Positions 1-64,000 of a DNA stretch of 64,000 nucleotides are shown one piece after another. The translations under genes were made by a program, and so were the position numbers. Source of the DNA: Falsochrobactrum shanghaiense (lineage in GTDB: Bacteria > Pseudomonadota > Alphaproteobacteria > Rhizobiales > Rhizobiaceae); contig NZ_QGDB01000008.1 in NCBI RefSeq assembly GCF_003149535.1, positions 1 to 64,000 of the forward strand, written 5' to 3'. Below the pieces are notes generated by a model. The model ran no database searches. It was not told where the DNA came from and saw only the letters and a list, made by a program, of their open reading frames with translations. Numbering within the stretch: the stretch's first letter is position 1; each line of letters starts with the position of its first letter.

Positions 1-206
1 TCAACAGCCACGAGATCCTCTTCGGTCAGCGTACTGGTCAATTCGACGCGACGCTCGCGCCGCATCAGGCGCAGATAATCCTCATAAGCGAGCAAAACGG
101 TGCGTGGACGGCCGTTTTTGGTTATAATGACCGGATCGCGCACGGCGACGCCCTGATACGCGCCAAAATTCTTCGAAATGACTGCGGCTGTTACTGTGGA
201 TGTCAT
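1..206 (-). CDS. Phd/YefM-type antitoxin, cut by window edge
   Basis: Reading the minus strand from the ATG at 206 gives a protein starting MTSTVTAAVISKNFGAYQ, then a DPVIITKNGRPRTVLLAYED stretch. This is the typical N-terminal fold of Phd/YefM antitoxins, in which a beta strand with KNGRP precedes VLLSYEDY. A good ribosome site (GGAGG) lies 6 bases before the ATG. About 68 codons are in the window and the reading frame is open at the left edge, so the C-terminal toxin-binding part and the partner toxin lie outside. Phd/YefM proteins normally repress their own operon and neutralise a RelE/ParE/Doc-type toxin; which toxin is unknown here. Confidence 0.72.
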   Translation of the reverse strand, partial: MTSTVTAAVISKNFGAYQGVAVRDPVIITKNGRPRTVLLAYEDYLRLMRRERRVELTSTLTEEDLVAV

Positions 207-283
207 GGTCAACCTCCGTTTTCCGTAATATACGTAATTTACGGTCTTTCTGCAACTCTCATGGCACTGGACGCGAGCTTTTG

Positions 284-480
284 ATGGCGAAACCAAAACC
301 CATATCTTCCGATAACCATCATCGAGCAGAACAACTGGACGCGATTGCCGCCATTCTGCCGCTGCACCGGCGCGATCTGCTCGCCGGTCTGGCTTACCTG
401 GAGGCGTGCTGCAACCGGAAGGCCCCTCCCCTAAGCCAGAACAATTTCCTGATCGCCGCCTGCACAATTTGCCGCGCGGA
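284..480 (+). pseudogene. Remnant of a tyrosine recombinase N-terminus, internally deleted
   Basis: An ATG at 284 opens a frame reading MAKPKPISSDNHHRAEQLDA, followed by AAILPLHRRDLLAGL and then AYLEACC. The second remnant at 1163-2018 contains the same blocks (AILPRNRRDLLAAL and AYLEAWA), but there about 30 residues lie between them, so this copy has lost the middle. After about 480 the frame runs antisense through the Nudix gene and has no meaning. It is a decayed paralogue of the neighbouring integrase remnant and is unlikely to be functional. Confidence 0.5.
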
Positions 481-490
481 TGTCCTCGGA

Positions 491-952
491 TTAGTGCTGA
501 ACCAGGCCGATGACCGGGATCGACGGAACATGTCCGTCCGCTGGAAGGATCTCTTTCAACGACAGGCCGACGTCGACCAATGACGAGCGAGTGAGCCGGT
601 TGACACGGGACAGCGCAGTCCATGACAATTCTATGGTCTCTCCATTGGCCTCGGGCCTCAGCTGTCCGCCAGCCAGGCGAACGCTGTAATATATACCGAT
701 ATTGTGATGCTCGGAATCGCCGGGAACGATACGCTCGGCTGCCGGAATGACCCTCGAATCGACGCCCAGCAAGCGTTCAACCACTGCGCAACATCCGGTT
801 TCCTCGGCAACTTCCCGGATTACGGCATCAATGGGGTCTTCCCCATGTTCTACCTTCCCTCCCGGGAGTGACCAGATGCCGGATGCCTGACGGACCAGCA
901 ATACGCTCTGCTGCTCAATACAAACCGCATAGGCTGCGAGCCGAAAACTCAT
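491..952 (-). CDS. Nudix hydrolase (MutT-like)
   Basis: A protein of about 153 residues from the ATG at 952. A longer frame to 1081 exists, but its first 43 residues look non-coding and the fold begins at MSFRLAAYAV. The full Nudix box is present: GKVEHGEDPIDAVIREVAEE followed by TGC, with the REVAEE metal-binding core intact. Nudix enzymes hydrolyse nucleoside diphosphates linked to another group, such as damaged dNTPs, NADH or ADP-ribose; the substrate cannot be told from sequence. The protein is probably cytosolic. It stands alone between two integrase remnants, which suggests mobile-element cargo. It ends IPVIGLVQH. Confidence 0.85.
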   Translation of the reverse strand: MSFRLAAYAVCIEQQSVLLVRQASGIWSLPGGKVEHGEDPIDAVIREVAEETGCCAVVERLLGVDSRVIPAAERIVPGDSEHHNIGIYYSVRLAGGQLRPEANGETIELSWTALSRVNRLTRSSLVDVGLSLKEILPADGHVPSIPVIGLVQH

Positions 953-1162
953 CCACAATCCCGCTGAAACTGAAAGTCTGACATCATTATCACATTGTTT
1001 CGTAAGCTTCCTGAAACAACATTGCAAATTCTGAGCTAAAGAGAGTAGCGTTATCGGTGGTGATGGGGTTTGAAGCCGCAAACGCTGAAAGGCAAGGCCA
1101 AAGCCGGTATGGATAGATCGAAAACTGAATCGATTCTAGAGAACAGACAGGGTGCTACCTAA

Positions 1163-2018
1163 CGGCGTGCCGAAGCGCCCGACACCCTCACCGCCATTCT
1201 GCCGAGGAACCGGCGCGATCTGCTCGCCGCGCTGCCCAGCGATGAGGATGTTGAAACCCTGCGCCATTTGGTCAATGCAGGCATGAGCGAGAATACTTTA
1301 CGCGCGCTGGCCTCCGATCTTGCCTATCTCGAAGCCTGGGCGCTGGCGGCGACGGCAAGCCCCCTGCCCTGGCCAGCACCCGAAGCCCTGCTGCTCAAAT
1401 TCATTGCCCATCATTTGTGGCGGGAAGCACAGCGCGACATTGATCCCGGTCATGGCATGCCGGCCGATTTGGAAGCTGCGCTGCGCCAGCAGGTTGCGGC
1501 TCTCAGTCCCGCACGCGCCATCCACCATGCCCCGCCGCAAGAGCCCCAACGCCATCACCGCCGATATTCTGGCCAAAATGCTTGCCACCTGTACCGGCGA
1601 CGATCTACGGGCCATTGGTGACCGGACCATCCTGATGGTGGCCTTTGCCTCCGGCGGGCGTCGGCGCAGCGAAATCGCCAGCCTGCGCGTCGAGCAACTT
1701 CTCGAGCAGCCGCCGGTTGCCGTGGCTGATGGCCCTCCCCTCCCCTCCCTCGGCATCCATTTTGGCCGCACCAAGACCAGCGCTGCCGAACAGGAGGCCC
1801 TCGTTTATCTGACCGGACGGCCCGTCGAGGCGCTCAAGCACTGGCTGGAAGCTTCAAAAATTGACAAAGGCAGCGTGTTTCGCAAGATCGACCGCTGGGG
1901 CAACCTCTCCGCTCGCGCCCTTGAACCCAGTGCCATCAATGCAATCGTCAAACAGCGCGCCCGGATGATCGGGTTGGATCCGCGCGCCTTCTCAGTGCAC
2001 GACCTGCGCGCCGGTCCT
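1163..2018 (+). pseudogene. Tyrosine recombinase/integrase, frameshifted and C-terminally truncated
   Basis: The first part lies in one frame (LTAILPRNRRDLLAAL, then NTLRALASDLAYLEAW, a typical SAM-like core-binding domain). Near 1490-1530 the reading shifts to the next frame (MPRRKSPNAITADIL, IGDRTILMVAFASGGRRR). GGRRRSEIASL is the catalytic-domain box around the first active Arg. The frame continues to FSVHDLRAG at about 2018, where the HxLR box should lead on to the C-terminal catalytic residues including Tyr. Instead unrelated, AT-richer sequence follows. With a frameshift, a missing C-terminus and a stop codon upstream (around 1159), it cannot be active. It marks a former integration site. 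Confidence 0.8.
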
Positions 2019-2134
2019 CAGTGGATTGATTTTCCCAGCGTAGGCTTTTCACACTTTTCAGGATGCACTCTAATAGCTGTGAAAGCATGTTCCAGTCATC
2101 TGGAAATCAACGTTAAATATATTCTTTATTGCTG

Positions 2135-3898
2135 TCATTCAGGTGCCAAGCCTGATTCATAGACTTTCTTCCCGGCAAAATATGTTTCCAGGACTTTTGT
2201 CTGCCTCAATAATTCAACGTCAACCTCGAGAACATCACGATCAACGACAATAAAATCCGCCTGCTTCCCGGCGGTCAGCGTGCCAATTTCGTGCGCTAGG
2301 CCAATTGCTTGAGCAGCATGACGGGTATAAGCAAGCAACATAGTCTCTACGTCTAGTCTTTCTTCCGGATTTAAACCGCCATCCGGACCGCCGCGGATCA
2401 TGGCGTGGTGCATGGCCTCCCATGGATTAGCAGTGGAAATCGGCCAATCACTTGCACCAGCAATTATCGCGCCCCGCTCTTGCAATGAACGGGCCGGGTA
2501 CTGTCCCATAAATTCAGCATCGCTGATATAGGGCTTAACCAAATCCAGCAGATAATTATCCACTTCCGCCCAATGCAATTGCATCACGGCAATCACATTC
2601 AGAGGCGCAAAACGTGCATGGTCTTTTTCATTTACCAATTGCAAATGCGTAATGGAATGAATGACCCCACTCTCACGCTTTTTACGCGCAGCTTCAAAAG
2701 CGTCCAGAGATTCCCGTACGGCACGGTCACCCAAGGCATGAATATGCACCAACCAACCGCGTTCATCAGCGGCATCGACCAATGCATTTAAACCCGGAGC
2801 GTTCAGCAGCATTTCACCTTGCTTGCCTGAATTCGTGTAATTTCCGAGTATAGCGGCACTTTGTGCCGGATATTCCAATACGCCGTCCGCAAATATCTTA
2901 ATACCCGGCATTGTCAAATTCTTTATGCCCTGAAATTTCTGTCGAACAACATCAAGCTGATCAAGATCAGCTATATCACTTTGAGGGCTCGCCACTAACA
3001 AGGCCGCCACATGAGCCGTCAGTTGCCCTTTTTCACTTAAAAGGCGGTAGGCCGGCAATATACCCGTTCCAGTGCTGGCAAGCGCTCGAGAGAACAGCGT
3101 TTCACCCGGCCCGGCATTCGCCGCTGGGTCCATCCAAGCTGTAATACCATAGCGATTATTATTGTTTATTGCATATTGGCCCGCTTTGAGTAGAAGGTCA
3201 TCATCAGGTGCGGGCATATGGATGGTAACCAGATCAACACCTGCATCAATAAGCACCCCGTTAGGCTTGTCGTCGGGACCGATCCCGATAGTATGACGGC
3301 GCTCAGGCGCAAGACGGCTGACGAAGTCGGCATCAATTCCGGCTTTTTTCTCAAGCATGGCGCGATTGGCCCAGGCGGTATGTAAGTCAGAGCCCATCAG
3401 CACCAATGGCTTCTCTTGCCAACGATTGCTATCGAACATCTGCTGTAAAGAATCCGGATCACTCCAGGTGGCCGGATTGGCGCCAAAAATGACGAGAGGA
3501 TCTTCCTCGTTTTTGTTTGATTCCTCCAGCCATTTCTCAACTTTCTGAGAAAGAACTGCAATGTCCATCGCTTCATCTTCGAGATTTGGCGACAACTCAG
3601 CTAAAGCTCCTATTATAGCATGCGTATGAGCATCAATCAGGCCAGGCAGAACGCGTCTGTCCTGCAAGTCCACTAACTGTGTCTGCGACCCTTTATATTG
3701 CAAAACTTTATTCTGTTCACCAACCGCGAGGATGCGCCCATTTTCAACCGCGATTGCCTGGGCTGTAGGCATCGTTTCATCAGCAGTAAATATCCGCGCG
3801 TTGATGAAAATAGTTTCAGGCGCTGCACAGGCCACTTGGACGCCAAGCAAAAATATTACAACAGCCGCTCCCGCACGCAATACCGTTACTGAACACAT
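2135..3898 (-). CDS. Exported amidohydrolase, Amidohydro_3 (YtcJ-like) family
   Basis: A 587-residue protein when started at the ATG at 3898, which has a strong GGGGG ribosome site; a frame to 3964 exists but places the signal peptide 22 residues inside. The N-terminus MCSVTVLRAGAAVVIFLLG ends in ACA-APE, a type I signal-peptide cleavage pattern, so the enzyme is probably periplasmic. Metal-dependent hydrolase motifs follow: LIDAHTHAI (HxH), VHIHALGDRAVRESLDAF, THLQLVN and GASDWPISTANPW. Family members hydrolyse amides, carbamates or imides with one or two zinc ions; the substrate is unknown. It is a single gene flanked by the integrase remnant and the rep region. Confidence 0.85.
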   Translation of the reverse strand: MCSVTVLRAGAAVVIFLLGVQVACAAPETIFINARIFTADETMPTAQAIAVENGRILAVGEQNKVLQYKGSQTQLVDLQDRRVLPGLIDAHTHAIIGALAELSPNLEDEAMDIAVLSQKVEKWLEESNKNEEDPLVIFGANPATWSDPDSLQQMFDSNRWQEKPLVLMGSDLHTAWANRAMLEKKAGIDADFVSRLAPERRHTIGIGPDDKPNGVLIDAGVDLVTIHMPAPDDDLLLKAGQYAINNNNRYGITAWMDPAANAGPGETLFSRALASTGTGILPAYRLLSEKGQLTAHVAALLVASPQSDIADLDQLDVVRQKFQGIKNLTMPGIKIFADGVLEYPAQSAAILGNYTNSGKQGEMLLNAPGLNALVDAADERGWLVHIHALGDRAVRESLDAFEAARKKRESGVIHSITHLQLVNEKDHARFAPLNVIAVMQLHWAEVDNYLLDLVKPYISDAEFMGQYPARSLQERGAIIAGASDWPISTANPWEAMHHAMIRGGPDGGLNPEERLDVETMLLAYTRHAAQAIGLAHEIGTLTAGKQADFIVVDRDVLEVDVELLRQTKVLETYFAGKKVYESGLAPE

Positions 3899-4247
3899 AT
3901 CCAGCCCCCCTTTTCTTGTAAAATTGATCAGAAGATTGCCTATCTCAGGATCAGAGTTTGTCAATTGCCAAACAAGAAAATGGCTCGATTGAAAAATTTT
4001 CGCCAGCGAGGGTAATTGTATTCTTCATGATCTCAGAATGCCGTGCCGTGAATTGCGCTGTTTTCCGCTCGAGGATTCCGGATCGGGCAGGGACAACGCG
4101 GTGTCCTGCTCATTTTCCAACCGGTTTATATAGATTCCGATTCGATTCTATGGCAATGGCCATATTTTATATGTCATCTTCAAAGATAACGGTCCAACAT
4201 AACGCTTATTTTCATTATCTCTGGGGTGTGATAACGACCATTAACTT

Positions 4248-4279
4248 ACTGATAAGGTTAATTATTCATGCTTATCAGT
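4248..4279. promoter_or_regulatory. 9-bp inverted repeat upstream of repA, candidate RepA/RepB operator
   Basis: ACTGATAAG at 4248-4256 is repeated in reverse as CTTATCAGT at 4271-4279 with a 14-base spacer, about 100 bases before repA in AT-rich DNA. RepABC cassettes are autorepressed by RepA with RepB at inverted repeats in the repA promoter, so this is the likeliest operator. The assignment is by position and symmetry only. Confidence 0.45.
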
Positions 4280-4376
4280 GTATTCTGTTAACTTTCTATT
4301 AACGAATAATTCCTTGCAGCAAAAGCACTTCTAGCTATCATCACAGAAAATGAACCGTTTTTGCTAATATCGCGTG

Positions 4377-5603
4377 ATGAGAGACTTTTCTGTGAGCACA
4401 ATGATTCAGCCTGCACGGCAGGATGTGTACAATTCCATCGGCGATCAAGCTGAAATTTTAAGCTCGTCCCTTCAAGCGATGAGCGAGGCTCTGTTTCCGC
4501 CGACGGCCTCCAAAGAACTTCGTCGCTTCACATCAACCGAGGCCGCGAAGCTTATTGGAGTTTCAGATTCCCATCTTCGTAAGATGAGCATTGCCGGTGA
4601 CGGGCCGCAACCTGAAACTTCCAGCAACGGCCGTCGTCTTTATACTCTTGGTGACATCAATGCGCTTCGTCGGCTTCTTGCGAATAATATTCGTGGCCGT
4701 GACCCCATTGAGCTAGTCCCATATCGCCGTTCACACGAACACCTGCAGGTTCTCGCCGTCACCAATTTCAAGGGAGGGTCTGGGAAGACCACGACCTCTG
4801 CTCACCTTGCTCAATATCTAGCTCTCCAAGGCTATAGGGTGCTTGCTGTCGACCTAGACCCCCAGGCGTCTCTGTCTGCCCTATTAGGCGTCATGCCAGA
4901 AGTTGACGTCCATTCCAATCAGACGTTATATGCTGCCATCCGATATGACGAGGAGAAACGACCGCTATCGGATATCATCCGCAAAACCTATTTTGACGGC
5001 CTCGATCTGGTGCCCGGCAATCTGGAGCTGATGGAATTTGAGCATACGACGCCGAAGGCCCTAACATCAGGTGATCGTAGCCAGCCACTGTTCTTCATGA
5101 GAATTGCGGATGCGATTGATCAGGTTTCTGATGATTACGACATCGTGGTTATCGACTGCCCCCCTCAGCTAGGCTTTCTAACCTTGTCCGGTTTGTGTGC
5201 GGCAACTTCAATGATTGTTACCGTTCATCCGCAAATGCTGGATATCTCATCGATGTCCCAGTTCCTGCTTATGACCCGCGATCTGCTGTCTGTCGTGAAA
5301 GAAGCTGGCGGCAACCTCCAATACGATTTTATTCGCTATCTGTTGACCCGGTACGAGCCACAGGACGCACCCCAGACTAAAGTAGCTGCCCTACTCCGCA
5401 ATCTCTTTGACGATAGCGTGCTTGTAAACCCAATGCTTAAATCTGCAGCGGTATCAGATGCGGGCCTTTCAAAGCAAACACTGTACGAAATAGGCCGCGA
5501 GAATCTGACACGCTCGACATATGATCGCGCAATGGAAGCACTTGATGCGGTAAATGGTGAAATCGAAAGCCTCGTTAAGCAGGCTTGGGGACGTGAACCA
5601 TGA
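4377..5603 (+). CDS. repA: Plasmid partitioning ATPase RepA (ParA family)
   Basis: About 408 residues, the usual length of RepA of repABC replicons. The N-terminus carries a MerR-like DNA-binding region (STEAAKLIGVSDSHLRKMSI, then GRRLYTLGDINALRRLL). A deviant Walker A (KGGSGKTTTSAHLAQYLA) lies near residue 135, followed by the switch region VDLDPQASLSALLG and Walker B VVIDCPPQLGFLTLSGL. RepA segregates the replicon with RepB and represses the operon. The start is uncertain: ATG 4377, GTG 4392 (best-spaced purine-rich site) and ATG 4401 are all possible. First gene of the repABC operon, with parS-like palindromes just downstream. Confidence 0.95.
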   Translation: MRDFSVSTMIQPARQDVYNSIGDQAEILSSSLQAMSEALFPPTASKELRRFTSTEAAKLIGVSDSHLRKMSIAGDGPQPETSSNGRRLYTLGDINALRRLLANNIRGRDPIELVPYRRSHEHLQVLAVTNFKGGSGKTTTSAHLAQYLALQGYRVLAVDLDPQASLSALLGVMPEVDVHSNQTLYAAIRYDEEKRPLSDIIRKTYFDGLDLVPGNLELMEFEHTTPKALTSGDRSQPLFFMRIADAIDQVSDDYDIVVIDCPPQLGFLTLSGLCAATSMIVTVHPQMLDISSMSQFLLMTRDLLSVVKEAGGNLQYDFIRYLLTRYEPQDAPQTKVAALLRNLFDDSVLVNPMLKSAAVSDAGLSKQTLYEIGRENLTRSTYDRAMEALDAVNGEIESLVKQAWGREP

Positions 5604-5608
5604 AGCTA

Positions 5609-5662
5609 TTGGGACGTCCCAACTTAATTGAACGGCGTATACCTGTTGGGACGTCCCAACAG
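5609..5662. repeat. Two parS-like palindromes between repA and repB
   Basis: TTGGGACGTCCCAA (5609-5622) and GTTGGGACGTCCCAAC (5645-5660, extending to a perfect 20-bp palindrome at 5643-5662) lie 22 bases apart between repA and repB. Known parS sites of repABC replicons are 16-bp palindromes of the form GTT-N4-GC-N4-AAC. The second copy fits that plan with CG in place of GC at the centre. They are the probable RepB binding sites for partition and incompatibility. I noticed no further copy in the window. Confidence 0.8.
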
Positions 5663-5693
5663 TTTTTAAACAAATTCAATAACGGAGGGAGCC

Positions 5694-6725
5694 GTGAGTA
5701 GAAAAGACACCATTAGTAATCTTTTCCTGCAAAAGCGGGAACTCCCGACACCTCCGAAATCCGTAGACCAAGATCGCGTTCGTACCGGTGCGATTGGAGC
5801 AATGGGTGCATCTCTGAAGGAGCTTGCAGAGTCCGCAAAGCAAGCCAACGACCTTCAAAAACAATTGGAAGAAGCCGACGCTATTTTAGAAATTGAGCCT
5901 AGGCTCATTGATCCTTCGCGAATTGCTGATCGCATTTCCATTGATGTGGACCCGGCATTCGATAGGCTGGTTGAAAGCATTCGGGAGAATGGTCAGCAGG
6001 TGCCGATCCTATTGAGGCCGCATCCAGATAATGCATCTCGCTTCCAGATTGCGTATGGTCGGCGTCGTCTTAGAGCCGCTCAAGCTCTTGGAATAAAAGT
6101 TCGAGCTATCGTTAGAAAGCTCACCGACAACGAACTAATTGTAGCTCAAGGTAGGGAAAACCTTGATCGTCAGGATCTCTCATTTATTGAGAAAGCATTC
6201 TTTGCCAAAAATCTTGAAGACGAAGGCACTGAGAGAGCAGTCATCATTTCGGCACTTGACATGGATAAGTCCGATGTCAGTCGACTGATTTCAATTGCCA
6301 GAAAAGCACCTGTCAGCCTCATCCGCATTATCGGTTCCGCATCAAAGGCTGGCCGTAAACGCTGGATGGAGCTGCTCGAACACCTTGAAAACGAAAAAAA
6401 GCTGGAGGCGGCACAAAGCCTTTTGAATAGTGCAGATATGAAATCTCTCGATAGTGATCAGCGTTTCACACGGCTCATATCAGCACTTCGCCAAATCAAA
6501 TCTGATGCCCTCGATGCTGATTCAAACAACATGGATTATTCAGCAGCCAAAAGTTGGCAATCTAAGGATTCTTCGATAACGCTAATAATGAATCAGAAGC
6601 CTAAATTAGTCGAGATACAGCTTAAAAACAAAAATGCAAGGCCGTTCAGCGACTGGCTATCGAGTCGCTTGGATACTCTTTATGATGAATTCGAGCGGAC
6701 CAAAGAAGAGAAATCAGGAGACTAA
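5694..6725 (+). CDS. repB: Plasmid partitioning protein RepB (ParB family)
   Basis: 343 residues from the GTG at 5694, which follows a strong GGAGGGAG site. The N-terminus MSRKDTISNLFLQKRELP is typical of RepB. The ParB nuclease-like box (GQQVPILLRPHPDN, then QIAYGRRRLRAAQALG) and the helix-turn-helix region (MDKSDVSRLISIA) are visible. RepB binds parS and works with RepA in segregation. The repA-repB gap holds two candidate parS sites. The codon-biased body and usual family length show no damage. Co-transcribed with repA and repC. Confidence 0.95.
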   Translation: MSRKDTISNLFLQKRELPTPPKSVDQDRVRTGAIGAMGASLKELAESAKQANDLQKQLEEADAILEIEPRLIDPSRIADRISIDVDPAFDRLVESIRENGQQVPILLRPHPDNASRFQIAYGRRRLRAAQALGIKVRAIVRKLTDNELIVAQGRENLDRQDLSFIEKAFFAKNLEDEGTERAVIISALDMDKSDVSRLISIARKAPVSLIRIIGSASKAGRKRWMELLEHLENEKKLEAAQSLLNSADMKSLDSDQRFTRLISALRQIKSDALDADSNNMDYSAAKSWQSKDSSITLIMNQKPKLVEIQLKNKNARPFSDWLSSRLDTLYDEFERTKEEKSGD

Positions 6726-6730
6726 TCGCA

Positions 6731-6786
6731 AAAGAAAAAGGCCCCCAAACGTCACCGTCGTGGAAGCCTCTCTCAATCTGTAGCAA
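6731..6786 (-). ncRNA. Counter-transcribed antisense RNA (inc RNA) of the repABC operon
   Basis: The repB-repC gap carries, on the minus strand, a promoter at 6792-6820 and about 30 bases further an intrinsic terminator: AGGCTTCC (6769-6762) pairs with GGGGGCCT (6746-6739) and is followed by TTTTTCTTT. The predicted transcript of about 56 bases matches the size and position of the small antisense RNAs that control repC expression and incompatibility in repABC plasmids. The exact 5' end (about 6786) is estimated from the promoter. Confidence 0.8.
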
Positions 6787-6791
6787 GTCTG

Positions 6792-6820
6792 AGAATCGCA
6801 TTTCCATGAATCACTGTCAA
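6792..6820 (-). promoter_or_regulatory. Sigma70-type promoter of the repABC antisense RNA
   Basis: On the minus strand TTGACA (6820-6815) is separated by exactly 17 bases from GATTCT (6797-6792). The perfect -35 box and ideal spacing, with a terminator 50-60 bases on, indicate a strong constitutive promoter for the counter-transcribed RNA. Confidence 0.75.
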
Positions 6821-6880
6821 GAGTTATTGGCGTCGTTTTGGCGGACAGATTTCTTTTGCCTTAGAGAAAGGTGAGAGGAA

Positions 6881-8122
6881 ATGCAGAATTTACAGTCTTT
6901 AGCGTCCGCAATATGCGGGCGAACAAGAATGCGTGCCCGGAATCCAGTTCCTGCTAAACCAGAAGGCGCAGGGCAGGGCAGGGGACCTAATCGCTGGCTG
7001 CTCTATAAACAGCTCTGTGTGGCCAAGTCAGCATTCGGTCTCAATGACCGCTGCCTTGCCGTGCTCAGTTCGCTTTTGTCATTTCTTCCGGAAGATGACA
7101 TGCATGAGAAAAACGGGCTCATCGTTTTTCCGTCCAATCGCCAGCTTTCTCTGCGCGCCCACGGCATGCCGGAATCAACATTGCGCCGCCATCTGGCTTC
7201 CCTGATCGAAGCGGGCATTATTGCCCGCAAGGACAGCCCGACCCGCAAACGCTATGCACATAAGGACAGGGACGGGGGCGTTGAACTCGCCTTCGGCTTT
7301 TCCTTTGCCCCTTTGCTTTCTCGTGCTTCTGAAATCGCCACGATTGCGGATAAAATTCTGGTCGATCAGAAAGCGCTGAAACGGCTGCGCGATGAAGTCT
7401 CGGTTATTCGGCGTGATATCGCCGCAACATTTTCAGATAACAGAGATGCTTGCGGCAACCTCGATGAAGGTTTGACGGACCTGTTTGGCCAATTCCGCAA
7501 AGTCGTGGAGGCCATTCCTCGCCGTACCTCCCTCAATGAGCTGACAGCCATCAGGGCCAATCTCGAAGCCATTCGGGCTGAACTCGTTATCACATTGAAT
7601 AATATAGAGATTGTTCGGGAAATGAGCGGCAGCGTCGCTCAATATGAGCGGCACCATAATGAATCCCTCACAGAATCCCATTTTGAATCTCAAAATAATG
7701 AAAAGATTGAATTGAAAGAGCATTCTTCGGAAACCATTGTTCCTGTGAATTCAGAAAAAGAAATTTCAGTTGCCCATTCATCTTCCATCTCTCTCGATCA
7801 GGTGCTTCGGACATGTCCGGATATCTGCGACTATGGAAGAGGCGGGATCAGCTCATGGCGTGATTTACATGATGTCTCGAAGGCCGTATCCAGCTTCCTC
7901 GGCATCAGCCAATCAGCCTATCGGGAAGCTGTAACCTTTATGGGGGGAGAGGCCACATCCACGGCCATTGCATGGATTCTCCAGAAACTGACAACCATCA
8001 GTTCACCCGGCGGTTATTTGCGGTCTTTGACCCGGAAGGCGAGGCGAGGGGAGTTTTCCATCGCGTCATTACTCATGAGCGGATTGAAAGCCCGGACCAT
8101 TTCTTTGAAGGGATTGGCCTGA
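6881..8122 (+). CDS. repC: Plasmid replication initiator RepC
   Basis: 413 residues, within the normal RepC range, starting at ATG 6881 behind GAGAGGAA. Conserved RepC blocks are present: GPNRWLLYKQLCVAKSAFGL near the start, FPSNRQLSLRAHGMPESTLR, then a C-terminal GGYLRSLTRKARRGEFSI. RepC is the initiator, and in this family the replication origin lies inside the gene. An AT-rich stretch around 7660-7760 is the natural candidate. Translation is expected to be limited by the antisense RNA encoded just upstream. The stop overlaps the next ATG (TGATG at 8120-8124), coupling the following gene. Confidence 0.95.
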   Translation: MQNLQSLASAICGRTRMRARNPVPAKPEGAGQGRGPNRWLLYKQLCVAKSAFGLNDRCLAVLSSLLSFLPEDDMHEKNGLIVFPSNRQLSLRAHGMPESTLRRHLASLIEAGIIARKDSPTRKRYAHKDRDGGVELAFGFSFAPLLSRASEIATIADKILVDQKALKRLRDEVSVIRRDIAATFSDNRDACGNLDEGLTDLFGQFRKVVEAIPRRTSLNELTAIRANLEAIRAELVITLNNIEIVREMSGSVAQYERHHNESLTESHFESQNNEKIELKEHSSETIVPVNSEKEISVAHSSSISLDQVLRTCPDICDYGRGGISSWRDLHDVSKAVSSFLGISQSAYREAVTFMGGEATSTAIAWILQKLTTISSPGGYLRSLTRKARRGEFSIASLLMSGLKARTISLKGLA

Positions 8123-9393
8123 TGCTGCAAAGGTCTGCTTGCCCGGCGCCGGATCACATCTACCGCCCGGATGCATCTGACGGAGTTCAGGTGCTGTTTG
8201 ATAGCATTCAGCGCCGCACATTCGCCTATTTCTGGGAGGGTGCCCATCCCGTCAGTGGCCTGGCCTATGATCGCAGACTGACCTATGGCGAGCCCAAAAA
8301 TGACCTCATCGCTGTTGGAGCATCAGGCTTTTCGTTTATTGCCATGGTCATTGGCATATATCGTGGCTGGATTGCGCCCCGTGAAGCCCTTGAGCGGCTT
8401 GGAAGGATGCTATCGATGCTGGAAAAAACAACACGGTATCATGGCGCATTTCCTCATTTCATAAATGGCGCTACAGGCGAAACCGTTCCTTTCTCGCGCG
8501 TTGATGATGGCGGTGATCTCGTGGAAACGGCGCTTCTTGTTCAGGGCATGATTTGTGCGCGCGAGTTTTTCTGCGGAGCGGATCCTGTAGAGGCCATCAT
8601 ACGTAAACGAATAGACAGCATCATCGATCAGATTGAATGGGACTGGTATACAAAGGGTGGCAAGGCGACACTTTTCTGGCACTGGAGCCCGAAGCATGGC
8701 TGGCGAAAGAATCTTACCGTCTCGGGATGGAACGAAGCGCTCATGACCTATGTTCTTGCGCTGGGTGCAAGGACGTATGCAATTGATGCCGACCTCTACC
8801 ATTCGGGTTGGGCACGCTTTGGTCACTTCAGAAACGGAGCATCATATTATGGTTTGGAATTGCCTCTCGGCAAGCCCTTTGGCGGACCGCTGTTTTTGTC
8901 CCAATTGCCGTTCTGCGTGCTTGATCCCCGGTTATGGCAGGATGGCTATGCCGATTACTGGCAGCAGGCTAGTGCGCACGCGGCGGTCAATTATCGCCAT
9001 TGTTTGGAAAACCCACACAACTATCGCGAATATGGCCCCAACTGCTGGGGGTTAACAGCCTGCCACGGACCAGATGGCTATCTTATTTGCTGTCCGGTCA
9101 ATGACATGGGAATTGTCGCACCCTCCGCCTCGCTGTCTTCGTTTCCCTTTTTGCCCGAGCAAGCCGAGACCGCCTTGCGTTTCTTTTTAAGCTATCAGAG
9201 CGGACGTCTGCTCGGGCGCTTTGGTTTTGTCGACGCGTTTGCGCCCGAAACCGGCTGGGTTGCCAGAACTAGCCTTGCTCTCAATCAAGGCTCTACCCTT
9301 GCTATGATCGAGAACTATCGCACCGGTCTCCTGTGGAAACTCTTTGCAAAAGCATCAGAATGGCAAAAAGCCCGAAGGCTTATTGCGAATTAA
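8122..9393 (+). CDS. Glycoamylase-fold protein (PF10091; GH144-like)
   Basis: 423 residues from ATG 8122, which overlaps the repC stop and has GAAGGGA in front; a longer frame from 7972 runs inside repC and is not favoured. Typical blocks of the glycoamylase family are RRTFAYFWEGAHPVSGLAYD, AVGASGFSFIAMVIGI, GWNEALMTYVLALGA and NCWGLTACHGPDGY. Relatives include glycoside hydrolases of beta-1,2-glucan metabolism and the C-terminal module of cyclic glucan synthases. Aromatic and acidic residues typical of an (alpha/alpha)6 barrel are abundant. No signal peptide is seen, so a cytoplasmic role is likely, although many relatives are exported. Translational coupling to repC is unusual for a metabolic gene. 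Confidence 0.8.
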   Translation: MLQRSACPAPDHIYRPDASDGVQVLFDSIQRRTFAYFWEGAHPVSGLAYDRRLTYGEPKNDLIAVGASGFSFIAMVIGIYRGWIAPREALERLGRMLSMLEKTTRYHGAFPHFINGATGETVPFSRVDDGGDLVETALLVQGMICAREFFCGADPVEAIIRKRIDSIIDQIEWDWYTKGGKATLFWHWSPKHGWRKNLTVSGWNEALMTYVLALGARTYAIDADLYHSGWARFGHFRNGASYYGLELPLGKPFGGPLFLSQLPFCVLDPRLWQDGYADYWQQASAHAAVNYRHCLENPHNYREYGPNCWGLTACHGPDGYLICCPVNDMGIVAPSASLSSFPFLPEQAETALRFFLSYQSGRLLGRFGFVDAFAPETGWVARTSLALNQGSTLAMIENYRTGLLWKLFAKASEWQKARRLIAN

Positions 9394-9655
9394 GGAAAAC
9401 TAGGGGACCGTAAGAGAGGGCGGCCATCAGTGTGCCATGGCCCTGACATTCAGGCACACTATTGAAGACCCAAGCCACTTCCATATCCGCGACAACCATC
9501 AACGCTGATACTGCCATAGAATAGCGGACACGGTGATGGAATGCCCGAGCCTGACCTTCAACCAACCTATTTAAGGTCCTCTAAAACAGCAGGTCACGGA
9601 TGACCGCGGCTTTCACAAAATGTTCGGCCTGTCAGGAGATGTGACCAAAATTCGC

Positions 9656-9680
9656 GGAACTGGCGTCAATATAATTCGTT
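9656..9680 (+). promoter_or_regulatory. EcfG-type stress promoter (GGAAC-N16-CGTT)
   Basis: GGAAC at 9656-9660, 17 bases, then GTT at 9678-9680 (preceded by C, the full alphaproteobacterial consensus). It lies 40 bases before the start of the PepSY-like gene at 9721. Confidence 0.7.
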
Positions 9681-9720
9681 CATTTGAGCGATGGGCGCAA
9701 ACCAGATGTGGATAGTGGTC

Positions 9721-10047
9721 ATGTATAAGTTTTCGACAGTTGCAGCGTTGATCATGTCGACGCTTATCTCCACCGCTCCGGCGAATGCCCAAAGCATTGA
9801 GATCGGTCCGAATGGCGTGCAGATAAACCCGGATGGAAGCCGTCGCATGGAGCGCGAGCGCCATGATGATCGCAATGAAATAAGCGAGCGCCGCGCCGCG
9901 CGGATCGCGCAACGCGAGGGGATGGACGAAATAGAAACCATATCCCGACGCAGGAATGTATATGTCGTCCGGGGCCTGGATCGCGGCGACAATCCTATGC
10001 GGGTCGTTATTGATCGTGATACTGGCGAGGTACTCGAGGCGCGATAA
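9721..10047 (+). CDS. Exported PepSY-like small protein
   Basis: 108 residues if started at 9721, where MYKFSTVAALIMSTLISTAP ending in ANA-QS forms a clear signal peptide. Upstream ATGs at 9691 and 9706 would put extra residues before it, and 9691 coincides with the predicted transcription start. The mature protein is charged (RRMERERHDDRNEISERR) and ends in a PepSY-like beta unit (NVYVVRGLDRGDNPMRVVID, then DTGEVLEAR). PepSY-type periplasmic proteins are often protease inhibitors or sensor elements; no specific role is known here. An EcfG-type promoter at 9656 suggests induction under general stress. Confidence 0.75.
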   Translation: MYKFSTVAALIMSTLISTAPANAQSIEIGPNGVQINPDGSRRMERERHDDRNEISERRAARIAQREGMDEIETISRRRNVYVVRGLDRGDNPMRVVIDRDTGEVLEAR

Positions 10048-10252
10048 AACAGAATGATCCGCTCCGGCCTCTTCATCTAGCCCGCGCTTGTCGAAATCGC
10101 ATTTTGTTAGGCAATATCCGGGAACAAGAGCATCCTCTTGCTGAATTGCGGGTTCACCCTATTTCATTTTCTGGTAGGCCTCATGAACGATATATCCAGG
10201 ATCGCCCTTTCCAAACCGGAATCCGCGGATCATGTCCGCACTGTCTCTTGCC

Positions 10253-11482
10253 TCAACGATAAGAAAAAAGTTCCAGATCAGAGCTTGTTCTGCCTGCTAT
10301 TGCCGAGGCGATAGCCTGCGAGGCGATCATCGCGAATGTAATTCCATTGCCCCCGAAACCCATTGCTGTAAAAATACGCTCATACCCCGGAACGCGATCA
10401 ATGATCGGCAGTCCATCTTTTGTGACTCCGAAAGGGGACGACCAGACATATTTGGGCCTGCCAATATCGATGCCTGTGAGATTTCTCAGCTTTTCTTTGA
10501 TGACAGCTGCCTTATCCGCTAATTTCGCAGGATCAGCATTGCTTTCTTGCGCTTCCTCATCTTCGCCGCCGACAATAATGCGTCCGGATTCATCGGTTCT
10601 CAGGTAAAGATAAGGATCGGCTGCTTCCCAGACGAGCATCTCTCCCATCCAGATGGGAAGATCGGCTATGGGTTCTGAGGCCAAAGCCCAGGTCGATGTT
10701 ATCCTGTGCGATTTTGTCTCCATCTGGGGCAGATACTCATAGCCCGTACAGAATACCGCATGATCAGCAATCAGAACCTCGCCTTGGCGGGTAGCCAGGG
10801 CGACGCCTGAGGACAACTCTGCCATATCGGTAATCTCGACCGGAGAAACGATCTGCGCCTTGCGCGTCAATGCTGCGCGTAACAGACCGGCAGCCAATTG
10901 TGCCGGATTGGCAGATGCCGATTCTTCCGACAGGATAGCGCCAGTCCGGTCCAAACCGAAGCGCTCAATCAGATCAGCGCGTTTGAGATAATTAGCCTTG
11001 ATTCCAATTTTGTTACGCGCCGTAGCTTCCTTAGCGAGCGCTCGCGCTCCCAATTCATTGCCCGCCAGATAAAGCGCAGGTTTAAAACACATTTTACACT
11101 CGATATTGAGCTTGAGTGTCAAATTAACCAGGTCCCCCACGGCTTGCACCGAGCGCAGCCACGCGGCATCGGCCCGTTTCTCTCCGATTTTCTTGCGTAA
11201 GCGCGTCAGTGGCACATCTATTTCATGCTGGATCATTGCGGTTGATGCAGAGGTTGATCCGCGCACCGGTGGACGCCGGTCCAAAATCAGCACGCTCTTC
11301 CCGGCGCGGGTGAGCGCTTCTGCCATCAGGGCACCCATGATGCCGGCTCCGATAACAATAATATCGAAGCGCTCACGCGGGAGATGCTTAATTGCCTTCA
11401 CTGTGGAGTTTGGCGTGTTTATCCAGAAAGGCGTGCCGGTGCGCAGATCGTCTTTACGTGTCACTGCATCACGATCGGCCAT
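10253..11482 (-). CDS. FAD-dependent oxidoreductase, DAO (glycine/D-amino-acid oxidase) family
   Basis: 409 residues. The N-terminal dinucleotide-binding motif is DIIVIGAGIMGALMAEAL followed by LILDRRPPVRGSTSAS, and a C-terminal FAD-contact block reads FTAMGFGGNGITFAMIASQA. This is the DAO fold used by D-amino-acid oxidases, sarcosine oxidases and similar flavoenzymes; the substrate cannot be assigned. There is no signal peptide. The last 36 codons are repeated, about 90% identical at DNA level, as an orphan fragment at 31952-32059, so a second copy of this gene once existed in the window. No clear promoter was seen. Confidence 0.88.
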   Translation of the reverse strand: MADRDAVTRKDDLRTGTPFWINTPNSTVKAIKHLPRERFDIIVIGAGIMGALMAEALTRAGKSVLILDRRPPVRGSTSASTAMIQHEIDVPLTRLRKKIGEKRADAAWLRSVQAVGDLVNLTLKLNIECKMCFKPALYLAGNELGARALAKEATARNKIGIKANYLKRADLIERFGLDRTGAILSEESASANPAQLAAGLLRAALTRKAQIVSPVEITDMAELSSGVALATRQGEVLIADHAVFCTGYEYLPQMETKSHRITSTWALASEPIADLPIWMGEMLVWEAADPYLYLRTDESGRIIVGGEDEEAQESNADPAKLADKAAVIKEKLRNLTGIDIGRPKYVWSSPFGVTKDGLPIIDRVPGYERIFTAMGFGGNGITFAMIASQAIASAIAGRTSSDLELFSYR

Positions 11483-11566
11483 GACAATCTGCTCCTACGG
11501 ATAAAGCCGCAATTTCAGTCAAAGAAAAACAAAAACTGAGAAGCCAACGGGTCTGCTCCCGTTATT

Positions 11567-11731
11567 TCAGCTTTCCGCTTTGAACTTTTTTGCTTCTTCC
11601 AGCAGTTTTTGCCGGTTCCTCCCGAAAGTTTCAATCAGCTTGCGCGCCTGAAGCGGCGAAATGTCGGAGTTTTCGGCCAGGAATTTAACATCTTCGTCGT
11701 CAGTCAGGGGAGTGGTTGAATTCTCATTCAT
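11567..11731 (-). CDS. Small acidic helical protein, DUF3606/UBA-like
   Basis: 54 residues from ATG 11731 behind AGGA; the frame extends to 11836 but without a ribosome site. The sequence (LTDDEDVKFLAENSDISPLQ, then ARKLIETFGRNRQKLLEEAK) looks like a small three-helix UBA-like or DUF3606-like domain. Such proteins are common in stress islands of rhizobia, with no known function. The start of the 11785-11942 reading frame lies upstream on the same strand, so both may be served by the EcfG-type promoter at 11963-11987. Confidence 0.65.
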   Translation of the reverse strand: MNENSTTPLTDDEDVKFLAENSDISPLQARKLIETFGRNRQKLLEEAKKFKAES

Positions 11732-11784
11732 AATGGAGCGTCCTTTCTGGTCTATGGAATTGCTTGGCGATGGCATTGCCTGTC

Positions 11785-11942
11785 CTATGAAATCACGAAA
11801 TATCCAATGATTATCCCTGCAATAATGACCGACCACCAGATAAGATAGGCTGGTCCCTCCCGGATTTCGGCAGCGCAGCCGCCAAAGGGGCAGGGATATT
11901 CTCGCCGGTGTTGATCCATTTATCTGATAGCTCTGTGTTCAT
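11785..11942 (-). pseudogene. Small single-span membrane protein, probably frameshifted
   Basis: From ATG 11942 (strong GGGAGG site) the frame reads MNTELSDKWINTGENIPAP and then ends as a basic peptide. Shifting one base near 11890 gives CPFGGCAAEIREGPAYLIWW followed by SVIIAGIIIGYFVIS and a stop at 11785, a convincing transmembrane segment. The start signals and the membrane segment lie in different frames, which suggests a one-base indel or a sequencing error. An EcfG-type promoter precedes it. Confidence 0.4.
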
Positions 11943-11962
11943 CCTATTATCCTCCCGCTTTT

Positions 11963-11987
11963 AACAGCGAGGCAGATGAATTGTTCC
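11963..11987 (-). promoter_or_regulatory. EcfG-type stress promoter
   Basis: On the minus strand GGAAC (11987-11983), 17 bases, GTT (11965-11963). The ATG at 11942 follows 20 bases later with a good ribosome site between. Confidence 0.65.
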
Positions 11988-12106
11988 CCGGGTTTTTCGC
12001 TGCTTGCTTGCCATTTGGTCCTTCAACGGCCCGCCATCTGCCGGTTGAATGAAACAATCTCCGTTTTGAAAAGTTAATTCATCAGTTTCAAACCAAGGAG
12101 GCCGCC

Positions 12107-12319
12107 ATGAAACAGAACCCTAAACCCGGAACCACAGAGCAGAAACCAAAATGGGAAGGTCCGCCAGAAAACCGGCCGCGTGGGTACGAACCGGCAGAGG
12201 ACGACCCGGTGACAAAACGCGATGCCGCTGGCCACAATCTTTCCGACCCGGACCGCAAGAACCTGTCCGATGCGTTTAGCGTACCAAAGCACGCGAGAAA
12301 CAAGGCAGGTAAACAATGA
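12107..12319 (+). CDS. Small hydrophilic protein of unknown function
   Basis: 70 residues behind an AAGGAGG site. The protein is rich in Pro, Lys, Asp and Glu and without hydrophobic runs (KPKWEGPPENRPRGYEP, then DAAGHNLSDPDRKNLSDAF), so it is probably disordered. I do not recognise a family. The stop overlaps the start of the flavoprotein gene (ATGA at 12316), so the two are co-translated. A near-match stress promoter (TGAAAC, 17 bases, GTT at 12050-12075) lies upstream but lacks the GG of the -35 box. Confidence 0.65.
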   Translation: MKQNPKPGTTEQKPKWEGPPENRPRGYEPAEDDPVTKRDAAGHNLSDPDRKNLSDAFSVPKHARNKAGKQ

Positions 12320-12948
12320 CCCAGCCCTTCAATCCCCCACTTACAGCCATTGCATTGAATGCTACTTTGAAGCGAGGCGACGATAAGCACCCCTCCTCGA
12401 CCGAGCGGATATTGCGCTATCTCGAGACGCATTTGGCTCCCTATGATGTCACAACGGAACATATACGACTGAGTGAATTTAATATCGAACCAGGCGTTAC
12501 ATCGCTTGAAAGCGACAGGGATGATTGGCCGCGCATCAGGGAAAAAATTATTAACGCAGATATTCTGATTTTCGGCAGTCCAATCTGGCTCGGACAGCCA
12601 TCAAGTATCTGCAAGCGCGTGCTTGAGCGTATGGATGCCTTTCTTTCCGAGACTGACGATCACAATCGAATGCCTTCCTACGGGCGTATCGCTGTTGTAG
12701 CCGTGGTGGGCAATGAGGACGGAGCGCATTTGGTGTCATCGCAGCTCTATCAGGCATTGAATGATGTGGGCTTTACTATTCCCGCCAACGGCGTGACCTA
12801 TTGGGTCGGAGAAGCCATGCAATCCACCAATTTCGTTGATCTGGCAGAAGTACCTGAAACCGTAGCTTCCGCCACAAAAATGCTGGCCGCTAACTGCGCG
12901 CATCTAGCCCGATTGTTGAAAAATGCCCCTTATCCCGGTTCAGGCTGA
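12316..12948 (+). CDS. Flavodoxin-like NAD(P)H-dependent FMN reductase
   Basis: 210 residues with a flavodoxin fold: phosphate loop ALNATLKRGDDKHPSST near the start, then ADILIFGSPIWLGQPSSICK, the flavin-contacting loop typical of NADPH-dependent FMN reductases and arsenical-resistance ArsH-like proteins. The middle AVVAVVGNEDGAHLVSSQLY is also family-like. Such enzymes reduce flavins, quinones or azo compounds in the cytosol and often serve in oxidative stress defence. Translationally coupled to the small gene before it. Confidence 0.85.
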   Translation: MTQPFNPPLTAIALNATLKRGDDKHPSSTERILRYLETHLAPYDVTTEHIRLSEFNIEPGVTSLESDRDDWPRIREKIINADILIFGSPIWLGQPSSICKRVLERMDAFLSETDDHNRMPSYGRIAVVAVVGNEDGAHLVSSQLYQALNDVGFTIPANGVTYWVGEAMQSTNFVDLAEVPETVASATKMLAANCAHLARLLKNAPYPGSG

Positions 12949-12966
12949 TATTTAAAAGAGAAGGGC

Positions 12967-13056
12967 AAGCCCGCAAGATCCAAAACACAACAACAGGCTA
13001 CCGGTGCCGCTTTGGCTGCAAAACGCAGAGATAAGCCAAGAAAGCGGACCCGAACG
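12967..13056 (+). pseudogene. Fragment of a DUF3008 gene
   Basis: The plus strand reads KPARSKTQQQATGAALAAKR followed by RDKPRKR, clearly related to the start of the intact DUF3008 protein at 31707-31895 (MPAKSKAQQQAAGAALAAKR). The ATG is lost and the similarity stops after about 30 codons. Intact copies of DUF3008 and of the FAD oxidoreductase, and fragments of each, lie in reciprocal positions in the window, which suggests a duplicated block. Confidence 0.7.
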
Positions 13057-13090
13057 AAAATCCCGGGGCCTTTCCGATGCGCTCGTGTCG

Positions 13091-13762
13091 TCAGGATGGG
13101 TCCGACAGGGTCGGCAATGTCCATTTCGCTCCGTTGCAATTGGGGCAGCGCTCCGTTTCAGGCGATGGACACGCAATAACCATTCCACAACATAGACAAC
13201 AATGCGGTTCATCGTCAGCGGGCGAAGGAAAGAGAGGAGCGCGAGGCACCAGATCGTGGGGAGGTACAATCGTCAAGCCGGGTTTGGGGCTGCGGTAGCG
13301 GAATATGCTGAGATTACCATTCGCTTCTATGAATGCCCATTCGACCTCGCCCAGATTTCGGATTCCATGCAGTCGGAGGCGCTCCATAACTTCCATTTCA
13401 TTCATATCACGTCTGGAGCTGCCGGGCTGATCGATGATTCCTTCATGCACCAATGTGGTAGGGGAATTATCAAATACCGATTTAAGAGGCGCCCAATTAT
13501 GGATCCACCGATCCAGCAATTTCGTTATGGTAATAATTACCGTTATCACCAGAAGGGCGTGGAGGATCGGAACGTCGGCATAAAATGCAACATCTCCGAC
13601 CGCTGATCCCAGAGCAATAATGAGGACAAAGTCCAACAAGGACATCTGCGCTACGGCTCGTCCGCTTAAGACGCGAAGGAGAGCGAAACAATAAATATAG
13701 GAAAGAACGCTCCGGAATATAATTTCGACAAAGAATAACAGAGGTTCTTCGCCCATCCACAT
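13091..13762 (-). CDS. DUF421/YetF-family membrane protein with C-terminal zinc ribbon
   Basis: About 223 residues from the ATG at 13762; a GTG at 13843 would add 27 residues. Three hydrophobic segments (LLFFVEIIFRSVLSYIYCF, LLDFVLIIALGSAVGDVAF, ILHALLVITVIITITKLL) are followed by the soluble DUF421 domain (DNSPTTLVHEGIIDQPGSSR, MEVMERLRLHGIRNLGEVEW). DUF421 proteins sit in the inner membrane and have no settled function. The C-terminus is unusual: CCLCC and CPNC pairs 15-20 residues apart resemble a zinc ribbon, which normal members lack. A single gene, divergent from the flavoprotein operon. Confidence 0.8.
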   Translation of the reverse strand: MWMGEEPLLFFVEIIFRSVLSYIYCFALLRVLSGRAVAQMSLLDFVLIIALGSAVGDVAFYADVPILHALLVITVIITITKLLDRWIHNWAPLKSVFDNSPTTLVHEGIIDQPGSSRRDMNEMEVMERLRLHGIRNLGEVEWAFIEANGNLSIFRYRSPKPGLTIVPPHDLVPRAPLFPSPADDEPHCCLCCGMVIACPSPETERCPNCNGAKWTLPTLSDPS

Positions 13763-13843
13763 ACGAATGCTTTCAAAAGCAACCACAGGATCTTCCAATT
13801 GGCTCCTCCATCGCCAGCAAACCGCGTTGGCCCGGTTGCTCAC

Positions 13844-14158
13844 ATCGTACCGATAAAGCTCCGGCCGTTGGCAACAGGCCGCCTAAGCTGATGCAGATAT
13901 TTTCCCTGCTTTTCCAGAAAAATTATTTTTTCAGATTCCGATTGTGTAATCCCGCAACACGATCCCAATTCCGGTTTGCAATACAGACGGTTTCGGTAGG
14001 GACCGCAGCGTAGCGTGCCGGGTCGGAGATTCGAGCGATAAATGAAGCCGGAAATTCATCGCGGGCCCATTTGGCAATGACTGCTCATATCAAGATCAAA
14101 GAAAAGCTCCTATAACATGCAGGACCTTTTCTTTGACCAGACTGACTGCCCGAGAAGG
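13844..14158. other. Intergenic stretch without recognised genes
   Basis: No plausible frame with a ribosome site was seen. A few short reverse-complementary runs occur, but no convincing terminator or EcfG-type box. It separates two minus-strand membrane-protein genes. Confidence 0.4.
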
Positions 14159-15247
14159 CTACTTGTGATAAGCCAGTCCTCCCCAAATTCTTCCTTCGTC
14201 CCGGTGACGACCACCTCGAACAGCACCAATATAGGCTGCAACGGCAGCCACCAAGGCAGACGCTGCCAGAAGAAATGCGCTCAAAATTCCAGCAACTCTC
14301 GTCTTCTCGGCGATTTCCGCTGCCTGTGTCTTAGCTTCCTCCAGGGACTTATTGGCCTGCTCTTTGACTTCAGCGATCTGCTTTTGTGCATCTTCGAGTT
14401 TTTTCTCGGCTTCTGTTCGTATCGCCTGTACACGTTCGATTGTCTGGTTCACGCGGTTCTGGGCGTCGGACTCACTCACGCCAGCCTGAACAGTTACCTG
14501 ACGCACGAGCCACGCTTTATCGTCATCCGTGATCTGTCCGCTTGAGAGCAGATTGGCAAGAACAGCACTTATCTGCCGCGAGAAATCAACAGCGTTTTGA
14601 GTATACGGGGCGGGCGTCTCTTGTTCGCTATGACGCAGGAGAGTTTCTGTGAAATAGTCGATTGGATTAGCCTTCAATCCTTCGGGAAGCATTTGTTCGA
14701 TCGTAGGCGCTGCAGCTTGCCCCACTCCCTGAAGCATCCCGCCTGCAGCGCTACCGGTCCCGGATACAATACCTCCAGCCAATTGACCCATGCCTTGAGC
14801 GGCCCCTCCGATAGCGCTTCCGGCAGCTTCGGTGGCAGTTTGTGCAGCATTCCCGATTGCCTTGGCTCCGCCCGATAAAATCGAGAGAGCAAACAGTGCA
14901 GAAATCAGGGTTCCCAGTCCCCAAACCGCTAAGCCATTCAAACCGTCGCGCACCGTCAATTCATCTCGAGTTGAATTACCAGCGGGCCTGCGCATGCGAC
15001 CGGCGATATAGCCGCCCAGCATGTAAGATCCCACCATCGAGATAATTGCAAACAATGCTGTGATCACCAGCCACATTGCGCTTATGTCACCACCCTCATC
15101 CAGGGAAATCGAACTGAGGCCCAATCCGCTGGCGAACGTAGTCAAAATAATCATGGAACCAGACGTTATTACTGTACCTGCAAAAATTGCAGGCCAGTCC
15201 ACATAGCTACGATCAGTATTACCGTCGACAACAGGTTGCTCAACCAT
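14159..15247 (-). CDS. Multi-span membrane protein with coiled-coil segment (TIGR04086/YrzE-like)
   Basis: 362 residues. Hydrophobic segments lie at about residues 17-45, 58-85 and 105-125. A glycine/alanine-rich linker (GSAIGGAAQGMGQLAGG) follows, then a helical region with heptads (RTEAEKKLEDAQKQIAEVKE, ANKSLEEAKTQAAEIAEK) and a last membrane segment (FLLAASALVAAVAAYIG). This plan is common in rhizobial stress regions and sometimes annotated PhnA-like or YrzE-like; no biochemical role is known. Its start overlaps the stop of a 24-residue membrane peptide gene, so the two form an operon. Confidence 0.75.
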   Translation of the reverse strand: MVEQPVVDGNTDRSYVDWPAIFAGTVITSGSMIILTTFASGLGLSSISLDEGGDISAMWLVITALFAIISMVGSYMLGGYIAGRMRRPAGNSTRDELTVRDGLNGLAVWGLGTLISALFALSILSGGAKAIGNAAQTATEAAGSAIGGAAQGMGQLAGGIVSGTGSAAGGMLQGVGQAAAPTIEQMLPEGLKANPIDYFTETLLRHSEQETPAPYTQNAVDFSRQISAVLANLLSSGQITDDDKAWLVRQVTVQAGVSESDAQNRVNQTIERVQAIRTEAEKKLEDAQKQIAEVKEQANKSLEEAKTQAAEIAEKTRVAGILSAFLLAASALVAAVAAYIGAVRGGRHRDEGRIWGGLAYHK

Positions 15248-15321
15248 TAGCGTAACCCCAGAAACGATAATATGAACAAAACGATAACGACCAGGCCAAC
15301 CAGATATATTATTGAGTTCAT
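15247..15321 (-). CDS. 24-residue membrane peptide
   Basis: ATG at 15321 behind GGAGAGAA encodes MNSIIYLVGLVVIVLFILSF and then LGLR, a single transmembrane helix filling the whole peptide. The stop TAA shares its last base with the ATG of the large membrane protein (TAATG), a sign of translational coupling. Tiny hydrophobic proteins of this form are conserved next to similar genes in Brucellaceae as far as I recall. It is too short for normal gene callers. Function unknown; perhaps a membrane partner of its neighbour. Confidence 0.65.
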   Translation of the reverse strand: MNSIIYLVGLVVIVLFILSFLGLR

Positions 15322-15530
15322 GTTGGTTCTCTCCATGTCTTCATGAATGGATGTTCCTAAACATTCGCGCTTCTTAAAAGTTCCAAATCTACTCATAAAT
15401 TTCGATAATACGGGCGAGGTGACACTGATGCGTCACTCAATATGCAATATGGTCATCGGCCTGGGTGCGTAAAAAGAACAATCATCCAACCAACGGTCCA
15501 CAAAGAGTGGGTAGTCAGAGAAATCTTGCT

Positions 15531-15653
15531 TCAGGTCCCATCTTCCTCAGAGGTCGTGTCACCAGTCTTCTTCAGATAGCGGGAATATGCAAAGCCGCAT
15601 GCTAACAACACCGGTAAGCCAGCTATCACAATCCAAAATAAGAGTTCTCCCAT
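15531..15653 (-). CDS. 40-residue single-span membrane protein
   Basis: ATG at 15653 gives MGELLFWIVIAGLPVLLACG followed by FAYSRYLKKTGDTTSEEDGT, that is, an N-terminal membrane helix, a basic stop-transfer patch and an acidic tail. A GGAA motif lies 8-12 bases upstream. The composition looks coding and the topology is sensible, but there is no family match that I recognise. It lies between the 24-residue peptide operon and the Nramp remnant on the same strand. Confidence 0.5.
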   Translation of the reverse strand: MGELLFWIVIAGLPVLLACGFAYSRYLKKTGDTTSEEDGT

Positions 15654-15762
15654 CTTGCCGATTCCCGTGATGAAGGGTACCCGATAAAAGCAGAGCAAAA
15701 ACAATCAGAGGGCTCGGCCAAGGCTGGTATCGGACACATGGTTACAATTTCATCCCCGTCAT

Positions 15763-15885
15763 CTAACAAATAGAAATGAAGATTGTTCCTGTCCGAACGA
15801 AGCGTTTCATGCAATTCGGATCGTTATCGGCGGCCCCAGTCACCAATACAGGCCCGAGCCGTTTAAGTTTGTCTGCCAACCCCAT
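15763..15885 (-). pseudogene. Truncated Nramp-type metal transporter (first ~25 residues)
   Basis: A strong ribosome site (GCAGGAGG) and ATG at 15885 start MGLADKLKRLGPVLVTGAAD followed by NDPN, the characteristic first loop of Nramp transporters (LGPGLVTGASDDDPSG). After that the frame diverges and stops within 15 codons, and the eleven membrane segments are gone. The start region survived while the body was deleted, so this is a dead gene left by a deletion near 15800. Confidence 0.6.
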
Positions 15886-16094
15886 GGGAGAGCCTCCTGC
15901 GGCTTTGCGCCATATTCCTTAATTTCGTGCATCTAACGCGTTAGAGCTGGATATGTTGCTGACGGGACGTCGGTTTTTTTACATTGGCTCTGAGCGTAAA
16001 GCCGTACTTTTAAAGCAATTGCTCATCGGGCGGATGGGGTTTTTATCTAAATTCGACTATTCTTATGGTCAGGAAGACTGGAGAAAGGAATAAA

Positions 16095-16706
16095 ATGCCT
16101 TTTAAAACCGGGCTCATACGGGGTGAATTGGGAGACGGCTGCATACATCTTTGCATAGATATGCAGAATCTCTTCGGGCCTTCGTCCCCTTGGCATGTCC
16201 CGTGGACCGAAGCCGTGTTGCCCAGTATCGTGAAAATTTGCACCCGGCATCCCGAAGAAACGGTCTTCACTCGTTTTATTCCGCCTAAAACAGCGGAAGC
16301 CACCTATGGGACATGGAAGCACTATTACCAAAAATGGGAAATGCTAACACTTGATCGCATCGATCCGGCGCTTATCCAACTCATCGATCCATTGCAAAGG
16401 TTTACACCGCCGGCTGTATTGCTGGACAAAAGAGTTTATTCGCCTTGGACGGAGGGAGCTTTACAGCGCCATTTGCAGACCAGGAATATCCATACTGTAA
16501 TAATAAGCGGAGCAGAAACCGATCTTTGCGTTCTCGCCACTCTTCTCGGAGCCGTGGATCGTGGTTATCGAACGATTATGGTTTCTGACGCGGTATGCAG
16601 TGTCTCCGATAACGCGCACGATGCAATTATTTCGCTATGCCACGAACGATTTAGCGAACAGCTTGAACTGGTCCGCACAGAAGAGTTGATCGACGCTTGG
16701 CGATGA
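16095..16706 (+). CDS. Isochorismatase-family cysteine hydrolase
   Basis: 203 residues from ATG 16095 behind GAAAGGAA; a frame to 16065 lacks a site. The expected catalytic triad is visible: Asp in HLCIDMQNLFG, Lys in VLLDKRVYSPW, and Cys in SGAETDLCVLATLLGAV. The family includes nicotinamidases, carbamoylsarcosine amidases and true isochorismatases; the substrate is not assignable. Cytosolic. Single gene upstream of the DUF982 gene, with its own stress promoter in between, so probably not one operon. Confidence 0.85.
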   Translation: MPFKTGLIRGELGDGCIHLCIDMQNLFGPSSPWHVPWTEAVLPSIVKICTRHPEETVFTRFIPPKTAEATYGTWKHYYQKWEMLTLDRIDPALIQLIDPLQRFTPPAVLLDKRVYSPWTEGALQRHLQTRNIHTVIISGAETDLCVLATLLGAVDRGYRTIMVSDAVCSVSDNAHDAIISLCHERFSEQLELVRTEELIDAWR

Positions 16707-16719
16707 GATTCTAAAATAT

Positions 16720-16744
16720 GGAACTTTTGGGAGAACTGGCGGTT
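16720..16744 (+). promoter_or_regulatory. EcfG-type stress promoter before DUF982
   Basis: GGAAC (16720-16724), 17 bases, GTT (16742-16744), 23 bases before the ATG of the DUF982 gene; GGAGGAGGAAG lies between. Confidence 0.7.
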
Positions 16745-16767
16745 CATCGGCGGAGGAGGAAGCCGTC

Positions 16768-17007
16768 ATGGAACAGATGCATTGGGATGAGGTTGTCGTT
16801 ATCGAAATAGCCGATGGAATAACGAGGACAGTCAAGACAGTCGCAGACGCGGAGAACATCTTATTGTCTCAATGGAATAAATTCGAGCTCAATAGTCTGG
16901 GGAGAGCCCTGAAAGCCTGCCTTTTATGTAATCATGATCTCGCGAGTACAAAGGTTGCGAGACATGCCTTCCAAATAGCCGCTTTACAAGCGGGAATTCT
17001 TATATGA
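16768..17007 (+). CDS. DUF982 protein
   Basis: 79 residues matching the DUF982 pattern: a beta-strand start HWDEVVVIEIADGITRTVKT, then AENILLSQWNKF and a helical C-terminus with an AF-AAL-AGI ending (HAFQIAALQAGILI). DUF982 proteins are small cytosolic proteins abundant on rhizobial plasmids, function unknown. A strong ribosome site and an EcfG-type promoter 24 bases upstream suggest general-stress induction. Confidence 0.8.
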   Translation: MEQMHWDEVVVIEIADGITRTVKTVADAENILLSQWNKFELNSLGRALKACLLCNHDLASTKVARHAFQIAALQAGILI

Positions 17008-17056
17008 TGTCTTGGGAGGATTCACTTCGGTTTATTCAGTTGCCGGTGTTAATTAT

Positions 17057-17230
17057 TTAAAAATATTGAACCAAAAGATCCGCATGCTCTCGCAATATCG
17101 TAGCCGCTTCCTGCGGAGTTTCGGTATCCAGTAAAGCTGCAATAGCTGCCTCTAAAATCAAAAGATTTCTAGCTTTCAGATGGCGTATGCGCGCTCTTTC
17201 AGCGATCAAATCAAGTTTTTCCTGGCTCAT
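17057..17230 (-). CDS. Small helical protein of unknown function
   Basis: 57 residues from ATG 17230 behind AAGGA. Reads MSQEKLDLIAERARIRHLKA, then NLLILEAAIAALLDTETPQE, a two- or three-helix amphipathic protein. I do not recognise the family. It faces the DUF982 gene tail to tail; an inverted repeat (17267-17292) lies just upstream. Confidence 0.5.
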   Translation of the reverse strand: MSQEKLDLIAERARIRHLKARNLLILEAAIAALLDTETPQEAATILREHADLLVQYF

Positions 17231-17266
17231 TTGTTTTGTCCTTAATTGCCTACTCACCTGTAGGTT

Positions 17267-17292
17267 TGGAGCGGCTCGAAGAAGCCGCTCCA
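17267..17292. terminator. Stem-loop TGGAGCGGCT/AGCCGCTCCA
   Basis: A perfect 10-bp inverted repeat with a 6-base loop between the end of the decayed BON-like region (17308, minus) and the small gene at 17230. No T-run follows, so it may be a rho-dependent stop or a processing site. A similar GGAGCGG stem is at 30887-30930. Confidence 0.4.
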
Positions 17293-17307
17293 TTCATCGG
17301 GCGCTTG

Positions 17308-17692
17308 TTAGCGACGACGACGATCCTCATAATCATTATCCCGGCGCTCTTCCCAGCCGCGGCGCGAGGCTTCGGAATGTCCTTCCGGATCGCCGAACCA
17401 CCCACCGCGACCGCGATCGCTTTCCACGATGGATATCTGTGGCGCTTGTGATTTTTGTGGAACCATTATGTGTTCTATAACCTCAAATCGGCTGTCCCTC
17501 GAAAAGGCCTCTCGTTGAGGGGGATTATGTCCAGCACGTTCATCGTCAACGCGATAGTCGCGGGAGTGATGATCGCTTGATTATCCTTCGTCCCGATCGC
17601 AGTAACTGCTTACACACCGCTCATTGCCGCGATTCCGGTAAGGGTCGTTATAATAATCGTCTTGATCTTTGTTTTTGTTACCGACCCGGCAT
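17308..17692 (-). pseudogene. Mosaic pseudogene of the BON-domain and GWYGD-repeat proteins
   Basis: The minus strand starts ATG (17692) with MPGR, then a TAA stop. In a shifted frame it reads DQDDYYNDPYRNRGNE, matching the start of the intact BON protein at 25796 (MPGRYQ..DYYNEPYRNRG). Further on, from 17466 to 17308, it reads GGWFGDPEGHSEASRRGWEE followed by RRDNDYEDRRRR, the repeat of the intact protein at 26419. The two genes that stand next to each other at 25.8-27 kb are thus collapsed here by deletion, a nonsense codon and a frameshift. The last 52 codons could still be translated from the ATG at 17466. Confidence 0.65.
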
Positions 17693-17732
17693 AACGCAAA
17701 CTTCTCTGTTAAAATCGAATAACGAGCATCCC

Positions 17733-17758
17733 AACAAGACGAGCCACATCATTGTTCC
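17733..17758 (-). promoter_or_regulatory. EcfG-type stress promoter of the decayed BON-like gene
   Basis: GGAAC (17758-17754), 18 bases, GTT (17735-17733) on the minus strand, 40 bases before the former ATG at 17692. The promoter is preserved although the gene is dead. Confidence 0.6.
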
Positions 17759-17880
17759 TTGTTAATTGAAAATCTTTCCCAAGCGCTCACCTAGATGATG
17801 ATGCTGCCTTGAGGCCAACGGGGATGAAACAAAAGGGTTTTCTGATGTGTGTGGGGTTTCTTGCCTGCGATTTGGCGTGC

Positions 17881-17908
17881 AAAGAAAAGAAGCGGCCCAG
17901 AGGCCGCT
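17881..17908 (-). terminator. Intrinsic terminator of the KGG-like gene
   Basis: On the minus strand AGCGGCC and GGCCGCT (17908-17902 and 17897-17891) form a hairpin with a 4-base loop, followed by TTCTTTTCTTT. It lies 40 bases after the stop of the KGG-like gene. Confidence 0.65.
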
Positions 17909-17948
17909 CATAGCTTATATATAATGATGACAAAAATCGTAGCTTTTA

Positions 17949-18122
17949 CTACTTATTCTTGTGGCTTTGTTGACCAGCTTTCACATGTTGCTCATGACTA
18001 CCGCCGCGTTGATCAGCGCTTTTCTTGTCATCAGCATTTTTATGACTCTGCTCGCCGGCTTTCACATGCTGTTCGTGTGTGCCGCCTCTTTGGCCAGAGC
18101 CGCCTTGCTTGTTCTCGGGCAT
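17949..18122 (-). CDS. KGG/Em-like hydrophilic stress protein with two repeats
   Basis: 57 residues from ATG 18122 behind GGAGGAAG; the long upstream frame is not used. Two near-identical units, RGGTHEQHVKAGEQSHKN and RGGSHEQHVKAGQQSHKN, resemble the glycine-rich KGG (Em/GsiB-like) repeats of water-stress proteins. No hydrophobic core, so it is probably disordered and desiccation-protective. An EcfG-type promoter lies 38 bases upstream and an intrinsic terminator follows, making a complete single-gene unit. Confidence 0.75.
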   Translation of the reverse strand: MPENKQGGSGQRGGTHEQHVKAGEQSHKNADDKKSADQRGGSHEQHVKAGQQSHKNK

Positions 18123-18159
18123 TTTACTTCCTCCTGCGTGCTGCATTGCACAAGGATCG

Positions 18160-18184
18160 AACCGTCGCCGAGCGGCAATGTTCC
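18160..18184 (-). promoter_or_regulatory. EcfG-type stress promoter of the KGG-like gene
   Basis: Minus strand GGAAC (18184-18180), 17 bases, GTT (18162-18160). Confidence 0.7.
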
Positions 18185-18365
18185 TTTCTAGAAATAATTC
18201 TTTTGGCGATATAATAATCACTGGCCGAGCTACTCCGCTGTTATGAATCATTCGTCCTATTCCCGCAAAGACATGGATTATCGGGTGCTTCCTCCGCGCC
18301 AATCCCGCATGATTAACCATCTCTATGGGGCTTGCACCTCTGGCGAAAGCTGAAGGGAGGTCGAT

Positions 18366-18672
18366 ATGCCGCTATTTAATGAAGCGAGCCGCATCTATCG
18401 TCCAACGGAAGTGAATCTCATGCGGAAATGCTTTTCGCATGCAAAATCGATATTCTGATCTGGAATACTCCAGTGCAGAGTTAGCATCGTGTATTATCAG
18501 GCTTTTCGAAAGCGGATTGCGAAACTCTGACCAGCTCAGTGAGTTTGCCGCTCATCTGGCGCATCTCAAATATGAAAAGCAGCAGGCCAGCACTTCTATC
18601 CGCCAAGCCAATTCGGAATACAATATGCGTGCAGTATTATTCAATTATATGAGAGACGCCCCCATCGGCTAA
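18366..18672 (+). pseudogene. Frameshifted paralogue of the protein at 27159-27431
   Basis: ATG 18366 behind GGGAGG starts MPLFNEASRIYRPTEVNLMR and stops at about 18455. The next frame continues DLEYSSAELASCIIRLFESG to 18672. Together they match the intact minus-strand protein at 27159-27431 (MPLFNEASRIYSPNEVNFLR ... SAEELAGCIIRLYESGLRD) along its length. A single-base indel near 18450-18460 separates the halves, so this is either a recent pseudogene or a sequencing error. No stress promoter was seen upstream. Confidence 0.7.
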
Positions 18673-18679
18673 GCCTGTA

Positions 18680-18716
18680 CGGCTCGCGATCCGCATTGCG
18701 CGAGCCGTGGCTCTAT
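18680..18716. terminator. Hairpin CGGCTCGCG/CGCGAGCCG between convergent genes
   Basis: A perfect 9-bp stem (18680-18688, 18699-18707) with a 10-base loop followed by a T-rich run on the plus strand. It probably ends the frameshifted gene and, from the other side, may also serve the DUF4142 gene ending at 18718. Confidence 0.6.
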
Positions 18717-18717
18717 T

Positions 18718-19248
18718 TTATTCGTTCAATTGTTCCGCCATTTCAAGATGATGCTGCAATTTCGGAAGAGTCGATGCAGCCCAGGTCTTCAAATCTGCAT
18801 TGTCGCCTTCTTCGGCATATCGTTTGAATAGGTCGACTGCATCCTCGTGCACATCTTCCTGGTCACTGCGATACTGCTTTGTGAAATCCTCTCCCTGTAA
18901 ACCTTCCAGCTTATCGAGCATTTCCTGATGATCTTCCGAAAGAGCAGCCGGAATCGTTACCGCGATTGCTTTCGTGGTCACCAGATTTTTCAATTCTTCG
19001 GAAGTCTTCTGATGATCGGTAATCATTTGTTGAGCGAAGCTCTTCGTTGTCGGATCAGCCTTTTCAAGAGCAAGTTTGCTTGAATCGATCTCGAACATAT
19101 CGCTGCTTGCAGCGAGCATCACGAAGTCCTCAGTAGAGGGGGCCGAACCGACAAGCGAATTAATGCCTGTCTTCTCACTCGTGGACTGACTATAGACAGG
19201 TGCTGAGACGAGGAGGATAGCTGCAGAGGCAAGCAATATGCGTTTCAT
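18718..19248 (-). CDS. DUF4142 exported protein
   Basis: 176 residues with the signal peptide MKRILLASAAILLVSAPVYS-QS and a four-helix ferritin-like DUF4142 domain (DFVMLAASSDMFEIDSSKLA, TKSFAQQMITDHQKTSEELK, LQHHLEMAEQL). DUF4142 proteins are periplasmic, frequent in stress and copper-related regions, without known activity; the conserved DH..T and HH motifs are present. AGGAG before the ATG. EcfG-type promoter 30 bases upstream. Confidence 0.88.
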   Translation of the reverse strand: MKRILLASAAILLVSAPVYSQSTSEKTGINSLVGSAPSTEDFVMLAASSDMFEIDSSKLALEKADPTTKSFAQQMITDHQKTSEELKNLVTTKAIAVTIPAALSEDHQEMLDKLEGLQGEDFTKQYRSDQEDVHEDAVDLFKRYAEEGDNADLKTWAASTLPKLQHHLEMAEQLNE

Positions 19249-19277
19249 GTTCTGGCTCCTTTGGTTTAAAAAGACTT

Positions 19278-19302
19278 AACCTCCCTCACAAGCATATGTT
19301 CC
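19278..19302 (-). promoter_or_regulatory. EcfG-type stress promoter of the DUF4142 gene
   Basis: Minus strand GGAAC (19302-19298), 17 bases, GTT (19280-19278). Confidence 0.7.
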
Positions 19303-19444
19303 AAATTTGGGTGCCGCGGTTTGCGAATAATTGTGCTCCATGTCGATGGGCATGATTTAATGTCGTCTTTGAGCGCAGGATGCGATTATCTCAACGAGGT
19401 GGCGGACTCAAGTTCTGAACCATATACGGATTGAAGCGAGGTGG

Positions 19445-19659
19445 ATGGATGCGAGGAAGTTTTCGTTGCGCTTGACCATCATCGAAAATCCTGCCGAAGC
19501 CCACATGCAGATAACGGTGAAGGAAGGCAAGGAACTCAAGCGTTATGAAGCCAGTGGCAAAATTGGCGAGGGGAAGGGGTGCGGGCTGGCATAACCTATC
19601 GACTGGATGACGGACGGATGATTTATATTCCTGAAGGCCAGATACAAGAGCGGGATTAA
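19445..19659 (+). pseudogene. Decayed coding remnant, unrecognised
   Basis: A frame from 19445 reads MDARKFSLRLTIIENPAEAH, then ITVKEGKELKRYEASGKIGE and stops at 19594. The neighbouring frame continues GITYRLDDGRMIYIPEGQIQ to a stop at 19659. The two halves read like one beta-rich protein broken by a frameshift. I cannot name the family. The rest of the 19.3-19.9 kb interval holds only the two stress promoters. Confidence 0.35.
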
Positions 19660-19770
19660 CGCACATGAGCGAAATCGCTGATCCAGTCTCGAAGTTGTTT
19701 TCGGGGTTCAAGCGGCCAGTTTTCTGAACCCATTTATTCAGGCCGCCCAGAATGTCTGCTCCAGTCCCAT

Positions 19771-19795
19771 GGAACCTCCAGCGCTTTTGGAAGTT
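19771..19795 (+). promoter_or_regulatory. EcfG-type stress promoter of ku-ligD
   Basis: GGAAC (19771-19775), 17 bases, GTT (19793-19795), about 100 bases before the ku start codon. Confidence 0.7.
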
Positions 19796-19898
19796 TTTCC
19801 TGCATTATAAAGGCTGATGAAGCGCGAGGCTGGATAAATATTCAGCCGCGTTATCTCAGGCAGACGGGCGATACCACAGCGAGCGAGGACGGCATCTG

Positions 19899-20729
19899 AT
19901 GGCTCCGCGGGCAAACTGGAAAGGCCAGCTGAAAGTTGACCAGCTTTTATGTCCGGTCGCGCTTTATACGGCAGCGTCCACCTCGGAACGCGTTTCTTTT
20001 CATCTTCTCAATCGTAAAACCGGCAACAGGCTGAGCCGTGAATTCGTCGATAGCGATACGGGCAAGCCGGTGGCACGTGAGGATCAGGTGAAGGGTTATG
20101 AAGTTTCCTCGGGCAATTATATCAGCTTCGATCCGGAGGAAGTAGCATCGGCTATACCCGAGAATGACAAGACGCTGAATGTGACGCGCTTCGTGAAATG
20201 CAATGAGATCGATGATGTCTATTTCGACCGGCCTTATTATCTTGCGCCAGACGGGGACGCGGAAAGTTTCGCGCTGCTACGGCAAGGCATGGAGGCGGAA
20301 AAGGTGGTGGCAATTGCCGAAGCCGTTTTGTTTCGACGGGCGCGCAAACTGCTTATCCGCGCCCATGATGGTGGCCTGATCGCAACCACGCTCAATTTCG
20401 ATTATGAAGTGCGGTCCGCCGCCGAGGTTTTTGGCGAGCTTCCGGCTTTTCAATTCGATAAGGAAATGCTGGCACTTGCCAGACATATCATCGAAACGAA
20501 GATGGGGACTTTCGATCCGGCCGGCTTTGATGACCGGTATGATGCAGCCCTTGCCGAACTCATCAAGGCGAAGATTGAAGGCAAGCCGCTGAAAAAACCG
20601 GCAGCGCATAGGACCGCAGAGGTCATCGATCTCAAGGAAGCGCTTCGTAAAAGCGCAAAGCTCGACGCTTCCCGGGGCAAATCCGCTGAAACTGGCAGGC
20701 GCAGCGCGAAAAGCCGAAAGGCGGGCTGA
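19899..20729 (+). CDS. ku: Ku protein for non-homologous end joining
   Basis: 276 residues, the normal bacterial Ku length. Conserved Ku core: MAPRANWKGQLKVDQLLCPV (compare WKG.I.FGLV), FHLLNRKTGNRLSREFVDSD, REDQVKGYEVSSGNYISFDP, and TRFVKCNEIDDVYFDRPYYL. The lysine-rich tail (RKSAKLDASRGKSAETGRRS) is typical of the C-terminal LigD-interacting and DNA-binding extension. Ku forms a dimer that threads onto double-strand ends and recruits LigD. The stop overlaps the ligD start (TGATG), so the two are translationally coupled. Driven by an EcfG-type promoter. Confidence 0.95.
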   Translation: MAPRANWKGQLKVDQLLCPVALYTAASTSERVSFHLLNRKTGNRLSREFVDSDTGKPVAREDQVKGYEVSSGNYISFDPEEVASAIPENDKTLNVTRFVKCNEIDDVYFDRPYYLAPDGDAESFALLRQGMEAEKVVAIAEAVLFRRARKLLIRAHDGGLIATTLNFDYEVRSAAEVFGELPAFQFDKEMLALARHIIETKMGTFDPAGFDDRYDAALAELIKAKIEGKPLKKPAAHRTAEVIDLKEALRKSAKLDASRGKSAETGRRSAKSRKAG

Positions 20730-23245
20730 TGATGCGACAGCCGCTTGATACCTATTACAAGAAGCGTGATTTCAGCTTGACCAAAGAGCCGCGCGGGCGC
20801 GCTTTGCGCATGAAGGGAAATCTCTTTGTCGTGCAAAAACATGATGCGCGCAGATTGCATTATGATTTTCGCCTTGAAATGGATGGTGTCCTCAAAAGCT
20901 GGGCCGTCACGCGCGGGCCGAGCCTCGTGCCCGATGAAAAGCGCCTTGCCGTGCATGTCGAGGATCATCCTCTGGAATATGCTGGTTTCGAAGGCACCAT
21001 ACCCAGGGGCGAATATGGCGGCGGCACGGTGATTGTCTGGGATCGGGGCCGCTGGAAGCCCGAGGGCGACCCGCGCAAGCAATATGAAAAAGGTCATCTG
21101 GTCTTCGAGCTTGAGGGCGAAAAACTCAAGGGCCGCTGGCATCTGGTGCGCATGCATGGCAAGCCGGGTGAAAAGCGCGAAAACTGGCTGCTCATCAAGG
21201 GCGATGATGAATTTGCGAGAAATCGGCAGGATGCCGATATTCTCAATGAGCAACCGCAATCGGTGAAGAGCGGACGCGTGATCGCCGAAGTTGAACATGA
21301 AGAGCCGGGCTGGTCTTCCAAAACCGGACCGATCCGCAAGAAAGCGACTGCCAAGAAAGCTCTGCCTGCTCCAGCGACCTTTCCCGAACAAGCGGCCAAA
21401 TCGAAGATGCCGGATTTCATAGAGCCGGCGCTTGCCACCCTTGTCGCCGATGCGCCCGAGGGGGATCGCTGGATGCACGAAATTAAGTTCGACGGTTATC
21501 GCATTCAGGCGCATCTGGCTGACGGTAATGTGACGCTTTATTCACGCGGCGGGCTGGATTGGACCAGAAAATTCGGGCAGGCCATCATGGATGACCTGCT
21601 CGCTATGGGCGTGAAAACGGCGATTTTCGATGGCGAAATCGTGGTCGAAAATCAGTCTGGCCTGTCGGATTTTTCAGCGCTGCAAAGTGATCTGGGCGAT
21701 GGGCGAACCGACCGCTTCGCTTATTACATCTTTGATCTTCTTTATTGTGACGGTTACGATCTTCGCGCGGTGCCGCTGTCGGACCGAAAAGCGCTGGCAA
21801 TAAAGCTCGTTTCACAACCATCTGCGGCAGTGCGTTTCAGCGAGGGTTTTGAGGCAGCTGGTGAAGAGGTTTTGAAAAATGCCTGCGGGCTGGGGCTGGA
21901 AGGCATCGTCTCGAAACTCAAGGATGCCACCTATAGCAATGGCCGCACCATGGACTGGCGCAAATCGAAATGCATTGGCCGGCAGGAATTTGTCATTGCC
22001 GGGTTTGTGCCCTCGAGCGCGACGCGTGGTGCGATTGGCTCGCTCGTTCTTGGCGTCCATGACACGAAGGGCCTGATCCCCGTCGGGCGGGTCGGCACCG
22101 GCTTTTCGGTCAAGAGCGCAAAGGAGCTTTATAGTCGGCTCAATACCATGCGGCAGGAGGAAAGCCCTTTTATGGTGCCGCTTACAGCGGATGAAAAGCG
22201 CGGAGTGAAGTTCGTTGCGCCGGAACTTGTTGCCGAAATCGAGTTTCGCGCCTGGACGGCAGACAAAAGGCTGCGTCATGCAGCTTTTCGCGGCCTGCGC
22301 GACGATAAACCCGCTCAGGACGTCAAATGGGAGAAACAAGCTGTGCCTGCTATCACGTCCGATGCCTCCACGCCCGAGACCGATGTAAAACTAACCCATC
22401 CCGACAGGGTCTACTGGCCCAAGGAAGGCGTAACGAAACAGGGGCTTGCGGATTATTATGCCGAAATATGGCCCCTTATCGAGCCGTTCATCATCAACCG
22501 GCCGCTTGCCTTGCTGCGCTGCCCCACGGGGATCGAGGGCGAGCATTTCTTCCAGAAACATGGATGGAAAGGGCTGAATGAGCATATTGTTGAAGTGCAG
22601 GACCCATCTGACAAAGATGAGGAGCCCTTTATCAGCATAAAGGATTTCGATGGGCTGATCGGACTGGTGCAGGCGGCATCGCTCGAAATCCATCCCTGGG
22701 GTTCGACGCTCAAAAACTGGGAACAGCCCGATATGGTGACGATGGATCTTGATCCGGGGGAGGGGGTTGTCTGGGAGCGCGTCATTGAAGCGGCCTTTGA
22801 AACAAGGGAGCGGCTGGAAAAGCAGGGGCTCGCCGCCTTTGTGAAAACCTCTGGCGGGAAGGGATTGCATGTGGTGGTTCCGCTCAAACCCCGGGCCGAC
22901 TGGCAAGCTGCAAAGACCTTCACCAAGGCCATTGCCGATCAGATGGCGGCCGACAGCCCGGAACGTTACGTCTCGACGATTTCCAAGGCGAAGCGCAAGG
23001 GCAAAATCCTGATTGATTATCTGCGCAATCAGCGCGGCATGACGGCGGTGGCGCCCTATTCACCGCGTGCGCGGCCGGGGGCTGCGGTATCCATGCCGCT
23101 TGCGTGGAATGAGTTGAGCCCGGCGATTGGTCCGGCGCATTTTACCGTTCTGAATGCGTCGACGCGACTGTCCGCGCTCAAAAGCGATCCCTGGCAGGAT
23201 TTCCGCAAGGCGGAAGTCCCGCTGCCGAAAACGAAAGCAAAATAA
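20729..23245 (+). CDS. ligD: ATP-dependent DNA ligase LigD (PE-LIG-POL)
   Basis: 838 residues with all three LigD modules. Residues ~15-150 are the 3'-phosphoesterase (QKHDARRLHYDFRLEMDGVL, EYGGGTVIVWDRG). About 240-530 is the ligase with adenylation motif EIKFDGYRIQAHL, the IFDGEIV box and DWRKSKC. About 545-830 is the primase-polymerase (LTHPDRVYWPKEGVTKQ, MDLDPGEG, KTSGGKGLHVVVPL). This PE-first, POL-last order is the Pseudomonas/rhizobial form rather than the mycobacterial one. It repairs double-strand breaks with Ku. It overlaps the ku stop; a second ku converges on it 2 bases after its stop. Confidence 0.96.
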   Translation: MMRQPLDTYYKKRDFSLTKEPRGRALRMKGNLFVVQKHDARRLHYDFRLEMDGVLKSWAVTRGPSLVPDEKRLAVHVEDHPLEYAGFEGTIPRGEYGGGTVIVWDRGRWKPEGDPRKQYEKGHLVFELEGEKLKGRWHLVRMHGKPGEKRENWLLIKGDDEFARNRQDADILNEQPQSVKSGRVIAEVEHEEPGWSSKTGPIRKKATAKKALPAPATFPEQAAKSKMPDFIEPALATLVADAPEGDRWMHEIKFDGYRIQAHLADGNVTLYSRGGLDWTRKFGQAIMDDLLAMGVKTAIFDGEIVVENQSGLSDFSALQSDLGDGRTDRFAYYIFDLLYCDGYDLRAVPLSDRKALAIKLVSQPSAAVRFSEGFEAAGEEVLKNACGLGLEGIVSKLKDATYSNGRTMDWRKSKCIGRQEFVIAGFVPSSATRGAIGSLVLGVHDTKGLIPVGRVGTGFSVKSAKELYSRLNTMRQEESPFMVPLTADEKRGVKFVAPELVAEIEFRAWTADKRLRHAAFRGLRDDKPAQDVKWEKQAVPAITSDASTPETDVKLTHPDRVYWPKEGVTKQGLADYYAEIWPLIEPFIINRPLALLRCPTGIEGEHFFQKHGWKGLNEHIVEVQDPSDKDEEPFISIKDFDGLIGLVQAASLEIHPWGSTLKNWEQPDMVTMDLDPGEGVVWERVIEAAFETRERLEKQGLAAFVKTSGGKGLHVVVPLKPRADWQAAKTFTKAIADQMAADSPERYVSTISKAKRKGKILIDYLRNQRGMTAVAPYSPRARPGAAVSMPLAWNELSPAIGPAHFTVLNASTRLSALKSDPWQDFRKAEVPLPKTKAK

Positions 23246-23247
23246 AT

Positions 23248-24048
23248 TCAGGACGGTTTTTTCTCGCCAGCGAGGCTTTTGCGCAGCGCATCCATGATAT
23301 TGACGACATTGCCCGCGGAAGGAGCTATGGCTTCGGTCTTGGGTCTGGCAGCTGGCTTGCGTTTCTTTTTGCGCGCTGCAATCATGGATTTGAGATTTTT
23401 CTGCACTGGATCTTGCAGCACGTCAGGATCCCAGCCTTCGGTGCGTTCCCTGATGAGTTTACGCACCATGGTGACCAGTTTCTTTTCCGGCTCGCTGTTT
23501 TCGATCTGCGCAAAATAATCATCCGGGTTGCGCACCTCATCGCCGAAACGCAACGTCCAAAGTATAATTCCCTTACCGCGCGGTTCCAGCAAAACCGCCC
23601 TTTCACGCCGATACATGACGAGCCGGGCGAGGCCGAAGACCTTGCTCTTTTCCATTGCCTCGCGAATAACAGCAAATGCTTCCTGCCCTACCTTGTCGGA
23701 CGGGGTGAGATAATGCGGTTTATCATACCAGATCCAGCCGATACTGTCAGAGGGAATGAACTTGTCGACATCGATGGTTCGGGTGCTTTCCAGTGCGACA
23801 GATTCAAGCTCTTCATCTTCGAGAACGACGTAATCTCCCTCGGCCTTCTCGAAACCTTTCACCTGATCCTCATCGCGCACCATCTTATGCGTCTGCGAAT
23901 CCACATAGCGGCTGACGATACGGTTGCCCGTTGTCTTATTGAGCATATGGAAACGAATTTTGTCGCTCTCGCTCGTCGCGGGCATAAGCTCGACCGCGCA
24001 GGTGACGAGTGAAAGTTTAAGATAGCCCTTCCAGAAAGCATGCGGCAC
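23248..24048 (-). CDS. ku: Second Ku protein
   Basis: 266 residues from the GTG at 24048. The open frame runs to 24102, but an EcfG-type -10 element at 24075-24077 lies inside that extra part and GAGGG precedes the GTG, so the shorter form is preferred. Ku blocks: FWKGYLKLSLVTCAVELMPA, FHMLNKTTGNRIVSRYVDSQ, RDEDQVKGFEKAEGDYVVLE, IGWIWYDKPHYLTPSDKVGQ. It differs strongly from the first Ku, and the tail is basic (ARKKKRKPAARPKTE). Two Ku types may form homo- or heterodimers with different DNA preferences. Convergent with ligD. Confidence 0.94.
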   Translation of the reverse strand: MPHAFWKGYLKLSLVTCAVELMPATSESDKIRFHMLNKTTGNRIVSRYVDSQTHKMVRDEDQVKGFEKAEGDYVVLEDEELESVALESTRTIDVDKFIPSDSIGWIWYDKPHYLTPSDKVGQEAFAVIREAMEKSKVFGLARLVMYRRERAVLLEPRGKGIILWTLRFGDEVRNPDDYFAQIENSEPEKKLVTMVRKLIRERTEGWDPDVLQDPVQKNLKSMIAARKKKRKPAARPKTEAIAPSAGNVVNIMDALRKSLAGEKKPS

Positions 24049-24074
24049 GGTTTTTCCCTCGCAAGAAAAAGCAT

Positions 24075-24099
24075 AACCGGGCTGGCCCCGGATAGTTCC
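24075..24099 (-). promoter_or_regulatory. EcfG-type stress promoter of the second ku
   Basis: Minus strand GGAAC (24099-24095), 17 bases, GTT (24077-24075). It decides the GTG start at 24048. Confidence 0.7.
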
Positions 24100-24242
24100 C
24101 AAAAGAGGCCAAACTATTGAGAACTGGGGATTTGGAAATATCTGCTGCTTCGCGTTCTCTTTCCTTCACGCGCTGAGGTTGAACTACGTCAAATGCGCGA
24201 CAGCCTTCCCCGCAAAAGTGATCACTATTACAAAAACTCTGG

Positions 24243-24267
24243 GGAACCTCGATCAATATGGCGAGTT
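24243..24267 (+). promoter_or_regulatory. EcfG-type promoter of the sigma factor gene
   Basis: GGAAC (24243-24247), 17 bases, GTT (24265-24267), 53 bases before the ATG at 24321. If the encoded sigma reads the same motif, the gene is autoregulated. Confidence 0.65.
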
Positions 24268-24320
24268 AGCGTCTCTATCGTCTATCAGCGGGTAGTCCAT
24301 GCAGCCCTAGAGGAAGAGAA

Positions 24321-25055
24321 ATGGCACAGATTCACCTACGAGGCCAGATATCAAACTCCAAGCAAATGAGAGCTCAAGGAAGCCGGGCGCCCGGGAAGGA
24401 AGGCGCGGAAGCAGATCGCGAAGATAAAATCACATCGAATAATTTATACGAGCAGCGCCTGCGGCCCAGAACGCCGAACCAATCGGCTAACCATACACTT
24501 GGCTCTGCAGCCATCTTGTTCATCGTCACATCCTTGCATCAATCTGACGTGATGTCTTGTAAAGATGCGATGGTTCAAAACGACGCTTTACAGCCGGACG
24601 ATCTTGTTGCCATGATTCCTGCGCTGCGCGCTTTCGCGCGCTCGTTTTACCGTGACAAAGAGAATGCGGAAGATCTGGTTCAGGAGACTTTGCTAAAAGC
24701 CTTGGCCAACCGGCAGAGATATATACCGTTTTCTCCGCTCAAGTCGTGGCTGTTTACCATTATGCGTAATACGTTTTGCACAAATTATCGGATGCAACAG
24801 CGCGAAATTCCCGGCCGTGGTGAATATTTTATAGCGACTGTAGACGCTTCGCAGGAGGTGGTAATGGAAACGAAGGATGTAGAGATTGCCCTTCAATCAC
24901 TGCCTGCCAAGTATCGCAACGTTCTTTCTCTGGTTGTGCTCGAAGGAAAAAGCTACGAACTGACAGCACAACTTTGTGGCTGTTCGATTGGAACAGTAAA
25001 AAGCCGGCTGCATCGTGCGCGCCGTAAATTGAGTATATTGATTGAAGGGGCGTGA
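24321..25055 (+). CDS. ECF sigma factor, EcfG (ECF15)-like
   Basis: Sigma regions 2 and 4 occupy the C-terminal ~160 residues: RAFARSFYRDKENAEDLVQE, SPLKSWLFTIMRNTFCTNYR, then ALQSLPAKYRNVLSLVVLEG and CSIGTVKSRLHRARRKL. The WLFTIMRNTF block and overall form are those of EcfG, the general-stress sigma of alphaproteobacteria. The frame from 24321 has a good site (AGAGGAAG) and lies just after the promoter, but adds 77 residues with no family similarity; starts at 24552 or 24570 would give the usual length. The next gene encodes a PhyR-like receiver. Core EcfG is usually chromosomal, so this is probably an extra copy. Confidence 0.85.
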   Translation: MAQIHLRGQISNSKQMRAQGSRAPGKEGAEADREDKITSNNLYEQRLRPRTPNQSANHTLGSAAILFIVTSLHQSDVMSCKDAMVQNDALQPDDLVAMIPALRAFARSFYRDKENAEDLVQETLLKALANRQRYIPFSPLKSWLFTIMRNTFCTNYRMQQREIPGRGEYFIATVDASQEVVMETKDVEIALQSLPAKYRNVLSLVVLEGKSYELTAQLCGCSIGTVKSRLHRARRKLSILIEGA

Positions 25056-25165
25056 ATTTGCTTCGGCCCCGCTGAAATCAAAACATCTCCTGATGTTGTA
25101 TAAAAAACAGCCCTGAATCACGCAATATCTTGTCTTTCATTGCAAACCATGGCCAAATAACAGGT

Positions 25166-25558
25166 ATGGTTCAATCATATAATAATAGAGTTAGCTTATT
25201 CGTCGATCGGAAAATTCTGGTCTTTGAAGATCTCTTTTTACTCTCGCAAGAGGCGCAAAGTAAGCTTGTGAAAATGGGAGCGACGGTGTTGGGACCCGTC
25301 AATACCACACAGAGCGCGCTTGATTTTCTGGAACGAGAGAATATTGATGGAGTTATAATTGATATATCGCTCGAAATTAATCAAGTGTTACCGATCATAG
25401 CAAAACTCGATGATATATCGGTGCCTTTTATATTTGCATTTTCAAACAATCCTCACCTCGATGCAACGGATTTTTCCGGTTTTGTATTAAGTCATCGCGA
25501 GAGCGATCTGATAACCATTGCGGAAGCACTTTTTATTCGCTCCAATAGCGACCATTGA
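25166..25558 (+). CDS. Single-domain response regulator, PhyR-receiver-like
   Basis: About 130 residues from ATG 25166; a TTG at 25130 would add 12. One receiver domain only: acidic pocket in KILVFEDLFLLSQEAQSKLV, GATVLGPVNTTQSALDFLE, phosphoacceptor Asp in NIDGVIIDISLEINQVLPII, then SVPFIFAFSNNPHLDATDFS. The last block is where PhyR-type (FATGUY) receivers have FATGYG; here it is FAFSNNP and the usual Lys is absent, so signalling may be altered. There is no output domain. Placed 110 bases after the EcfG-like sigma gene, it is likely part of its control. Confidence 0.75.
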   Translation: MVQSYNNRVSLFVDRKILVFEDLFLLSQEAQSKLVKMGATVLGPVNTTQSALDFLERENIDGVIIDISLEINQVLPIIAKLDDISVPFIFAFSNNPHLDATDFSGFVLSHRESDLITIAEALFIRSNSDH

Positions 25559-25732
25559 ACTTATCCTCAATTTGGGGAGGCACGGACCTGGGCTTATAGT
25601 TCGTGATTATATGACGCCGATTTTTCGAGGTGGATGGATTTGTCCGCTGATAGCCAGGTTCCCTCATTGAGAGGTGGAAACAGGCTCAAGTACCCGCCCC
25701 GGTAACAAATTCGAAAAATCGATAAATATGCG

Positions 25733-25757
25733 GGAACAATATCTGGCCACCTCGGTT
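25733..25757 (+). promoter_or_regulatory. EcfG-type stress promoter of the BON-domain gene
   Basis: GGAAC (25733-25737), 17 bases, GTT (25755-25757), 38 bases before the ATG at 25796. Confidence 0.7.
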
Positions 25758-25795
25758 GGGATAGCCGTCATTCGACTATCAGAGGAGCTAAGGTT

Positions 25796-26311
25796 ATGCC
25801 AGGCCGATACCAGCGTGAAGATCGAGGCGACTATTACAACGAGCCATACAGAAATCGGGGATTCGAGGGTTCCAGGGGAGGATACGGGGGCTCCGACGAT
25901 TATGAACGCTATGCCGACGAGTACCAGTCCCGGCGGCGTTATGACGACGATGAAGACGAGCGTTATAGCTATAATTCGCCGCGCCGTGACTCTTTTTTTA
26001 AGGATGAGCGTTCTTCTGAAGGCGCGCGAAGCGGGACGCAAAGATATTCTGTCTCCGGCGGACAACATCGAGGGAAAGGCCCAAAGGGCTATACTCGTTC
26101 GGATGAGCGGATCAAGGAAGATGTCTGTGACGCCTTGATGGACGACGCCGATCTCGACGCCTCGGATATCGAGGTGAGCGTAAAAAAAGGCGAAGTCACG
26201 CTTCAGGGACAGGTAGAAAAACGCTCCGATAAGCGTCGAGCAGAAGAATGCGCTGAAGCTTGTCTCGGTGTTTCAGACGTTCAGAACAATATCAAAATCC
26301 GTTCAGCATAA
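25796..26311 (+). CDS. BON-domain protein with Arg/Tyr/Asp-rich N-terminus
   Basis: 171 residues behind AGAGGAG. Residues 1-100 are low complexity, rich in Arg, Tyr, Gly and Asp (REDRGDYYNEPYRNRGFEGS). Residues 100-171 are a BON domain (SDERIKEDVCDALMDDADLD, VSVKKGEVTLQGQVEKRSDK, ACLGVSDVQNNIKI). BON domains bind phospholipid surfaces and occur in OsmY-type osmotic-stress proteins. No signal peptide is seen, unlike OsmY. Related but broken sequence is at 17308-17692. An EcfG-type promoter precedes it, and the GWYGD-repeat gene follows. Confidence 0.85.
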   Translation: MPGRYQREDRGDYYNEPYRNRGFEGSRGGYGGSDDYERYADEYQSRRRYDDDEDERYSYNSPRRDSFFKDERSSEGARSGTQRYSVSGGQHRGKGPKGYTRSDERIKEDVCDALMDDADLDASDIEVSVKKGEVTLQGQVEKRSDKRRAEECAEACLGVSDVQNNIKIRSA

Positions 26312-26418
26312 TAACCGCATCAAGAGACTCATGGCTTCGGGAAGGGAGCCTGAGAGGAGCTTTTTTACAAAGCTCACTAGGCGTCTTTACGCCAAATTTG
26401 TAAAAATGGAGGAATAAA

Positions 26419-26982
26419 ATGCCACGTAATATGCCAGAAAGAGATGAGCAAGGCCGCTTTGTAAGTGAAGACCACAGGGGCCGATCAGAAGATAATCATC
26501 GCCGATATGCCCGTACTTATGACGACGATAATCGTCGGTCCGGCCGGTATGATGATGATGATCGCAGCCGCAGCGGTCATGGCGGTTGGTTCGGAGATTC
26601 TCGTGGTCACGCAGAAGCAGCTCGCAGGGGATGGGACGAACGACGCGAGGATCACGATTATGATGATCGCCGCCGTTATTCGCGGCGGGATGATGACGAT
26701 GATGATCGTGGCCGTGGGTGGTATGGAGATTCCCGCGGCCATGCAGAAGCGGCGCGGCGCGGCTGGGATGAACGGCGGGACGATCGCGATTATGATGACC
26801 GGCGCAGCTATTCCAGCCGCGATGATGACCGGCGCTATTCCAATCGGGATGATGATTATCGTTCCAGCTCAGGTCATGGCCATGGCGGCTGGTATGGGGA
26901 CCCCGAAGGACATTCCCGTGCAGCAAGGCGGGGATGGGATGAGCGCCGGGACGACGACTATGATTATCGTCGCCGCCGGTAA
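26419..26982 (+). CDS. GWYGD-repeat hydrophilic stress protein
   Basis: 187 residues with three tandem units of the form GGWFGDSRGHAEAARRGWDE followed by RRxDxDYDDRR. The rest is Asp/Arg/Tyr-rich linker (DDDNRRSGRYDDDDRSRSG). The unit resembles the KGG-type GDPEGHAEAARKGW repeats in rhizobial stress proteins. No hydrophobic core, so it is probably disordered; nucleic-acid or water binding is possible but unproven. Ribosome site GGAGGAAT. It may be co-transcribed with the BON gene 107 bases upstream, as no separate GGAAC box was found. Followed by a strong terminator. Confidence 0.78.
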   Translation: MPRNMPERDEQGRFVSEDHRGRSEDNHRRYARTYDDDNRRSGRYDDDDRSRSGHGGWFGDSRGHAEAARRGWDERREDHDYDDRRRYSRRDDDDDDRGRGWYGDSRGHAEAARRGWDERRDDRDYDDRRSYSSRDDDRRYSNRDDDYRSSSGHGHGGWYGDPEGHSRAARRGWDERRDDDYDYRRRR

Positions 26983-27004
26983 CTGGTGATTAATCGATAA
27001 AAAC

Positions 27005-27034
27005 AGAGCGGCCTTATATAGGGCCGCTCTTTCT
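27005..27034 (+). terminator. Intrinsic terminator after the GWYGD-repeat gene
   Basis: AGAGCGGCC (27005-27013) pairs with GGCCGCTCT (27022-27030) around an 8-base loop and is followed by TTCT. It closes the BON/GWYGD unit 22 bases after the stop. Confidence 0.75.
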
Positions 27035-27158
27035 CATATTGCATCTGATTGCTGTCTGAACGTGATTTCCAAATAAAATAACGGCTTAAAGGAGTTCCGA
27101 TGTCTCCACTTAAACAGGAATCGCTGCCGGAACTTCTGTGACATAATAAAACGGAAAC

Positions 27159-27431
27159 TCAGCCGGGCATGGACAATGAAGTCAAGTGCGCTTCCAGTTC
27201 GTCATGTCGAGCCGTAAATTTTGAATGGGCAAGCCTTGCAGCGAGTTCCGCAATGGAATTCAAATCCCGCAATCCGCTTTCATATAACCGGATAATGCAT
27301 CCAGCGAGCTCTTCGGCAGAATAGGAACGGTCACTTTCTTCTAAAATGATTGCGGATTGAGAAAAGCAGCTACGCAAGAAGTTAACTTCATTTGGAGAAT
27401 AAATGCGGCTAGCTTCGTTGAACAACGGCAT
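27159..27431 (-). CDS. Small protein of unknown function, paralogue of 18366-18672
   Basis: 90 residues from ATG 27431 behind GGGAGG; the frame extends to 27641 without a site. Reads MPLFNEASRIYSPNEVNFLR, then RSYSAEELAGCIIRLYESGL and RDLNSIAELAARLAHSKF, a helical protein. I do not recognise a named family, but small proteins with AxxII.LYE.G are common in rhizobia. The frameshifted paralogue at 18366 shares the same ribosome site and layout. Divergent from the Crp/Fnr gene at 27607. Confidence 0.7.
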   Translation of the reverse strand: MPLFNEASRIYSPNEVNFLRSCFSQSAIILEESDRSYSAEELAGCIIRLYESGLRDLNSIAELAARLAHSKFTARHDELEAHLTSLSMPG

Positions 27432-27549
27432 ATCGGCCTCCCTGGAATACGAAATCTTAACGATACGCTCTTTGCGCGATATAGATAGCGCTAAAACACG
27501 ATCCGTTGTCTGGGTACGATAGCGTACAGAGGCAGGCGCGAAATATTCT

Positions 27550-27575
27550 GGAACCAACCCCTTGTTTCGCTTGTT
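27550..27575 (+). promoter_or_regulatory. EcfG-type stress promoter of the first Crp/Fnr gene
   Basis: GGAAC (27550-27554), 18 bases, GTT (27573-27575), 32 bases before the ATG at 27607. Confidence 0.65.
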
Positions 27576-27606
27576 CATGACGCAAGCGGTCAGGGAGATA
27601 TAAAGA

Positions 27607-28323
27607 ATGTCTTTTCCATCACAAGGCGCGATGGCCAACAAACTCCTGGCTTTGCTTCCGTCATCCGATTACGACGCCATTGCCCGCGAGATTACCTATG
27701 TCGAGCTTCCGCGCGGTTTGACGCTCGCGAAAACGGGCAGACCGATTGAATATGTCTATTTTCTTACGAATGGTATTGGCTCGGTTATTGTGGCAACTGC
27801 GGAAGGTCGCCGGGCCGAGGCCGGGATTTTCGGTTTCGATGGATATATTCCCACTTCAGCAATAGCTGGCGTGGAAACCAGCCCTTATGATGTCATTATC
27901 CAGGTGGCGGCACAGGGATATGAAATGCCTTATGAGAATTTCCGTCGTTGGATGGACAGCAATCGCAGTTTTTCAAACATAATGATACGTTCGATTGAAG
28001 CCTTCTCGATTCAGCTTGCCTATACGGCCGTCTCGAATGCAATTCATGAAGTTACGCAACGCTTGGCCCGGTGGCTATTGATGTGTGATGACAGGATATT
28101 GGGCAATGAAATAGCGCTTACGCATGAATTCCTCTCGATAATGCTCGCCGTCAGGCGTCCCACGGTCACGACTTCACTTCATGTTCTGGAGGGACTGGGC
28201 TTTATCCGGTCGGAACGCGGGGTCATCATTATTCGCAACCGTTCGGGACTGGAACAATATGCCCATGATGCTTATGGCCGCCCCGAAAAGGAATATCGCC
28301 GTTTGATGCAAGGTTTTTCGTAA
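27607..28323 (+). CDS. Crp/Fnr-family transcriptional regulator
   Basis: 238 residues behind GGGAGAT. N-terminal cyclic-nucleotide-binding-like beta barrel (ITYVELPRGLTLAKTGRPIE, YVYFLTNGIGSVIVATAEGR), dimer helix (NAIHEVTQRLARWLLMCDDR), C-terminal winged helix (HEFLSIMLAVRRPTVTTSLH, IRSERGVIIIRNRSGLEQYA). The FxSIMLxVRRPTVT recognition region is the form common in rhizobial Crp/Fnr proteins of unknown ligand; no cysteine cluster for an iron-sulphur centre is present. It faces a related gene tail to tail 1 base away. Confidence 0.88.
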   Translation: MSFPSQGAMANKLLALLPSSDYDAIAREITYVELPRGLTLAKTGRPIEYVYFLTNGIGSVIVATAEGRRAEAGIFGFDGYIPTSAIAGVETSPYDVIIQVAAQGYEMPYENFRRWMDSNRSFSNIMIRSIEAFSIQLAYTAVSNAIHEVTQRLARWLLMCDDRILGNEIALTHEFLSIMLAVRRPTVTTSLHVLEGLGFIRSERGVIIIRNRSGLEQYAHDAYGRPEKEYRRLMQGFS

Positions 28324-28324
28324 C

Positions 28325-29044
28325 TTACGATAGCCGGAGCCGGTCGCCAAAAAGCTGGCTATATTCATTTTCAGGTTTTCCATAGGCTTCGCCGGCGAAT
28401 TCCTCAAGGCCTCTGCGATCACGTATAATGATACGTCCCCGCTCCGATCGCACCAGTCTTTTGCCTTCCAGCAAATGAAGTCCGGTGGTGATGCTCGGAC
28501 GCCGGACACCAAGCATAAGCGCGATGAAATCGTGGGTCAGGATGATTTCATCGCCGTCTGTACGATCATGGGACATTAACAGCCATCGTGCCAGTCGCTC
28601 GTGTATATGCAAATTTACATTTGCCCACACAGTGTAGGAAATCTGCGAGGCAAAGCTGTGAATGTAACGCGCAAGCAGACTGGCAAACATGCTATTGCGA
28701 TTAATTTCCTTTATGGCTGCGCTGATAGCTATCCGGTGACCATACCCGCTAACCTGCATGATTACGTCATGAATGCTCGTTGTCGCTCCTACGGCTCCCG
28801 AAGTTGGCGAGAATCCTTCACGTCCTACCATCCCGGCTTCTGCTACCCGTCCTCGTGTGGATGTGGCGATGACCGAAGCTATCCCGCCGCAAAGAAAGTA
28901 AAGATAGTCGATAGGTCGATTGGCTCTAACAATAATCTGGCCACGCTCAAGGGTAACAGGTTCCAGCAGTGAATAAATATTACCGAGAACGTCTGAAGGC
29001 AGGCTCTTAAGAAGTCGATTATGCAATTTGGGCTCGCTGTACAT
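28325..29044 (-). CDS. Second Crp/Fnr-family transcriptional regulator
   Basis: About 239 residues from ATG 29044; a TTG at 29062 would add six. Same plan as the convergent neighbour: LPSDVLGNIYSLLEPVTLER, IDYLYFLCGGIASVIATSTR, HIHERLARWLLMSHDRTDGD, FIALMLGVRRPSITTGLHLL, then YGKPENEYSQLFG at the end. The two share roughly half their residues by eye and are clearly paralogues, perhaps with different signals. No exact EcfG box was found upstream; a degenerate GAAAT-N18-GTT occurs. Confidence 0.86.
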   Translation of the reverse strand: MYSEPKLHNRLLKSLPSDVLGNIYSLLEPVTLERGQIIVRANRPIDYLYFLCGGIASVIATSTRGRVAEAGMVGREGFSPTSGAVGATTSIHDVIMQVSGYGHRIAISAAIKEINRNSMFASLLARYIHSFASQISYTVWANVNLHIHERLARWLLMSHDRTDGDEIILTHDFIALMLGVRRPSITTGLHLLEGKRLVRSERGRIIIRDRRGLEEFAGEAYGKPENEYSQLFGDRLRLS

Positions 29045-29230
29045 TTGTCCTACTTCGGGCAAAGCACCAACTTTGCGCCCTCACACCCCATTTCCATTGA
29101 GGTTTTGAGTCTATACCATTGTATTTTCACAAAGGATTTTCTGTACGCTAGCAGACGGAGTGGCGCCGCGCGGCAATTCAAATGCCAGGGGGAGTGCGAT
29201 AGAGCTGAAAAACTCCAATAAAGATTACGT

Positions 29231-29860
29231 TCAGGTAGCGTATGCGAATTGAGAAATTTTGCCGAGTTCCTCAAGGAATAATGATCGTTCCCGATCGAAG
29301 CCGGTTTGCGCACGCAGGCGTAGCAAATAGGATGGATGGATCGTCACAAAGATAAAATCATCTTCGTACTCCTGTAACCGACCGCGTATCTGCCCGATTT
29401 TTACCGGCTTGCCGAAAAGGGAACGCGCGGCAACTGCACCCAGAGCGACAATAATTTTCGGCCGAACCAATTCAATTTCCTGCCGAAGCCACCATCGGCA
29501 TGCTTCGATGTGGCTGGTGGAAGGTCGTTGATGCAGGCGTCTTTTACCGCGCTGGACATGACGAAAATGTTTTACGGCATTGGTGATGTAGCACCCGGCA
29601 CGGTCGATATGAGCCTCATTCAGACAGCTGTCAAAAAGCTTGCCGGCGGGACCGATCAACGGGCGTCCTGCGCTGTCCTCCTTATCGCCGGGCTGTTCGG
29701 CAACGAAGAAAATCGGAGCATCAATCGGACCTTCGCCGAAAACTGTTTGTGTTGCGTGTTTATAGAGTTCGCACCGTCGACAACTCTGCGCTTCAGCGCA
29801 GAGTTGCTCAAGTTTATTTTGTCGAGGCAGAGTTGCTGATTGTGTCATTGCCGTAGCCAT
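29231..29860 (-). CDS. UdgX-type uracil-DNA glycosylase
   Basis: 209 residues. Family-4-like UDG motifs: CRRCELYKHATQTVFGEGPI (first Cys pair of the iron-sulphur cluster), AEQPGDKEDSAGRPLIGPAG, YITNAVKHFRHVQRGKRRLH, and TIHPSYLLRLR. The KRRLH loop after NAVKHF is the signature of UdgX, whose histidine traps itself covalently on the abasic site after excising uracil. Four Cys positions suitable for a 4Fe-4S cluster are present. It probably handles uracil in damaged DNA and fits the repair genes of this region. No clear promoter was seen. Confidence 0.88.
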   Translation of the reverse strand: MATAMTQSATLPRQNKLEQLCAEAQSCRRCELYKHATQTVFGEGPIDAPIFFVAEQPGDKEDSAGRPLIGPAGKLFDSCLNEAHIDRAGCYITNAVKHFRHVQRGKRRLHQRPSTSHIEACRWWLRQEIELVRPKIIVALGAVAARSLFGKPVKIGQIRGRLQEYEDDFIFVTIHPSYLLRLRAQTGFDRERSLFLEELGKISQFAYAT

Positions 29861-29907
29861 TGCATGACAATTGCTTGCAGGAACTTCAAATCCGTTCGGA
29901 CGAACTC

Positions 29908-30513
29908 TTAGCGCCAGCGCAGGCGTTCACGTTCAATTTCGGCTGCTGTGTAAGGCGCGCCCGCTGCATTGAAATTTTCCCATCCCTCTTCAACATAAGC
30001 ATCGCGTCGTTGGGCAATATTAACGCGACCCCAATCTTCCAGAATGGCTTCCACTTGCTCCCGGTCGGTTTCATCGCAACGAACCGTGACCAGGGTACTG
30101 CCCCGACGAATGGCTTCGCTATAGGCATGGGCTTCTGCTTCCGGTACTCCGGTTTCGACGAGAGCGCCGACGAGCCCTCCTGTCACACCGCCTGCGGCAG
30201 CGCCGCCCAGCAGCCCGACGAGTGTTGCAGTCAGCCAGCCGCCAGCGACAACGGGACCAACACCGGGGATGGATAGCAAGCCCAGTCCGGTCAGCAGTCC
30301 TGCTCCACCGCCAGCAACCGCGCCGATACCCGCTCCTGCTTTGGCGCCCGTAGCCGCACTGCCTTCCTCCTGCAATACATCCTCAGCATATCTGCCGTCT
30401 GTATTATTGGAAATCAGACTGATATTATCAGCCGACACACCTGCTTCTTCCAGAGCGCGAACAGCATCAGCCGCTTCGTCGTGATTGTCAAATAGACCTG
30501 TGATATAAGTCAT
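29908..30513 (-). CDS. General-stress YflT/GspM-like protein with glycine-rich hydrophobic core
   Basis: 201 residues from ATG 30513, chosen over 30519 because AAGGAG is correctly spaced only for the inner ATG. N-terminal heat-induced YflT fold (YITGLFDNHDEAADAVRALE, AGVSADNISLISNN), then a Gly-rich hydrophobic stretch (GAGIGAVAGGGAGLLTGLGL) that could enter the membrane, then TLVTVRCDETDREQVEAILE. Proteins of this kind are widespread stress proteins with no assigned activity. Downstream of the PepSY gene on the same strand, 33 bases apart, probably one operon. Confidence 0.8.
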   Translation of the reverse strand: MTYITGLFDNHDEAADAVRALEEAGVSADNISLISNNTDGRYAEDVLQEEGSAATGAKAGAGIGAVAGGGAGLLTGLGLLSIPGVGPVVAGGWLTATLVGLLGGAAAGGVTGGLVGALVETGVPEAEAHAYSEAIRRGSTLVTVRCDETDREQVEAILEDWGRVNIAQRRDAYVEEGWENFNAAGAPYTAAEIERERLRWR

Positions 30514-30546
30514 TTTCATCTCCTTGTTTGCTTCCCTGCCTTGCCG

Positions 30547-30864
30547 TCATTTCGTGGTGACGTTTCCCTGAAAATCGAGAAGGACTTTCACAGTTTGCCC
30601 ATTTTGGGCAGCATCGGCGCTCCAGATGCCGTCCTCGCCCAGCTGCAGATTTGTGATGTCCGTAAAGCCCGCATCCATTATCCGCTCCCGGGCCTGATCT
30701 TCAGTAAAGCTGTTTTCGCCCGCCACCGGTGCCTGCGGGTTGTTTTTTCCAGGGGTGCTGATTGCGGGAGTCTGTGCGTCGTCGGATGGTGCGGTTTGAG
30801 CCAAGGCAGCCGGCGCAAGCAGCATAAAAGCCGCGCTGGCGAAATATCGGATGGTCCGTTTCAT
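30547..30864 (-). CDS. Exported PepSY-domain protein
   Basis: 105 residues from ATG 30864, the third of three close ATGs, chosen because GGAG stands 6 bases before it. Signal peptide MKRTIRYFASAAFMLLAPAA-LAQ, then a Pro/Ser/Thr-rich linker and a PepSY-type domain (TEDQARERIMDAGFTDITNL, GIWSADAAQNGQTVKVLLDF). Periplasmic; members often regulate proteases or sense envelope stress. Likely co-transcribed with the YflT-like gene that follows. Confidence 0.8.
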   Translation of the reverse strand: MKRTIRYFASAAFMLLAPAALAQTAPSDDAQTPAISTPGKNNPQAPVAGENSFTEDQARERIMDAGFTDITNLQLGEDGIWSADAAQNGQTVKVLLDFQGNVTTK

Positions 30865-30886
30865 CATAAGCTCCATTGTTTGCGGG

Positions 30887-30930
30887 CTGGAGCGGCTCGT
30901 GTTTGAACAAAATCGCCGGAACCGCTCCAG
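30887..30930. terminator. Inverted repeat CTGGAGCGG/CCGCTCCAG
   Basis: 9-bp arms at 30887-30895 and 30922-30930 with a 26-base spacer between the DUF892 gene and the PepSY operon. On the plus strand it is followed by CCTTTGTTTT. It may insulate the two minus-strand units, but the long loop makes this uncertain. Confidence 0.4.
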
Positions 30931-30989
30931 GCCTTTGTTTTATCGCCCTATCTTGGTGGAAAACTTTCATCCGGGCAAACGGACGACGA

Positions 30990-31493
30990 TCAAGCCGCTT
31001 CAGCATGAAGATTAACAGAGGTCTCGGCGATTTTCGTGAGGTCTTTGTCAGTCTGCCCTTCTTCCTGCAAGGTTTGATCCAGCAGCTTGGCTATATCCTT
31101 GTGCCCAAGGGTCTCGGCCCAGCGTTTCAACGTGCCATACCGTGTAATTTCATAGTGTTCGACCGCCTGCGCAGAGGATATGAGCCCGGCATCAAGAGCC
31201 GGACTGTTTGAAAACTCTTCGATAATTTCCTCCCCCTCCGCGATGATGCCTTCAATGGCATCACAGGTTTTGCCCTGTGCGCGTTTACCGAGAAGCTCGA
31301 AGCATTGCTGTAGTCGTTCTATATGGCCTTCGGTCTGCTCCCGGTGTTTATCGAAGGCATTTTTGAGTTTTTCATCGGTAGCAGCACGGGACATTTTGGG
31401 AAGCGTTTTCAAAATCTTGCGTTCTGCGTAGTAAATATCCTTGAGCGTGTCATAGAACAGATCGTTGAGATTGCGTTGTTTGGTGCTGGCCAT
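30990..31493 (-). CDS. DUF892 (YciE/YciF) ferritin-like protein
   Basis: 167 residues with the family blocks LNDLFYDTLKDIYYAERKIL, FDKHREQTEGHIERLQQCFE, IIAEGEEIIEEF and AVEHYEITRYGTLKRWAETL. These supply the Glu/His residues of a di-iron four-helix bundle. YciE/YciF proteins are induced by osmotic and oxidative stress; proposed roles include iron or manganese handling. Cytosolic, with GGAGG before the ATG. No GGAAC box was found upstream. Confidence 0.92.
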   Translation of the reverse strand: MASTKQRNLNDLFYDTLKDIYYAERKILKTLPKMSRAATDEKLKNAFDKHREQTEGHIERLQQCFELLGKRAQGKTCDAIEGIIAEGEEIIEEFSNSPALDAGLISSAQAVEHYEITRYGTLKRWAETLGHKDIAKLLDQTLQEEGQTDKDLTKIAETSVNLHAEAA

Positions 31494-31706
31494 TGCAGGC
31501 TCCTCCTCATTATGTTTGCGAATATCCCTGTCGTCTGAATGAAATCCCGACGACTACTGACCTAACCCGCCAGGAAGGATTTTGTTTCATGCACGCATCG
31601 GAATAATCCAGGCGAACAGTTGCGATTATTAAGGCTGCGTTGGAGGTGGTGACCGACCGCAAATCCATTCGCTACACCTATGATTGATTGCTTGCTGTTG
31701 GTATTG

Positions 31707-31895
31707 TCACGACTTGGATTTGTGTTCGGGTTTGCCTTTCTGTTTGGTGGAAGCCATTTTCTCAAGCTCCTTTTCGCTCATGGACTTGGCCATTTCTTTC
31801 GATGCGCCGCGCAGTTCGCTTTTTGGCTTATCTCCGCGTTTTGCAGCCAAAGCCGCACCTGCGGCCTGTTGTTGTGCTTTGGATTTTGCGGGCAT
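31707..31895 (-). CDS. DUF3008 small basic protein
   Basis: 62 residues from ATG 31895 behind AAGGAG; the frame to 31937 has no site. Starts MPAKSKAQQQAAGAALAAKR and continues SELRGASKEMAKSMSEKELE, then a Lys-rich tail. This is the DUF3008 family, small charged proteins common in rhizobia, function unknown. A fragment of a second copy lies at 12967-13056. Confidence 0.82.
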   Translation of the reverse strand: MPAKSKAQQQAAGAALAAKRGDKPKSELRGASKEMAKSMSEKELEKMASTKQKGKPEHKSKS

Positions 31896-31951
31896 TTTCG
31901 TCTCCTTATTTTCCGGGATAGCGTAATATCTTCTCACTGGAGGAAGGATGT

Positions 31952-32059
31952 GGCTTCGGCGGCAATGGAATTACATTCGCGTTGATCGCCTCCCAAGCTA
32001 TCACCTGGGCAATAGCAGGCAGAACAAGCTCTGATCTGGAGCTTTTTTCTTATCGTTGA
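31952..32059 (+). pseudogene. Orphan 3' end of a FAD oxidoreductase gene
   Basis: 36 codons (GFGGNGITFALIASQAIT, then WAIAGRTSSDLELFSYR and a stop) match the end of the FAD oxidoreductase at 10253-11482 with about three amino-acid changes and about 90% DNA identity. Nothing of the gene remains upstream. The high identity suggests a fairly recent duplication followed by deletion, or gene conversion. Confidence 0.85.
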
Positions 32060-32061
32060 GG

Positions 32062-32090
32062 CAAAAACCCGGGCATTACCCGGGCTTTTA
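32062..32090 (-). terminator. Intrinsic terminator CCCGGG-n5-CCCGGG
   Basis: Arms at 32068-32073 and 32079-32084 with TTTTTG following on the minus strand, directly after the DUF2171 gene stop. An A/T run on both sides could make it bidirectional. Confidence 0.7.
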
Positions 32091-32096
32091 CTCTGA

Positions 32097-32393
32097 TTAA
32101 TCACGATGTTCCGGCATTTCCTTAAGCTGCTCCTTGGACCAGCCTGTCACCGCATGAACCTCGCCATTCTCGTCGCGCATAAAATCAAGATTGCTGATTG
32201 GCACGGCGACGGGCTTGGCCCCGATTCCGAGAAAACCGCCAACGTCGACAGTAACGGTACTTCCGCTACCCGCTCCATGCATATGGTCCACAGTCCCGAC
32301 CTTCTCATCGTCGACACCATATATAGTTGCACCTTCAATATTAGCGGGCGTGAGTTCCTCGTTCGTCAGACGGACGTGAGCAGAGTGGTCCAT
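32097..32393 (-). CDS. DUF2171/PRC-barrel-like protein
   Basis: 98 residues from ATG 32393 behind GGAGGAAAG; the frame extends to 32453 but the stress promoter lies inside that part. A PRC-barrel-like beta fold: EELTPANIEGATIYGVDDEK, VGTVDHMHGAGSGSTVTVDV, then GIGAKPVAVPISNLDFMRDE. DUF2171 proteins are small, cytosolic and stress-associated, with no known function. An EcfG-type promoter and an intrinsic terminator delimit it as a single unit. Confidence 0.82.
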   Translation of the reverse strand: MDHSAHVRLTNEELTPANIEGATIYGVDDEKVGTVDHMHGAGSGSTVTVDVGGFLGIGAKPVAVPISNLDFMRDENGEVHAVTGWSKEQLKEMPEHRD

Positions 32394-32424
32394 TTTCTTT
32401 CCTCCATTTTGGCTTTGAACCACA

Positions 32425-32450
32425 AACCTTTCAGGAGGGCTATTTGTTCC
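32425..32450 (-). promoter_or_regulatory. EcfG-type stress promoter of the DUF2171 gene
   Basis: Minus strand GGAAC (32450-32446), 18 bases, GTT (32427-32425), 31 bases before the ATG. Confidence 0.7.
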
Positions 32451-32625
32451 CAAAATGCGGGATCAGGAAGAACAAAGGGCAATCTTCAAAAGGGTGGCGA
32501 GGTTCCGGGCCGGGTCCGGTTTCAAGGGGGCAGAGCAACAAGCTTGCAGAGCCTTTCTTCCAGCAAGAGCGTCGAAGCTTGGTAGCGCTGCATGTTCTTG
32601 GGCCGCTGGAGCAAACAAGCGAAAG

Positions 32626-32650
32626 GGAACATCCGCTATCCTTGGCGGTT
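32626..32650 (+). promoter_or_regulatory. EcfG-type stress promoter of the DUF3175 gene
   Basis: GGAAC (32626-32630), 17 bases, GTT (32648-32650), 29 bases before the ATG at 32680. Confidence 0.7.
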
Positions 32651-32679
32651 ATCGATATTCGCAAGAGGGGAGTTTTGAT

Positions 32680-32967
32680 ATGGCCCACGCAAAGAAATGG
32701 TCAGCCGAAGTGACCGATCATAGCGATGCTTTAGATCTCGAACCGCATGTGTTCGAGCAGGATGATCCGAAGGAAATTGCAGCCTCCCTGAAACGCTCGG
32801 CTGACAAGAGCCATAAGCGCAAGACGGAGCCATTTCGCTCGGCCATGTCTATGCTGACCTTCTATATCAACCGAGCTGGCAAGAATTTGCCGGAAAAGCG
32901 CAAGCAAGTGCTGGAAGCTGCCAAAAAGGAACTGCGCAAGGCTTATGGCAAGGCTGACCAGCCTTAA
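32680..32967 (+). CDS. DUF3175 protein
   Basis: 95 residues from ATG 32680 behind GAGGGGAG; the longer frame from 32455 contains the promoter. Family blocks WSAEVTDHSDALDLEPHVFE, DDPKEIAASLKRSADKSHKR and SAMSMLTFYINRAGKNLPEK. DUF3175 proteins are small basic cytosolic proteins typical of alphaproteobacterial stress regions, function unknown; DNA association is possible given the charge. Followed after 26 bases by the proline-rich gene, probably the same transcript. Confidence 0.85.
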   Translation: MAHAKKWSAEVTDHSDALDLEPHVFEQDDPKEIAASLKRSADKSHKRKTEPFRSAMSMLTFYINRAGKNLPEKRKQVLEAAKKELRKAYGKADQP

Positions 32968-32993
32968 GCCCGCCTTGAACAAGGGAGAGACCG

Positions 32994-33251
32994 ATGAAAA
33001 TCTGGATCGACGAATGGATCATTCGATCTGTGGGTTCCGGGACACCGTCCGACCCGCCGGAAATACCGGAAAATGAGCCGGAAGGCATTCCGGTCGAGCC
33101 GCCGGAAACCATTCCTGAACCGGACAAGGCGCCGTTCAGCCCCGACGAGCCTGAACAGATACCGCCCCTACCTATGCCCGAACAACCTTCGCCCGGTCCC
33201 GCCAACCCGGGTCAGCCAGCAATGCACGGTGCCACTCTCCTGTCAATCTGA
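32994..33251 (+). CDS. Proline/glutamate-rich protein of unknown function
   Basis: 85 residues behind AGGGAGAGA. After MKIWIDEWIIRSVGSG the protein is almost entirely Pro, Glu, Asp and Ile in PE-repeats (PSDPPEIPENEPEGIPVEPP, PETIPEPDKAPFSPDEPEQI), so it is extended and unstructured. No family was recognised. Placed directly after DUF3175, it probably shares the stress promoter at 32626. Confidence 0.6.
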   Translation: MKIWIDEWIIRSVGSGTPSDPPEIPENEPEGIPVEPPETIPEPDKAPFSPDEPEQIPPLPMPEQPSPGPANPGQPAMHGATLLSI

Positions 33252-33554
33252 ACCGGGATAAGGAGCGCTCTGCAACATGCCTGCCAGACATGCGCAGTTA
33301 GCGGTCAGCCGGGGGTAGCTGCGCGTATTTTTCTAGATTGAGGCCTCGCCCCGATAGGTGACGCATTAGCGGTATCAGCATTACGCCAATCAACTGTGAT
33401 TTAGCATGTTTCCATGAGAAAGGCGGAATCCCGGCTACGAGCATGGCCGTCCGAAAGAGACCTTTCGGCGTTCTGCCCTATAGCTAACGCATGACCAGCA
33501 ACTGTGGTGTGGATGCTATCGGAGCGCAAACGAGAACAAAGCCTGGACCATTTG
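33252..33554. other. Intergenic stretch without recognised genes
   Basis: About 300 bases with no convincing frame, promoter box or terminator. It marks the edge between the stress genes and a zone of GST fragments. Confidence 0.4.
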
Positions 33555-33770
33555 TCAGGCAGCAACCGCGCGGAGCGATTTCTCTATTTCTCCGCCGCAA
33601 TAGGCTTTGCCATAATCTTTGAAGCTTTTGGTATCCAGCGCAGCGAGTGAGGGGAGCGCCTGAACACGTCTTGAAAGGTTCATGATTGTGGGAGAAGTTT
33701 CCTGAATAATGGTCTCAATGACAGCGAAGCGATCGGCCATCGTAGTCCAGAGGATGGATGTCACGATACC
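33555..33770 (-). pseudogene. C-terminal fragment of an unrecognised, perhaps GST-like, protein
   Basis: Minus-strand frame ILWTTMADRFAVIETIIQET, then MNLSRRVQALPSLAALDTKS and ending GKAYCGGEIEKSLRAVAA. The helical pattern (W..R..., SRRVQALPSLAAL) is like the C-terminal domain of a glutathione transferase, but I cannot name it. No start signals were seen; it meets the oppositely oriented GST fragment near 33775, which suggests a rearrangement junction. Confidence 0.35.
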
Positions 33771-33779
33771 CGTTACGTT

Positions 33780-34193
33780 GATGACGCCTTTCGGGGGCGA
33801 GCGCTGCAACCCGTCGAACCGAAGGCGCGAGCTCGGATGAACCAGATCGTCAGCATAGCTGACGCATATATCTATCCGCACCTCGTTTGGGGATTGTATA
33901 TCGAGCTTGTTTCAAAGGCGGCCAAAGGCGAACCGGCTGACGAAAGTCGTGTAGCGCTGGCACGGGCGAAATCGCCGGTGTGCATTGACGTCCTCGCCGA
34001 GTTCCTGGGCGACAGCCTTTGGCTTGCCGGCAATCACATTACCCTGGCCGATCTCTATGTCGCCCCGATGCTCGACTACTTCTTATTGGTGCCCGAGGGG
34101 CAGGAAATGTTCTCCGCGAAAACAAATCTGCGGAAGTGGTGGGATCGCATGAATGTTCGTGAAAGCATTCAGCTTACCCGCCGAGCGAGATGA
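33780..34193 (+). pseudogene. N-terminally truncated glutathione S-transferase
   Basis: The readable frame starts at about 33801 (ALQPVEPKARARMNQIVSIA) and continues FLGDSLWLAGNHITLADLYV and LRKWWDRMNVRESIQ to a stop at 34193. That is the complete all-helical C-terminal GST domain, with the ITLAD capping motif. The thioredoxin-fold half that binds glutathione is absent upstream. An ATG at 33837 exists, but a lone C-terminal domain would not be an enzyme. Confidence 0.7.
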
Positions 34194-34229
34194 CCGCCTG
34201 CGGGCGACCCTTTGCTTGGGGTCGAGAAT

Positions 34230-34254
34230 GGAACTTGTAGGGATATTACGTGTT
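34230..34254 (+). promoter_or_regulatory. EcfG-type stress promoter of the alpha/beta hydrolase gene
   Basis: GGAAC (34230-34234), 17 bases, GTT (34252-34254), 54 bases before the ATG at 34309. Confidence 0.6.
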
Positions 34255-34308
34255 CCTCAATCGCCTGATAGGCGCCCCGTCCTGCCAGAAGGAGCGAGAA
34301 ATAGCGAT

Positions 34309-35193
34309 ATGCAATTTACAGAGGCATCGCTACAGACAACGGTCGGCGAATTCGCCATGATCGATTATGGTGGAAGCGGTCCAGACTGCCTTTTGATCCA
34401 TGGCACAGGCCAGAATGCTTTGGCGTGGCGGCAAGTGGCCGAACTGCTCAGCCATCGATTTCGCGTGATGGCGTTCGATATGCGCGGTCATGGCCAGACT
34501 TTACTTGATTCCAGCGATGCCGAACAATATTGGCGCGACATCGGGCCAGTTCTGGCGGCAGCGCGGATGGAGCAGCCTCTCCTGATAGGGCACTCCACCG
34601 GTGCCTATGCGGCCATGGCATATGCAGCGTCGGGCGGGGAGGCATCGGCGATCGTCTGCGTCGACGGCTTCACGCTTGATACCGGCGATGCAAATTCGCC
34701 TCTTACGGAGGAAGACTGGCAGGCTACGCAGCGTCAATTCTTCGATCTGTTCCGATATGGCTGGCGTACTTCACGAACTGATCGCGACAAATATATCGAA
34801 AAAGTCGTGAACTCAGCTGATGGCGATCCGTTTAATACGGGCATAGAACCGGCCCAGCTTCGCGATATGCTGGAACGGTGCTTCGTGGAGAAGAACGGCG
34901 GCTGGCTTCGCCGCCCGACTTTCGACGAGATCAGGACAGTCAGCTTGCCGGATGCAAATAGCCGGATCAGGCCGGACAGGACGATCTATGATCAGGTCGA
35001 TGTGCCGATGCTGCTGATCTGGGCGCAGCATGGTCTGTCAGCTGACCGCCTGCAAGACCTGAAATCGCGCGTGGCCGGAAGCCGTAATCGAATGCTCGCG
35101 ACTATCGATGCATCGCACAACGTGCCGATGCAAAAGCCAGCGGAGCTTGTCCGGCTGATTTCCGATTATTGGTGGCGAGATCTGCGCCGATGA
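34309..35193 (+). CDS. Alpha/beta hydrolase
   Basis: 294 residues from ATG 34309; the frame runs back to 34153 through the GST fragment and the promoter, so the inner start is preferred although its ribosome site is weak. Fold features: CLLIHGTGQNALAWRQVAEL (oxyanion HG), RVMAFDMRGHGQT, nucleophile elbow LLIGHSTGAYAAMAYAA with Ser, and the C-terminal His in ATIDASHNVPMQKP. Broad family of esterases, dehalogenases and C-C hydrolases; substrate unknown. Cytosolic single gene. Confidence 0.82.
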   Translation: MQFTEASLQTTVGEFAMIDYGGSGPDCLLIHGTGQNALAWRQVAELLSHRFRVMAFDMRGHGQTLLDSSDAEQYWRDIGPVLAAARMEQPLLIGHSTGAYAAMAYAASGGEASAIVCVDGFTLDTGDANSPLTEEDWQATQRQFFDLFRYGWRTSRTDRDKYIEKVVNSADGDPFNTGIEPAQLRDMLERCFVEKNGGWLRRPTFDEIRTVSLPDANSRIRPDRTIYDQVDVPMLLIWAQHGLSADRLQDLKSRVAGSRNRMLATIDASHNVPMQKPAELVRLISDYWWRDLRR

Positions 35194-35586
35194 TTGCAAA
35201 GGTTCCGAATTACCAATCGGTTATTCTTCGCCTTCATGCGCGGCTCGGGCTACCATGGACCGGCGCCGCAGTGATGCTAATCGCGCCCGACGCTCGATGT
35301 CGCCGCGCAAGGGCTGATTGCCACATCATTCTATACCGGGCACAGCGTCAATGGGGAATGAAGCGGGTGTTTGGCTGCCGGCCTAGGGTACCCGGATCGA
35401 CGTCGGCTGAATGATCCTGTTGGCGGCTGGCTTTATGGGCACTACTCACCGTTGGCCGGTAATTGATGATGCGGATATCTGATTGTTGCTTCTGTCGAGG
35501 TTGAAGGTGCAGGCGGTCATCCTGTTTACATGGGGCCTATGAAACACCTGGTGGATAGCTGAGACTACGCGGATTCGCGACGCGGT
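35194..35586. other. Intergenic stretch with weak coding traces
   Basis: A frame to 35414 (SVILRLHARLGLPWTGAAVM) might be a remnant of a gene, but no start signal or family could be recognised. The rest shows nothing clear. Confidence 0.35.
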
Positions 35587-36156
35587 TCAGCGAATAGCTG
35601 CCTGATTGACCCTTGCGAGCATTTTGGTGAGTTGGTTGTTCTCATGACGCAGCTTTTCGATCAACTGATGCTTTAGCGCGGTATTCTCGGCTTGCAGCGC
35701 TTCGATTTCATCGCCGGTTGGCACTGCTACGGACAACGGAATGGCGGGCAGGTCAATGGGCTGTTCAACCCGAGGCTTTTTGGCTCGACGTGTACGGACC
35801 GCACGTTGTTTTGGTTCAGATGCGTAGCGTGCGGCCGGATTGGAAGATGGCATTGCTGGCAACGTATCAACCGTGGCTGGTTTCGCCGTATCTTCTGCTA
35901 TCGTGATTGGGGGAGCCTCGACAGAAGCAGGTACAGGCTCTGCCGGTGGCAGCTCGGCTGTCAATGTGACTGGGGCGGTTTCAGAGACTGTAATTTCTGA
36001 CACAACTTTCTCACCCGGGGTGGTGGGATCTTCCTCCACCTCACGGGCAATTGCCTTGAGGTCGATATTGCCCCAGAGGGCATTGGGTTTGTTTCCCGAC
36101 CGGGCGCGCCGACCGCCCTTATATTCAACGATCACGCCTTGCAGCGGATTTTTCAT
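35587..36156 (-). CDS. SyrB-like regulator (first of three)
   Basis: 189 residues from ATG 36156. The N-terminal block VIVEYKGGRRARSGNKPNAL followed by WGNIDLKAIAREVEE is the conserved start of SyrB-like rhizobial proteins. A Pro/Thr/Val-rich linker and a basic patch (RAVRTRRAKKPR) follow. The end is a leucine-zipper-like coiled coil (IEALQAENTALKHQLIEKLR, then ENNQLTKMLARVNQ). SyrB regulates symbiotic genes in Sinorhizobium; here the role is unknown. Divergent from the next member. Confidence 0.65.
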   Translation of the reverse strand: MKNPLQGVIVEYKGGRRARSGNKPNALWGNIDLKAIAREVEEDPTTPGEKVVSEITVSETAPVTLTAELPPAEPVPASVEAPPITIAEDTAKPATVDTLPAMPSSNPAARYASEPKQRAVRTRRAKKPRVEQPIDLPAIPLSVAVPTGDEIEALQAENTALKHQLIEKLRHENNQLTKMLARVNQAAIR

Positions 36157-36420
36157 CTGCGGATAAATTCCCTGAATGATGTATTGGCTTTGACAGGCCA
36201 TTGGAATTGCCAACTGGCCCTGTCATCTGCATCTTCCTATACATAGAATGGTATTTTTGCAATTCTATCTGTGTGTGGGCTTCATGTTCTCCCACGACTG
36301 AATGTGCCTTCAACCCATCTGGACCCGCTATAGTCGCTGTCAATGAATTATACATTCATTTTGTCGATGATTGTTGATTGATGTTAAACTCACACTATCA
36401 AAGCCTCTGGAGAAGAAAAA

Positions 36421-36858
36421 ATGGTCGATGACAATATCATTGCAACGCAAGAACAGCCAAGCAAAGCGGAAGCGGTGGTCTCTGAGAAGCCAAAGCCACA
36501 ATCGCGCAGCCGCAAGAAAGCTGCCAGTGCTGAGCCGGTAAAGGCACCCGCCAACAAACGCAAGATGTACTCTGCGCAAGAGCGTCGGAACATCCTTGCT
36601 TCGGTGGCCAAAAGCACGGCGGATGGCAAGACCACGGTGAAAGAAGCACTCAAGGCTGTGGGGGTCAGCGATCAGGCATATTACAACTGGAAAAAGGCTG
36701 CAGATAAAAGCGCACCCGCTGCATCTTCAGCGGTTCATGGCGACGAGCTGAAAGATCTTGTTGCACTGGAAGCGGAGAACAAGCGTCTTCGTCGGGAACT
36801 GGCTGATAAATTACGGGCGGAGAATGCCGAACTGCGCAGGCGTCTGGCGCAGATCTAG
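36421..36858 (+). CDS. SyrB-like regulator (second), with helix-turn-helix
   Basis: 145 residues behind GGAGAAG. An Ala/Lys-rich N-terminus, then KRKMYSAQERRNILASVAKS and KEALKAVGVSDQAYYNWKKA, a transposase-like helix-turn-helix as in SyrB. The C-terminal coiled coil is ALEAENKRLRRELADKLRAE. Probably a cytosolic DNA-binding regulator. It shares the LEAEN-RL coiled coil with both neighbours, so the three may form mixed oligomers. Confidence 0.75.
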   Translation: MVDDNIIATQEQPSKAEAVVSEKPKPQSRSRKKAASAEPVKAPANKRKMYSAQERRNILASVAKSTADGKTTVKEALKAVGVSDQAYYNWKKAADKSAPAASSAVHGDELKDLVALEAENKRLRRELADKLRAENAELRRRLAQI

Positions 36859-37088
36859 CATTGTTTGCCTGTCTGCTGCATGGATTATCGAAGAGCCGCA
36901 TCCTTCAGCTGAGGCGATGACAGCATTTTGGCTTTTGCAAACCGTCGGCGTTGCACATAGCTTGGTTCCGATTGTGTCCTGATATTTGGCCATGCAGACG
37001 GGAGGGGCACATTATTACGGCTATTATGCTGTCTGCCTGAAACGGATGGTATAAGGGCAAGCCGTCTCAGCACGGAAAGAGAGGTGGA

Positions 37089-37940
37089 ATGGCGATGAAA
37101 TCTCTGGGTCAGCGTCTTGTTGCGGGGCTGAAAAACTGGCGATCGCGCAAGAAAGACATCTCGCCGGAGGAAATGCCGGATAGCGGGAGCATAGCCAGCG
37201 AAGGCCCGAAACAGTCTGATCATGAGATGGCAAAACAGCAGCCGATCAAGGCCACGGCGACAGACGCTGATGAAGCAGATACCATGGGACCCCAGCCGAC
37301 TGAACCGGTAGACTTGTCCGAGGCTTTAACGCCATCTGACCAGCCACAAGCGTCTGTGAAAGCAATCAGCCGCGCCGAACCACTTCCAGGTGCGGAAACA
37401 AAGGACATCGCCCCGGCGGCATCTGTTGCGCCCAAACCGGTCCAAAAGCGATCACGCGCGAAGAAAGCAGTAACGAAGGCAACTGATGGCTCAGGAGCAG
37501 ATGCGGGATCTGCAGTCCTTGATGGTAAAAACGCGCAGGTAGATAAAAAGCCTGACAATGACGGTATAGCCAGCGACGGGGGAGCGCAGCTTAACAACAT
37601 CTCTGCTCTGGTTACAGCGCCAGACCAGGATCAGGAAGGTGGCAATATAGCCGGGACGACAGAGCCGGAAAGCCCATCAGAGGCATTTGCGCAAGCCGAT
37701 AAGCTACAGGAGGAGCCTACTGGTCAAGCGGAGCCTGTCAAGGAAGAAGGGACAGACCAAACTGCTGCCACCCATGCCGCCTTGGCATCGCCACGCAAGC
37801 GATCTCCTGCAGGAAAATCCAAATCCTCGGATGAACTCGTAACCAATAGGGAACTGGCGTCCCTTGAAGCAGAAAATGCCCGCCTCAAACAGTTGCTCAG
37901 CGAGAAGCTGTTGGTGAAGCGGGTCGATCCGGAAAACTGA
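37089..37940 (+). CDS. SyrB-like protein (third), long disordered body
   Basis: 283 residues behind GAGAGGTGG. The N-terminus MAMKSLGQRLVAGLKNWRSR is basic and amphipathic. About 200 residues of Ala/Glu/Pro/Asp-rich, apparently disordered sequence follow, with a basic patch (KPVQKRSRAKKAVTKATDG). The C-terminus is ELASLEAENARLKQLLSEKL, the same short coiled coil as in its two neighbours. There is no helix-turn-helix. Perhaps a partner or decoy of the SyrB-like regulators; the function is unknown. Confidence 0.6.
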   Translation: MAMKSLGQRLVAGLKNWRSRKKDISPEEMPDSGSIASEGPKQSDHEMAKQQPIKATATDADEADTMGPQPTEPVDLSEALTPSDQPQASVKAISRAEPLPGAETKDIAPAASVAPKPVQKRSRAKKAVTKATDGSGADAGSAVLDGKNAQVDKKPDNDGIASDGGAQLNNISALVTAPDQDQEGGNIAGTTEPESPSEAFAQADKLQEEPTGQAEPVKEEGTDQTAATHAALASPRKRSPAGKSKSSDELVTNRELASLEAENARLKQLLSEKLLVKRVDPEN

Positions 37941-38144
37941 ATTGATTTGCCACTATGATAACTCGAGCTATAAGTGGAACTGAAGCAGAGGAAGTCTGAT
38001 GGCTGCCACATTGTTGCCTGGGACCTCCAGCTCGATCCGTCCGCTGTCCGTTGTCACTGTCTTGCGACTATAGCCATACCGGCTGTTGTTGCCCTGTTGT
38101 TGCTTTGCTCCTCCTGGCCAAGATGGGGATCCATCAGCATGTAT

Positions 38145-39275
38145 CTAGATCAGGAGCCGTAGCTGGTCTGGCTCCGTTGTTTCATGGCCCGCGAAAGAGG
38201 AGATGGTGACGCCAATCAAGCGAATGCCTTTTTCAGTCGGAAATACGAGAGCCAGCAGTGCAAATGCCAGATTCATGATATCAACAGCGGTGAGCAGCGG
38301 CAAGCCTACGCTCCGGCTGCGTGTGATCTGTTGGAAATCAGTATATTTGACTTTCACAGTGACCGTTCGGCCAAATAGCTGCTTGTTTTCGCAAACGCGC
38401 CAGACTTTTTCGATGAGCGGGATCAATTCGGATCGGGCTGTTTCAAGATCATGAACATCGACAGCGAATGTATCCTCGGCGCCGATAGACTTTCGTTCCC
38501 GGTTCGGCTGCACGGGCCTGTTGTCGATGCCTCGTGAAATCCGATAATACCAGCCACCCGATTTCCCGAAATGCTCGGTGAGGAATGCCAGCGACTTTGC
38601 CTTCAGCTCTGCCCCTGTCAGAATTCCGAGACGCTCCATTTTCGCGGCTGTCGCCGGTCCCAGACCATGAAATTTCTTGACTGCGAGGGCTTCGACGAAG
38701 GCAGGTCCCATGCGCGGCGTAATGACGGCCTGTCCGTTCGGCTTATTGAGATCGCTGGCCATCTTGGCGAGGAATTTACAATAGGAGATGCCGGCTGATG
38801 CGTTGAGACCGGTCACTTCCTTGACACGGGCGCGGATTTTCAGGGCGATTTCGGTCGCGATTGGCATATTCTGCTTGTTGTCTGTCACATCGAGATAAGC
38901 TTCATCGAGGGACAGGGGCTCGATCAGGTCGGTATGCTCAGCAAAGATCTCTCTGATTTGCGCGGAAACGGCCCGATAGACATCAAAGCGCGGTGGAACG
39001 AATATCAGATCGGGACAACGGCGTTTGGCGGTGACGGAGGGAAGGGCGGACCTGACACCGTAGGCCCGCGCCTCATAGCTTGCAGCAGCCACGACGCCAC
39101 GGGCGGCTGAACCGCCGACGGCAACGGGCTTTCCTCTCAGCTCCGGATTATCGCGTTGTTCGACGGAGGCATAGAAAGCATCCATGTCCACGTGAATGAT
39201 TTTGCGGACAGAAGCGGGTTCTTCGCTCTGTCTGTCGTGATTATCCATATTCGCGTCGGTATTGTCCGTCAGCAT
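38145..39275 (-). CDS. dinB: DNA polymerase IV
   Basis: 376 residues with a complete Y-family catalytic core: IIHVDMDAFYASVEQRDNPE (first metal Asp), PLSLDEAYLDVT (Asp-Glu pair), ASAGISYCKFLAKMASDLNK, FHGLGPATAAKMERLGI, and the little-finger domain ending in VTISSFAGHE. Starts at 39275 or 39248 are both possible, with no strong ribosome site. Last gene of a helicase-SRAP-dinB operon, 24 bases after the SRAP gene. Error-prone bypass of DNA lesions. Confidence 0.94.
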   Translation of the reverse strand: MLTDNTDANMDNHDRQSEEPASVRKIIHVDMDAFYASVEQRDNPELRGKPVAVGGSAARGVVAAASYEARAYGVRSALPSVTAKRRCPDLIFVPPRFDVYRAVSAQIREIFAEHTDLIEPLSLDEAYLDVTDNKQNMPIATEIALKIRARVKEVTGLNASAGISYCKFLAKMASDLNKPNGQAVITPRMGPAFVEALAVKKFHGLGPATAAKMERLGILTGAELKAKSLAFLTEHFGKSGGWYYRISRGIDNRPVQPNRERKSIGAEDTFAVDVHDLETARSELIPLIEKVWRVCENKQLFGRTVTVKVKYTDFQQITRSRSVGLPLLTAVDIMNLAFALLALVFPTEKGIRLIGVTISSFAGHETTEPDQLRLLI

Positions 39276-39299
39276 TCGAGGTATGTCTTCTTTGCTTTC

Positions 39300-39971
39300 C
39301 TAAATCAGGAAATCAACGGCGGATTTGGCTGGCGGTTCGACGAGGATCAGCATATTGCCGGGCAGGGGACGCTGAAGATGTTTTACGTCATCCCATTCGC
39401 CGGTGAGCCAGACGTCGACTTCCTGAGGTGTCGTCGGGGTCGCCGGCATGGCTTTCTGGTGGATTGGGCTGACAACCTCGCTGGGTGAGCTGGTCAGGAA
39501 GCCATAAAGTTCGAACTCCCGTTCTCCGTCGCGCACTTTCTTCACACCCTTCCACGGTGTCCAGAAGCCGGCGAAAAACATCAATGGCCGGTCATCATTC
39601 TGCGCAAACCATTGATTAGGGATACGACCACCGGCAAGCTCGCTTGCCGGATCAGGCTCGGCAAAGAATGTGAAGGGAACGACACATCGGCTGGTTGGCC
39701 CGAGCCAGCGTCGCCAATGCGGCGAGTTGACATTCCTGATATTGGTCACGCCCGGATCGTACTTGCCTTTAATATAGGCAGGCGGTGTCGGCATGCCCCA
39801 GGTGGCGCTTGCGATTTCACGCTTACCGTCGGAACCGACGCGAACGATTGGCGCCAGAGTTCCGGGATAGACGTCGAGCGACGGTTCGTTCCAGCCGGCC
39901 TTGTCTGAAAACGCTCTGGTAAATTCCATCACCGCATCGCGTGTGGTCGTAAGGTTATAGAGATTACACAT
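39300..39971 (-). CDS. SRAP/YedK (HMCES-like) abasic-site protein
   Basis: 223 residues from ATG 39971, so that Cys2 becomes the catalytic N-terminal residue after Met removal (MCNLYNLTTT); a longer frame to 40073 would destroy this. Other SRAP blocks: PGTLAPIVRV, TNIRNVNSPHWRRWLGPTSR, CVVPFTFFAEPDP (Glu) and SPIHQKAMPATPTTPQEVDV (His). SRAP proteins crosslink covalently to abasic sites in single-stranded DNA and shield them during replication. Middle gene of the SOS-type operon, 16 bases after the helicase. Confidence 0.92.
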   Translation of the reverse strand: MCNLYNLTTTRDAVMEFTRAFSDKAGWNEPSLDVYPGTLAPIVRVGSDGKREIASATWGMPTPPAYIKGKYDPGVTNIRNVNSPHWRRWLGPTSRCVVPFTFFAEPDPASELAGGRIPNQWFAQNDDRPLMFFAGFWTPWKGVKKVRDGEREFELYGFLTSSPSEVVSPIHQKAMPATPTTPQEVDVWLTGEWDDVKHLQRPLPGNMLILVEPPAKSAVDFLI

Positions 39972-39987
39972 GACCTGTTGTTCCTTA

Positions 39988-42057
39988 CTATCGCCACATG
40001 CCGCGCATTCGTGCGCCGACATCAAGGCGAACCTGCCGTGGACCCGAATTAGCGGTTGAACCGGGCGGGACAACAGGCCATGCGCGGCATTCGAACAGCT
40101 TGATCAGATTAGCCGGAATAAAGCGCGTGCGCGAGGCATAGACATGGCGATCACCCGTTGAAGATTGGCCGTGTGTGAAGAAACGCTGCGGAATGACGAG
40201 GTTCAGACTATCCTTCGCACGGGTCATGGCAACATAGAGGAGACGACGCTCTTCCTCGATCTCATCGGAGGTGCCTGCTCCAAGATCTGAGGGAATGCAG
40301 CCGTCCACTGTGTTCAGGACAAAGACGGACCGCCATTCCTGCCCCTTTGCAGAATGGATGGTCGACAGGATCAGATAATCCTCATCGAGAAGCGGCACGC
40401 CTGCCTGCCCCGATGTCGCGTCCGGCGGATCGAGGGTCAGTTCGGTGAGGAACCGTTCGCGATTGGGATAGCCTGTCGCGAGATCCTCAAGTTGAAGCAG
40501 GTCGGCGCGGCGCATTTCAAAGTCTTCGTGAATGCGCTCCAGATGCGGTTCATACCAGTTACGGACCTGTCCGATTTCAGCGGGCCAACCGGATGCGCGG
40601 TCGCGTAAGCCTGACAGCAATTCGACGAAACCCGGCCAGTCCGCTTGCGCACGAGCCGGGCAGGGAAGGCCAGCCAGCGTTTCGACCGGGTCGGAACTGT
40701 CAACAATGGCATCAAGGGCGGTCTGTGCAGTTGCCGGTCCAACGCCGGGGAGGAGTTGCATCAATCGGAAGCCCGCAACGCGATCACGCATGTTTTGCGC
40801 AAAGCGTAATGCTGCAAGCATGTCTTTCACATGGGCGCTGTCGAGGAATTTCAGGCCACCGAACTTGACGAAGGGGATATTGCGTCGTGTGAGTTCGACT
40901 TCCAGCGGGCCGCTGTGATGGCTGGCTCGAAACAGCACCGCCTGATCTTTCAGCCGCATACCGCCTTCACGGTTTTCCAGAACCTCATCGGTAACAAACT
41001 TTGCCTGATCAGCCTCATCGCGCACTGTCACGAGACGCGGGCGCTCAAGTGACGGGCGCTCGGTCCAGAGGTTTTTGGTAAAACGTTCTTTGGCAAGACC
41101 GATCACGCCGTTTGCAGCGGCAAGGATTGGCTGTGTCGAGCGATAATTGCGATCAAGTGTGATGATTTCAGCCGCCGGAGAAAACATGTTGGGAAAATCG
41201 AGAATGTTACGAACGGTGGCTGCCCGGAAGGAATAGATCGCTTGCGCGTCGTCACCGACGACGGTCAGACCGCGACCGGCTGGTTTCAATCCGGTCAGGA
41301 TTGTTGCTTGTAAGCGATTGGTATCCTGATATTCATCAACAAGGACATGATCCCATTTGCCGCCGATCTCATCTGCCAGCGTGGCAACCCCCATGGTCTG
41401 CGCCCAGTAGAGAAGCAAATCGTCGTAATCGAGCACATTCTGAATCTGCTTGGCCTCGACATATCCCGCGAACAGCTCGCGCAGTTCTTTTTCCCATGCC
41501 GCGCACCATGGATAGTTGGCGCGGAGGATTTCGTCGAGTGAGGCTTCTGCGTTAACCGTGCGGGAATAGATAGAAAGACATGTTCCCTTCGTCGGAAAGC
41601 GGTTTTCGGTTTTGGAAAACCCAAGATCATGGCGAACGAGATTCATCAAATCCGCAGAGTCTTCGCGATCATGGACCGAGAATTGCGCATCAAGGCCAAG
41701 CTCAAAGGCATATTCGCGCAGTATCCGTGCACCGATGCCATGGAATGTGCCTGACCATGCAAGCGCATCGGTCAGAATGCCGCCTTTGTCGCCGAGCACC
41801 TTTGCGCAGATGCGCTCTACCCGTTTGCCCATCTCGCTTGCGGCTCGTCGGGAAAAGGTCATCAGCAGGATGCGCCGTGGATCAGCGCCATCAATAATGA
41901 GCTGGGCAACCCGGTGGGCAAGGGTGTTGGTCTTGCCAGAACCTGCCCCGGCGATAATCAACAGGGGACCGCCGATCTGACCGTCAGGAAGCCCGGTCCC
42001 GTGAATGACTGCAGCACGTTGGCCTTCGTTTAATTTTTCCAGATGTGCGGCATTCAT
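39988..42057 (-). CDS. UvrD/Rep-type superfamily 1 DNA helicase
   Basis: 689 residues with all SF1A motifs: LNEGQRAAVIHG (Q), LLIIAGAGSGKTNTLAHRVA (I), LLMTFSRRAASEMGKRV (Ia), HVLVDEYQDTNRLQ (II), TVVGDDAQAIYSFRAA (III), DRNYRSTQPIL (IV), STIHSAKGQEWRSVFVLN (V), EEERRLLYVAMTRAKDSL (VI). AGGAG before the ATG. A translocating 3'-5' helicase, probably acting at stalled or damaged forks. First gene of the operon with SRAP and dinB; a near-perfect SOS box (42127-42141) lies upstream. Confidence 0.92.
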   Translation of the reverse strand: MNAAHLEKLNEGQRAAVIHGTGLPDGQIGGPLLIIAGAGSGKTNTLAHRVAQLIIDGADPRRILLMTFSRRAASEMGKRVERICAKVLGDKGGILTDALAWSGTFHGIGARILREYAFELGLDAQFSVHDREDSADLMNLVRHDLGFSKTENRFPTKGTCLSIYSRTVNAEASLDEILRANYPWCAAWEKELRELFAGYVEAKQIQNVLDYDDLLLYWAQTMGVATLADEIGGKWDHVLVDEYQDTNRLQATILTGLKPAGRGLTVVGDDAQAIYSFRAATVRNILDFPNMFSPAAEIITLDRNYRSTQPILAAANGVIGLAKERFTKNLWTERPSLERPRLVTVRDEADQAKFVTDEVLENREGGMRLKDQAVLFRASHHSGPLEVELTRRNIPFVKFGGLKFLDSAHVKDMLAALRFAQNMRDRVAGFRLMQLLPGVGPATAQTALDAIVDSSDPVETLAGLPCPARAQADWPGFVELLSGLRDRASGWPAEIGQVRNWYEPHLERIHEDFEMRRADLLQLEDLATGYPNRERFLTELTLDPPDATSGQAGVPLLDEDYLILSTIHSAKGQEWRSVFVLNTVDGCIPSDLGAGTSDEIEEERRLLYVAMTRAKDSLNLVIPQRFFTHGQSSTGDRHVYASRTRFIPANLIKLFECRAWPVVPPGSTANSGPRQVRLDVGARMRGMWR

Positions 42058-42126
42058 GCAGTCCTGCTCCTATCACTTTCAGATTCAACATCAATTCGGA
42101 AACAACACGCTGTTGAAAAACGCTCT

Positions 42127-42141
42127 GTTCTCTCTTCGTTG
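42127..42141 (+). promoter_or_regulatory. Imperfect SOS (LexA) box GTTC-N7-GTTG
   Basis: One base off the alphaproteobacterial GTTC-N7-GTTC LexA site, 70 bases upstream of the helicase start and on the other side of the divergent region from imuA. Confidence 0.45.
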
Positions 42142-42184
42142 AAATGATCGGCAAAAGACTCCGATTGACTCGCGTCCCCAAAAA

Positions 42185-42199
42185 GAACAGAAAAAGAAC
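42185..42199. promoter_or_regulatory. Perfect SOS (LexA) box GAAC-N7-GAAC
   Basis: GAAC at 42185-42188 and 42196-42199, the reverse complement of the alphaproteobacterial LexA site GTTC-N7-GTTC, 49 bases before imuA and in the intergenic region shared with the helicase operon. Confidence 0.8.
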
Positions 42200-42247
42200 A
42201 TATCAGCGAAAACGCTCGTTGCAAAGCATTTCAGGAGTACCGAGTTT

Positions 42248-43009
42248 ATGGCCCAACGTGCCGCCAATCCAGTCATCGCCAGCCTTCAGGAGCGCATTGC
42301 GCATCTTGAAGGCGGTGCTGGGCGCGTGCGTGAGGTTTTGCCCTTCGGTGTCAGCGATATAGACCGCAGGCTACCGGGAGGAGGGCTGACATTGGGGGCG
42401 CTGCATGAGGTGGCAGGCGGCGGCAATGGAGCCGTGGATGGTGCAGCAGCGGCATTGTTCGTTGCAGGCATTGCAGCCCGGACACGCGGAAAAGTCCTCT
42501 GGATTGTCACCCGCACCGATCTTTTTGCGCCTGCAATTGCTCAGGCAGGTCTGGCACCTGATCGCATGATCCATGTCGAGGCGGGAGATGAAAAGGCAGT
42601 GCTTGCCTGTTTCGAGGAAGGTTTGCGCCATGGTGGTCTGAGCGCTGTGGTTGCTGAAACGGCTCATCTCTCCATGACAGCATCGCGGCGTTTACAGCTT
42701 GCAGCCGAATCCTCACGGACAATCGGCCTCGCAATCCGTCGCTGGCGCCGACAGACGGAGGCCGGTGACTTTGGGCAGCCCACAGCCAGTATCACACGCT
42801 GGCGTGTATCCGTCCTTCCGTCTGACCCCTTGCCTGTTGCGGGGCTTGGTCGTGCCCGTTGGCTGGTTGAACTCATTCGGGCGAAAGCCGGAGAAAGTGC
42901 AGATTTTGAAGTGGAGGCCTGTGATGCACAGGGTCGTATCGCTCTTCCTTCCCAGGTGGCCGACAGATCGCCTCAGAAGGAAGTCGGGCGACGGATCGCC
43001 TCCGCCTGA
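42248..43009 (+). CDS. imuA: ImuA, RecA-like partner of the SOS mutasome
   Basis: 253 residues. The pattern is a degenerate RecA/SulA-like core: LPFGVSDIDRRLPGGGLTLG, ALHEVAGGGNGAVDGAAAAL, IVTRTDLFAPAIAQAGLAPD, and a C-terminus rich in Arg/Glu. ImuA works with ImuB and DnaE2 in damage-induced mutagenesis. A perfect LexA box lies 49 bases upstream. The imuB start lies inside its last 86 bases, so translation is coupled. Full length by family standard. Confidence 0.92.
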   Translation: MAQRAANPVIASLQERIAHLEGGAGRVREVLPFGVSDIDRRLPGGGLTLGALHEVAGGGNGAVDGAAAALFVAGIAARTRGKVLWIVTRTDLFAPAIAQAGLAPDRMIHVEAGDEKAVLACFEEGLRHGGLSAVVAETAHLSMTASRRLQLAAESSRTIGLAIRRWRRQTEAGDFGQPTASITRWRVSVLPSDPLPVAGLGRARWLVELIRAKAGESADFEVEACDAQGRIALPSQVADRSPQKEVGRRIASA

Positions 43010-44447
43010 CGCGCCGCTCGTCCTCGCCGGCCGCAATGGTCGCCGTCGGTTGATCACCGCGATTGACGCGAATGCACAGGCTCGCGGCATTGCCGTCGGC
43101 ATGGCAGTAGCCAAGGCACAGGCGCTTGTCCCCGGCCTTTTTGTGATCGATGCTGATCCAGCCGCTGATGCGGACGGTCTGGAAAAGCTGGCACTGTGGA
43201 CCCTTCAAAGGATCTCGCCAATCGTTGCGGTCGATCAACCGGATGGGCTGGTGATCGACACAACAGGAGCCGACCATCTGCATGGTGGCGAGGAAGCCAT
43301 GCTTGGCAAGCTGGTTCAGCGTTTTGCGGCTTCAGGCGTCGAAGCCAGAGCTGCGATTGCCGATACATGGGGGGCGGCCCATGCCGCGGCGCGGTTCCTT
43401 CAACCCGAAATTCTCGTCATTCCACCTGGCCAGCATGAAACGATGCTGCGTTCACTTCCGCTCGCCGCCCTGCGTCTTGATCCGGAAACCGTTGCCGGTC
43501 TGCATAAGCTCGGGTTCGAGTGGATTGGCGACCTCATGGAGCAGCCACGCGCACCTTTGACCCAGCGTTTTGGTCCTGAGCCTGGTCGTCGTCTCGATCA
43601 GGCACTTGGCACTCTGGCCGAGCCTGTTGACCCTGTTCGCTCACCGGAGCTTGTCGAAGTCCGCCGTGTTTTCGGGGAGCCAATCGGTGCCGCAGAAACG
43701 ATTGCCCGCTATATCGGCAAACTGGTGGATAGCCTTTGTATCGAATTGGAGAAACGTGGCCTTGGTGCCCGACGGCTCGATCTCCTGTTTCACCGTGTCG
43801 ATAATACGCTGCAATATATCCGGGTTGGTATGGCGCAGCCTGTGCGCGATCCAAAACGCCTGACACGGCTACTTTGCGACAGGATTGAAACCGTCAATCC
43901 GGGCTTTGGCATTGAAATCATGGTTCTGCTGGCAATCGAAGCTGAACCTCTCGGGCATAAACAGTCGATCTCTTCACTGATTGAGGCTTCGCAGCCCGAC
44001 GTCTCTGACCTGATCGATGTGCTTGCCAATCGGATCGGTGAAAACAGGCTTTGCCGTTTCGTACCCGTGCAAAGTGATGTGCCTGAACGCTCGGTCGCAC
44101 GCGTACCACCTCTCGCACCGGAAACGGGGGCCACATGGGAAGGAGACTGGCCACGACCACCCCGGCTCTTGCCCAGACCAGAACCCATCGAAACCATGGC
44201 GCTTTTGCCAGACAATCCACCCGTCTGGTTTACATGGCGGGGTATCCGACGGCGTGTGCAGCGGGCCGATGGCCCCGAACGTATCCGTGGCGAATGGTGG
44301 TTGCGCGATGCGGAGATGACGACTGTGAGGGACTATTTCCGGGTCGAAGCTGAAACCGGCGAGCGCTACTGGCTATTCCGGTCCGGTGACGGTGAACACG
44401 AAAACAGCGGCTCGCATCGCTGGTTCTTGCATGGAATCTTCGGATGA
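42924..44447 (+). CDS. imuB: ImuB, Y-family polymerase-like mutasome hub
   Basis: 507 residues from ATG 42924, which has GGAGG at ideal spacing inside imuA; longer in-frame starts are not supported. Y-family layout ([60 protein letters not shown]), but the metal-binding Asp-Glu pair of true polymerases is replaced, as usual for ImuB. It bridges DnaE2 to the beta clamp. It overlaps imuA by 86 bases and dnaE2 by 4. Confidence 0.93.
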
Positions 44448-47400
44448 CCGGGCCGCGCTATGCCGAATTGCAGGTAACGAGCCATTTCTCATTTCTGCGT
44501 GGTGCAAGCAGTTGTGAGGAATTGTTCCAGTGCGCGAAAGAGCTTGGTATCGAGGCTTTGGGTATTGTCGATCGCAACAGTCTGGCAGGCATTGTCCGCG
44601 CGCTGGAAGCATCACGCCAGACCGGCATCCGGCTTGTGGTCGGATGCCGCCTCGATCTTGCTGACGGAATGTCGGTGCTGGTCTATCCGACAGATCGGCC
44701 TGCCTATGCGCGATTGTGCCGATTGCTCTCGCTTGGTAAAAAACGCGGGGGAAAAGGAAAATGTCACCTCGAATGGCAGGATCTCGTTGCCTACGGAGCA
44801 GGATTTATCGCCATCCTCGTGCCGGAAAAGGCGGATGATACCTGTGCCTTGCATCTTCGCCGTTTGCGTGAGGCTTTCAATGATCGCGCCTATCTGGCGC
44901 TGACCCTACGCCGACGACCGAATGATCAGCTTCGGCTCTGGGAATTGTCGAATATGGCCGCAGCGGCTCGTGTGTCGACCGTCGTAACCAACGATGTCCT
45001 GTTTCATGAGCCGTCGCGACAGATGATGCAGGATGTTGTGACCGCCATCCGGCACAATGTCACCATTGATGAGCTTGGCCACCGGCGTGAGCGTTTTGCA
45101 GATCGCTATCTGAAACCACCCGAAGAAATGCACCGACTGTTTGGCCGTTATCCCGAAGCGCTTGCCCGGACAGTCGAAATCATGGAGCGCTGCAAGTTCT
45201 CACTCGATGAACTGGCCTATCAATATCCGGAAGAAAAGCTCTTTCCCGAACTCTCGCCACAACAGGCGCTCGAAAAGCTGACATGGGAGGGAGCCAGGGA
45301 ACGCTATCCCGAGGGGTGGCCGGACAAGGTGCACAATAATCTCAGGCACGAATTGCGGCTGATCGAGAAGCTCGACTATGCGCCGTATTTTCTAACTGTA
45401 AACGCGATTGTCCGCTTCGCTCGCTCACAGGGCATTCTTTGTCAGGGCAGGGGATCGGCGGCCAATTCCGCTGTCTGCTTTGTCCTTGGCATCACGTCAG
45501 TTGATCCGGATCGCAACGATCTTCTATTCGAGCGCTTTGTTTCGGAAGAACGGCGCGAACCGCCCGACATCGATGTCGATTTCGAGCATGAGCGGCGCGA
45601 GGAAGTCATCCAGTGGGTCTATGAAACCTATGGTCGGCAGCGGGCAGCATTGTGCTCGACCGTCATTCGCTATCGGGCCAAAGGGGCGCTTCGCGATGTT
45701 GGCAAAGCGCTTGGCCTTCCCGAAGACCTGACCAAAACCCTGTCATCACAGGTCTGGGGCTGGTCGGAAGGTGTCGAACAGAAACACGCCGAAAGTCTCA
45801 ATCTCAATATGGGCGACCGTCGTTTGCGTCTGGCGCTTGATCTCGCACACCAGCTTGTCGGTACGCCACGGCATCTTTCACAGCATCCGGGTGGTTTTGT
45901 TCTGACCCGCGACAGGCTTGACGAACTGGTGCCGATCGAACCGGCCGCTATGGAAGATCGGCAGGTGATCGAATGGGACAAGGACGATATCGATGTCCTG
46001 AAATTCATGAAGGTCGATGTGCTGGCTCTTGGGATGCTTTCCTGTATGCGCCGCGCTTTTGATCTGTTGGCGGAACACAAAGGCATAAATTACGATCTGG
46101 CGACGATCCCGCCTGAAGATCCACGCACCTACGCGATGATCCGTAAGGCTGACACGCTCGGCACATTCCAGATCGAGAGCCGGGCACAGATGGCGATGCT
46201 TCCGCGCATCAAGCCGCGAACCTTCTATGATCTGGTGATTCAGGTAGCTATTGTCCGCCCCGGACCCATTCAGGGCGATATGGTTCATCCATATCTTCGT
46301 CGCCGTGAGGGTAAGGAGGAGGTCGATTACCCCAAGCCCGAATTGGAAGCAGTTCTCGGCAAAACGCTTGGCGTGCCGCTGTTTCAGGAACAGGCAATGC
46401 GTGTGGCGATTGAATGTGCCGGGTTTTCTGCCGGTGAAGCCGATCAGCTCCGCCGCGCCATGGCAACCTTTAAGCATACCGGTGGCGTCTCGAAATTTGG
46501 TGAGAAACTCATTCAGGGCATGGTCGATAATGGTTACACCCGTGATTTTGCCGAGCGCACGTTTCGACAGCTTGAAGGCTTTGGCTCTTATGGTTTTCCT
46601 GAAAGCCACGCTGCGAGCTTTGCTCTGGTTGCCTACGCCTCAAGCTGGATGAAATGCTGGCATCCCGATGTTTTTTGCTGCGCATTACTGAACGCGCAGC
46701 CCATGGGATTTTACGCACCTGCCCAGATCGTTCGGGACGCGCGTAACCATGGTGTTGAAATCCGGCCTGTTTGCATCAATGCATCCCATTGGGATTGCAC
46801 GCTGGAGCCGACAGACGGAGACGCGTACTTTGCCGTCCGGCTCGGAATGCGCATGGTCAAGGGGCTTGGCAATTCCGATGCGGCTCGTCTCATCGCATGC
46901 AGGGGAGAAGAGCCCTATCTCTCGGTTGATGATCTGTGGCGGCGGGCAGGCATTCCAATCTCTGCATTGGTCAAACTTGCTGAAGCAGATGCTTTTCGTT
47001 CAGCATTCACACTTGCCCGGCGTGAAGCGCTCTGGGCGCTTAAAGGATTGCGTGATGAACCACTGCCGCTTTTTGCAGCTGCGACTAGCCGGGAAGAGGG
47101 TATGCTGCAAGAGCAGGAGGAGCCAAATGTCGCTCTACGGCCTATGCCGACTGGCAGGGAGGTCGTTGAGGATTACGGTCATTTTGGCCTGACACTGCGC
47201 GCTCATCCCCTTTCATTCCTGCGGGAAGATCTGGCGCGGCGGCGCATCATCACCTGTGCCGAAGCCCTCACCGCCGCCAATCGCCGTTGGGTCAATATTG
47301 CTGGTCTTGTCCTTGTTCGTCAGCGCCCCGGTTCAGCAAAAGGCGTCATGTTCATCACGCTGGAGGATGAAACCGCAGTCGCCAATCTCGTCGTCTGGGC

Positions 47401-47671
47401 AAAAACCTTCGAGAAGTATCGCCATATCGTGTTGGGTTCCAGCATGATTGGTGTAAAGGGCAGGGTCCAGCGCGAAGGTGAAGTCGTTCACATCGTGGCG
47501 CACGAACTGACTGATCTGTCGTCCGATCTGGCCAGCATTGCAAGGCGAGGCGCTGATATCGCCGAAGTTTCCGCCAAGCCAAATCTGTACGGCCAAGCAA
47601 AGGATGGCGTTACCAATGGTTCCGCCCACGGCTCTGACGAGATCAGGATGAAAACACGGGATTTCCGGTGA
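44444..47671 (+). CDS. dnaE2: Error-prone DNA polymerase III alpha DnaE2
   Basis: 1075 residues, the usual DnaE2 length. PHP domain at the start ([40 protein letters not shown]), C-family palm ([20 protein letters not shown] and [20 protein letters not shown] with the catalytic Asp residues), fingers, and a C-terminal OB fold. ATG overlaps the imuB stop (ATGA). DnaE2 performs mutagenic lesion bypass with ImuA and ImuB. Third gene of the SOS operon. Confidence 0.95.
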
Positions 47672-47774
47672 ATTCGTCGCGGAAAATGACCTGTTCAATA
47701 CGGCAGCTTCCGACCCCGTTGTGGTCGTTCCTTACGACTTCACCAATGCCTGAAAGCGGCAGCTCCTGCTCAGC

Positions 47775-48386
47775 CTATCTGCCGACACTCTTCTCCGTTT
47801 GGCGGAAATCGCGCGAACTCAACCCAATGGCGCAACGAAACATGTAGGTGAAGGCGCTCGGCGACTGGTACCCTAAATCGAGCGCCACCGAGCTGATTTT
47901 CTTGTCGGCGGCAAGCTGGGAGACGGCGTGTAGAATGCGAACCTGCCTTAGCCAACGGGAAGGTGTCATCCCCGTCTCCTTCATGAAAAGCCGCTCGATT
48001 GTCTTACGGCTGGCCGAAGCGCCAATGAGCCATTCGTCGATAGAAGCAATCGAGCCTGGATCAACTATCCCGACTTGCGCGAGCCCGGAAATACGCTCGT
48101 CCCGCGGCATCGCAATTGAAAGCGGGATGTCTTTGGCAGCCACAATTTCATGGAAGAGCAGCTCGTATAAAGCGGCCTCATGCGGCTTTGTGAGACCGGA
48201 GAACTCGCTGTCCGGGACAGCGTCCATCAAAGCCTGAAGAACCGGGTTCATCTGAACGATACGAGCCCCTGTTCCGAGCCTGTCCGCCTCTGCGCGGCTC
48301 ACGTCGACATAGATGATCTCATTGCTCGATATATAGCGCGTGCGGACCGTGCGAGAAACTGTTTGGGATAACATTTGTAGATGCAT
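47775..48386 (-). CDS. AraC-family transcriptional regulator, short N-terminus
   Basis: 203 residues. C-terminal AraC double helix-turn-helix: ASRKTIERLFMKETGMTPSR, WLRQVRILHAVSQLAADKKI and SVALDLGYQSPSAFTYMFRC. The N-terminal part (TRYISSNEIIYVDVSRAEAD) begins in the middle of what is usually a cupin sensor domain, so about 50-60 residues may be missing compared with full members (~260). Either a shortened regulator or a 5'-truncated gene; no strong ribosome site was seen before 48386. No obvious target next to it. Confidence 0.75.
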   Translation of the reverse strand: MHLQMLSQTVSRTVRTRYISSNEIIYVDVSRAEADRLGTGARIVQMNPVLQALMDAVPDSEFSGLTKPHEAALYELLFHEIVAAKDIPLSIAMPRDERISGLAQVGIVDPGSIASIDEWLIGASASRKTIERLFMKETGMTPSRWLRQVRILHAVSQLAADKKISSVALDLGYQSPSAFTYMFRCAIGLSSRDFRQTEKSVGR

Positions 48387-48593
48387 TACCCCAATTCTAT
48401 TGATCGGCGAATCAGTTAAACTCCATTCAAGAGAATAGAGCCCGGTTCGTAGCGTCCATGATATCTATACACAATCTCAAGAGGTTCAACACCCCCTCTA
48501 TCGCTCGCCAGCTTTATCCTGTAAAGAACCATTTGTTAAATGTTCTCGTTTTGTATCAAAAGCGGGAATACCGATGATTCGGAGAGTGTCAAT

Positions 48594-49730
48594 ATGCGCA
48601 ACGGCACAGTTGTCGATTTGTTCTGTGGAGCTGGCGGCCTTTCGGAAGGATTCCATCAGGCCGGATTCCGTGTTCTGGCTGGATCCGATTTCGATGATAC
48701 TGCTGGCCGCACCTTCGCTGCCACCCACCCTGAAGCCACCTTCATCGGTGGAAGGATTCAGGATCTCAAGGTCTCCACGCTGCTCGAAATTGCGGGACTC
48801 GCTCCTAGTGAACTCGATGTCCTCGTGGGCGGCCCGCCCTGTCAGGGGTATTCCGTCTATAACCATAGCCGTGGCGTGCATGACCCGCGTGCAGGCCTGT
48901 TCCGGGAGTATCTCCGCATCGTTGCCGGCCTCAAACCGCGCTGGCTCGTCATGGAAAACGTCGCTGGCCTGACCTCGATAGCCAACGGCGGAGTCATCCG
49001 TGAAATCGAAAAGGGCATGAATGCGCTCGGCTATCAGGTGAAGTGGAAAATCCTAAAGGCCGAAGAGTATGGTGTTCCGCAGGAGCGGCGGCGCATCTTC
49101 TTCATCGCCAACAGGATTGGCGCGCCCATCGTATTCCCGGAACCGACGTATGGCGAAGGACTCAAGCCTTTCGTGACCGTATGGGATGCAATCTCCGATC
49201 TTCCCGCTTTGAAGAACGGCGACACCAAGGGCGTGACTGAATATGCCACTCCGCCCGCTAACGCATATCAGAAGCAGCTTCGCAAGGGTAGCAAGGCTCT
49301 AGCAAACCACAGTGCATCACGCCTGTCGCCGGTCAACGAAGCTCGCATGAAGCATATTCCCGCAGGCGGTTCTTGGCGTGACATACCGTTCGACCTGCTG
49401 CCAGAAGGCATGAAGCGCGCAAAGCGTTCGGACCACACGAAGCGCTATGGCCGACCGCGCAAGTCCGACTTATCGTCGACCGTTCTGACGAAATGCGATA
49501 TCCATTGGGGTGCCTACATTCACCCGGAACAGGATCGCTCGATCTCCGTGCGTGAGGCTGCGCGTTTCCAATCCTTTCCGGATACGTTCGAGTTCTATGG
49601 AAGCCGGACGGAGCAGTATGTCCAGGTCGGTAATGCCGTGCCGCCGCTACTTGGCAAGGCCGTCGCTCAGGCTCTCCTCAAAGCCGATGAAACGATCAAC
49701 GCGAATGAGACTGATCTGGCGGTGGCTTGA
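48594..49730 (+). CDS. DNA (cytosine-5) methyltransferase of an R-M pair
   Basis: 378 residues from ATG 48594 with GGAG 9 bases before; a frame to 48540 is possible. C5-methyltransferase motifs: TVVDLFCGAGGLSEGFHQAG (I), VLVGGPPCQGYSVYNHSRGV (IV with catalytic Cys), LVMENVAGLTS (VI), EEYGVPQERRRIFFIANRIG (VIII), and QVGNAVPPLLGKAVAQAL (X). The stop overlaps the start of the NotI-like endonuclease (TGATG). It protects the host by methylating the same site its partner cuts. The target site is not predictable here beyond a likely GC-rich sequence. Confidence 0.93.
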   Translation: MRNGTVVDLFCGAGGLSEGFHQAGFRVLAGSDFDDTAGRTFAATHPEATFIGGRIQDLKVSTLLEIAGLAPSELDVLVGGPPCQGYSVYNHSRGVHDPRAGLFREYLRIVAGLKPRWLVMENVAGLTSIANGGVIREIEKGMNALGYQVKWKILKAEEYGVPQERRRIFFIANRIGAPIVFPEPTYGEGLKPFVTVWDAISDLPALKNGDTKGVTEYATPPANAYQKQLRKGSKALANHSASRLSPVNEARMKHIPAGGSWRDIPFDLLPEGMKRAKRSDHTKRYGRPRKSDLSSTVLTKCDIHWGAYIHPEQDRSISVREAARFQSFPDTFEFYGSRTEQYVQVGNAVPPLLGKAVAQALLKADETINANETDLAVA

Positions 49731-50755
49731 TGGCCAAGGCCGCTAAACCGAAGAAAAAAAAGCAGTTCTTTGGTATCGCTGAATGGTACGGGAAAAGATT
49801 CATCGATCTGTCAACGGCAGAGCGGAAGATGCTGGCCGATACCAAGAACACGACGATGAATTGTCCTTTCTTCGAGCAGGTTCCGGCTCTCGGTCCGAAA
49901 TCGGGGAAGCTCCATTGCAACAAGAAGGGTGGAGTCTGCTCTCTCCGGAACTTCCATGAGCCGCTGCCCCCCGCCGACGACATCACATTTGGACCTATCA
50001 CCGCAACCTGTCCCAACAGATTCCTGGAAAATGGAACCATCGTCAAGCATATCGGTCAGTATGTTCTCGGAACCGAGGAGCCGCTGTTCGCCAAGGAAAT
50101 TGCATTTCTGATGCGCCCGCGGGCTGGTGAGGTTGGCGCTGCTGAGGCCGATGCCGCCGCCGAGGAAGACGAAACAGAAGAGGCTGAGGAAGCAGCCGGG
50201 ACGGAAGCAGCGGCTGCGGAGTCTGGCCGCGAGGACGTCGGACGCATTGATCTGGTGTTCGTCCACCCTAATAATCGTGAGAAATGGTGTGCGGTCGAGA
50301 TGCAGGCCGTCTATTTCTCCGGCGGTGAGATGGGCAAGGATATGGCTGTTATCCGGGCGCAACCGACGACGGACAATAGCCTACCGATGCCTGGTGCTGC
50401 ACGCCGCCCAGATTTCCGTTCGAGCGGACCCAAGCGTTTGATGCCGCAGCTTCAGATCAAGGTACCGACCCTGCGCCGTTGGGGAAAGAAGATGGTTGTC
50501 GTCATCGACAAGCCGTTCCTCGGATCCATGTCGAAGATGGAGCATCAGTCACACATCTCGAATTGTGACATCGTTTGGGTCGTAGTGCGGTTTGATGAAG
50601 AACCTGGATCCGGCGAGGCGAAGCTGGTCATCGACCAGACGATCAACACGACTCTCGACGATGCGGTGAAGGCGTTGACATCCGGAACACCGACGACGCT
50701 GCCCGCTTTCGAAGACAAGCTTGCTGGAAAGCTTGGCAAGGTATTCGATATCTGA
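49730..50755 (+). CDS. NotI-family restriction endonuclease
   Basis: 341 residues. An iron-binding Cys4 domain as in NotI: MNCPFFEQVPALGPKSGKLH, CNKKGGVCSLRNF, TATCPNRF. A PD-(D/E)xK-type core follows: GRIDLVFVHPNNREKWCAVE, then MQAVYFSGGEMGKDM. Between them lies an acidic low-complexity linker of about 35 residues (DAAAEEDETEEAEEAAGTEA), probably a flexible insert. NotI cuts GCGGCCGC; members of this family recognise related GC-rich sites. ATG overlaps the methyltransferase stop. A complete type II restriction-modification pair. Confidence 0.88.
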   Translation: MAKAAKPKKKKQFFGIAEWYGKRFIDLSTAERKMLADTKNTTMNCPFFEQVPALGPKSGKLHCNKKGGVCSLRNFHEPLPPADDITFGPITATCPNRFLENGTIVKHIGQYVLGTEEPLFAKEIAFLMRPRAGEVGAAEADAAAEEDETEEAEEAAGTEAAAAESGREDVGRIDLVFVHPNNREKWCAVEMQAVYFSGGEMGKDMAVIRAQPTTDNSLPMPGAARRPDFRSSGPKRLMPQLQIKVPTLRRWGKKMVVVIDKPFLGSMSKMEHQSHISNCDIVWVVVRFDEEPGSGEAKLVIDQTINTTLDDAVKALTSGTPTTLPAFEDKLAGKLGKVFDI

Positions 50756-51048
50756 AACGAAAAATCGGGTGGCAACCGGTCAAGGCCATCAACCGGTTGC
50801 GAGACAAATTCGTTAACTGCAAGACGGTTGCGGACATCCGGTCGTCATTTCGACTGCATGCGGGCAACGCATTGGGCTGGGAGTGTCATAAACTTTGTGT
50901 ATCTGCTCCGGCCCATGCGGTTTGATACTCAAGCGACGAAGCGCTCATCGAACATTATGGCGAACTGGTTTCTGGCTGCAAACCATTCTCTTACGTTTCT
51001 CCCATCTTTTTCAAAGCCCCGGATCGCCTGTCATTCGGCGTGGAATAA

Positions 51049-51249
51049 GGGCTCTGACGCACTTTCGATGATGCTGTCAATGCCAAATGCCAAGCAAGAT
51101 ACTGATATTATTTAATTTTTTCGAATATAGCATCAGACTATAACAATGCCAGCTTGCCGAAGTTTATGCTCTCCATGAATATTATTTTGAATCAATATCT
51201 TATCCTACCTCTGGCGTGTGGGCATATCATCGAAAGTGCGTCAGAGCCC
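51049..51249. mobile_element. 201-bp MITE-like element with 24-bp perfect terminal inverted repeats
   Basis: The end sequence beginning GGGCTCTGACGCACTTTCG at 51049-51072 is repeated exactly inverted at 51226-51249. The interior (about 150 bases) is AT-rich and holds no gene. The ends resemble those of IS6/IS26-group elements (GG-CTCTG--GCA) but are not identical. No flanking target duplication could be seen (left flank GGAATAA, right flank CGTTTAG). Probably a non-autonomous element moved by a transposase elsewhere. Confidence 0.6.
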
Positions 51250-51377
51250 CGTTTAGGTGCTGATTGACAGAGAAGCTGTTATTGTCCCGACCTTGATGCG
51301 CCCATGACAAGTTGGCGACCAGGCCCAACCGGGCGTCGGCAGCTTGCCCGCGCGTACTACGCTTTGCCGAGGAGGGA

Positions 51378-52085
51378 TCATGGTTTCGGTTCCACAGATA
51401 GCAGTGTGTTTCGCTGCGCTGCCCAAATGAGCAAGGCGAGAACTATAAAGACGGCTTGAACCCCTGTGAGTAGCGGCCAACCGCCAGCCTTCCAGAGAAC
51501 GCCCGCGAGCGCCGAACCGGCAGCGCCCCCAACGAAATTGCAGAACACGAAGGCAGTGTTCATACGGCTACGCAGATTGGAACGGATGGATAGAAGTCGG
51601 GTCTGGTTCAGGATGTTTACGAGCTGGCTTGCGAGATTGAACAGGATGATTGCCGCGACCACGGCGACTGCTGAAGCACTGCCGATCGCGACAATGACAA
51701 AGGAGGCCAGCGTCAAAGCAATCCCTGCCCCCGTGGCACGGGTAGACCATCCGCGATCATGTAGCCGCCCGGTGCGCTATGCGGCAAAGGCGCCAATGAG
51801 GCCGAACAGATTAACGAGGCCGATCTGCGCCGGGGTGTATGAGAACGGAGGAGCGCTGAGAAGGAAGGTCAGCCCGGATCAGAACATCATGAAGACCACG
51901 AAGAGGCAGGCTCCGATGGCAGGGTGACTTGCGCCGGTCGGGAGCCCGCGACGGCTCCGGCGATCGTCCGGAGAAGCTGACCGTAAGGAACTGACTGGCG
52001 CTGCCTGTCGTCGGGAAGCTTCTTCGCCAGCATCACAGCGAAGACGATATTGATGAGGGTGGCGGCGATGTAGATGGCAACACAA
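51378..52085 (-). pseudogene. Major facilitator superfamily transporter, multiply broken
   Basis: Minus-strand pieces in different frames: YIAATLINIVFAVMLAKKLP followed by QSVPYGQLLRTIAGA, then a frame break at about 51900. A short piece resembling APPFSYTPAQIGLVNLFGLI follows, then the clean C-terminal part 51716-51378 (GSASAVAVVAAIILFNLASQ, NTAFVFCNFVGGAAGSALAG). These are the last 6-7 membrane helices of an MFS drug-efflux-type protein. At least two frameshifts or stops and a missing N-terminus make it non-functional. Confidence 0.7.
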
Positions 52086-52232
52086 TATTTAAAGTTAATG
52101 TTATTGTCATTTATGCGATTGTAAACAATATTTGATTTATTCATAAAATAATATAAAATATAAGTATTGACTTATTTATAATGTGGTATATATTTATGCT
52201 ATACATAAATTGATAATTGAGGAATTATAGCT

Positions 52233-52910
52233 ATGTACCATTTTAATAAGCAAAGGAAAACCTATCCTCGCACCTGCAAGATCATGAAAATCGGTCGCGA
52301 ATGGATCGATATTGTAATCTATTTCGAAACCAAAACTGCAAAAGCAAAGCTTCAGCTCGATGATAAAACTCAGGAATTGAGTGTTGGTACTAAACTGACG
52401 GCACAAATGATTTATCTGACTGAATATGGAACACCTCCGGTAAAGTATGCCGTCAGCGGCGAGATTGAAATCCTCGAAATGGATCAGGGGGCAGTTGAAC
52501 GAGTTGTAGCAGAAGCAGTAGCGTCAAAAATAATGCGTAAGCTGAAAATGACAAAGAAAACAGCTAAATTGACATTGCCGAGGTTAGATGTTGCAGACGC
52601 CGCCAGACGCCTGACGAACGACCCACACCATCCAGCTAAGGAATCGGAAGTTCTTGAAATTGACGGCCGACAAGTAACCGTTTTTGACATTCCGTCTCTA
52701 AGCACGCGTGTTGCGATCTACCCGTATCAAGGCAAAACAGCTCATATCAGAGCGTCGTATAGAGTTCAGGACGTTCCACAGCCCCGACCAATTTCAGCTA
52801 AAGCTGCTCGTTTCGCTGCTGAAGCCGCAGGACAAATATGGGATCAATGTCCGCATTGCGACCGAGAGCCTATCTATTTGCCAAAATTGGTTTGTGAGAA
52901 GTGCTGGTGA
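52233..52910 (+). CDS. Unknown protein with C-terminal zinc-ribbon-like motif
   Basis: 225 residues behind GAGGAAT. Beta-rich N-terminus (RTCKIMKIGREWIDIVIYFE, TKTAKAKLQLDDKTQELSVG), a basic middle (ASKIMRKLKMTKKTAKLTL), and a C-terminal CPHC ... CEKC pair 16 residues apart that could bind zinc. No family was recognised. The upstream DNA is unusually AT-rich (52080-52230), unlike the rest of the window, which suggests recent transfer. It may be a single-gene cargo unit. Confidence 0.65.
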   Translation: MYHFNKQRKTYPRTCKIMKIGREWIDIVIYFETKTAKAKLQLDDKTQELSVGTKLTAQMIYLTEYGTPPVKYAVSGEIEILEMDQGAVERVVAEAVASKIMRKLKMTKKTAKLTLPRLDVADAARRLTNDPHHPAKESEVLEIDGRQVTVFDIPSLSTRVAIYPYQGKTAHIRASYRVQDVPQPRPISAKAARFAAEAAGQIWDQCPHCDREPIYLPKLVCEKCW

Positions 52911-53137
52911 AGCGACGTACAGCAAGGGATAATAGTGATATCAGACTCGTGCGCGCGAGCAGGCCGTCAGGATTAAACTCATGGCTTGCCAGACCTGATC
53001 ATCCAGGAGCCTTTGGTGAACCTTGTTTATGCTACGCTCATTTTAGCGGTAGAAGTAATGCACGGATCAGCGTGAACAATCCCAGACTGAGGTATTGGCG
53101 GGCCTCATTGAACGGTGATTTGTCATACTGAAGAAAC

Positions 53138-53420
53138 GGCTTTGCTGTCCTTCGCGTCAAGGCACGCGGAAAACGCGATCTGGCCACCGTTGATCATGCG
53201 GCGGCGATTTCTGTTGGCGAGTTCATTCAGGCCAGCGGTTCATGGAGTAATGACCGCCAGCACGGCCTTCAGTTCAAAGCACGGTTTTTGAAAGCCACTC
53301 CACCGACAACGGTTGAGGGAATAGAGAAATACCTCGGATCCGGGATGATCCGGTACGCCTGCGGGAAATTCCCGGTATTGGAGAAAAGCGTGTCAAAAGG
53401 CCATTGCTATGGCTGTAAAG
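53138..53420 (+). pseudogene. recD2 helicase fragment with internal deletion
   Basis: The frame reads GFAVLRVKARGKRDLATVDH, AAAISVGEFIQASGSWSNDR, and FLKATPPTTVEGIEKYLGSG followed by MIR, which is the N-terminal OB-like domain of RecD2-type helicases. It then jumps, one frame over, to LREIPGIGEKRVKR, the helix-hairpin-helix that lies about 40 residues later in intact proteins. Start codon, the deleted piece and all helicase motifs are missing. A dead remnant. Confidence 0.75.
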
Positions 53421-53854
53421 AACATTTCAGGTCGCTACCGATGGTCAAAACTACGCGAGTGGCTTACGGATGCTGATCGTTGCATCGCTTTGTGATTAGT
53501 TTTCTTTTGAAAAACTGACATATCCGATGTTTCCTAGGAATGTTGCTTGCCCCTACCCGAAAACGCCGAGCGCATTCGCCGAATGAGTTTTGGATTGTCT
53601 TCGCAAAACAACTCAACCGACGCCGTCCCGAGGCCCCTCATAGTGTAACCGACATATCCGTTACAAAAATAAAGCATATCCATGGCGACTGATTCTCATT
53701 GACGATGAGGGACCTCTATCTCGATAAACAACCAATACAATACCGTAAATGGCGAGCAATTTGAGGGATTCCGCTCGCCTGCCTGATATCATTGACTAGA
53801 TTAATTCCTTTCACATGTGGGTCTATCTTTGTCCGTTTATGTGGGTATTTATAT
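53421..53854. other. Intergenic stretch without recognised genes
   Basis: About 430 bases between the recD2 fragment and the HipA-like gene. No frame with start signals or family resemblance, and no repeat that recurs elsewhere in the window. Confidence 0.4.
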
Positions 53855-53868
53855 CCCATTATAATGGG
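53855..53868. promoter_or_regulatory. Palindrome CCCATTATAATGGG, candidate HipB-type operator
   Basis: A perfect 14-bp palindrome 50 bases before the HipA-like start. Its TATAAT core could be a -10 box. HipB-type repressors bind such palindromes to autoregulate their operon; here it lies in front of the toxin-first operon. Confidence 0.55.
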
Positions 53869-53918
53869 TTGAATAAAGCCGTTGAATAGTTTATTGATAC
53901 CCTAAAAAGGGGCATTTC

Positions 53919-55241
53919 ATGCGCTTAACGCTACAAACCCATTTTGATGGTGGCTGGCATCACGCTGCGACACTTGACCTTGTAAATGACGATGCTGGTT
54001 TTCAGGGCGCTTCCATCGTTGATTACGATTTCGATTATTTTGCCAAAGTTGCATCGCCGGAATTCGCAGCCGGAAAGGCCATACTGGACTATCGTGCGCT
54101 GTCGGTTCGTTATCCAGTCGATCTTGAAACCCGATATAGTCAAAGCTGGCCTCCCTTCCTTCTGGATCTTATGCCTCAGGGACATGCAAGGCGGAAACTT
54201 GCCGAGCATCTCGGGCTTGCTGAAGGCTCGCGCGTTTCTGATCTCCCGTTGCTCCTACGATCAGCGACCGGTGGCGTCGGCAATATCCGGATAAAAGAGG
54301 CAGCAGAGGCCGAAACGGAAAGGCTTCGTGGAATTGAGCGTCGGGGGGTCACGCAAGCAGAAATTCTTGGGCGTTCAGACCGCTTCATGGAAGTCGCTGA
54401 TCGCTTTGCAATGCTTGCCTCCGGCTCCAGCGGGCTACAAGGGGAATGGCCAAAAGTCTCGATGACGCAAGCGAATGACGGACTCTATTACCCTGACAGC
54501 TTCGTGAGTGATGATGAATCCGTACATCATGTTATTGTAAAACTCGTGCGTAGCAACGAACCGGTAGACCGATTAATCCTCGAAGGAGAAGCCCTTTATT
54601 CCCGGATCGCGCAGGAAATCGGTCTGAATGTCAGAGAACCCTCGACCTATGCTGATGGTGTCCTGATTATTCCCCGTTTTGATCGGAAGAAAGAAGACGG
54701 CGGGGGCACGGTTCGGCTGGGACAGGAAAGTCTTGTCTCGATGATTGGCATTGCCGATTTCGGCCATGTTGGCACACATGAGGCCTATCTTGACGTTTTG
54801 CGCCAGTATTCGACCGATCCATTTACGGATATTGTTGAATATCTGAAGCGCGATATCGCAAACCTGGCGCTTGGCAATCCGGACAATCACGGTCGAAACT
54901 CCGCACTCAGCAAATATAAGGACGGTGCGATCCGTTTGTCTCCACTCTTTGATTTTGCACCAATGCGACTGGCCAAAGAGGGGATTGTTCGCTCCACCCG
55001 ATGGGCGGCGATGCGAGACATAGGGCGCGATCATCTTCCTGACTGGAGACGGATTAGTAGCGAACTGTTTCCTGATTTTGAAGAACAAAAAACCCTCGGA
55101 CCAATACTTAGCCATTTCGCCGAAGGTCTACTCCGCGCACCCGCCCTGGCGAAAGATATGCGTGCATCTTCGGAAATTCTGGACCGTGCAATGGGACGCT
55201 GTGTCGAAATCGCAGACAGCGTTTTGGTAGCCTTCCCATGA
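53919..55241 (+). CDS. hipA: HipA-family kinase toxin
   Basis: 440 residues behind AAGGGG. HipA landmarks: N-terminal subdomain (YRALSVRYPVDLETRYSQSW, FLLDLMPQGHARRKLAEHLG), glycine-containing loop with ATGGVGNIRI, PKVSMTQ, the catalytic loop LGNPDNHGRNSALSKY, and the metal-binding LSPLFDFAPMRL. These give the Asp and Asn of a serine/threonine kinase. HipA toxins phosphorylate glutamyl-tRNA synthetase or other targets to stall growth. Full length. The antitoxin-like gene follows instead of preceding, the reverse of classic hipBA. Confidence 0.85.
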   Translation: MRLTLQTHFDGGWHHAATLDLVNDDAGFQGASIVDYDFDYFAKVASPEFAAGKAILDYRALSVRYPVDLETRYSQSWPPFLLDLMPQGHARRKLAEHLGLAEGSRVSDLPLLLRSATGGVGNIRIKEAAEAETERLRGIERRGVTQAEILGRSDRFMEVADRFAMLASGSSGLQGEWPKVSMTQANDGLYYPDSFVSDDESVHHVIVKLVRSNEPVDRLILEGEALYSRIAQEIGLNVREPSTYADGVLIIPRFDRKKEDGGGTVRLGQESLVSMIGIADFGHVGTHEAYLDVLRQYSTDPFTDIVEYLKRDIANLALGNPDNHGRNSALSKYKDGAIRLSPLFDFAPMRLAKEGIVRSTRWAAMRDIGRDHLPDWRRISSELFPDFEEQKTLGPILSHFAEGLLRAPALAKDMRASSEILDRAMGRCVEIADSVLVAFP

Positions 55242-55258
55242 CAGGAGAAGATAATTAG

Positions 55259-55537
55259 ATGGCTCGCTGGAAAAAGCCAACAAAAGAAGAAATCCTCGTA
55301 AACCGACGGACCCTGGCGGAACGGGCTCGAACCGGTGAACTGAAGCTACCTGGCGCTGTTGCCGAGATACGAAAAGGGTTCGGCATGACCCAGGAAGAAT
55401 TTGCCAGGACACTATCATTAACAAGGCGTCAGATAGCTGAACTAGAGGCTGGCACCGCAAATCCAACGCTGGAAACGCTGGAGAAGATTGGCCGGTTATT
55501 TGGTTTCGGGATTGGTTTCGTCCCAAGAAACGGGTAA
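55259..55537 (+). CDS. HipB-like XRE-family antitoxin/regulator
   Basis: 92 residues with AGGAG 11 bases upstream, 17 bases after hipA. A central XRE helix-turn-helix: FGMTQEEFARTLSLTRRQIA, then ELEAGTANPTLETLEKIGRL. The N-terminus is charged (WKKPTKEEILVNRRTLAERA). The size and position suggest the antitoxin that neutralises the kinase and represses the operon through the palindrome at 53855. Toxin-first order as here is known for other TA families but uncommon for hipBA. Confidence 0.8.
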   Translation: MARWKKPTKEEILVNRRTLAERARTGELKLPGAVAEIRKGFGMTQEEFARTLSLTRRQIAELEAGTANPTLETLEKIGRLFGFGIGFVPRNG

Positions 55538-55880
55538 CGGCCATCATCACTGAGGATTCCGCGTTTTCACATCGGTCACGCTGGAAGCGATGAAGGAAGT
55601 CATCGACGAGGTTGAGATTCTTGGGTTCCTCAATGGCATGCTGCCTGAACCGATCGGATAGCGCCGTTCCAATTCCCGCATCCTTGGGCAGATCGCCTTG
55701 GGATAGCTTGTCCCAGGTAAATTGCCTTGTGAAAGGCATCGCCGCAATTTGCAGCGGTCGATAAGCAGTATAGATGTCAATACCGCAGATATCCAGAATA
55801 CTATTTCAAATCGTGTGGAAGAAAACAAATGGCCGGTGTGATCCGCTTGTCTTTGCTGTAACGGATAAGTCCGTGAGCGG
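55538..55880. other. Gap with an unrecognised minus-strand coding trace
   Basis: The minus strand keeps an open, protein-like frame from about 55800 to 55550 (NSILDICGIDIYTAYRPLQI, TRQFTWDKLSQGDLPKDAGI). It has no start signal and runs antisense into the XRE gene. It may be the end of a lost gene; I cannot name it. Confidence 0.3.
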
Positions 55881-57092
55881 ATGGGGCGTGGGGTATTCGG
55901 ATTGCGGGCGGTTGAGTTGTTTTGCGGGGCAGGGGGCATGTCCCTTGGGTTGAAACGTGCAGGTATCGAACTGGTCGGAGCATATGATGCCTGGGATCCC
56001 GCCGTTGAGACCTACCGTCATAATGTCGGGCGATATGTTCACAAACATGATCTGAAAGATATTTTCGCTGTTGCGCCTGTGATCGGCGGAATGGCCCCGG
56101 ATCTGATCACTGGCGGACCGCCATGCCAGGATTATTCGGTTGCGGGCAAGCGTGTGGAAGGAGAAAACGCGTCGTTGACCCGGGCTTTTGCAATGCTCGT
56201 CTGTCTCGCCAGACCGCAATGGTTTGCAATGGAAAACGTTCCACAGGCAGCCCGCTCCGAAGCGTGGGCGGATGGGCGTAAAATGCTGGTGCGGGCTGGA
56301 TACGGATTGAGCGAATGCAAGCTGGACGCTTCCTGGTATGGCGTTCCGCAGCTCCGAAAGCGTCTGTTCGTTATTGGGCGTCTAGGAGAACGGCATGGGT
56401 TCCTCGATTCAAGCCTTGTTAAGGCGCGGTCGGAACGCCAGACCGTCATCCGCGACGTACTGGATATTCCGGAAGGCTGGGTCTATGCGCGGCCTTTCCG
56501 TGCCGGGCGCGGGGTTCGTGGTATCCACGAACCATTTCCAACCGTGACGCGCACAGCCTGGGAACGGCTGACGGATCGTTATCTGAACAATCCCCATCCA
56601 GCAGATCCGGTTCCAGCCTCGCAGGCAGCGATGCTGACGACCCGACAACTGGCGATGCTACAGGGTTTTCCGGAAGGCTGGCAGTGGAAGGGCGCGACGC
56701 GACAGGACATTCATCAAATGATTGCCAACGCCGTGCCTTCCCCACTGGCCGAAGTGATTGGTCGTGTCATTCTCGCGCGAGAGAACGGTCGAACCATTCC
56801 CGAAGTCGAAGGCCGTTTCATGAACTGGCTGATGGAAACGGGACGTTCGCCCCAATCGGCACGCAATGTCAAGTCACAGGTCAACCGTGCGCGCCGTCTT
56901 TTAGGAGGAAGAACATTTTCTGACACGGGCTTGGAATTGGCCCGCTTGGAACTGACTGCCGAATTCGAAACACTGACGGTCCGGACGAAATCGGATCTGC
57001 GTACCGCTCTTCGTCTTTATGCAGAGTATCTCGATCGTAAAGGCAAAGCTGCCCATTCCCGCATTGCGAAGATTTCAAGAATGGCTGCATAA
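55881..57092 (+). CDS. Second DNA (cytosine-5) methyltransferase, with C-terminal extension
   Basis: 403 residues. Motifs: AVELFCGAGGMSLGLKRAGI (I), LITGGPPCQDYSVAGKRVEG (IV, Cys), FAMENVPQAARSEAW (VI), SWYGVPQLRKRLFVIGRLGE (VIII), and HQMIANAVPSPLAEVIGRVI (X). The first ~300 residues make a compact enzyme with a short target-recognition region; the last ~100 (SPQSARNVKSQVNRARRLLG, RTKSDLRTALRLYAEYLDRK) are a basic helical extension not found in the pair at 48.6 kb. No endonuclease gene adjoins it, so it is probably a solitary methyltransferase. Confidence 0.88.
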   Translation: MGRGVFGLRAVELFCGAGGMSLGLKRAGIELVGAYDAWDPAVETYRHNVGRYVHKHDLKDIFAVAPVIGGMAPDLITGGPPCQDYSVAGKRVEGENASLTRAFAMLVCLARPQWFAMENVPQAARSEAWADGRKMLVRAGYGLSECKLDASWYGVPQLRKRLFVIGRLGERHGFLDSSLVKARSERQTVIRDVLDIPEGWVYARPFRAGRGVRGIHEPFPTVTRTAWERLTDRYLNNPHPADPVPASQAAMLTTRQLAMLQGFPEGWQWKGATRQDIHQMIANAVPSPLAEVIGRVILARENGRTIPEVEGRFMNWLMETGRSPQSARNVKSQVNRARRLLGGRTFSDTGLELARLELTAEFETLTVRTKSDLRTALRLYAEYLDRKGKAAHSRIAKISRMAA

Positions 57093-57128
57093 AGATCGCA
57101 TCCATCGAACGTCGGGAGGTAAGAGAAG

Positions 57129-57377
57129 TTAGGAGACTTCTTCATAACCGCGTTTGCGACGAACCGCGACAAGTCTGCGAAGAAGGGCACTGGCGGATGC
57201 TTCGTCGAGAACAGTCTGCTGCAGGGATTGTCCGAGTGTCCCGATCCGCCCCCAGGAACGCATGACGCACCATTCACCGAACAAATTCGGTTGAACCGAT
57301 AAGGTGTAGAAACGTCGCATATTGCTGTGCGGCTCGATTTTGTGAAAATGTATCGGAAACGAATGCTGGTTCGACAT
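57129..57377 (-). CDS. WGR-domain protein
   Basis: 82 residues from ATG 57377; ATG 57395 and TTG 57413 are alternatives. A single WGR domain: PIHFHKIEPHSNMRRFYTLS, VQPNLFGEWCVMRSWGRIGT, and a helical end (ASALLRRLVAVRRKRGYEEV). WGR domains occur in PARPs and MolR-type proteins and bind nucleic acid ends; lone WGR proteins in rhizobia have no known role. Convergent with the methyltransferase. Confidence 0.82.
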   Translation of the reverse strand: MSNQHSFPIHFHKIEPHSNMRRFYTLSVQPNLFGEWCVMRSWGRIGTLGQSLQQTVLDEASASALLRRLVAVRRKRGYEEVS

Positions 57378-57795
57378 GCCAGCAGAATCCGGCATTCCGA
57401 CGGGAGCGTCCAACGCATTCTATGAATCGATCCTCGCTGATCGATTCATGCCGTTGATGAAATCGCAGGGGTCTATGGCGATATAAAAATCCGGCGCAAT
57501 TTTACATGCTATGACGGAAGGGTTCCCGGAAATGGTGCGATCGGTGCAGAAGCGTTTCTTGTCACGCTCCTGTCGCTTGTCTGGCGGTAAAGGCTGGGCA
57601 TTTCGGGTCGTGATGCCTTGGGATACGCTGATATGATTTGCCGGTGGGGCAACTTGATGTGCTGCTACCGTATTTCAGGGTACCCACATAGCATATCAAA
57701 TCAGGCTGATTTGCAGTCTTGCGATTCCAGCTTTTGGATTAACGTTGCGGGCATCCGGAAAACTGTTACGAAGCCGAATATATCCGATTCATCGA

Positions 57796-57808
57796 CAAAC
57801 GGCGTTTG
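57796..57808. repeat. Palindrome CAAACGGCGTTTG
   Basis: First of several copies of the motif CAAACG-n-CGTTTG in 57.8-60.4 kb. It is preceded by CCGATTCATCG, which also accompanies the copy at 60318 in reverse orientation. Confidence 0.6.
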
Positions 57809-57917
57809 AGAGTGGGGAACCGATGCAGGACGGTCCCACCGTATTCGAGGGAGCGTCAGGGGCGTAGAGCAAAAGAATCTGGTCGACAGGCGTTTTCCCA
57901 GGGAGGTCCTCCAGATT

Positions 57918-57932
57918 CAAACGCCGTTTGAC
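57918..57932. repeat. Palindrome TCAAACGCCGTTTGA
   Basis: Perfect 15-bp palindrome of the same family, in non-coding DNA. Confidence 0.6.
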
Positions 57933-58031
57933 GCCATATTCATTCCCGTAGGGATGAATGGATTTTATAGAATTTTACGTCTTGGGCATGTCGTCATGAG
58001 TTGCCCGCAACGTACCACAACGTGTCTGCAC

Positions 58032-58090
58032 GTCATTCCAATTTGCCAGCAACGCATTTCAAATCGAGATAATTTGCATTAACCCGATTC
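58032..58090 (+). repeat. 59-bp direct repeat, copy A
   Basis: Differs from copy B (59673-59731) at only 3 of 59 positions, same orientation, 1.64 kb apart. It starts GTCATTCCAATTTGCC and contains AAATCGAGATAATTTGCATT. Weaker similarity continues to about 58170, ending near a GCAAACGGCG half-palindrome. Non-coding. Confidence 0.75.
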
Positions 58091-58523
58091 AAAACCTCAG
58101 AAAAGCGTTGCACGTTTCCGCACAAACGTTGCCAGATTTGAGATTTCCGTTTCAGCTGCAAACGGCGACAGACTGGTAGAAGACGGAATGGTTGCGTAAA
58201 TAATGGGAGTGATAGGGGGGTGCCGACGTGCTTGAAGACAGCCGCCCCTACTAGTTCGGTGGGATGTGATATGGTGCCTATACGAGCAGGACTAAGGTGC
58301 AAGCCAAAACTGGGCGCAATGAACAGATCACCCGGCGCGAGGCGCTGGAGCTATCGACTGACCGCTTACAGTCTAAATATACAGGCTGAATGAGAAGCTG
58401 TGGAAGAGGGCTATACCAAGATCCGGCATTGCTATTCTCCCCGCAGCTCACCATAGGTCGATAGCGTAGACGTTCTGCTTTTTTCATTTGGCGAGATTAA
58501 ATGCATTCAGCCCATTCTTCGAA

Positions 58524-59078
58524 TCAATTGACGCCGGGCGATACCGCCGTCTGAGCGGTGTTTGAACGTGGCATCATGGCCGAATCCAGTGCCTGCTGGC
58601 AAAATTCGTCGTCGCGCAGGATAGCGTGGCGATTCAGAGCATCCAGAAGCAAGGAATCGAATTGACCACTACGAGCGCTGAACCGCTCCTGCACATAAGA
58701 GGTCTTAAACTTCATTCCAAAATAGACGCATTGCTCCGCGTCCGACCAGGTTGGATCAAAAACCTTACCTTCACTGTTAACGAGCCATGCATGGTGCAGC
58801 GGGATCGGCAATTCGAGATCGCAAGCGTAGCCTTCGACATAGCAGAACTGCTCTTGACGATGGTTGCGAGGCGAAATCACTTCGGCCTGCGCATTCGCGA
58901 AACAGGCCTTAGGAATTGAGAAACGGGCGTTTTCGGATTGTGCCGACACACGCCAGAACTTGCCATGAGACAGGAGAGTGGTTGCCACGCCCCAACCCGG
59001 TTCTGTATTGGCAGAATCTGTTATGTATTTTTTGAGAAGCGTGGCGATAGCCACCAGCTCCCCGCTATAAATCTGCAT
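58524..59078 (-). CDS. Unknown protein with transglutaminase-like Cys-His-Asp pattern
   Basis: 184 residues behind AAGGAAT. The middle reads EQFCYVEGYACDLELPIPLH followed by HAWLVNSEGKVFDPTWSDAE. A Cys ... HAW ... DPTW order like this is seen in transglutaminase/NlpC-type folds and phage-derived proteins of unknown function, so a thiol enzyme is possible. No signal peptide. It sits alone between the two copies of the 59-bp repeat, which suggests it moved or is maintained with them. Confidence 0.6.
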   Translation of the reverse strand: MQIYSGELVAIATLLKKYITDSANTEPGWGVATTLLSHGKFWRVSAQSENARFSIPKACFANAQAEVISPRNHRQEQFCYVEGYACDLELPIPLHHAWLVNSEGKVFDPTWSDAEQCVYFGMKFKTSYVQERFSARSGQFDSLLLDALNRHAILRDDEFCQQALDSAMMPRSNTAQTAVSPGVN

Positions 59079-59570
59079 GAAATATTCCTTTTAAATAATA
59101 TAGGCCCGATGAGTAACACGTCATCGTATGTAGAATGACACCATCAAAAGGAAGGGTAGGCAACCCCTGATTCAAGCAAACTGCGATACGAGCGGGATAT
59201 TGGCCGCATCATGTTTTTATGAACGGCGATGTGATTGCGTGCCGAACCATTCGTAGAGCCAAGCAGTCGCTGACCCGTTTACCGATCCTGCCTCCACGAT
59301 CAGTTCCGGTGCCATAGTCAGGTGGGCTCCAGGGCCGACTGGTTGTCCGTTTCTCTTCTGCTGAAGCCCGCGATTTCCGCATGGTAATGTTCAAGGGTCG
59401 CAACCTGCATTGATCACGGCCTGCGGCCCTATAATCGAAGAACCGTGAACGAGCTTTAGCCGCTGTATCTGTTGTGAACAGTGCCATTGTTTTCCGTAAC
59501 TGAAGAATGCTGCAGAAAAAGTCACCTGTGTTCCGGAAACATCAGGTGTTCAAATCGATCATGGCGACGC

Positions 59571-59582
59571 GAACGGCGTTTG
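59571..59582. repeat. Half-conserved copy GAACGGCGTTTG
   Basis: Imperfect member of the CAAACG-n-CGTTTG family (first base changed), 90 bases before copy B of the direct repeat. Confidence 0.4.
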
Positions 59583-59672
59583 CGGTGGCTAGCCCTGCGA
59601 GCGATACAGATTGCAATGATTTTCCGGCACAGCATCTGGAATTGCGGATAGGGCATCGCAACGCATCGGCAA

Positions 59673-59731
59673 GTCATTCCAATTTGCCCGCAACGCACTT
59701 CAAATCGAGATAATTTGCATTAATCCGATTC
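59673..59731 (+). repeat. 59-bp direct repeat, copy B
   Basis: Pairs with 58032-58090 (56 of 59 identical). Downstream similarity continues with GAGATTTCCG-TTCAG and leads into the palindrome at 59778. Confidence 0.75.
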
Positions 59732-59777
59732 GAAGACTGGGAAGAGCGTTGCTGAACCCGAGATTTCCGATTCAGGG

Positions 59778-59792
59778 GCAAACGACGTTTGC
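59778..59792. repeat. Palindrome GCAAACGACGTTTGC
   Basis: 15-bp member of the family with symmetric arms, just upstream of the small gene at 59881. Confidence 0.6.
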
Positions 59793-59880
59793 GGGCAGGC
59801 GCGGGGCTTGGCAGAAAACGCTTTGCGCCGACGGTGTTCGGGCACATGCTTTGATTGTGGGCACGTAATCTGGAGAAGTG

Positions 59881-60222
59881 ATGGCATCGAGCAGGCAGCA
59901 GTCCGAGCGTTTGCGCAAGCAGCGCGAACGGCAGAAGGACTATCGCGATCGTTTGAGAGCAGAGCGCAAACCGACGCGTGACGACATCGCACGAGTGTTG
60001 CTACATTTCATGATCGTTAAAGCGGTGAAGTCTGGCAACCAAGACGGGACGGAGAAGCTGATTGATATGCTTCTTGATGCGCTGGCGGATCAGGGCTTCG
60101 ATAAAGATGCTTCATTAGAAGTCATTGATGACCTGATTGTCAGATACACAAAAAGCGGCTGGGATTTCCGCCGCAAGGTACATCTGAAGTCCGGCAGAGC
60201 TTCTGATGGGACCAAACATTGA
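59881..60222 (+). CDS. Small charged helical protein of unknown function
   Basis: 113 residues from ATG 59881 behind GGAGAAG. The N-terminus is extremely basic and helical (SSRQQSERLRKQRERQKDYR, DRLRAERKPTRDDIARVLLH). The C-terminal half is mixed (GTEKLIDMLLDALADQGFDK). The Arg-rich start could bind DNA or RNA. No family was recognised. It is flanked by palindromes at 59778, 60270 and 60318, so it may be the protein that reads them. Confidence 0.6.
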   Translation: MASSRQQSERLRKQRERQKDYRDRLRAERKPTRDDIARVLLHFMIVKAVKSGNQDGTEKLIDMLLDALADQGFDKDASLEVIDDLIVRYTKSGWDFRRKVHLKSGRASDGTKH

Positions 60223-60269
60223 AGATCGTTTTCCAAACCATATTGTTTCGATTTCAACCTGACGATTTT

Positions 60270-60284
60270 ACAAACGCAGTTTGT
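60270..60284. repeat. Imperfect palindrome ACAAACGCAGTTTGT
   Basis: Arms ACAAAC/GTTTGT; related to the CAAACG-n-CGTTTG family with one change, 48 bases after the small gene. Confidence 0.45.
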
Positions 60285-60317
60285 GTTTTTTGTCTGTCGT
60301 CCCCCCATTACTTCATG

Positions 60318-60328
60318 AAACGCCGTTT
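60318..60328. repeat. Core palindrome AAACGCCGTTT
   Basis: Followed by ACCGATGAATCGGAT, the reverse of the flank of the copy at 57796, so the shared unit is longer than the palindrome itself. Confidence 0.5.
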
Positions 60329-60884
60329 ACCGATGAATCGGATTTTTCAAGATTGGCAGGGAAACGGATGGGGTTGATCCCCAGCACGTTTCTCCCAATG
60401 TCATGAAACGGTGCATGGAAGAGAAAAAGAGCGAGCCATTCTGCGACCTTTGATGATTTATCTGTGTTGACAACAAAGAAAACCCCGGCAGTGGGGGCTG
60501 TGCCGAGGCTACGCTGGATTGAAGCGGGGGCTTCAACCGCGCCTCTCAATCATCTCATAAAATAGCGAATAAGCAATCGGTTGGATGTGTGGGTGTCAGA
60601 GTGTCATCCATATAAGGTGAGAACGGCTATCAACGGAACCAAACACTGACCATCCGCTTCCACCGGTCTGCGGCTCAGCCTGTGGATAACTTTTTGCCTT
60701 GCTTTCAACCGCGCGGATCAGTCGCCGACCAAAGCAGAAGCCTTACGGCGACTGGGTTTTGAAGCAATTGGGGCTAATCCAAAAAAGCCGGTGATATCCG
60801 GGACTTAGATAAAAATACCGACTTGGGATCTTTTTTTTGTTCTGGATCCTTGCAGCGCAATTCAGATCCTGCAATAGTCACCTT

Positions 60885-60937
60885 GCCTGATTGATCAGGC
60901 GTCTCCATCCAGGTGCTGGTAACACCAGAATGGAGAC
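60885..60937 (+). other. Nested stem-loops, possible structured leader RNA
   Basis: GCCTGA-TTGA-TCAGGC (60885-60900) is directly followed by GTCTCCAT (60901-60908) pairing with ATGGAGAC (60930-60937), which encloses CTGGT-AAC-ACCAG (60916-60928). Three tight stems within 53 bases, about 30 bases before a 32-codon frame and 330 bases before the next gene. It could be a cis-regulatory RNA or a small RNA; no known riboswitch class was recognised. Confidence 0.4.
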
Positions 60938-60968
60938 TAACTTAGCCTGCCAACACAGGAGCCAAGCT

Positions 60969-61067
60969 ATGCTGGTTATTATCGACATTCGTCTCGGATT
61001 AAAAGATCTGCGGCCTGATAATCTTATCAGCTTGCGGCTCCGCAGCGGAAATAATTTCCGCTTCTGA
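60969..61067 (+). CDS. 32-codon small frame, possible leader peptide
   Basis: ATG 60969 with AGGAG 7 bases before; reads MLVIIDIRLGLKDLRPDN and ends RSGNNFRF. It lies between the stem-loop cluster and the gene at 61268. Basic, without a clear fold; coding status is doubtful. Confidence 0.3.
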   Translation: MLVIIDIRLGLKDLRPDNLISLRLRSGNNFRF

Positions 61068-61267
61068 CGCGTTCGGCGCTCTTCAAAGCCTGAACTCCCA
61101 AATTCCCATTCTGGCAGCCTGGTCGTGTGCGTTTGCGCGTAGCGTCATACGCTTTGCTATCTTCAGGCTGGCTTCGCTCTGACGCGACGTCGAAGGGATA
61201 ACGCTTGTCTTCATCTTCATTCAAAACAAAACCGGCACGGAATGGCACGTGCGGGAAGGGAGAAACT

Positions 61268-62128
61268 ATGTTTGCAGAAACGGTCATCGGTTATATCGAT
61301 CTCATTGAACACCAGTTCCCGCAACGAAGCTACACACGTGAATTAAACGCGGCGCTGCAACTGTCGTTATATTTTCATCTGATCGACCGCGCTCATGACA
61401 GAGCAAGCCAGAAGCGAGCTTTGTCAGAGCAGATATTCCGTTGCGCATTGTGGAACAAGGGCGAAAAGATTATCGGTTTGATTGAAGAAGCTGTAGCAAA
61501 AGCGGCTGTGAAGGTTCAAAAAGATTTCCGTTCGTCTCATTCTATGCCGCTGACACGCGATACGTTCAATAACGTCATAGAAACTATCGCATCGAAATCC
61601 ATCCCAGATGAAAACGATATAGACCGGAAAGCCTTGGAACTCCCGGCAGGCCCTTACACATTCGAATTGATGTTTTACGAGGAGGAGAGCAGGCGCATCC
61701 GTGTGTTCAGTCTGATTTATGGCATCAGCGCCCATGAAGGAGCTCTTGATCAATGGCGGGTTGAAGCATCAAATACCTCGGCATTGTGGGGGCGGCTGGC
61801 GCAACAGTATTATGGCATTGATATTGATCACTGCGAATTTGCGTTGATCGACCCGTTGCTTGCTGAAAGCCGGGTTGAAGACGGGATTTGGGCGCTTGCT
61901 GATCTTGATAGTTTGATCGGTACTCCCGGGATCGCAGAGAAAGCCCTCAATGTGCAGGAAGCGCTCAGAGAAGAACTGATCATCTGGCTCGGGGACACAT
62001 TTGCCAAGACCGAAGCAGAGCAAGCGCAGCTGATCGATGAAGAGATAGCGAAGATTGCAATTGAAGCACTCGACAGCAAGACTACGCCGGAGCTTCAGAT
62101 TTTGACGCCGAATAACGTGTCGTGTTGA
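61268..62128 (+). CDS. Unknown protein, 286 residues
   Basis: Starts at ATG 61268 behind AGGGAG; the frame to 61205 lacks a site. Largely helical, with stretches such as VIGYIDLIEHQFPQRSYTRE, FELMFYEEESRRIRVFSLIY, ALIDPLLAESRVEDGIWALA and a long acidic C-terminal helix (TFAKTEAEQAQLIDEEIAKI). No membrane segment, no signal peptide and no motif that I recognise. It precedes the AAA+ ATPase by 149 bases on the same strand and may be its partner. Confidence 0.65.
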   Translation: MFAETVIGYIDLIEHQFPQRSYTRELNAALQLSLYFHLIDRAHDRASQKRALSEQIFRCALWNKGEKIIGLIEEAVAKAAVKVQKDFRSSHSMPLTRDTFNNVIETIASKSIPDENDIDRKALELPAGPYTFELMFYEEESRRIRVFSLIYGISAHEGALDQWRVEASNTSALWGRLAQQYYGIDIDHCEFALIDPLLAESRVEDGIWALADLDSLIGTPGIAEKALNVQEALREELIIWLGDTFAKTEAEQAQLIDEEIAKIAIEALDSKTTPELQILTPNNVSC

Positions 62129-62277
62129 CGAGACGCAGCTGGAGCGGTTCCGGTTAGTACGGAGTTGCTGGAGCCGCGCTATCTCCTTGCTGTACGCATG
62201 TCTCGATCCCAAAACCGGTCCCTGCGTTTCGGGATGTGCTCTGGAATTCACTCTCTTTATATCCATGAGGTCACTAC

Positions 62278-64000
62278 ATGACCACTTCACCACCCGGCGC
62301 GAGCCGGATCGGGCTACATCTGCTTGCTCGTCTGAAACATGCGACCTATCGCGATCTGCGACAGGTGTTCTGCGAACTCGATCTTCTGTCTCACACCGAA
62401 GTCGACGTCGATGGTTTTTTCGCGATGCGCTTCGATATGCCGGAACCGACGCCTGATCCCGACGATGAAAGCCGACCGGTACTCCCTTTGACCGGTCATC
62501 CTGTTCACGATCTGCGTTCATTGAACGCCCATCTGGGCGCTGGCTTCACTCTGAATGTTGCCGGCGTGAAACACCAGTTTGGTCTCTCGATGCCGTTTCC
62601 AGTGTTCCTGGCCGATATGCCCCACCATCCGGTCGAGCGGCCATATCTTTTGAAACTCTTACGTTGTTTTCGTGCAGAGCCTGACATCGGTGATGTCGCG
62701 GTCTGTTATCTGCTGGCGCGTGCCCTGGAGAATAGGGATTCTGGACGGAACCAGCTGATGGAGCTCGCGCGCGGACGGCCTGGACTTGTTATCGTGCGCA
62801 CCGATATCGAAGGTTTTGAAGATATCCTGTTACGGATGTTACGAGAACAGCGGCTTTATCGCGGGCAGGTTGTAGCGCGACCTCTCGATCATTGGGGGAC
62901 GACAACGGTCCGACAGTTGAAGCGAACTAGGAGCCGCATCCGTCAGCCAGACCTGATCATCAATACTGTCGATGCTGACGCATTCGAGAAACTCGCATTG
63001 ATCGACGAAGATAGCATTGGGGATGCCCTGTCACGCGGCGAATGGCTCCTCGGTATCCTTGATATGCAATACGAGATTCCGGCCAAACTCAAGGTGGCAG
63101 CAGACATTGTTCTCGACACGGGCCTGCTTGATGGCGTTCTTCTCAACAGGCTACTTGATACGGTGACAACACACGATGCCGACACCGTCTTTCCAGAGGA
63201 TTTCGCACTCGGTTCATTGCGAGAGCTGAGACGTTCGTTCCGCGAGGCAAACACACGACAGGAAACCTTTGCTTATTTGCTGGCACAATGGGAACTGGAG
63301 GGGAGAAAGCAGGCACGTCCGGTAAAGAAGCAGAAGCAGGAAGAGGCTGACAAAAAGAAGAACAAGTCTGATGACAAGAAATCGTTCTCGACTGAAGAAC
63401 GCGGCCGTCATGGCAGAAAGATTGTTTCCGACAGCCGATTGATTGAACCAGAACCGCTCGATGATGGCTTCAGTGACGTTGGTACGGCGGGGATCGTCAT
63501 TCGTCGGACACCAGCTCTATACATTGAGACCTTGTCTGGCTACGGCGTGGCGGCTGATTGGGCGCTGGCGCTTAAGGAAGACCTTGCGCTGTGGAACACA
63601 GCATCGCTCGCCTGGGCTGACATCAGCGCGCGGCTACTTCTATCTGGCCCGCCCGGTACCGGCAAGACCACTTTTGCACGGGCGCTTTGTAATAGCCTGC
63701 GCGTTCCTGTCCTCGCGACTTCTATCGCGACATGGCTGCGGATGGGGCATCTTGGTGATGTGTTGCTGCGCATGAAGACTGCTTTTGAGGAAGCGGCGTC
63801 TCATGCCCCCGTCATCCTGTTTATTGACGAGATCGACAGCATCGGGCGACGCCAGGATCCGTCCCGCGATTATGCGGATTACTGGAACGCTGTCGTCAAT
63901 CAGTTCCTGGAATTGATGGATGGTGCGGTCAAACAGGAAGGCATCATCATCGTGGGTGCCACCAACCGGCCCGACGATATTGATGAGGCATTGTTACGGT
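62278..64000 (+). CDS. AAA+ ATPase (CDC48/FtsH-like domain), cut by window edge
   Basis: ATG 62278 behind GAGG; open to the right edge (574 codons seen). Residues ~1-400 have no recognised family (IGLHLLARLKHATYRDLRQV, YLLARALENRDSGRNQLMEL), with a Lys/Asp-rich linker around 345-380 (KKQKQEEADKKKNKSDDKKS). The AAA+ module begins near 430: Walker A LLLSGPPGTGKTTFARALCN, Walker B PVILFIDEIDSIGRRQDPSR, sensor 1 IIIVGATNRPDDIDEALL. It resembles unfoldase-type AAA proteins; the end of the protein, which would show any protease domain, lies outside. Confidence 0.85.
   Translation, partial: MTTSPPGASRIGLHLLARLKHATYRDLRQVFCELDLLSHTEVDVDGFFAMRFDMPEPTPDPDDESRPVLPLTGHPVHDLRSLNAHLGAGFTLNVAGVKHQFGLSMPFPVFLADMPHHPVERPYLLKLLRCFRAEPDIGDVAVCYLLARALENRDSGRNQLMELARGRPGLVIVRTDIEGFEDILLRMLREQRLYRGQVVARPLDHWGTTTVRQLKRTRSRIRQPDLIINTVDADAFEKLALIDEDSIGDALSRGEWLLGILDMQYEIPAKLKVAADIVLDTGLLDGVLLNRLLDTVTTHDADTVFPEDFALGSLRELRRSFREANTRQETFAYLLAQWELEGRKQARPVKKQKQEEADKKKNKSDDKKSFSTEERGRHGRKIVSDSRLIEPEPLDDGFSDVGTAGIVIRRTPALYIETLSGYGVAADWALALKEDLALWNTASLAWADISARLLLSGPPGTGKTTFARALCNSLRVPVLATSIATWLRMGHLGDVLLRMKTAFEEAASHAPVILFIDEIDSIGRRQDPSRDYADYWNAVVNQFLELMDGAVKQEGIIIVGATNRPDDIDEALLR

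What the first reader, a model, noticed from the sequence alone, without database searches (positions are those of the whole stretch)
9656..34254. A replicon-borne general-stress regulon: 14 EcfG-type promoters in 25 kb, including in front of its own EcfG-like sigma gene
Seen directly: GGAAC followed after 17 or 18 bases by GTT occurs at 9656, 11987(-), 16720, 17758(-), 18184(-), 19302(-), 19771, 24099(-), 24243, 25733, 27550, 32450(-), 32626 and 34230, each oriented toward and about 20-100 bases from a start codon. By simple base counting about 1.5 matches would be expected in this span on both strands. Known: alphaproteobacterial EcfG recognises GGAAC-N16/17-CGTT. Inference: PepSY, DUF982, KGG-like, DUF4142, ku-ligD, ku2, BON, Crp/Fnr, DUF2171, DUF3175 and an alpha/beta hydrolase form one stress regulon carried with its own sigma.
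Basis: partly seen in the sequence, partly recalled or inferred. Interest (0 to 1): 0.88.

Follow-up and report, generated by a model that had tools for sequence, protein, structure and literature searches.

The report
Plasmid stress sigma with own promoters
A bacterial plasmid carries a block of stress-survival and DNA-repair genes together with its own version of the stress-response switch, and the promoters in front of those genes differ in a consistent way from those at the cell's chromosomal stress switch.

Summary
All 14 sites exist; GGAAC-N17-GTT occurs 16 times in 9.6-34.3 kb against 0.8 per control spacing. They mark a stress/NHEJ island on a repABC-type replicon with an EcfG-like (ECF15) sigma at 24552-25055. 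But they are not canonical EcfG promoters: the base before GTT is C in 1 of 19, whereas the chromosomal phyR locus has CGTT. In 20 congeneric loci holding this sigma, 196 N17 sites stand against about 14 per other spacing, G/A/T/C 106/36/35/19; 30 congeneric phyR loci give C/T/A/G 62/10/4/0. GGTT exceeds its control only in genomes with the sigma. Best reading: a non-canonical EcfG with its own promoter class, GGAAC-N16-(G>A,T)GTT. A PhyR-like pseudo-receiver is encoded just after the sigma in 22 of 22 loci. GGTT as an EcfG variant is already in print; its split by paralogue I did not find in eight searches. Against: R. etli katG and ecfG2 lack the motif, R. etli EcfG2 does not group with this sigma, and other genera show a mixed picture. 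No transcription data exist.

The parts
24552..25055 (+). EcfG-like (ECF15) non-canonical sigma factor
   Evidence: Sigma70_r2, Sigma70_r4_2 and PhyR_sigma2 over Pfam cut-offs; start chosen by alignment with congeners; dN/dS 0.08 against the C13 copy
24243..24267 (+). promoter-like site ahead of the sigma operon, GGAAC-N17-GTT, A before GTT
   Evidence: orthologous site in C13 and a site upstream of the sigma in 20 of 20 congeneric loci, base G in 16, T in 3, A in 1, C in 0
24321..24551 (+). stretch where 19 of 20 congeneric loci have a small KGG-like gene; here an open extension in frame with the sigma
   Evidence: alignment, tblastn, dN/dS 0.56
25130..25558 (+). small PhyR-like pseudo-receiver
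   Evidence: next to the sigma in 22 of 22 loci; Asp kept, Thr and Lys lost in 22 of 22; weak NCBIfam match to PhyR family, E 4e-6, below cut-off; model and fold match; dN/dS 0.16
9656..9680 (+). site before a PepSY-like gene (below Pfam cut-off); the only CGTT of the island
11963..11987 (-). site, TGTT; nearest start 126 nt or more away
   Evidence: site kept in C2
16720..16744 (+). site before DUF982 gene 16768, GGTT
17733..17758 (-). site, N18, TGTT; no convincing gene downstream
18160..18184 (-). site before KGG-like gene, GGTT
19278..19302 (-). site before DUF4142 gene, GGTT
19771..19795 (+). site before ku-ligD (19899-23245), AGTT
   Evidence: site kept in C13
24075..24099 (-). site before second ku gene, GGTT
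   Evidence: site kept in C13
25733..25757 (+). site before BON-domain gene 25796, GGTT
27550..27575 (+). site before Crp/Fnr-type gene 27607, N18, TGTT
   Evidence: site kept in C2 with N17
32425..32450 (-). site before PRC-barrel gene, N18, GGTT
   Evidence: site kept in C2
32626..32650 (+). site before DUF3175 gene 32680, GGTT
34230..34254 (+). site before alpha/beta hydrolase gene 34309, TGTT; palindromic, also reads as a site on the minus strand (34256-)
15360..15384 (-). additional site, TGTT, 112 nt before ORF 15247-14159
15765..15789 (-). additional site, TGTT, before a 57-aa ORF
4374..8122 (+). repABC-type replication genes (ORFs 4374-5603, 5694-6725, 6881-8122; RepA name recalled)
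   Evidence: nearest plasmid record labels repC and repB, Ochrobactrum sp. LM19, 75.7% over 1.3 kb

Best explanation
The island is the regulon of a plasmid-borne, non-canonical EcfG (ECF15) sigma factor. Shown by sequence: in the window and in 20 congeneric loci the sites cluster round this sigma, keep a fixed spacing (GGAAC-N16-xGTT), mostly face genes, and prefer G (then A or T) at x, where promoters at canonical phyR loci have C. Inferred: the sigma directs RNA polymerase to GGAAC-N16-(G/A/T)GTT and switches on NHEJ (Ku, LigD), stress proteins, a Crp/Fnr-type regulator and its own operon, largely in parallel with the chromosomal EcfG, which prefers CGTT. The shift at the upstream edge of the -10 element is inferred to come from changes in region 2.4 (canonical RNEFYT, here RNTFCT).
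For: Spacing-specific excess in the window: 16 at N17 against 0.78 per other spacing. Replicated in 20 congeneric loci from 19 genomes: 196 at N17 against 14.4 per other spacing and 22 at N18; G 106, A 36, T 35, C 19. Thirty of the 34 congeneric phyR loci found: N17 35, N18 41; C 62, T 10, A 4, G 0; G versus C and N17 versus N18 differ between the two sets (Fisher 6e-33 and 4e-14, sites not independent). Grouped by downstream protein over 23 sources (20 loci, window, L037, L038): 23 families occur in 3 or more, majority base G 14, A 4, T 3, C 2. Sites face an RBS-ATG ORF in 136 of 196 against 33 of 196 in reverse. GGTT at N16 over N19: 1223/1094 in 23 sigma-positive and 402/489 in 12 sigma-negative genomes, p 1.3e-4. 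Sibling contigs keep GGAAC and GTT at 6 of 6 orthologous intergenic sites with spacers 66/86 identical. A site stands upstream of the sigma in 20 of 20 congeneric loci, none with C. Sigma under purifying selection, dN/dS 0.08.
Against: No transcription data. The phyR loci hold only about four promoter families, so 0 of 76 G overstates independence. Among 33 single-member site families C is the base in 11, and 2 of 23 recurrent families are C. The N19 control is imperfect: in sigma-negative genomes GGTT lies below it (0.82), and sigma and island presence are confounded. In 20 other-genus loci the picture is mixed: N17 G 41, C 23, T 19, A 17; N18 C 19, T 15, G 12, A 2, and 9 of 27 such loci have CGTT just upstream of the sigma (read by eye). 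R. etli katG and ecfG2 have no exact site, and R. etli EcfG2 falls nearer the canonical sigmas in the tree (94/87, not starred, long branches). GGTT promoters are used by both EcfGs of Sphingopyxis in vitro (PMC7083833, sections 10-11 read), and C/GGTT is a printed EcfG consensus (PMC4814048 and PMC12148442, passages).
Confidence: 0.68

Rival explanations
1. The island promoters belong to the general EcfG regulon: the chromosomal EcfG reads CGTT and non-CGTT alike, the base before GTT only tunes promoter strength, and the island sigma is a redundant booster.
For: In Sphingopyxis a GGTT and a TGTT promoter were transcribed in vitro with EcfG1 and EcfG2 (PMC7083833, sections 10-11). M. extorquens consensus is C/GGTT for several EcfGs (PMC4814048, passages). 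T or A replaces C in 14 of 76 canonical-locus sites.
Against: G in 0 of 76 sites at canonical loci but 106 of 196 N17 sites round this sigma; N18 used freely at canonical loci but hardly here. GGTT exceeds its control only in sigma-positive genomes.
Confidence: 0.24
2. The sites are operators of a DNA-binding regulator rather than promoters.
For: 34230 is palindromic; a Crp/Fnr-type regulator lies in the island.
Against: In 175 unique congeneric sites the flanks are asymmetric: after GTT, C has 18% and 9% at the two positions a GTTCC palindrome would need. Sites face genes in 136 of 196 against 33 of 196. Element spacing and sequence are those of ECF promoters.
Confidence: 0.04
3. The cluster is chance or a compositional effect.
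For: Some single sites (16770, 25330, 8729) lie inside genes and are probably chance.
Against: Spacing-specific excess in the window and in 20 loci; 0 of 100 shuffles reach the count.
Confidence: 0.01

Closest known systems
Non-canonical EcfG2 (PF00052) of Rhizobium etli CFN42, plasmid p42f (PMC3892343)
   Same: Plasmid-borne ECF15 sigma away from phyR-nepR, in a neighbourhood with DUF4142, ferritin-like, alpha/beta hydrolase and Crp/Fnr genes; 14 GGAAC-N17-GTT sites in 40 kb, G 7, T 3, A 2, C 2, plus one N18 with C; the paper reports CGTT at 1 of 19 EcfG2-dependent units and found no EcfG2 motif
   Different: Sequence groups nearer the canonical sigmas; katG and ecfG2 have no exact site; no adjacent receiver
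Canonical EcfG of the phyR-nepR-ecfG locus (here contig C44)
   Same: ECF15-type sigma2 and sigma4, GGAAC -35 element, stress genes
   Different: No nepR or phyR beside the window sigma; -10 edge G/A/T rather than C; strict N16 spacer; region 2.4 residues differ
EcfG paralogues of Methylobacterium extorquens and Sphingopyxis granuli (PMC4814048, PMC7083833)
   Same: Several EcfGs per genome; GGTT occurs among their promoters
   Different: There the paralogues are reported to recognise similar promoters; no split by paralogue is described in the parts I read
PhyR and single-domain receivers SdrG / MrrA (for the small receiver)
   Same: Receiver fold; PhyR 4g97 is the top PDB fold hit and SdrG 5ieb is also listed
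   Different: No sigma-like domain as in PhyR; conserved Thr and Lys lost, whereas SdrG and MrrA work in phosphorelays (from listing and recall)

Membership tests
ECF15 / EcfG sigma factors | Sigma2 and sigma4 domains of EcfG/PhyR type | tested here: met
   PF04542, PF08281 and PF22029 over cut-off; closest solved chain 5uxx, E 2e-30, 'RNA polymerase sigma factor'; NCBIfam EcfG-like equivalogs match below their cut-offs
ECF15 / EcfG sigma factors | Encoded with nepR and phyR (canonical members) | tested here: not met
   NepR rings once in the genome, on C44; no NepR hit in the islands by tblastn at E 0.01, a short query that could miss one
ECF15 / EcfG sigma factors | Target promoters GGAAC-N16/17-CGTT | tested here: not met
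   C in 1 of 19 island sites and 19 of 196 congeneric N17 sites; the -35 element is met
ECF15 / EcfG sigma factors | Held by NepR, released by phosphorylated PhyR | not testable with these tools
   needs binding experiments
R. etli EcfG2-type non-canonical EcfG | Plasmid-borne, away from phyR-nepR, targets not CGTT | tested here: met
R. etli EcfG2-type non-canonical EcfG | Same sigma clade | tested here: inconclusive
   R. etli EcfG2 falls with canonical sigmas at 94/87, not starred, long branches flagged; it shares T and C of RNTFCT
PhyR (for 25130-25558) | N-terminal sigma-like domain plus receiver | tested here: not met
   142 aa, receiver only
Phosphorylatable receiver domain (for 25130-25558) | Asp acceptor plus conserved Thr/Ser and Lys | tested here: not met
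   Asp in 22 of 22; aligned Thr is F or L and Lys is replaced in all 22; Pfam Response_reg below cut-off, E 0.044

The most novel reading that the evidence does not exclude
The sigma is run by a new kind of switch: the adjacent PhyR-derived pseudo-receiver binds the sigma itself, as PhyR's receiver packs on PhyR's sigma-like domain, and holds or stabilises it in place of NepR. Together with the GGTT promoter class this would make a self-contained, plasmid-portable stress module insulated from the chromosomal stress response. Hints only: 22 of 22 linkage, purifying selection (dN/dS 0.16), lost switch residues, and in another genus a gene just before the sigma encoding a receiver followed by a PhyR-type sigma2-like stretch, both below Pfam cut-off (L175:9161-9778).
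Probability: 0.25. Interest if true: 0.8.

Novelty: new variant of a known kind. Interest (0 to 1): 0.62.

Why it matters
About half of completed alphaproteobacterial genomes carry extra EcfG copies (PMC3892343, abstract), and a 2021 review says that the non-canonical kind targets 'a pattern yet to be determined' (PMC8103513, passages read). This locus and its relatives give a concrete candidate pattern, GGAAC-N16-(G/A/T)GTT with a strict spacer, with enough sites to test. It also suggests how plasmids may carry stress survival and end-joining repair together with their own regulator.

Tried and rejected
Genome-collection scan by protein chose N-terminal patterns and returned two unrelated ECF loci; not used. 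Reading 24321-25055 as a 244-aa sigma: 19 of 20 congeneric loci have a separate KGG-like gene there and the extension is weakly constrained, so I take 24552 as the start, but a real extension cannot be excluded. Transfer of the motif to R. etli katG and ecfG2 failed. A look at the first 30 genome hits (L001-L030) was dropped before any count. One-mismatch -35 sites in the island gave seven candidates near ORFs; 31588- before the DUF892 gene is plausible; none was counted. The search for S. meliloti NHEJ under RpoE2 listed three papers, none on that subject; any such link is recall and is not used. Papers seen: PMC3892343 sections 16 and 18 plus passages; PMC7083833 sections 10 and 11 plus passages; PMC6180224, PMC8103513, PMC4814048 and PMC12148442 passages only. 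That the split of C and G by paralogue is not in print rests on eight answered searches of an open-access library, of which I saw listings and the papers named.
Full report
Check of the observation. The exact pattern GGAAC-N17/18-GTT occurs 20 times in the 64-kb window against 3.2 in shuffles. Varying the spacer is the sharper control: in 9.6-34.3 kb N17 gives 16 and N18 gives 3, while 51 other spacings average 0.78 with a maximum of 5; 34.3-64 kb has none at these two spacings. All 14 listed sites are present; five more were missed. Eleven of 14 lie 20-100 nt before a plausible start; 17758 has no convincing gene. The whole genome (3.84 Mb, 47 contigs) has 193 matches, so the island is about 15 times denser.

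What is there. The window lies on contig C46, with repABC-type genes at 4.4-8.1 kb whose nearest plasmid match is from Ochrobactrum sp. LM19, 75.7% over 1.3 kb. The island encodes Ku twice, LigD, DUF982, DUF4142, BON, two Crp/Fnr-type proteins, YflT, DUF892, DUF3008, PRC-barrel, DUF3175 and an alpha/beta hydrolase. The sigma (24552-25055) passes Pfam cut-offs for sigma2, sigma4 and PhyR_sigma2. In the genome PF22029 rings four times: PhyR and EcfG at the canonical locus on C44, the window sigma, and a second island sigma on contig C13, 88% identical. NepR rings once, on C44. Contig C2 carries a region homologous to repC (76%) and, with C13, sibling copies of much of the island: apparently two related replicons, although that C2 and C13 belong together is inferred.

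The promoters are not canonical. Canonical EcfG promoters are GGAAC-N16-CGTT in R. etli (PMC3892343, passages). The base before GTT in the 19 island sites is G 8, T 6, A 4, C 1; in C2 and C13 it is C in 0 of 12. At the genome's own phyR locus the sites before phyR (166714-) and before a small ORF next to it (165660-) are both CGTT. Six of six orthologous intergenic sites shared by the window and C2/C13 keep GGAAC and GTT while the spacers are 66 of 86 identical in the five pairs of equal length; of the two other window sites in homologous segments, 25330 is not kept and 8729 is kept inside a coding region.

Replication in relatives. Of 35 congeneric genomes (the window's own included), 23 hold a sigma match at E 1e-35 or better. 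I took 20 loci of 16-20 kb round the best orthologues, from 19 genomes. GGAAC-N17-GTT occurs 196 times, against 22 at N18 and 7-25 at the 18 other spacings tried; G 106, A 36, T 35, C 19. Thirty of the 34 phyR loci found give 35 at N17 and 41 at N18, C 62, T 10, A 4, G 0. Because orthologous sites are not independent, I grouped sites by downstream protein (20 loci, window, L037, L038): 23 families occur in three or more sources and the majority base is G in 14, A in 4, T in 3, C in 2; among 33 single-member families it is G 12, C 11, T 6, A 4. In whole genomes GGTT at N16 exceeds its N19 control only in the sigma-positive set (1223/1094 in 23 genomes; 402/489 in 12; Mann-Whitney p 1.3e-4), while CGTT leans upward in both (1324/1083; 550/502; p 0.09 between sets). 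The effect is small because most whole-genome matches are chance; the N19 control is imperfect; and sigma and island presence are confounded.

Anatomy of the sigma operon. In 19 of 20 congeneric loci (not L126) a small KGG-like gene lies between the upstream site and the sigma. The site upstream of the sigma is GGTT in 16 of 20, TGTT in 3, AGTT in 1. In the window and C13 the KGG-like gene is replaced by an open extension of the sigma frame with weak constraint (dN/dS 0.56, against 0.08 for the sigma and 0.16 for the receiver). A small receiver lies directly after the sigma in all 20 congeneric loci, the window and C13. It aligns with the receiver domain of PhyR, keeps the phospho-Asp in 22 of 22 and lacks the Thr and Lys switch residues in all. 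Its AlphaFold model (pLDDT 72.6, pTM 0.67) is a receiver fold with PhyR 4g97 as top PDB hit at TM 0.57. Among 20 other-genus loci tblastn found a relative of it in one, L175, as a receiver followed by a sigma2-like stretch just before the sigma, both below Pfam cut-off.

Why the -10 might shift. Forty-three alignment columns are at least 90% fixed and different between 22 non-canonical and 30 canonical sigmas. In region 2.4 canonical RNEFYT is RNTFCT here (T and C in 21 of 22); R. etli EcfG2 shares both. Of 20 other-genus sigmas 11 read NTFYT, 4 NTFCT, 3 another form and 2 did not match my pattern. That region 2.4 meets this part of the promoter is established knowledge of ECF sigmas, not tested here.

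Generality and limits. In 20 other-genus loci N17 gives 100 (G 41, C 23, T 19, A 17) and N18 48 (C 19, T 15, G 12, A 2) against 11 per other spacing: a shift to G with a canonical admixture. In 9 of 27 short other-genus loci a CGTT site lies just upstream of the sigma (read by eye), as if it were driven by the canonical EcfG. In R. etli p42f the 40 kb round ecfG2 hold 14 N17 sites (other spacings 0-3), G 7, T 3, A 2, C 2, while the preceding 40 kb hold 2. That fits the report that CGTT precedes 1 of 19 EcfG2-dependent units. But katG and ecfG2 themselves lack an exact site, and in the tree R. etli EcfG2 lies nearer the canonical sigmas. The window sigma groups with 19 of the 20 congeneric orthologues at 80/84 (not starred), apart from a well supported canonical clade (100/99). 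GGTT is also a printed EcfG variant in Methylobacterium, Rubellimicrobium and Sphingopyxis, so it is not exclusive to non-canonical sigmas everywhere.

Verdict. The finding is real, and the sequence says more than its first interpretation: a plasmid-borne non-canonical EcfG with a recognisably different promoter class and an unstudied pseudo-receiver partner. It is a new variant of a known kind. Mechanism is inferred throughout; nothing here measures transcription.

Noticed in passing
L035-L038 (contigs C2 and C13 of the same genome): A second, diverged copy of much of the island with its own EcfG-like sigma, receiver, ku-ligD-ku and a repC-like region: apparently two sibling replicons in one cell.
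   Followed up: partly
L113, L114, L121-L125, L127, about 3-5 kb from the sigma: A second, more distant EcfG-like sigma lies near the first on the opposite strand.
   Followed up: no
L081-L084, L086-L089, L093: In other genera the non-canonical sigma gene often has a CGTT site just upstream, as if driven by the canonical EcfG (9 of 27 loci, read by eye).
   Followed up: partly
L175:9161-9778: Receiver domain followed by a PhyR-type sigma2-like stretch, the reverse of PhyR's domain order, just before a non-canonical sigma (both below cut-off).
   Followed up: no
window 38145-47671: Y-family polymerase, UvrD-like helicase and an imuA-imuB-dnaE2-like mutagenesis cassette beside the stress island (names recalled from the ORFs, not scanned).
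   Followed up: no
window 48540-49730, 55881-57092 and 53919-55241: Two cytosine-methyltransferase-like ORFs and a HipA-like ORF (names recalled, not scanned).
   Followed up: no
window 27607-28323 and 28325-29062: Two related Crp/Fnr-type genes face each other tail to tail; only the first has a site.
   Followed up: no
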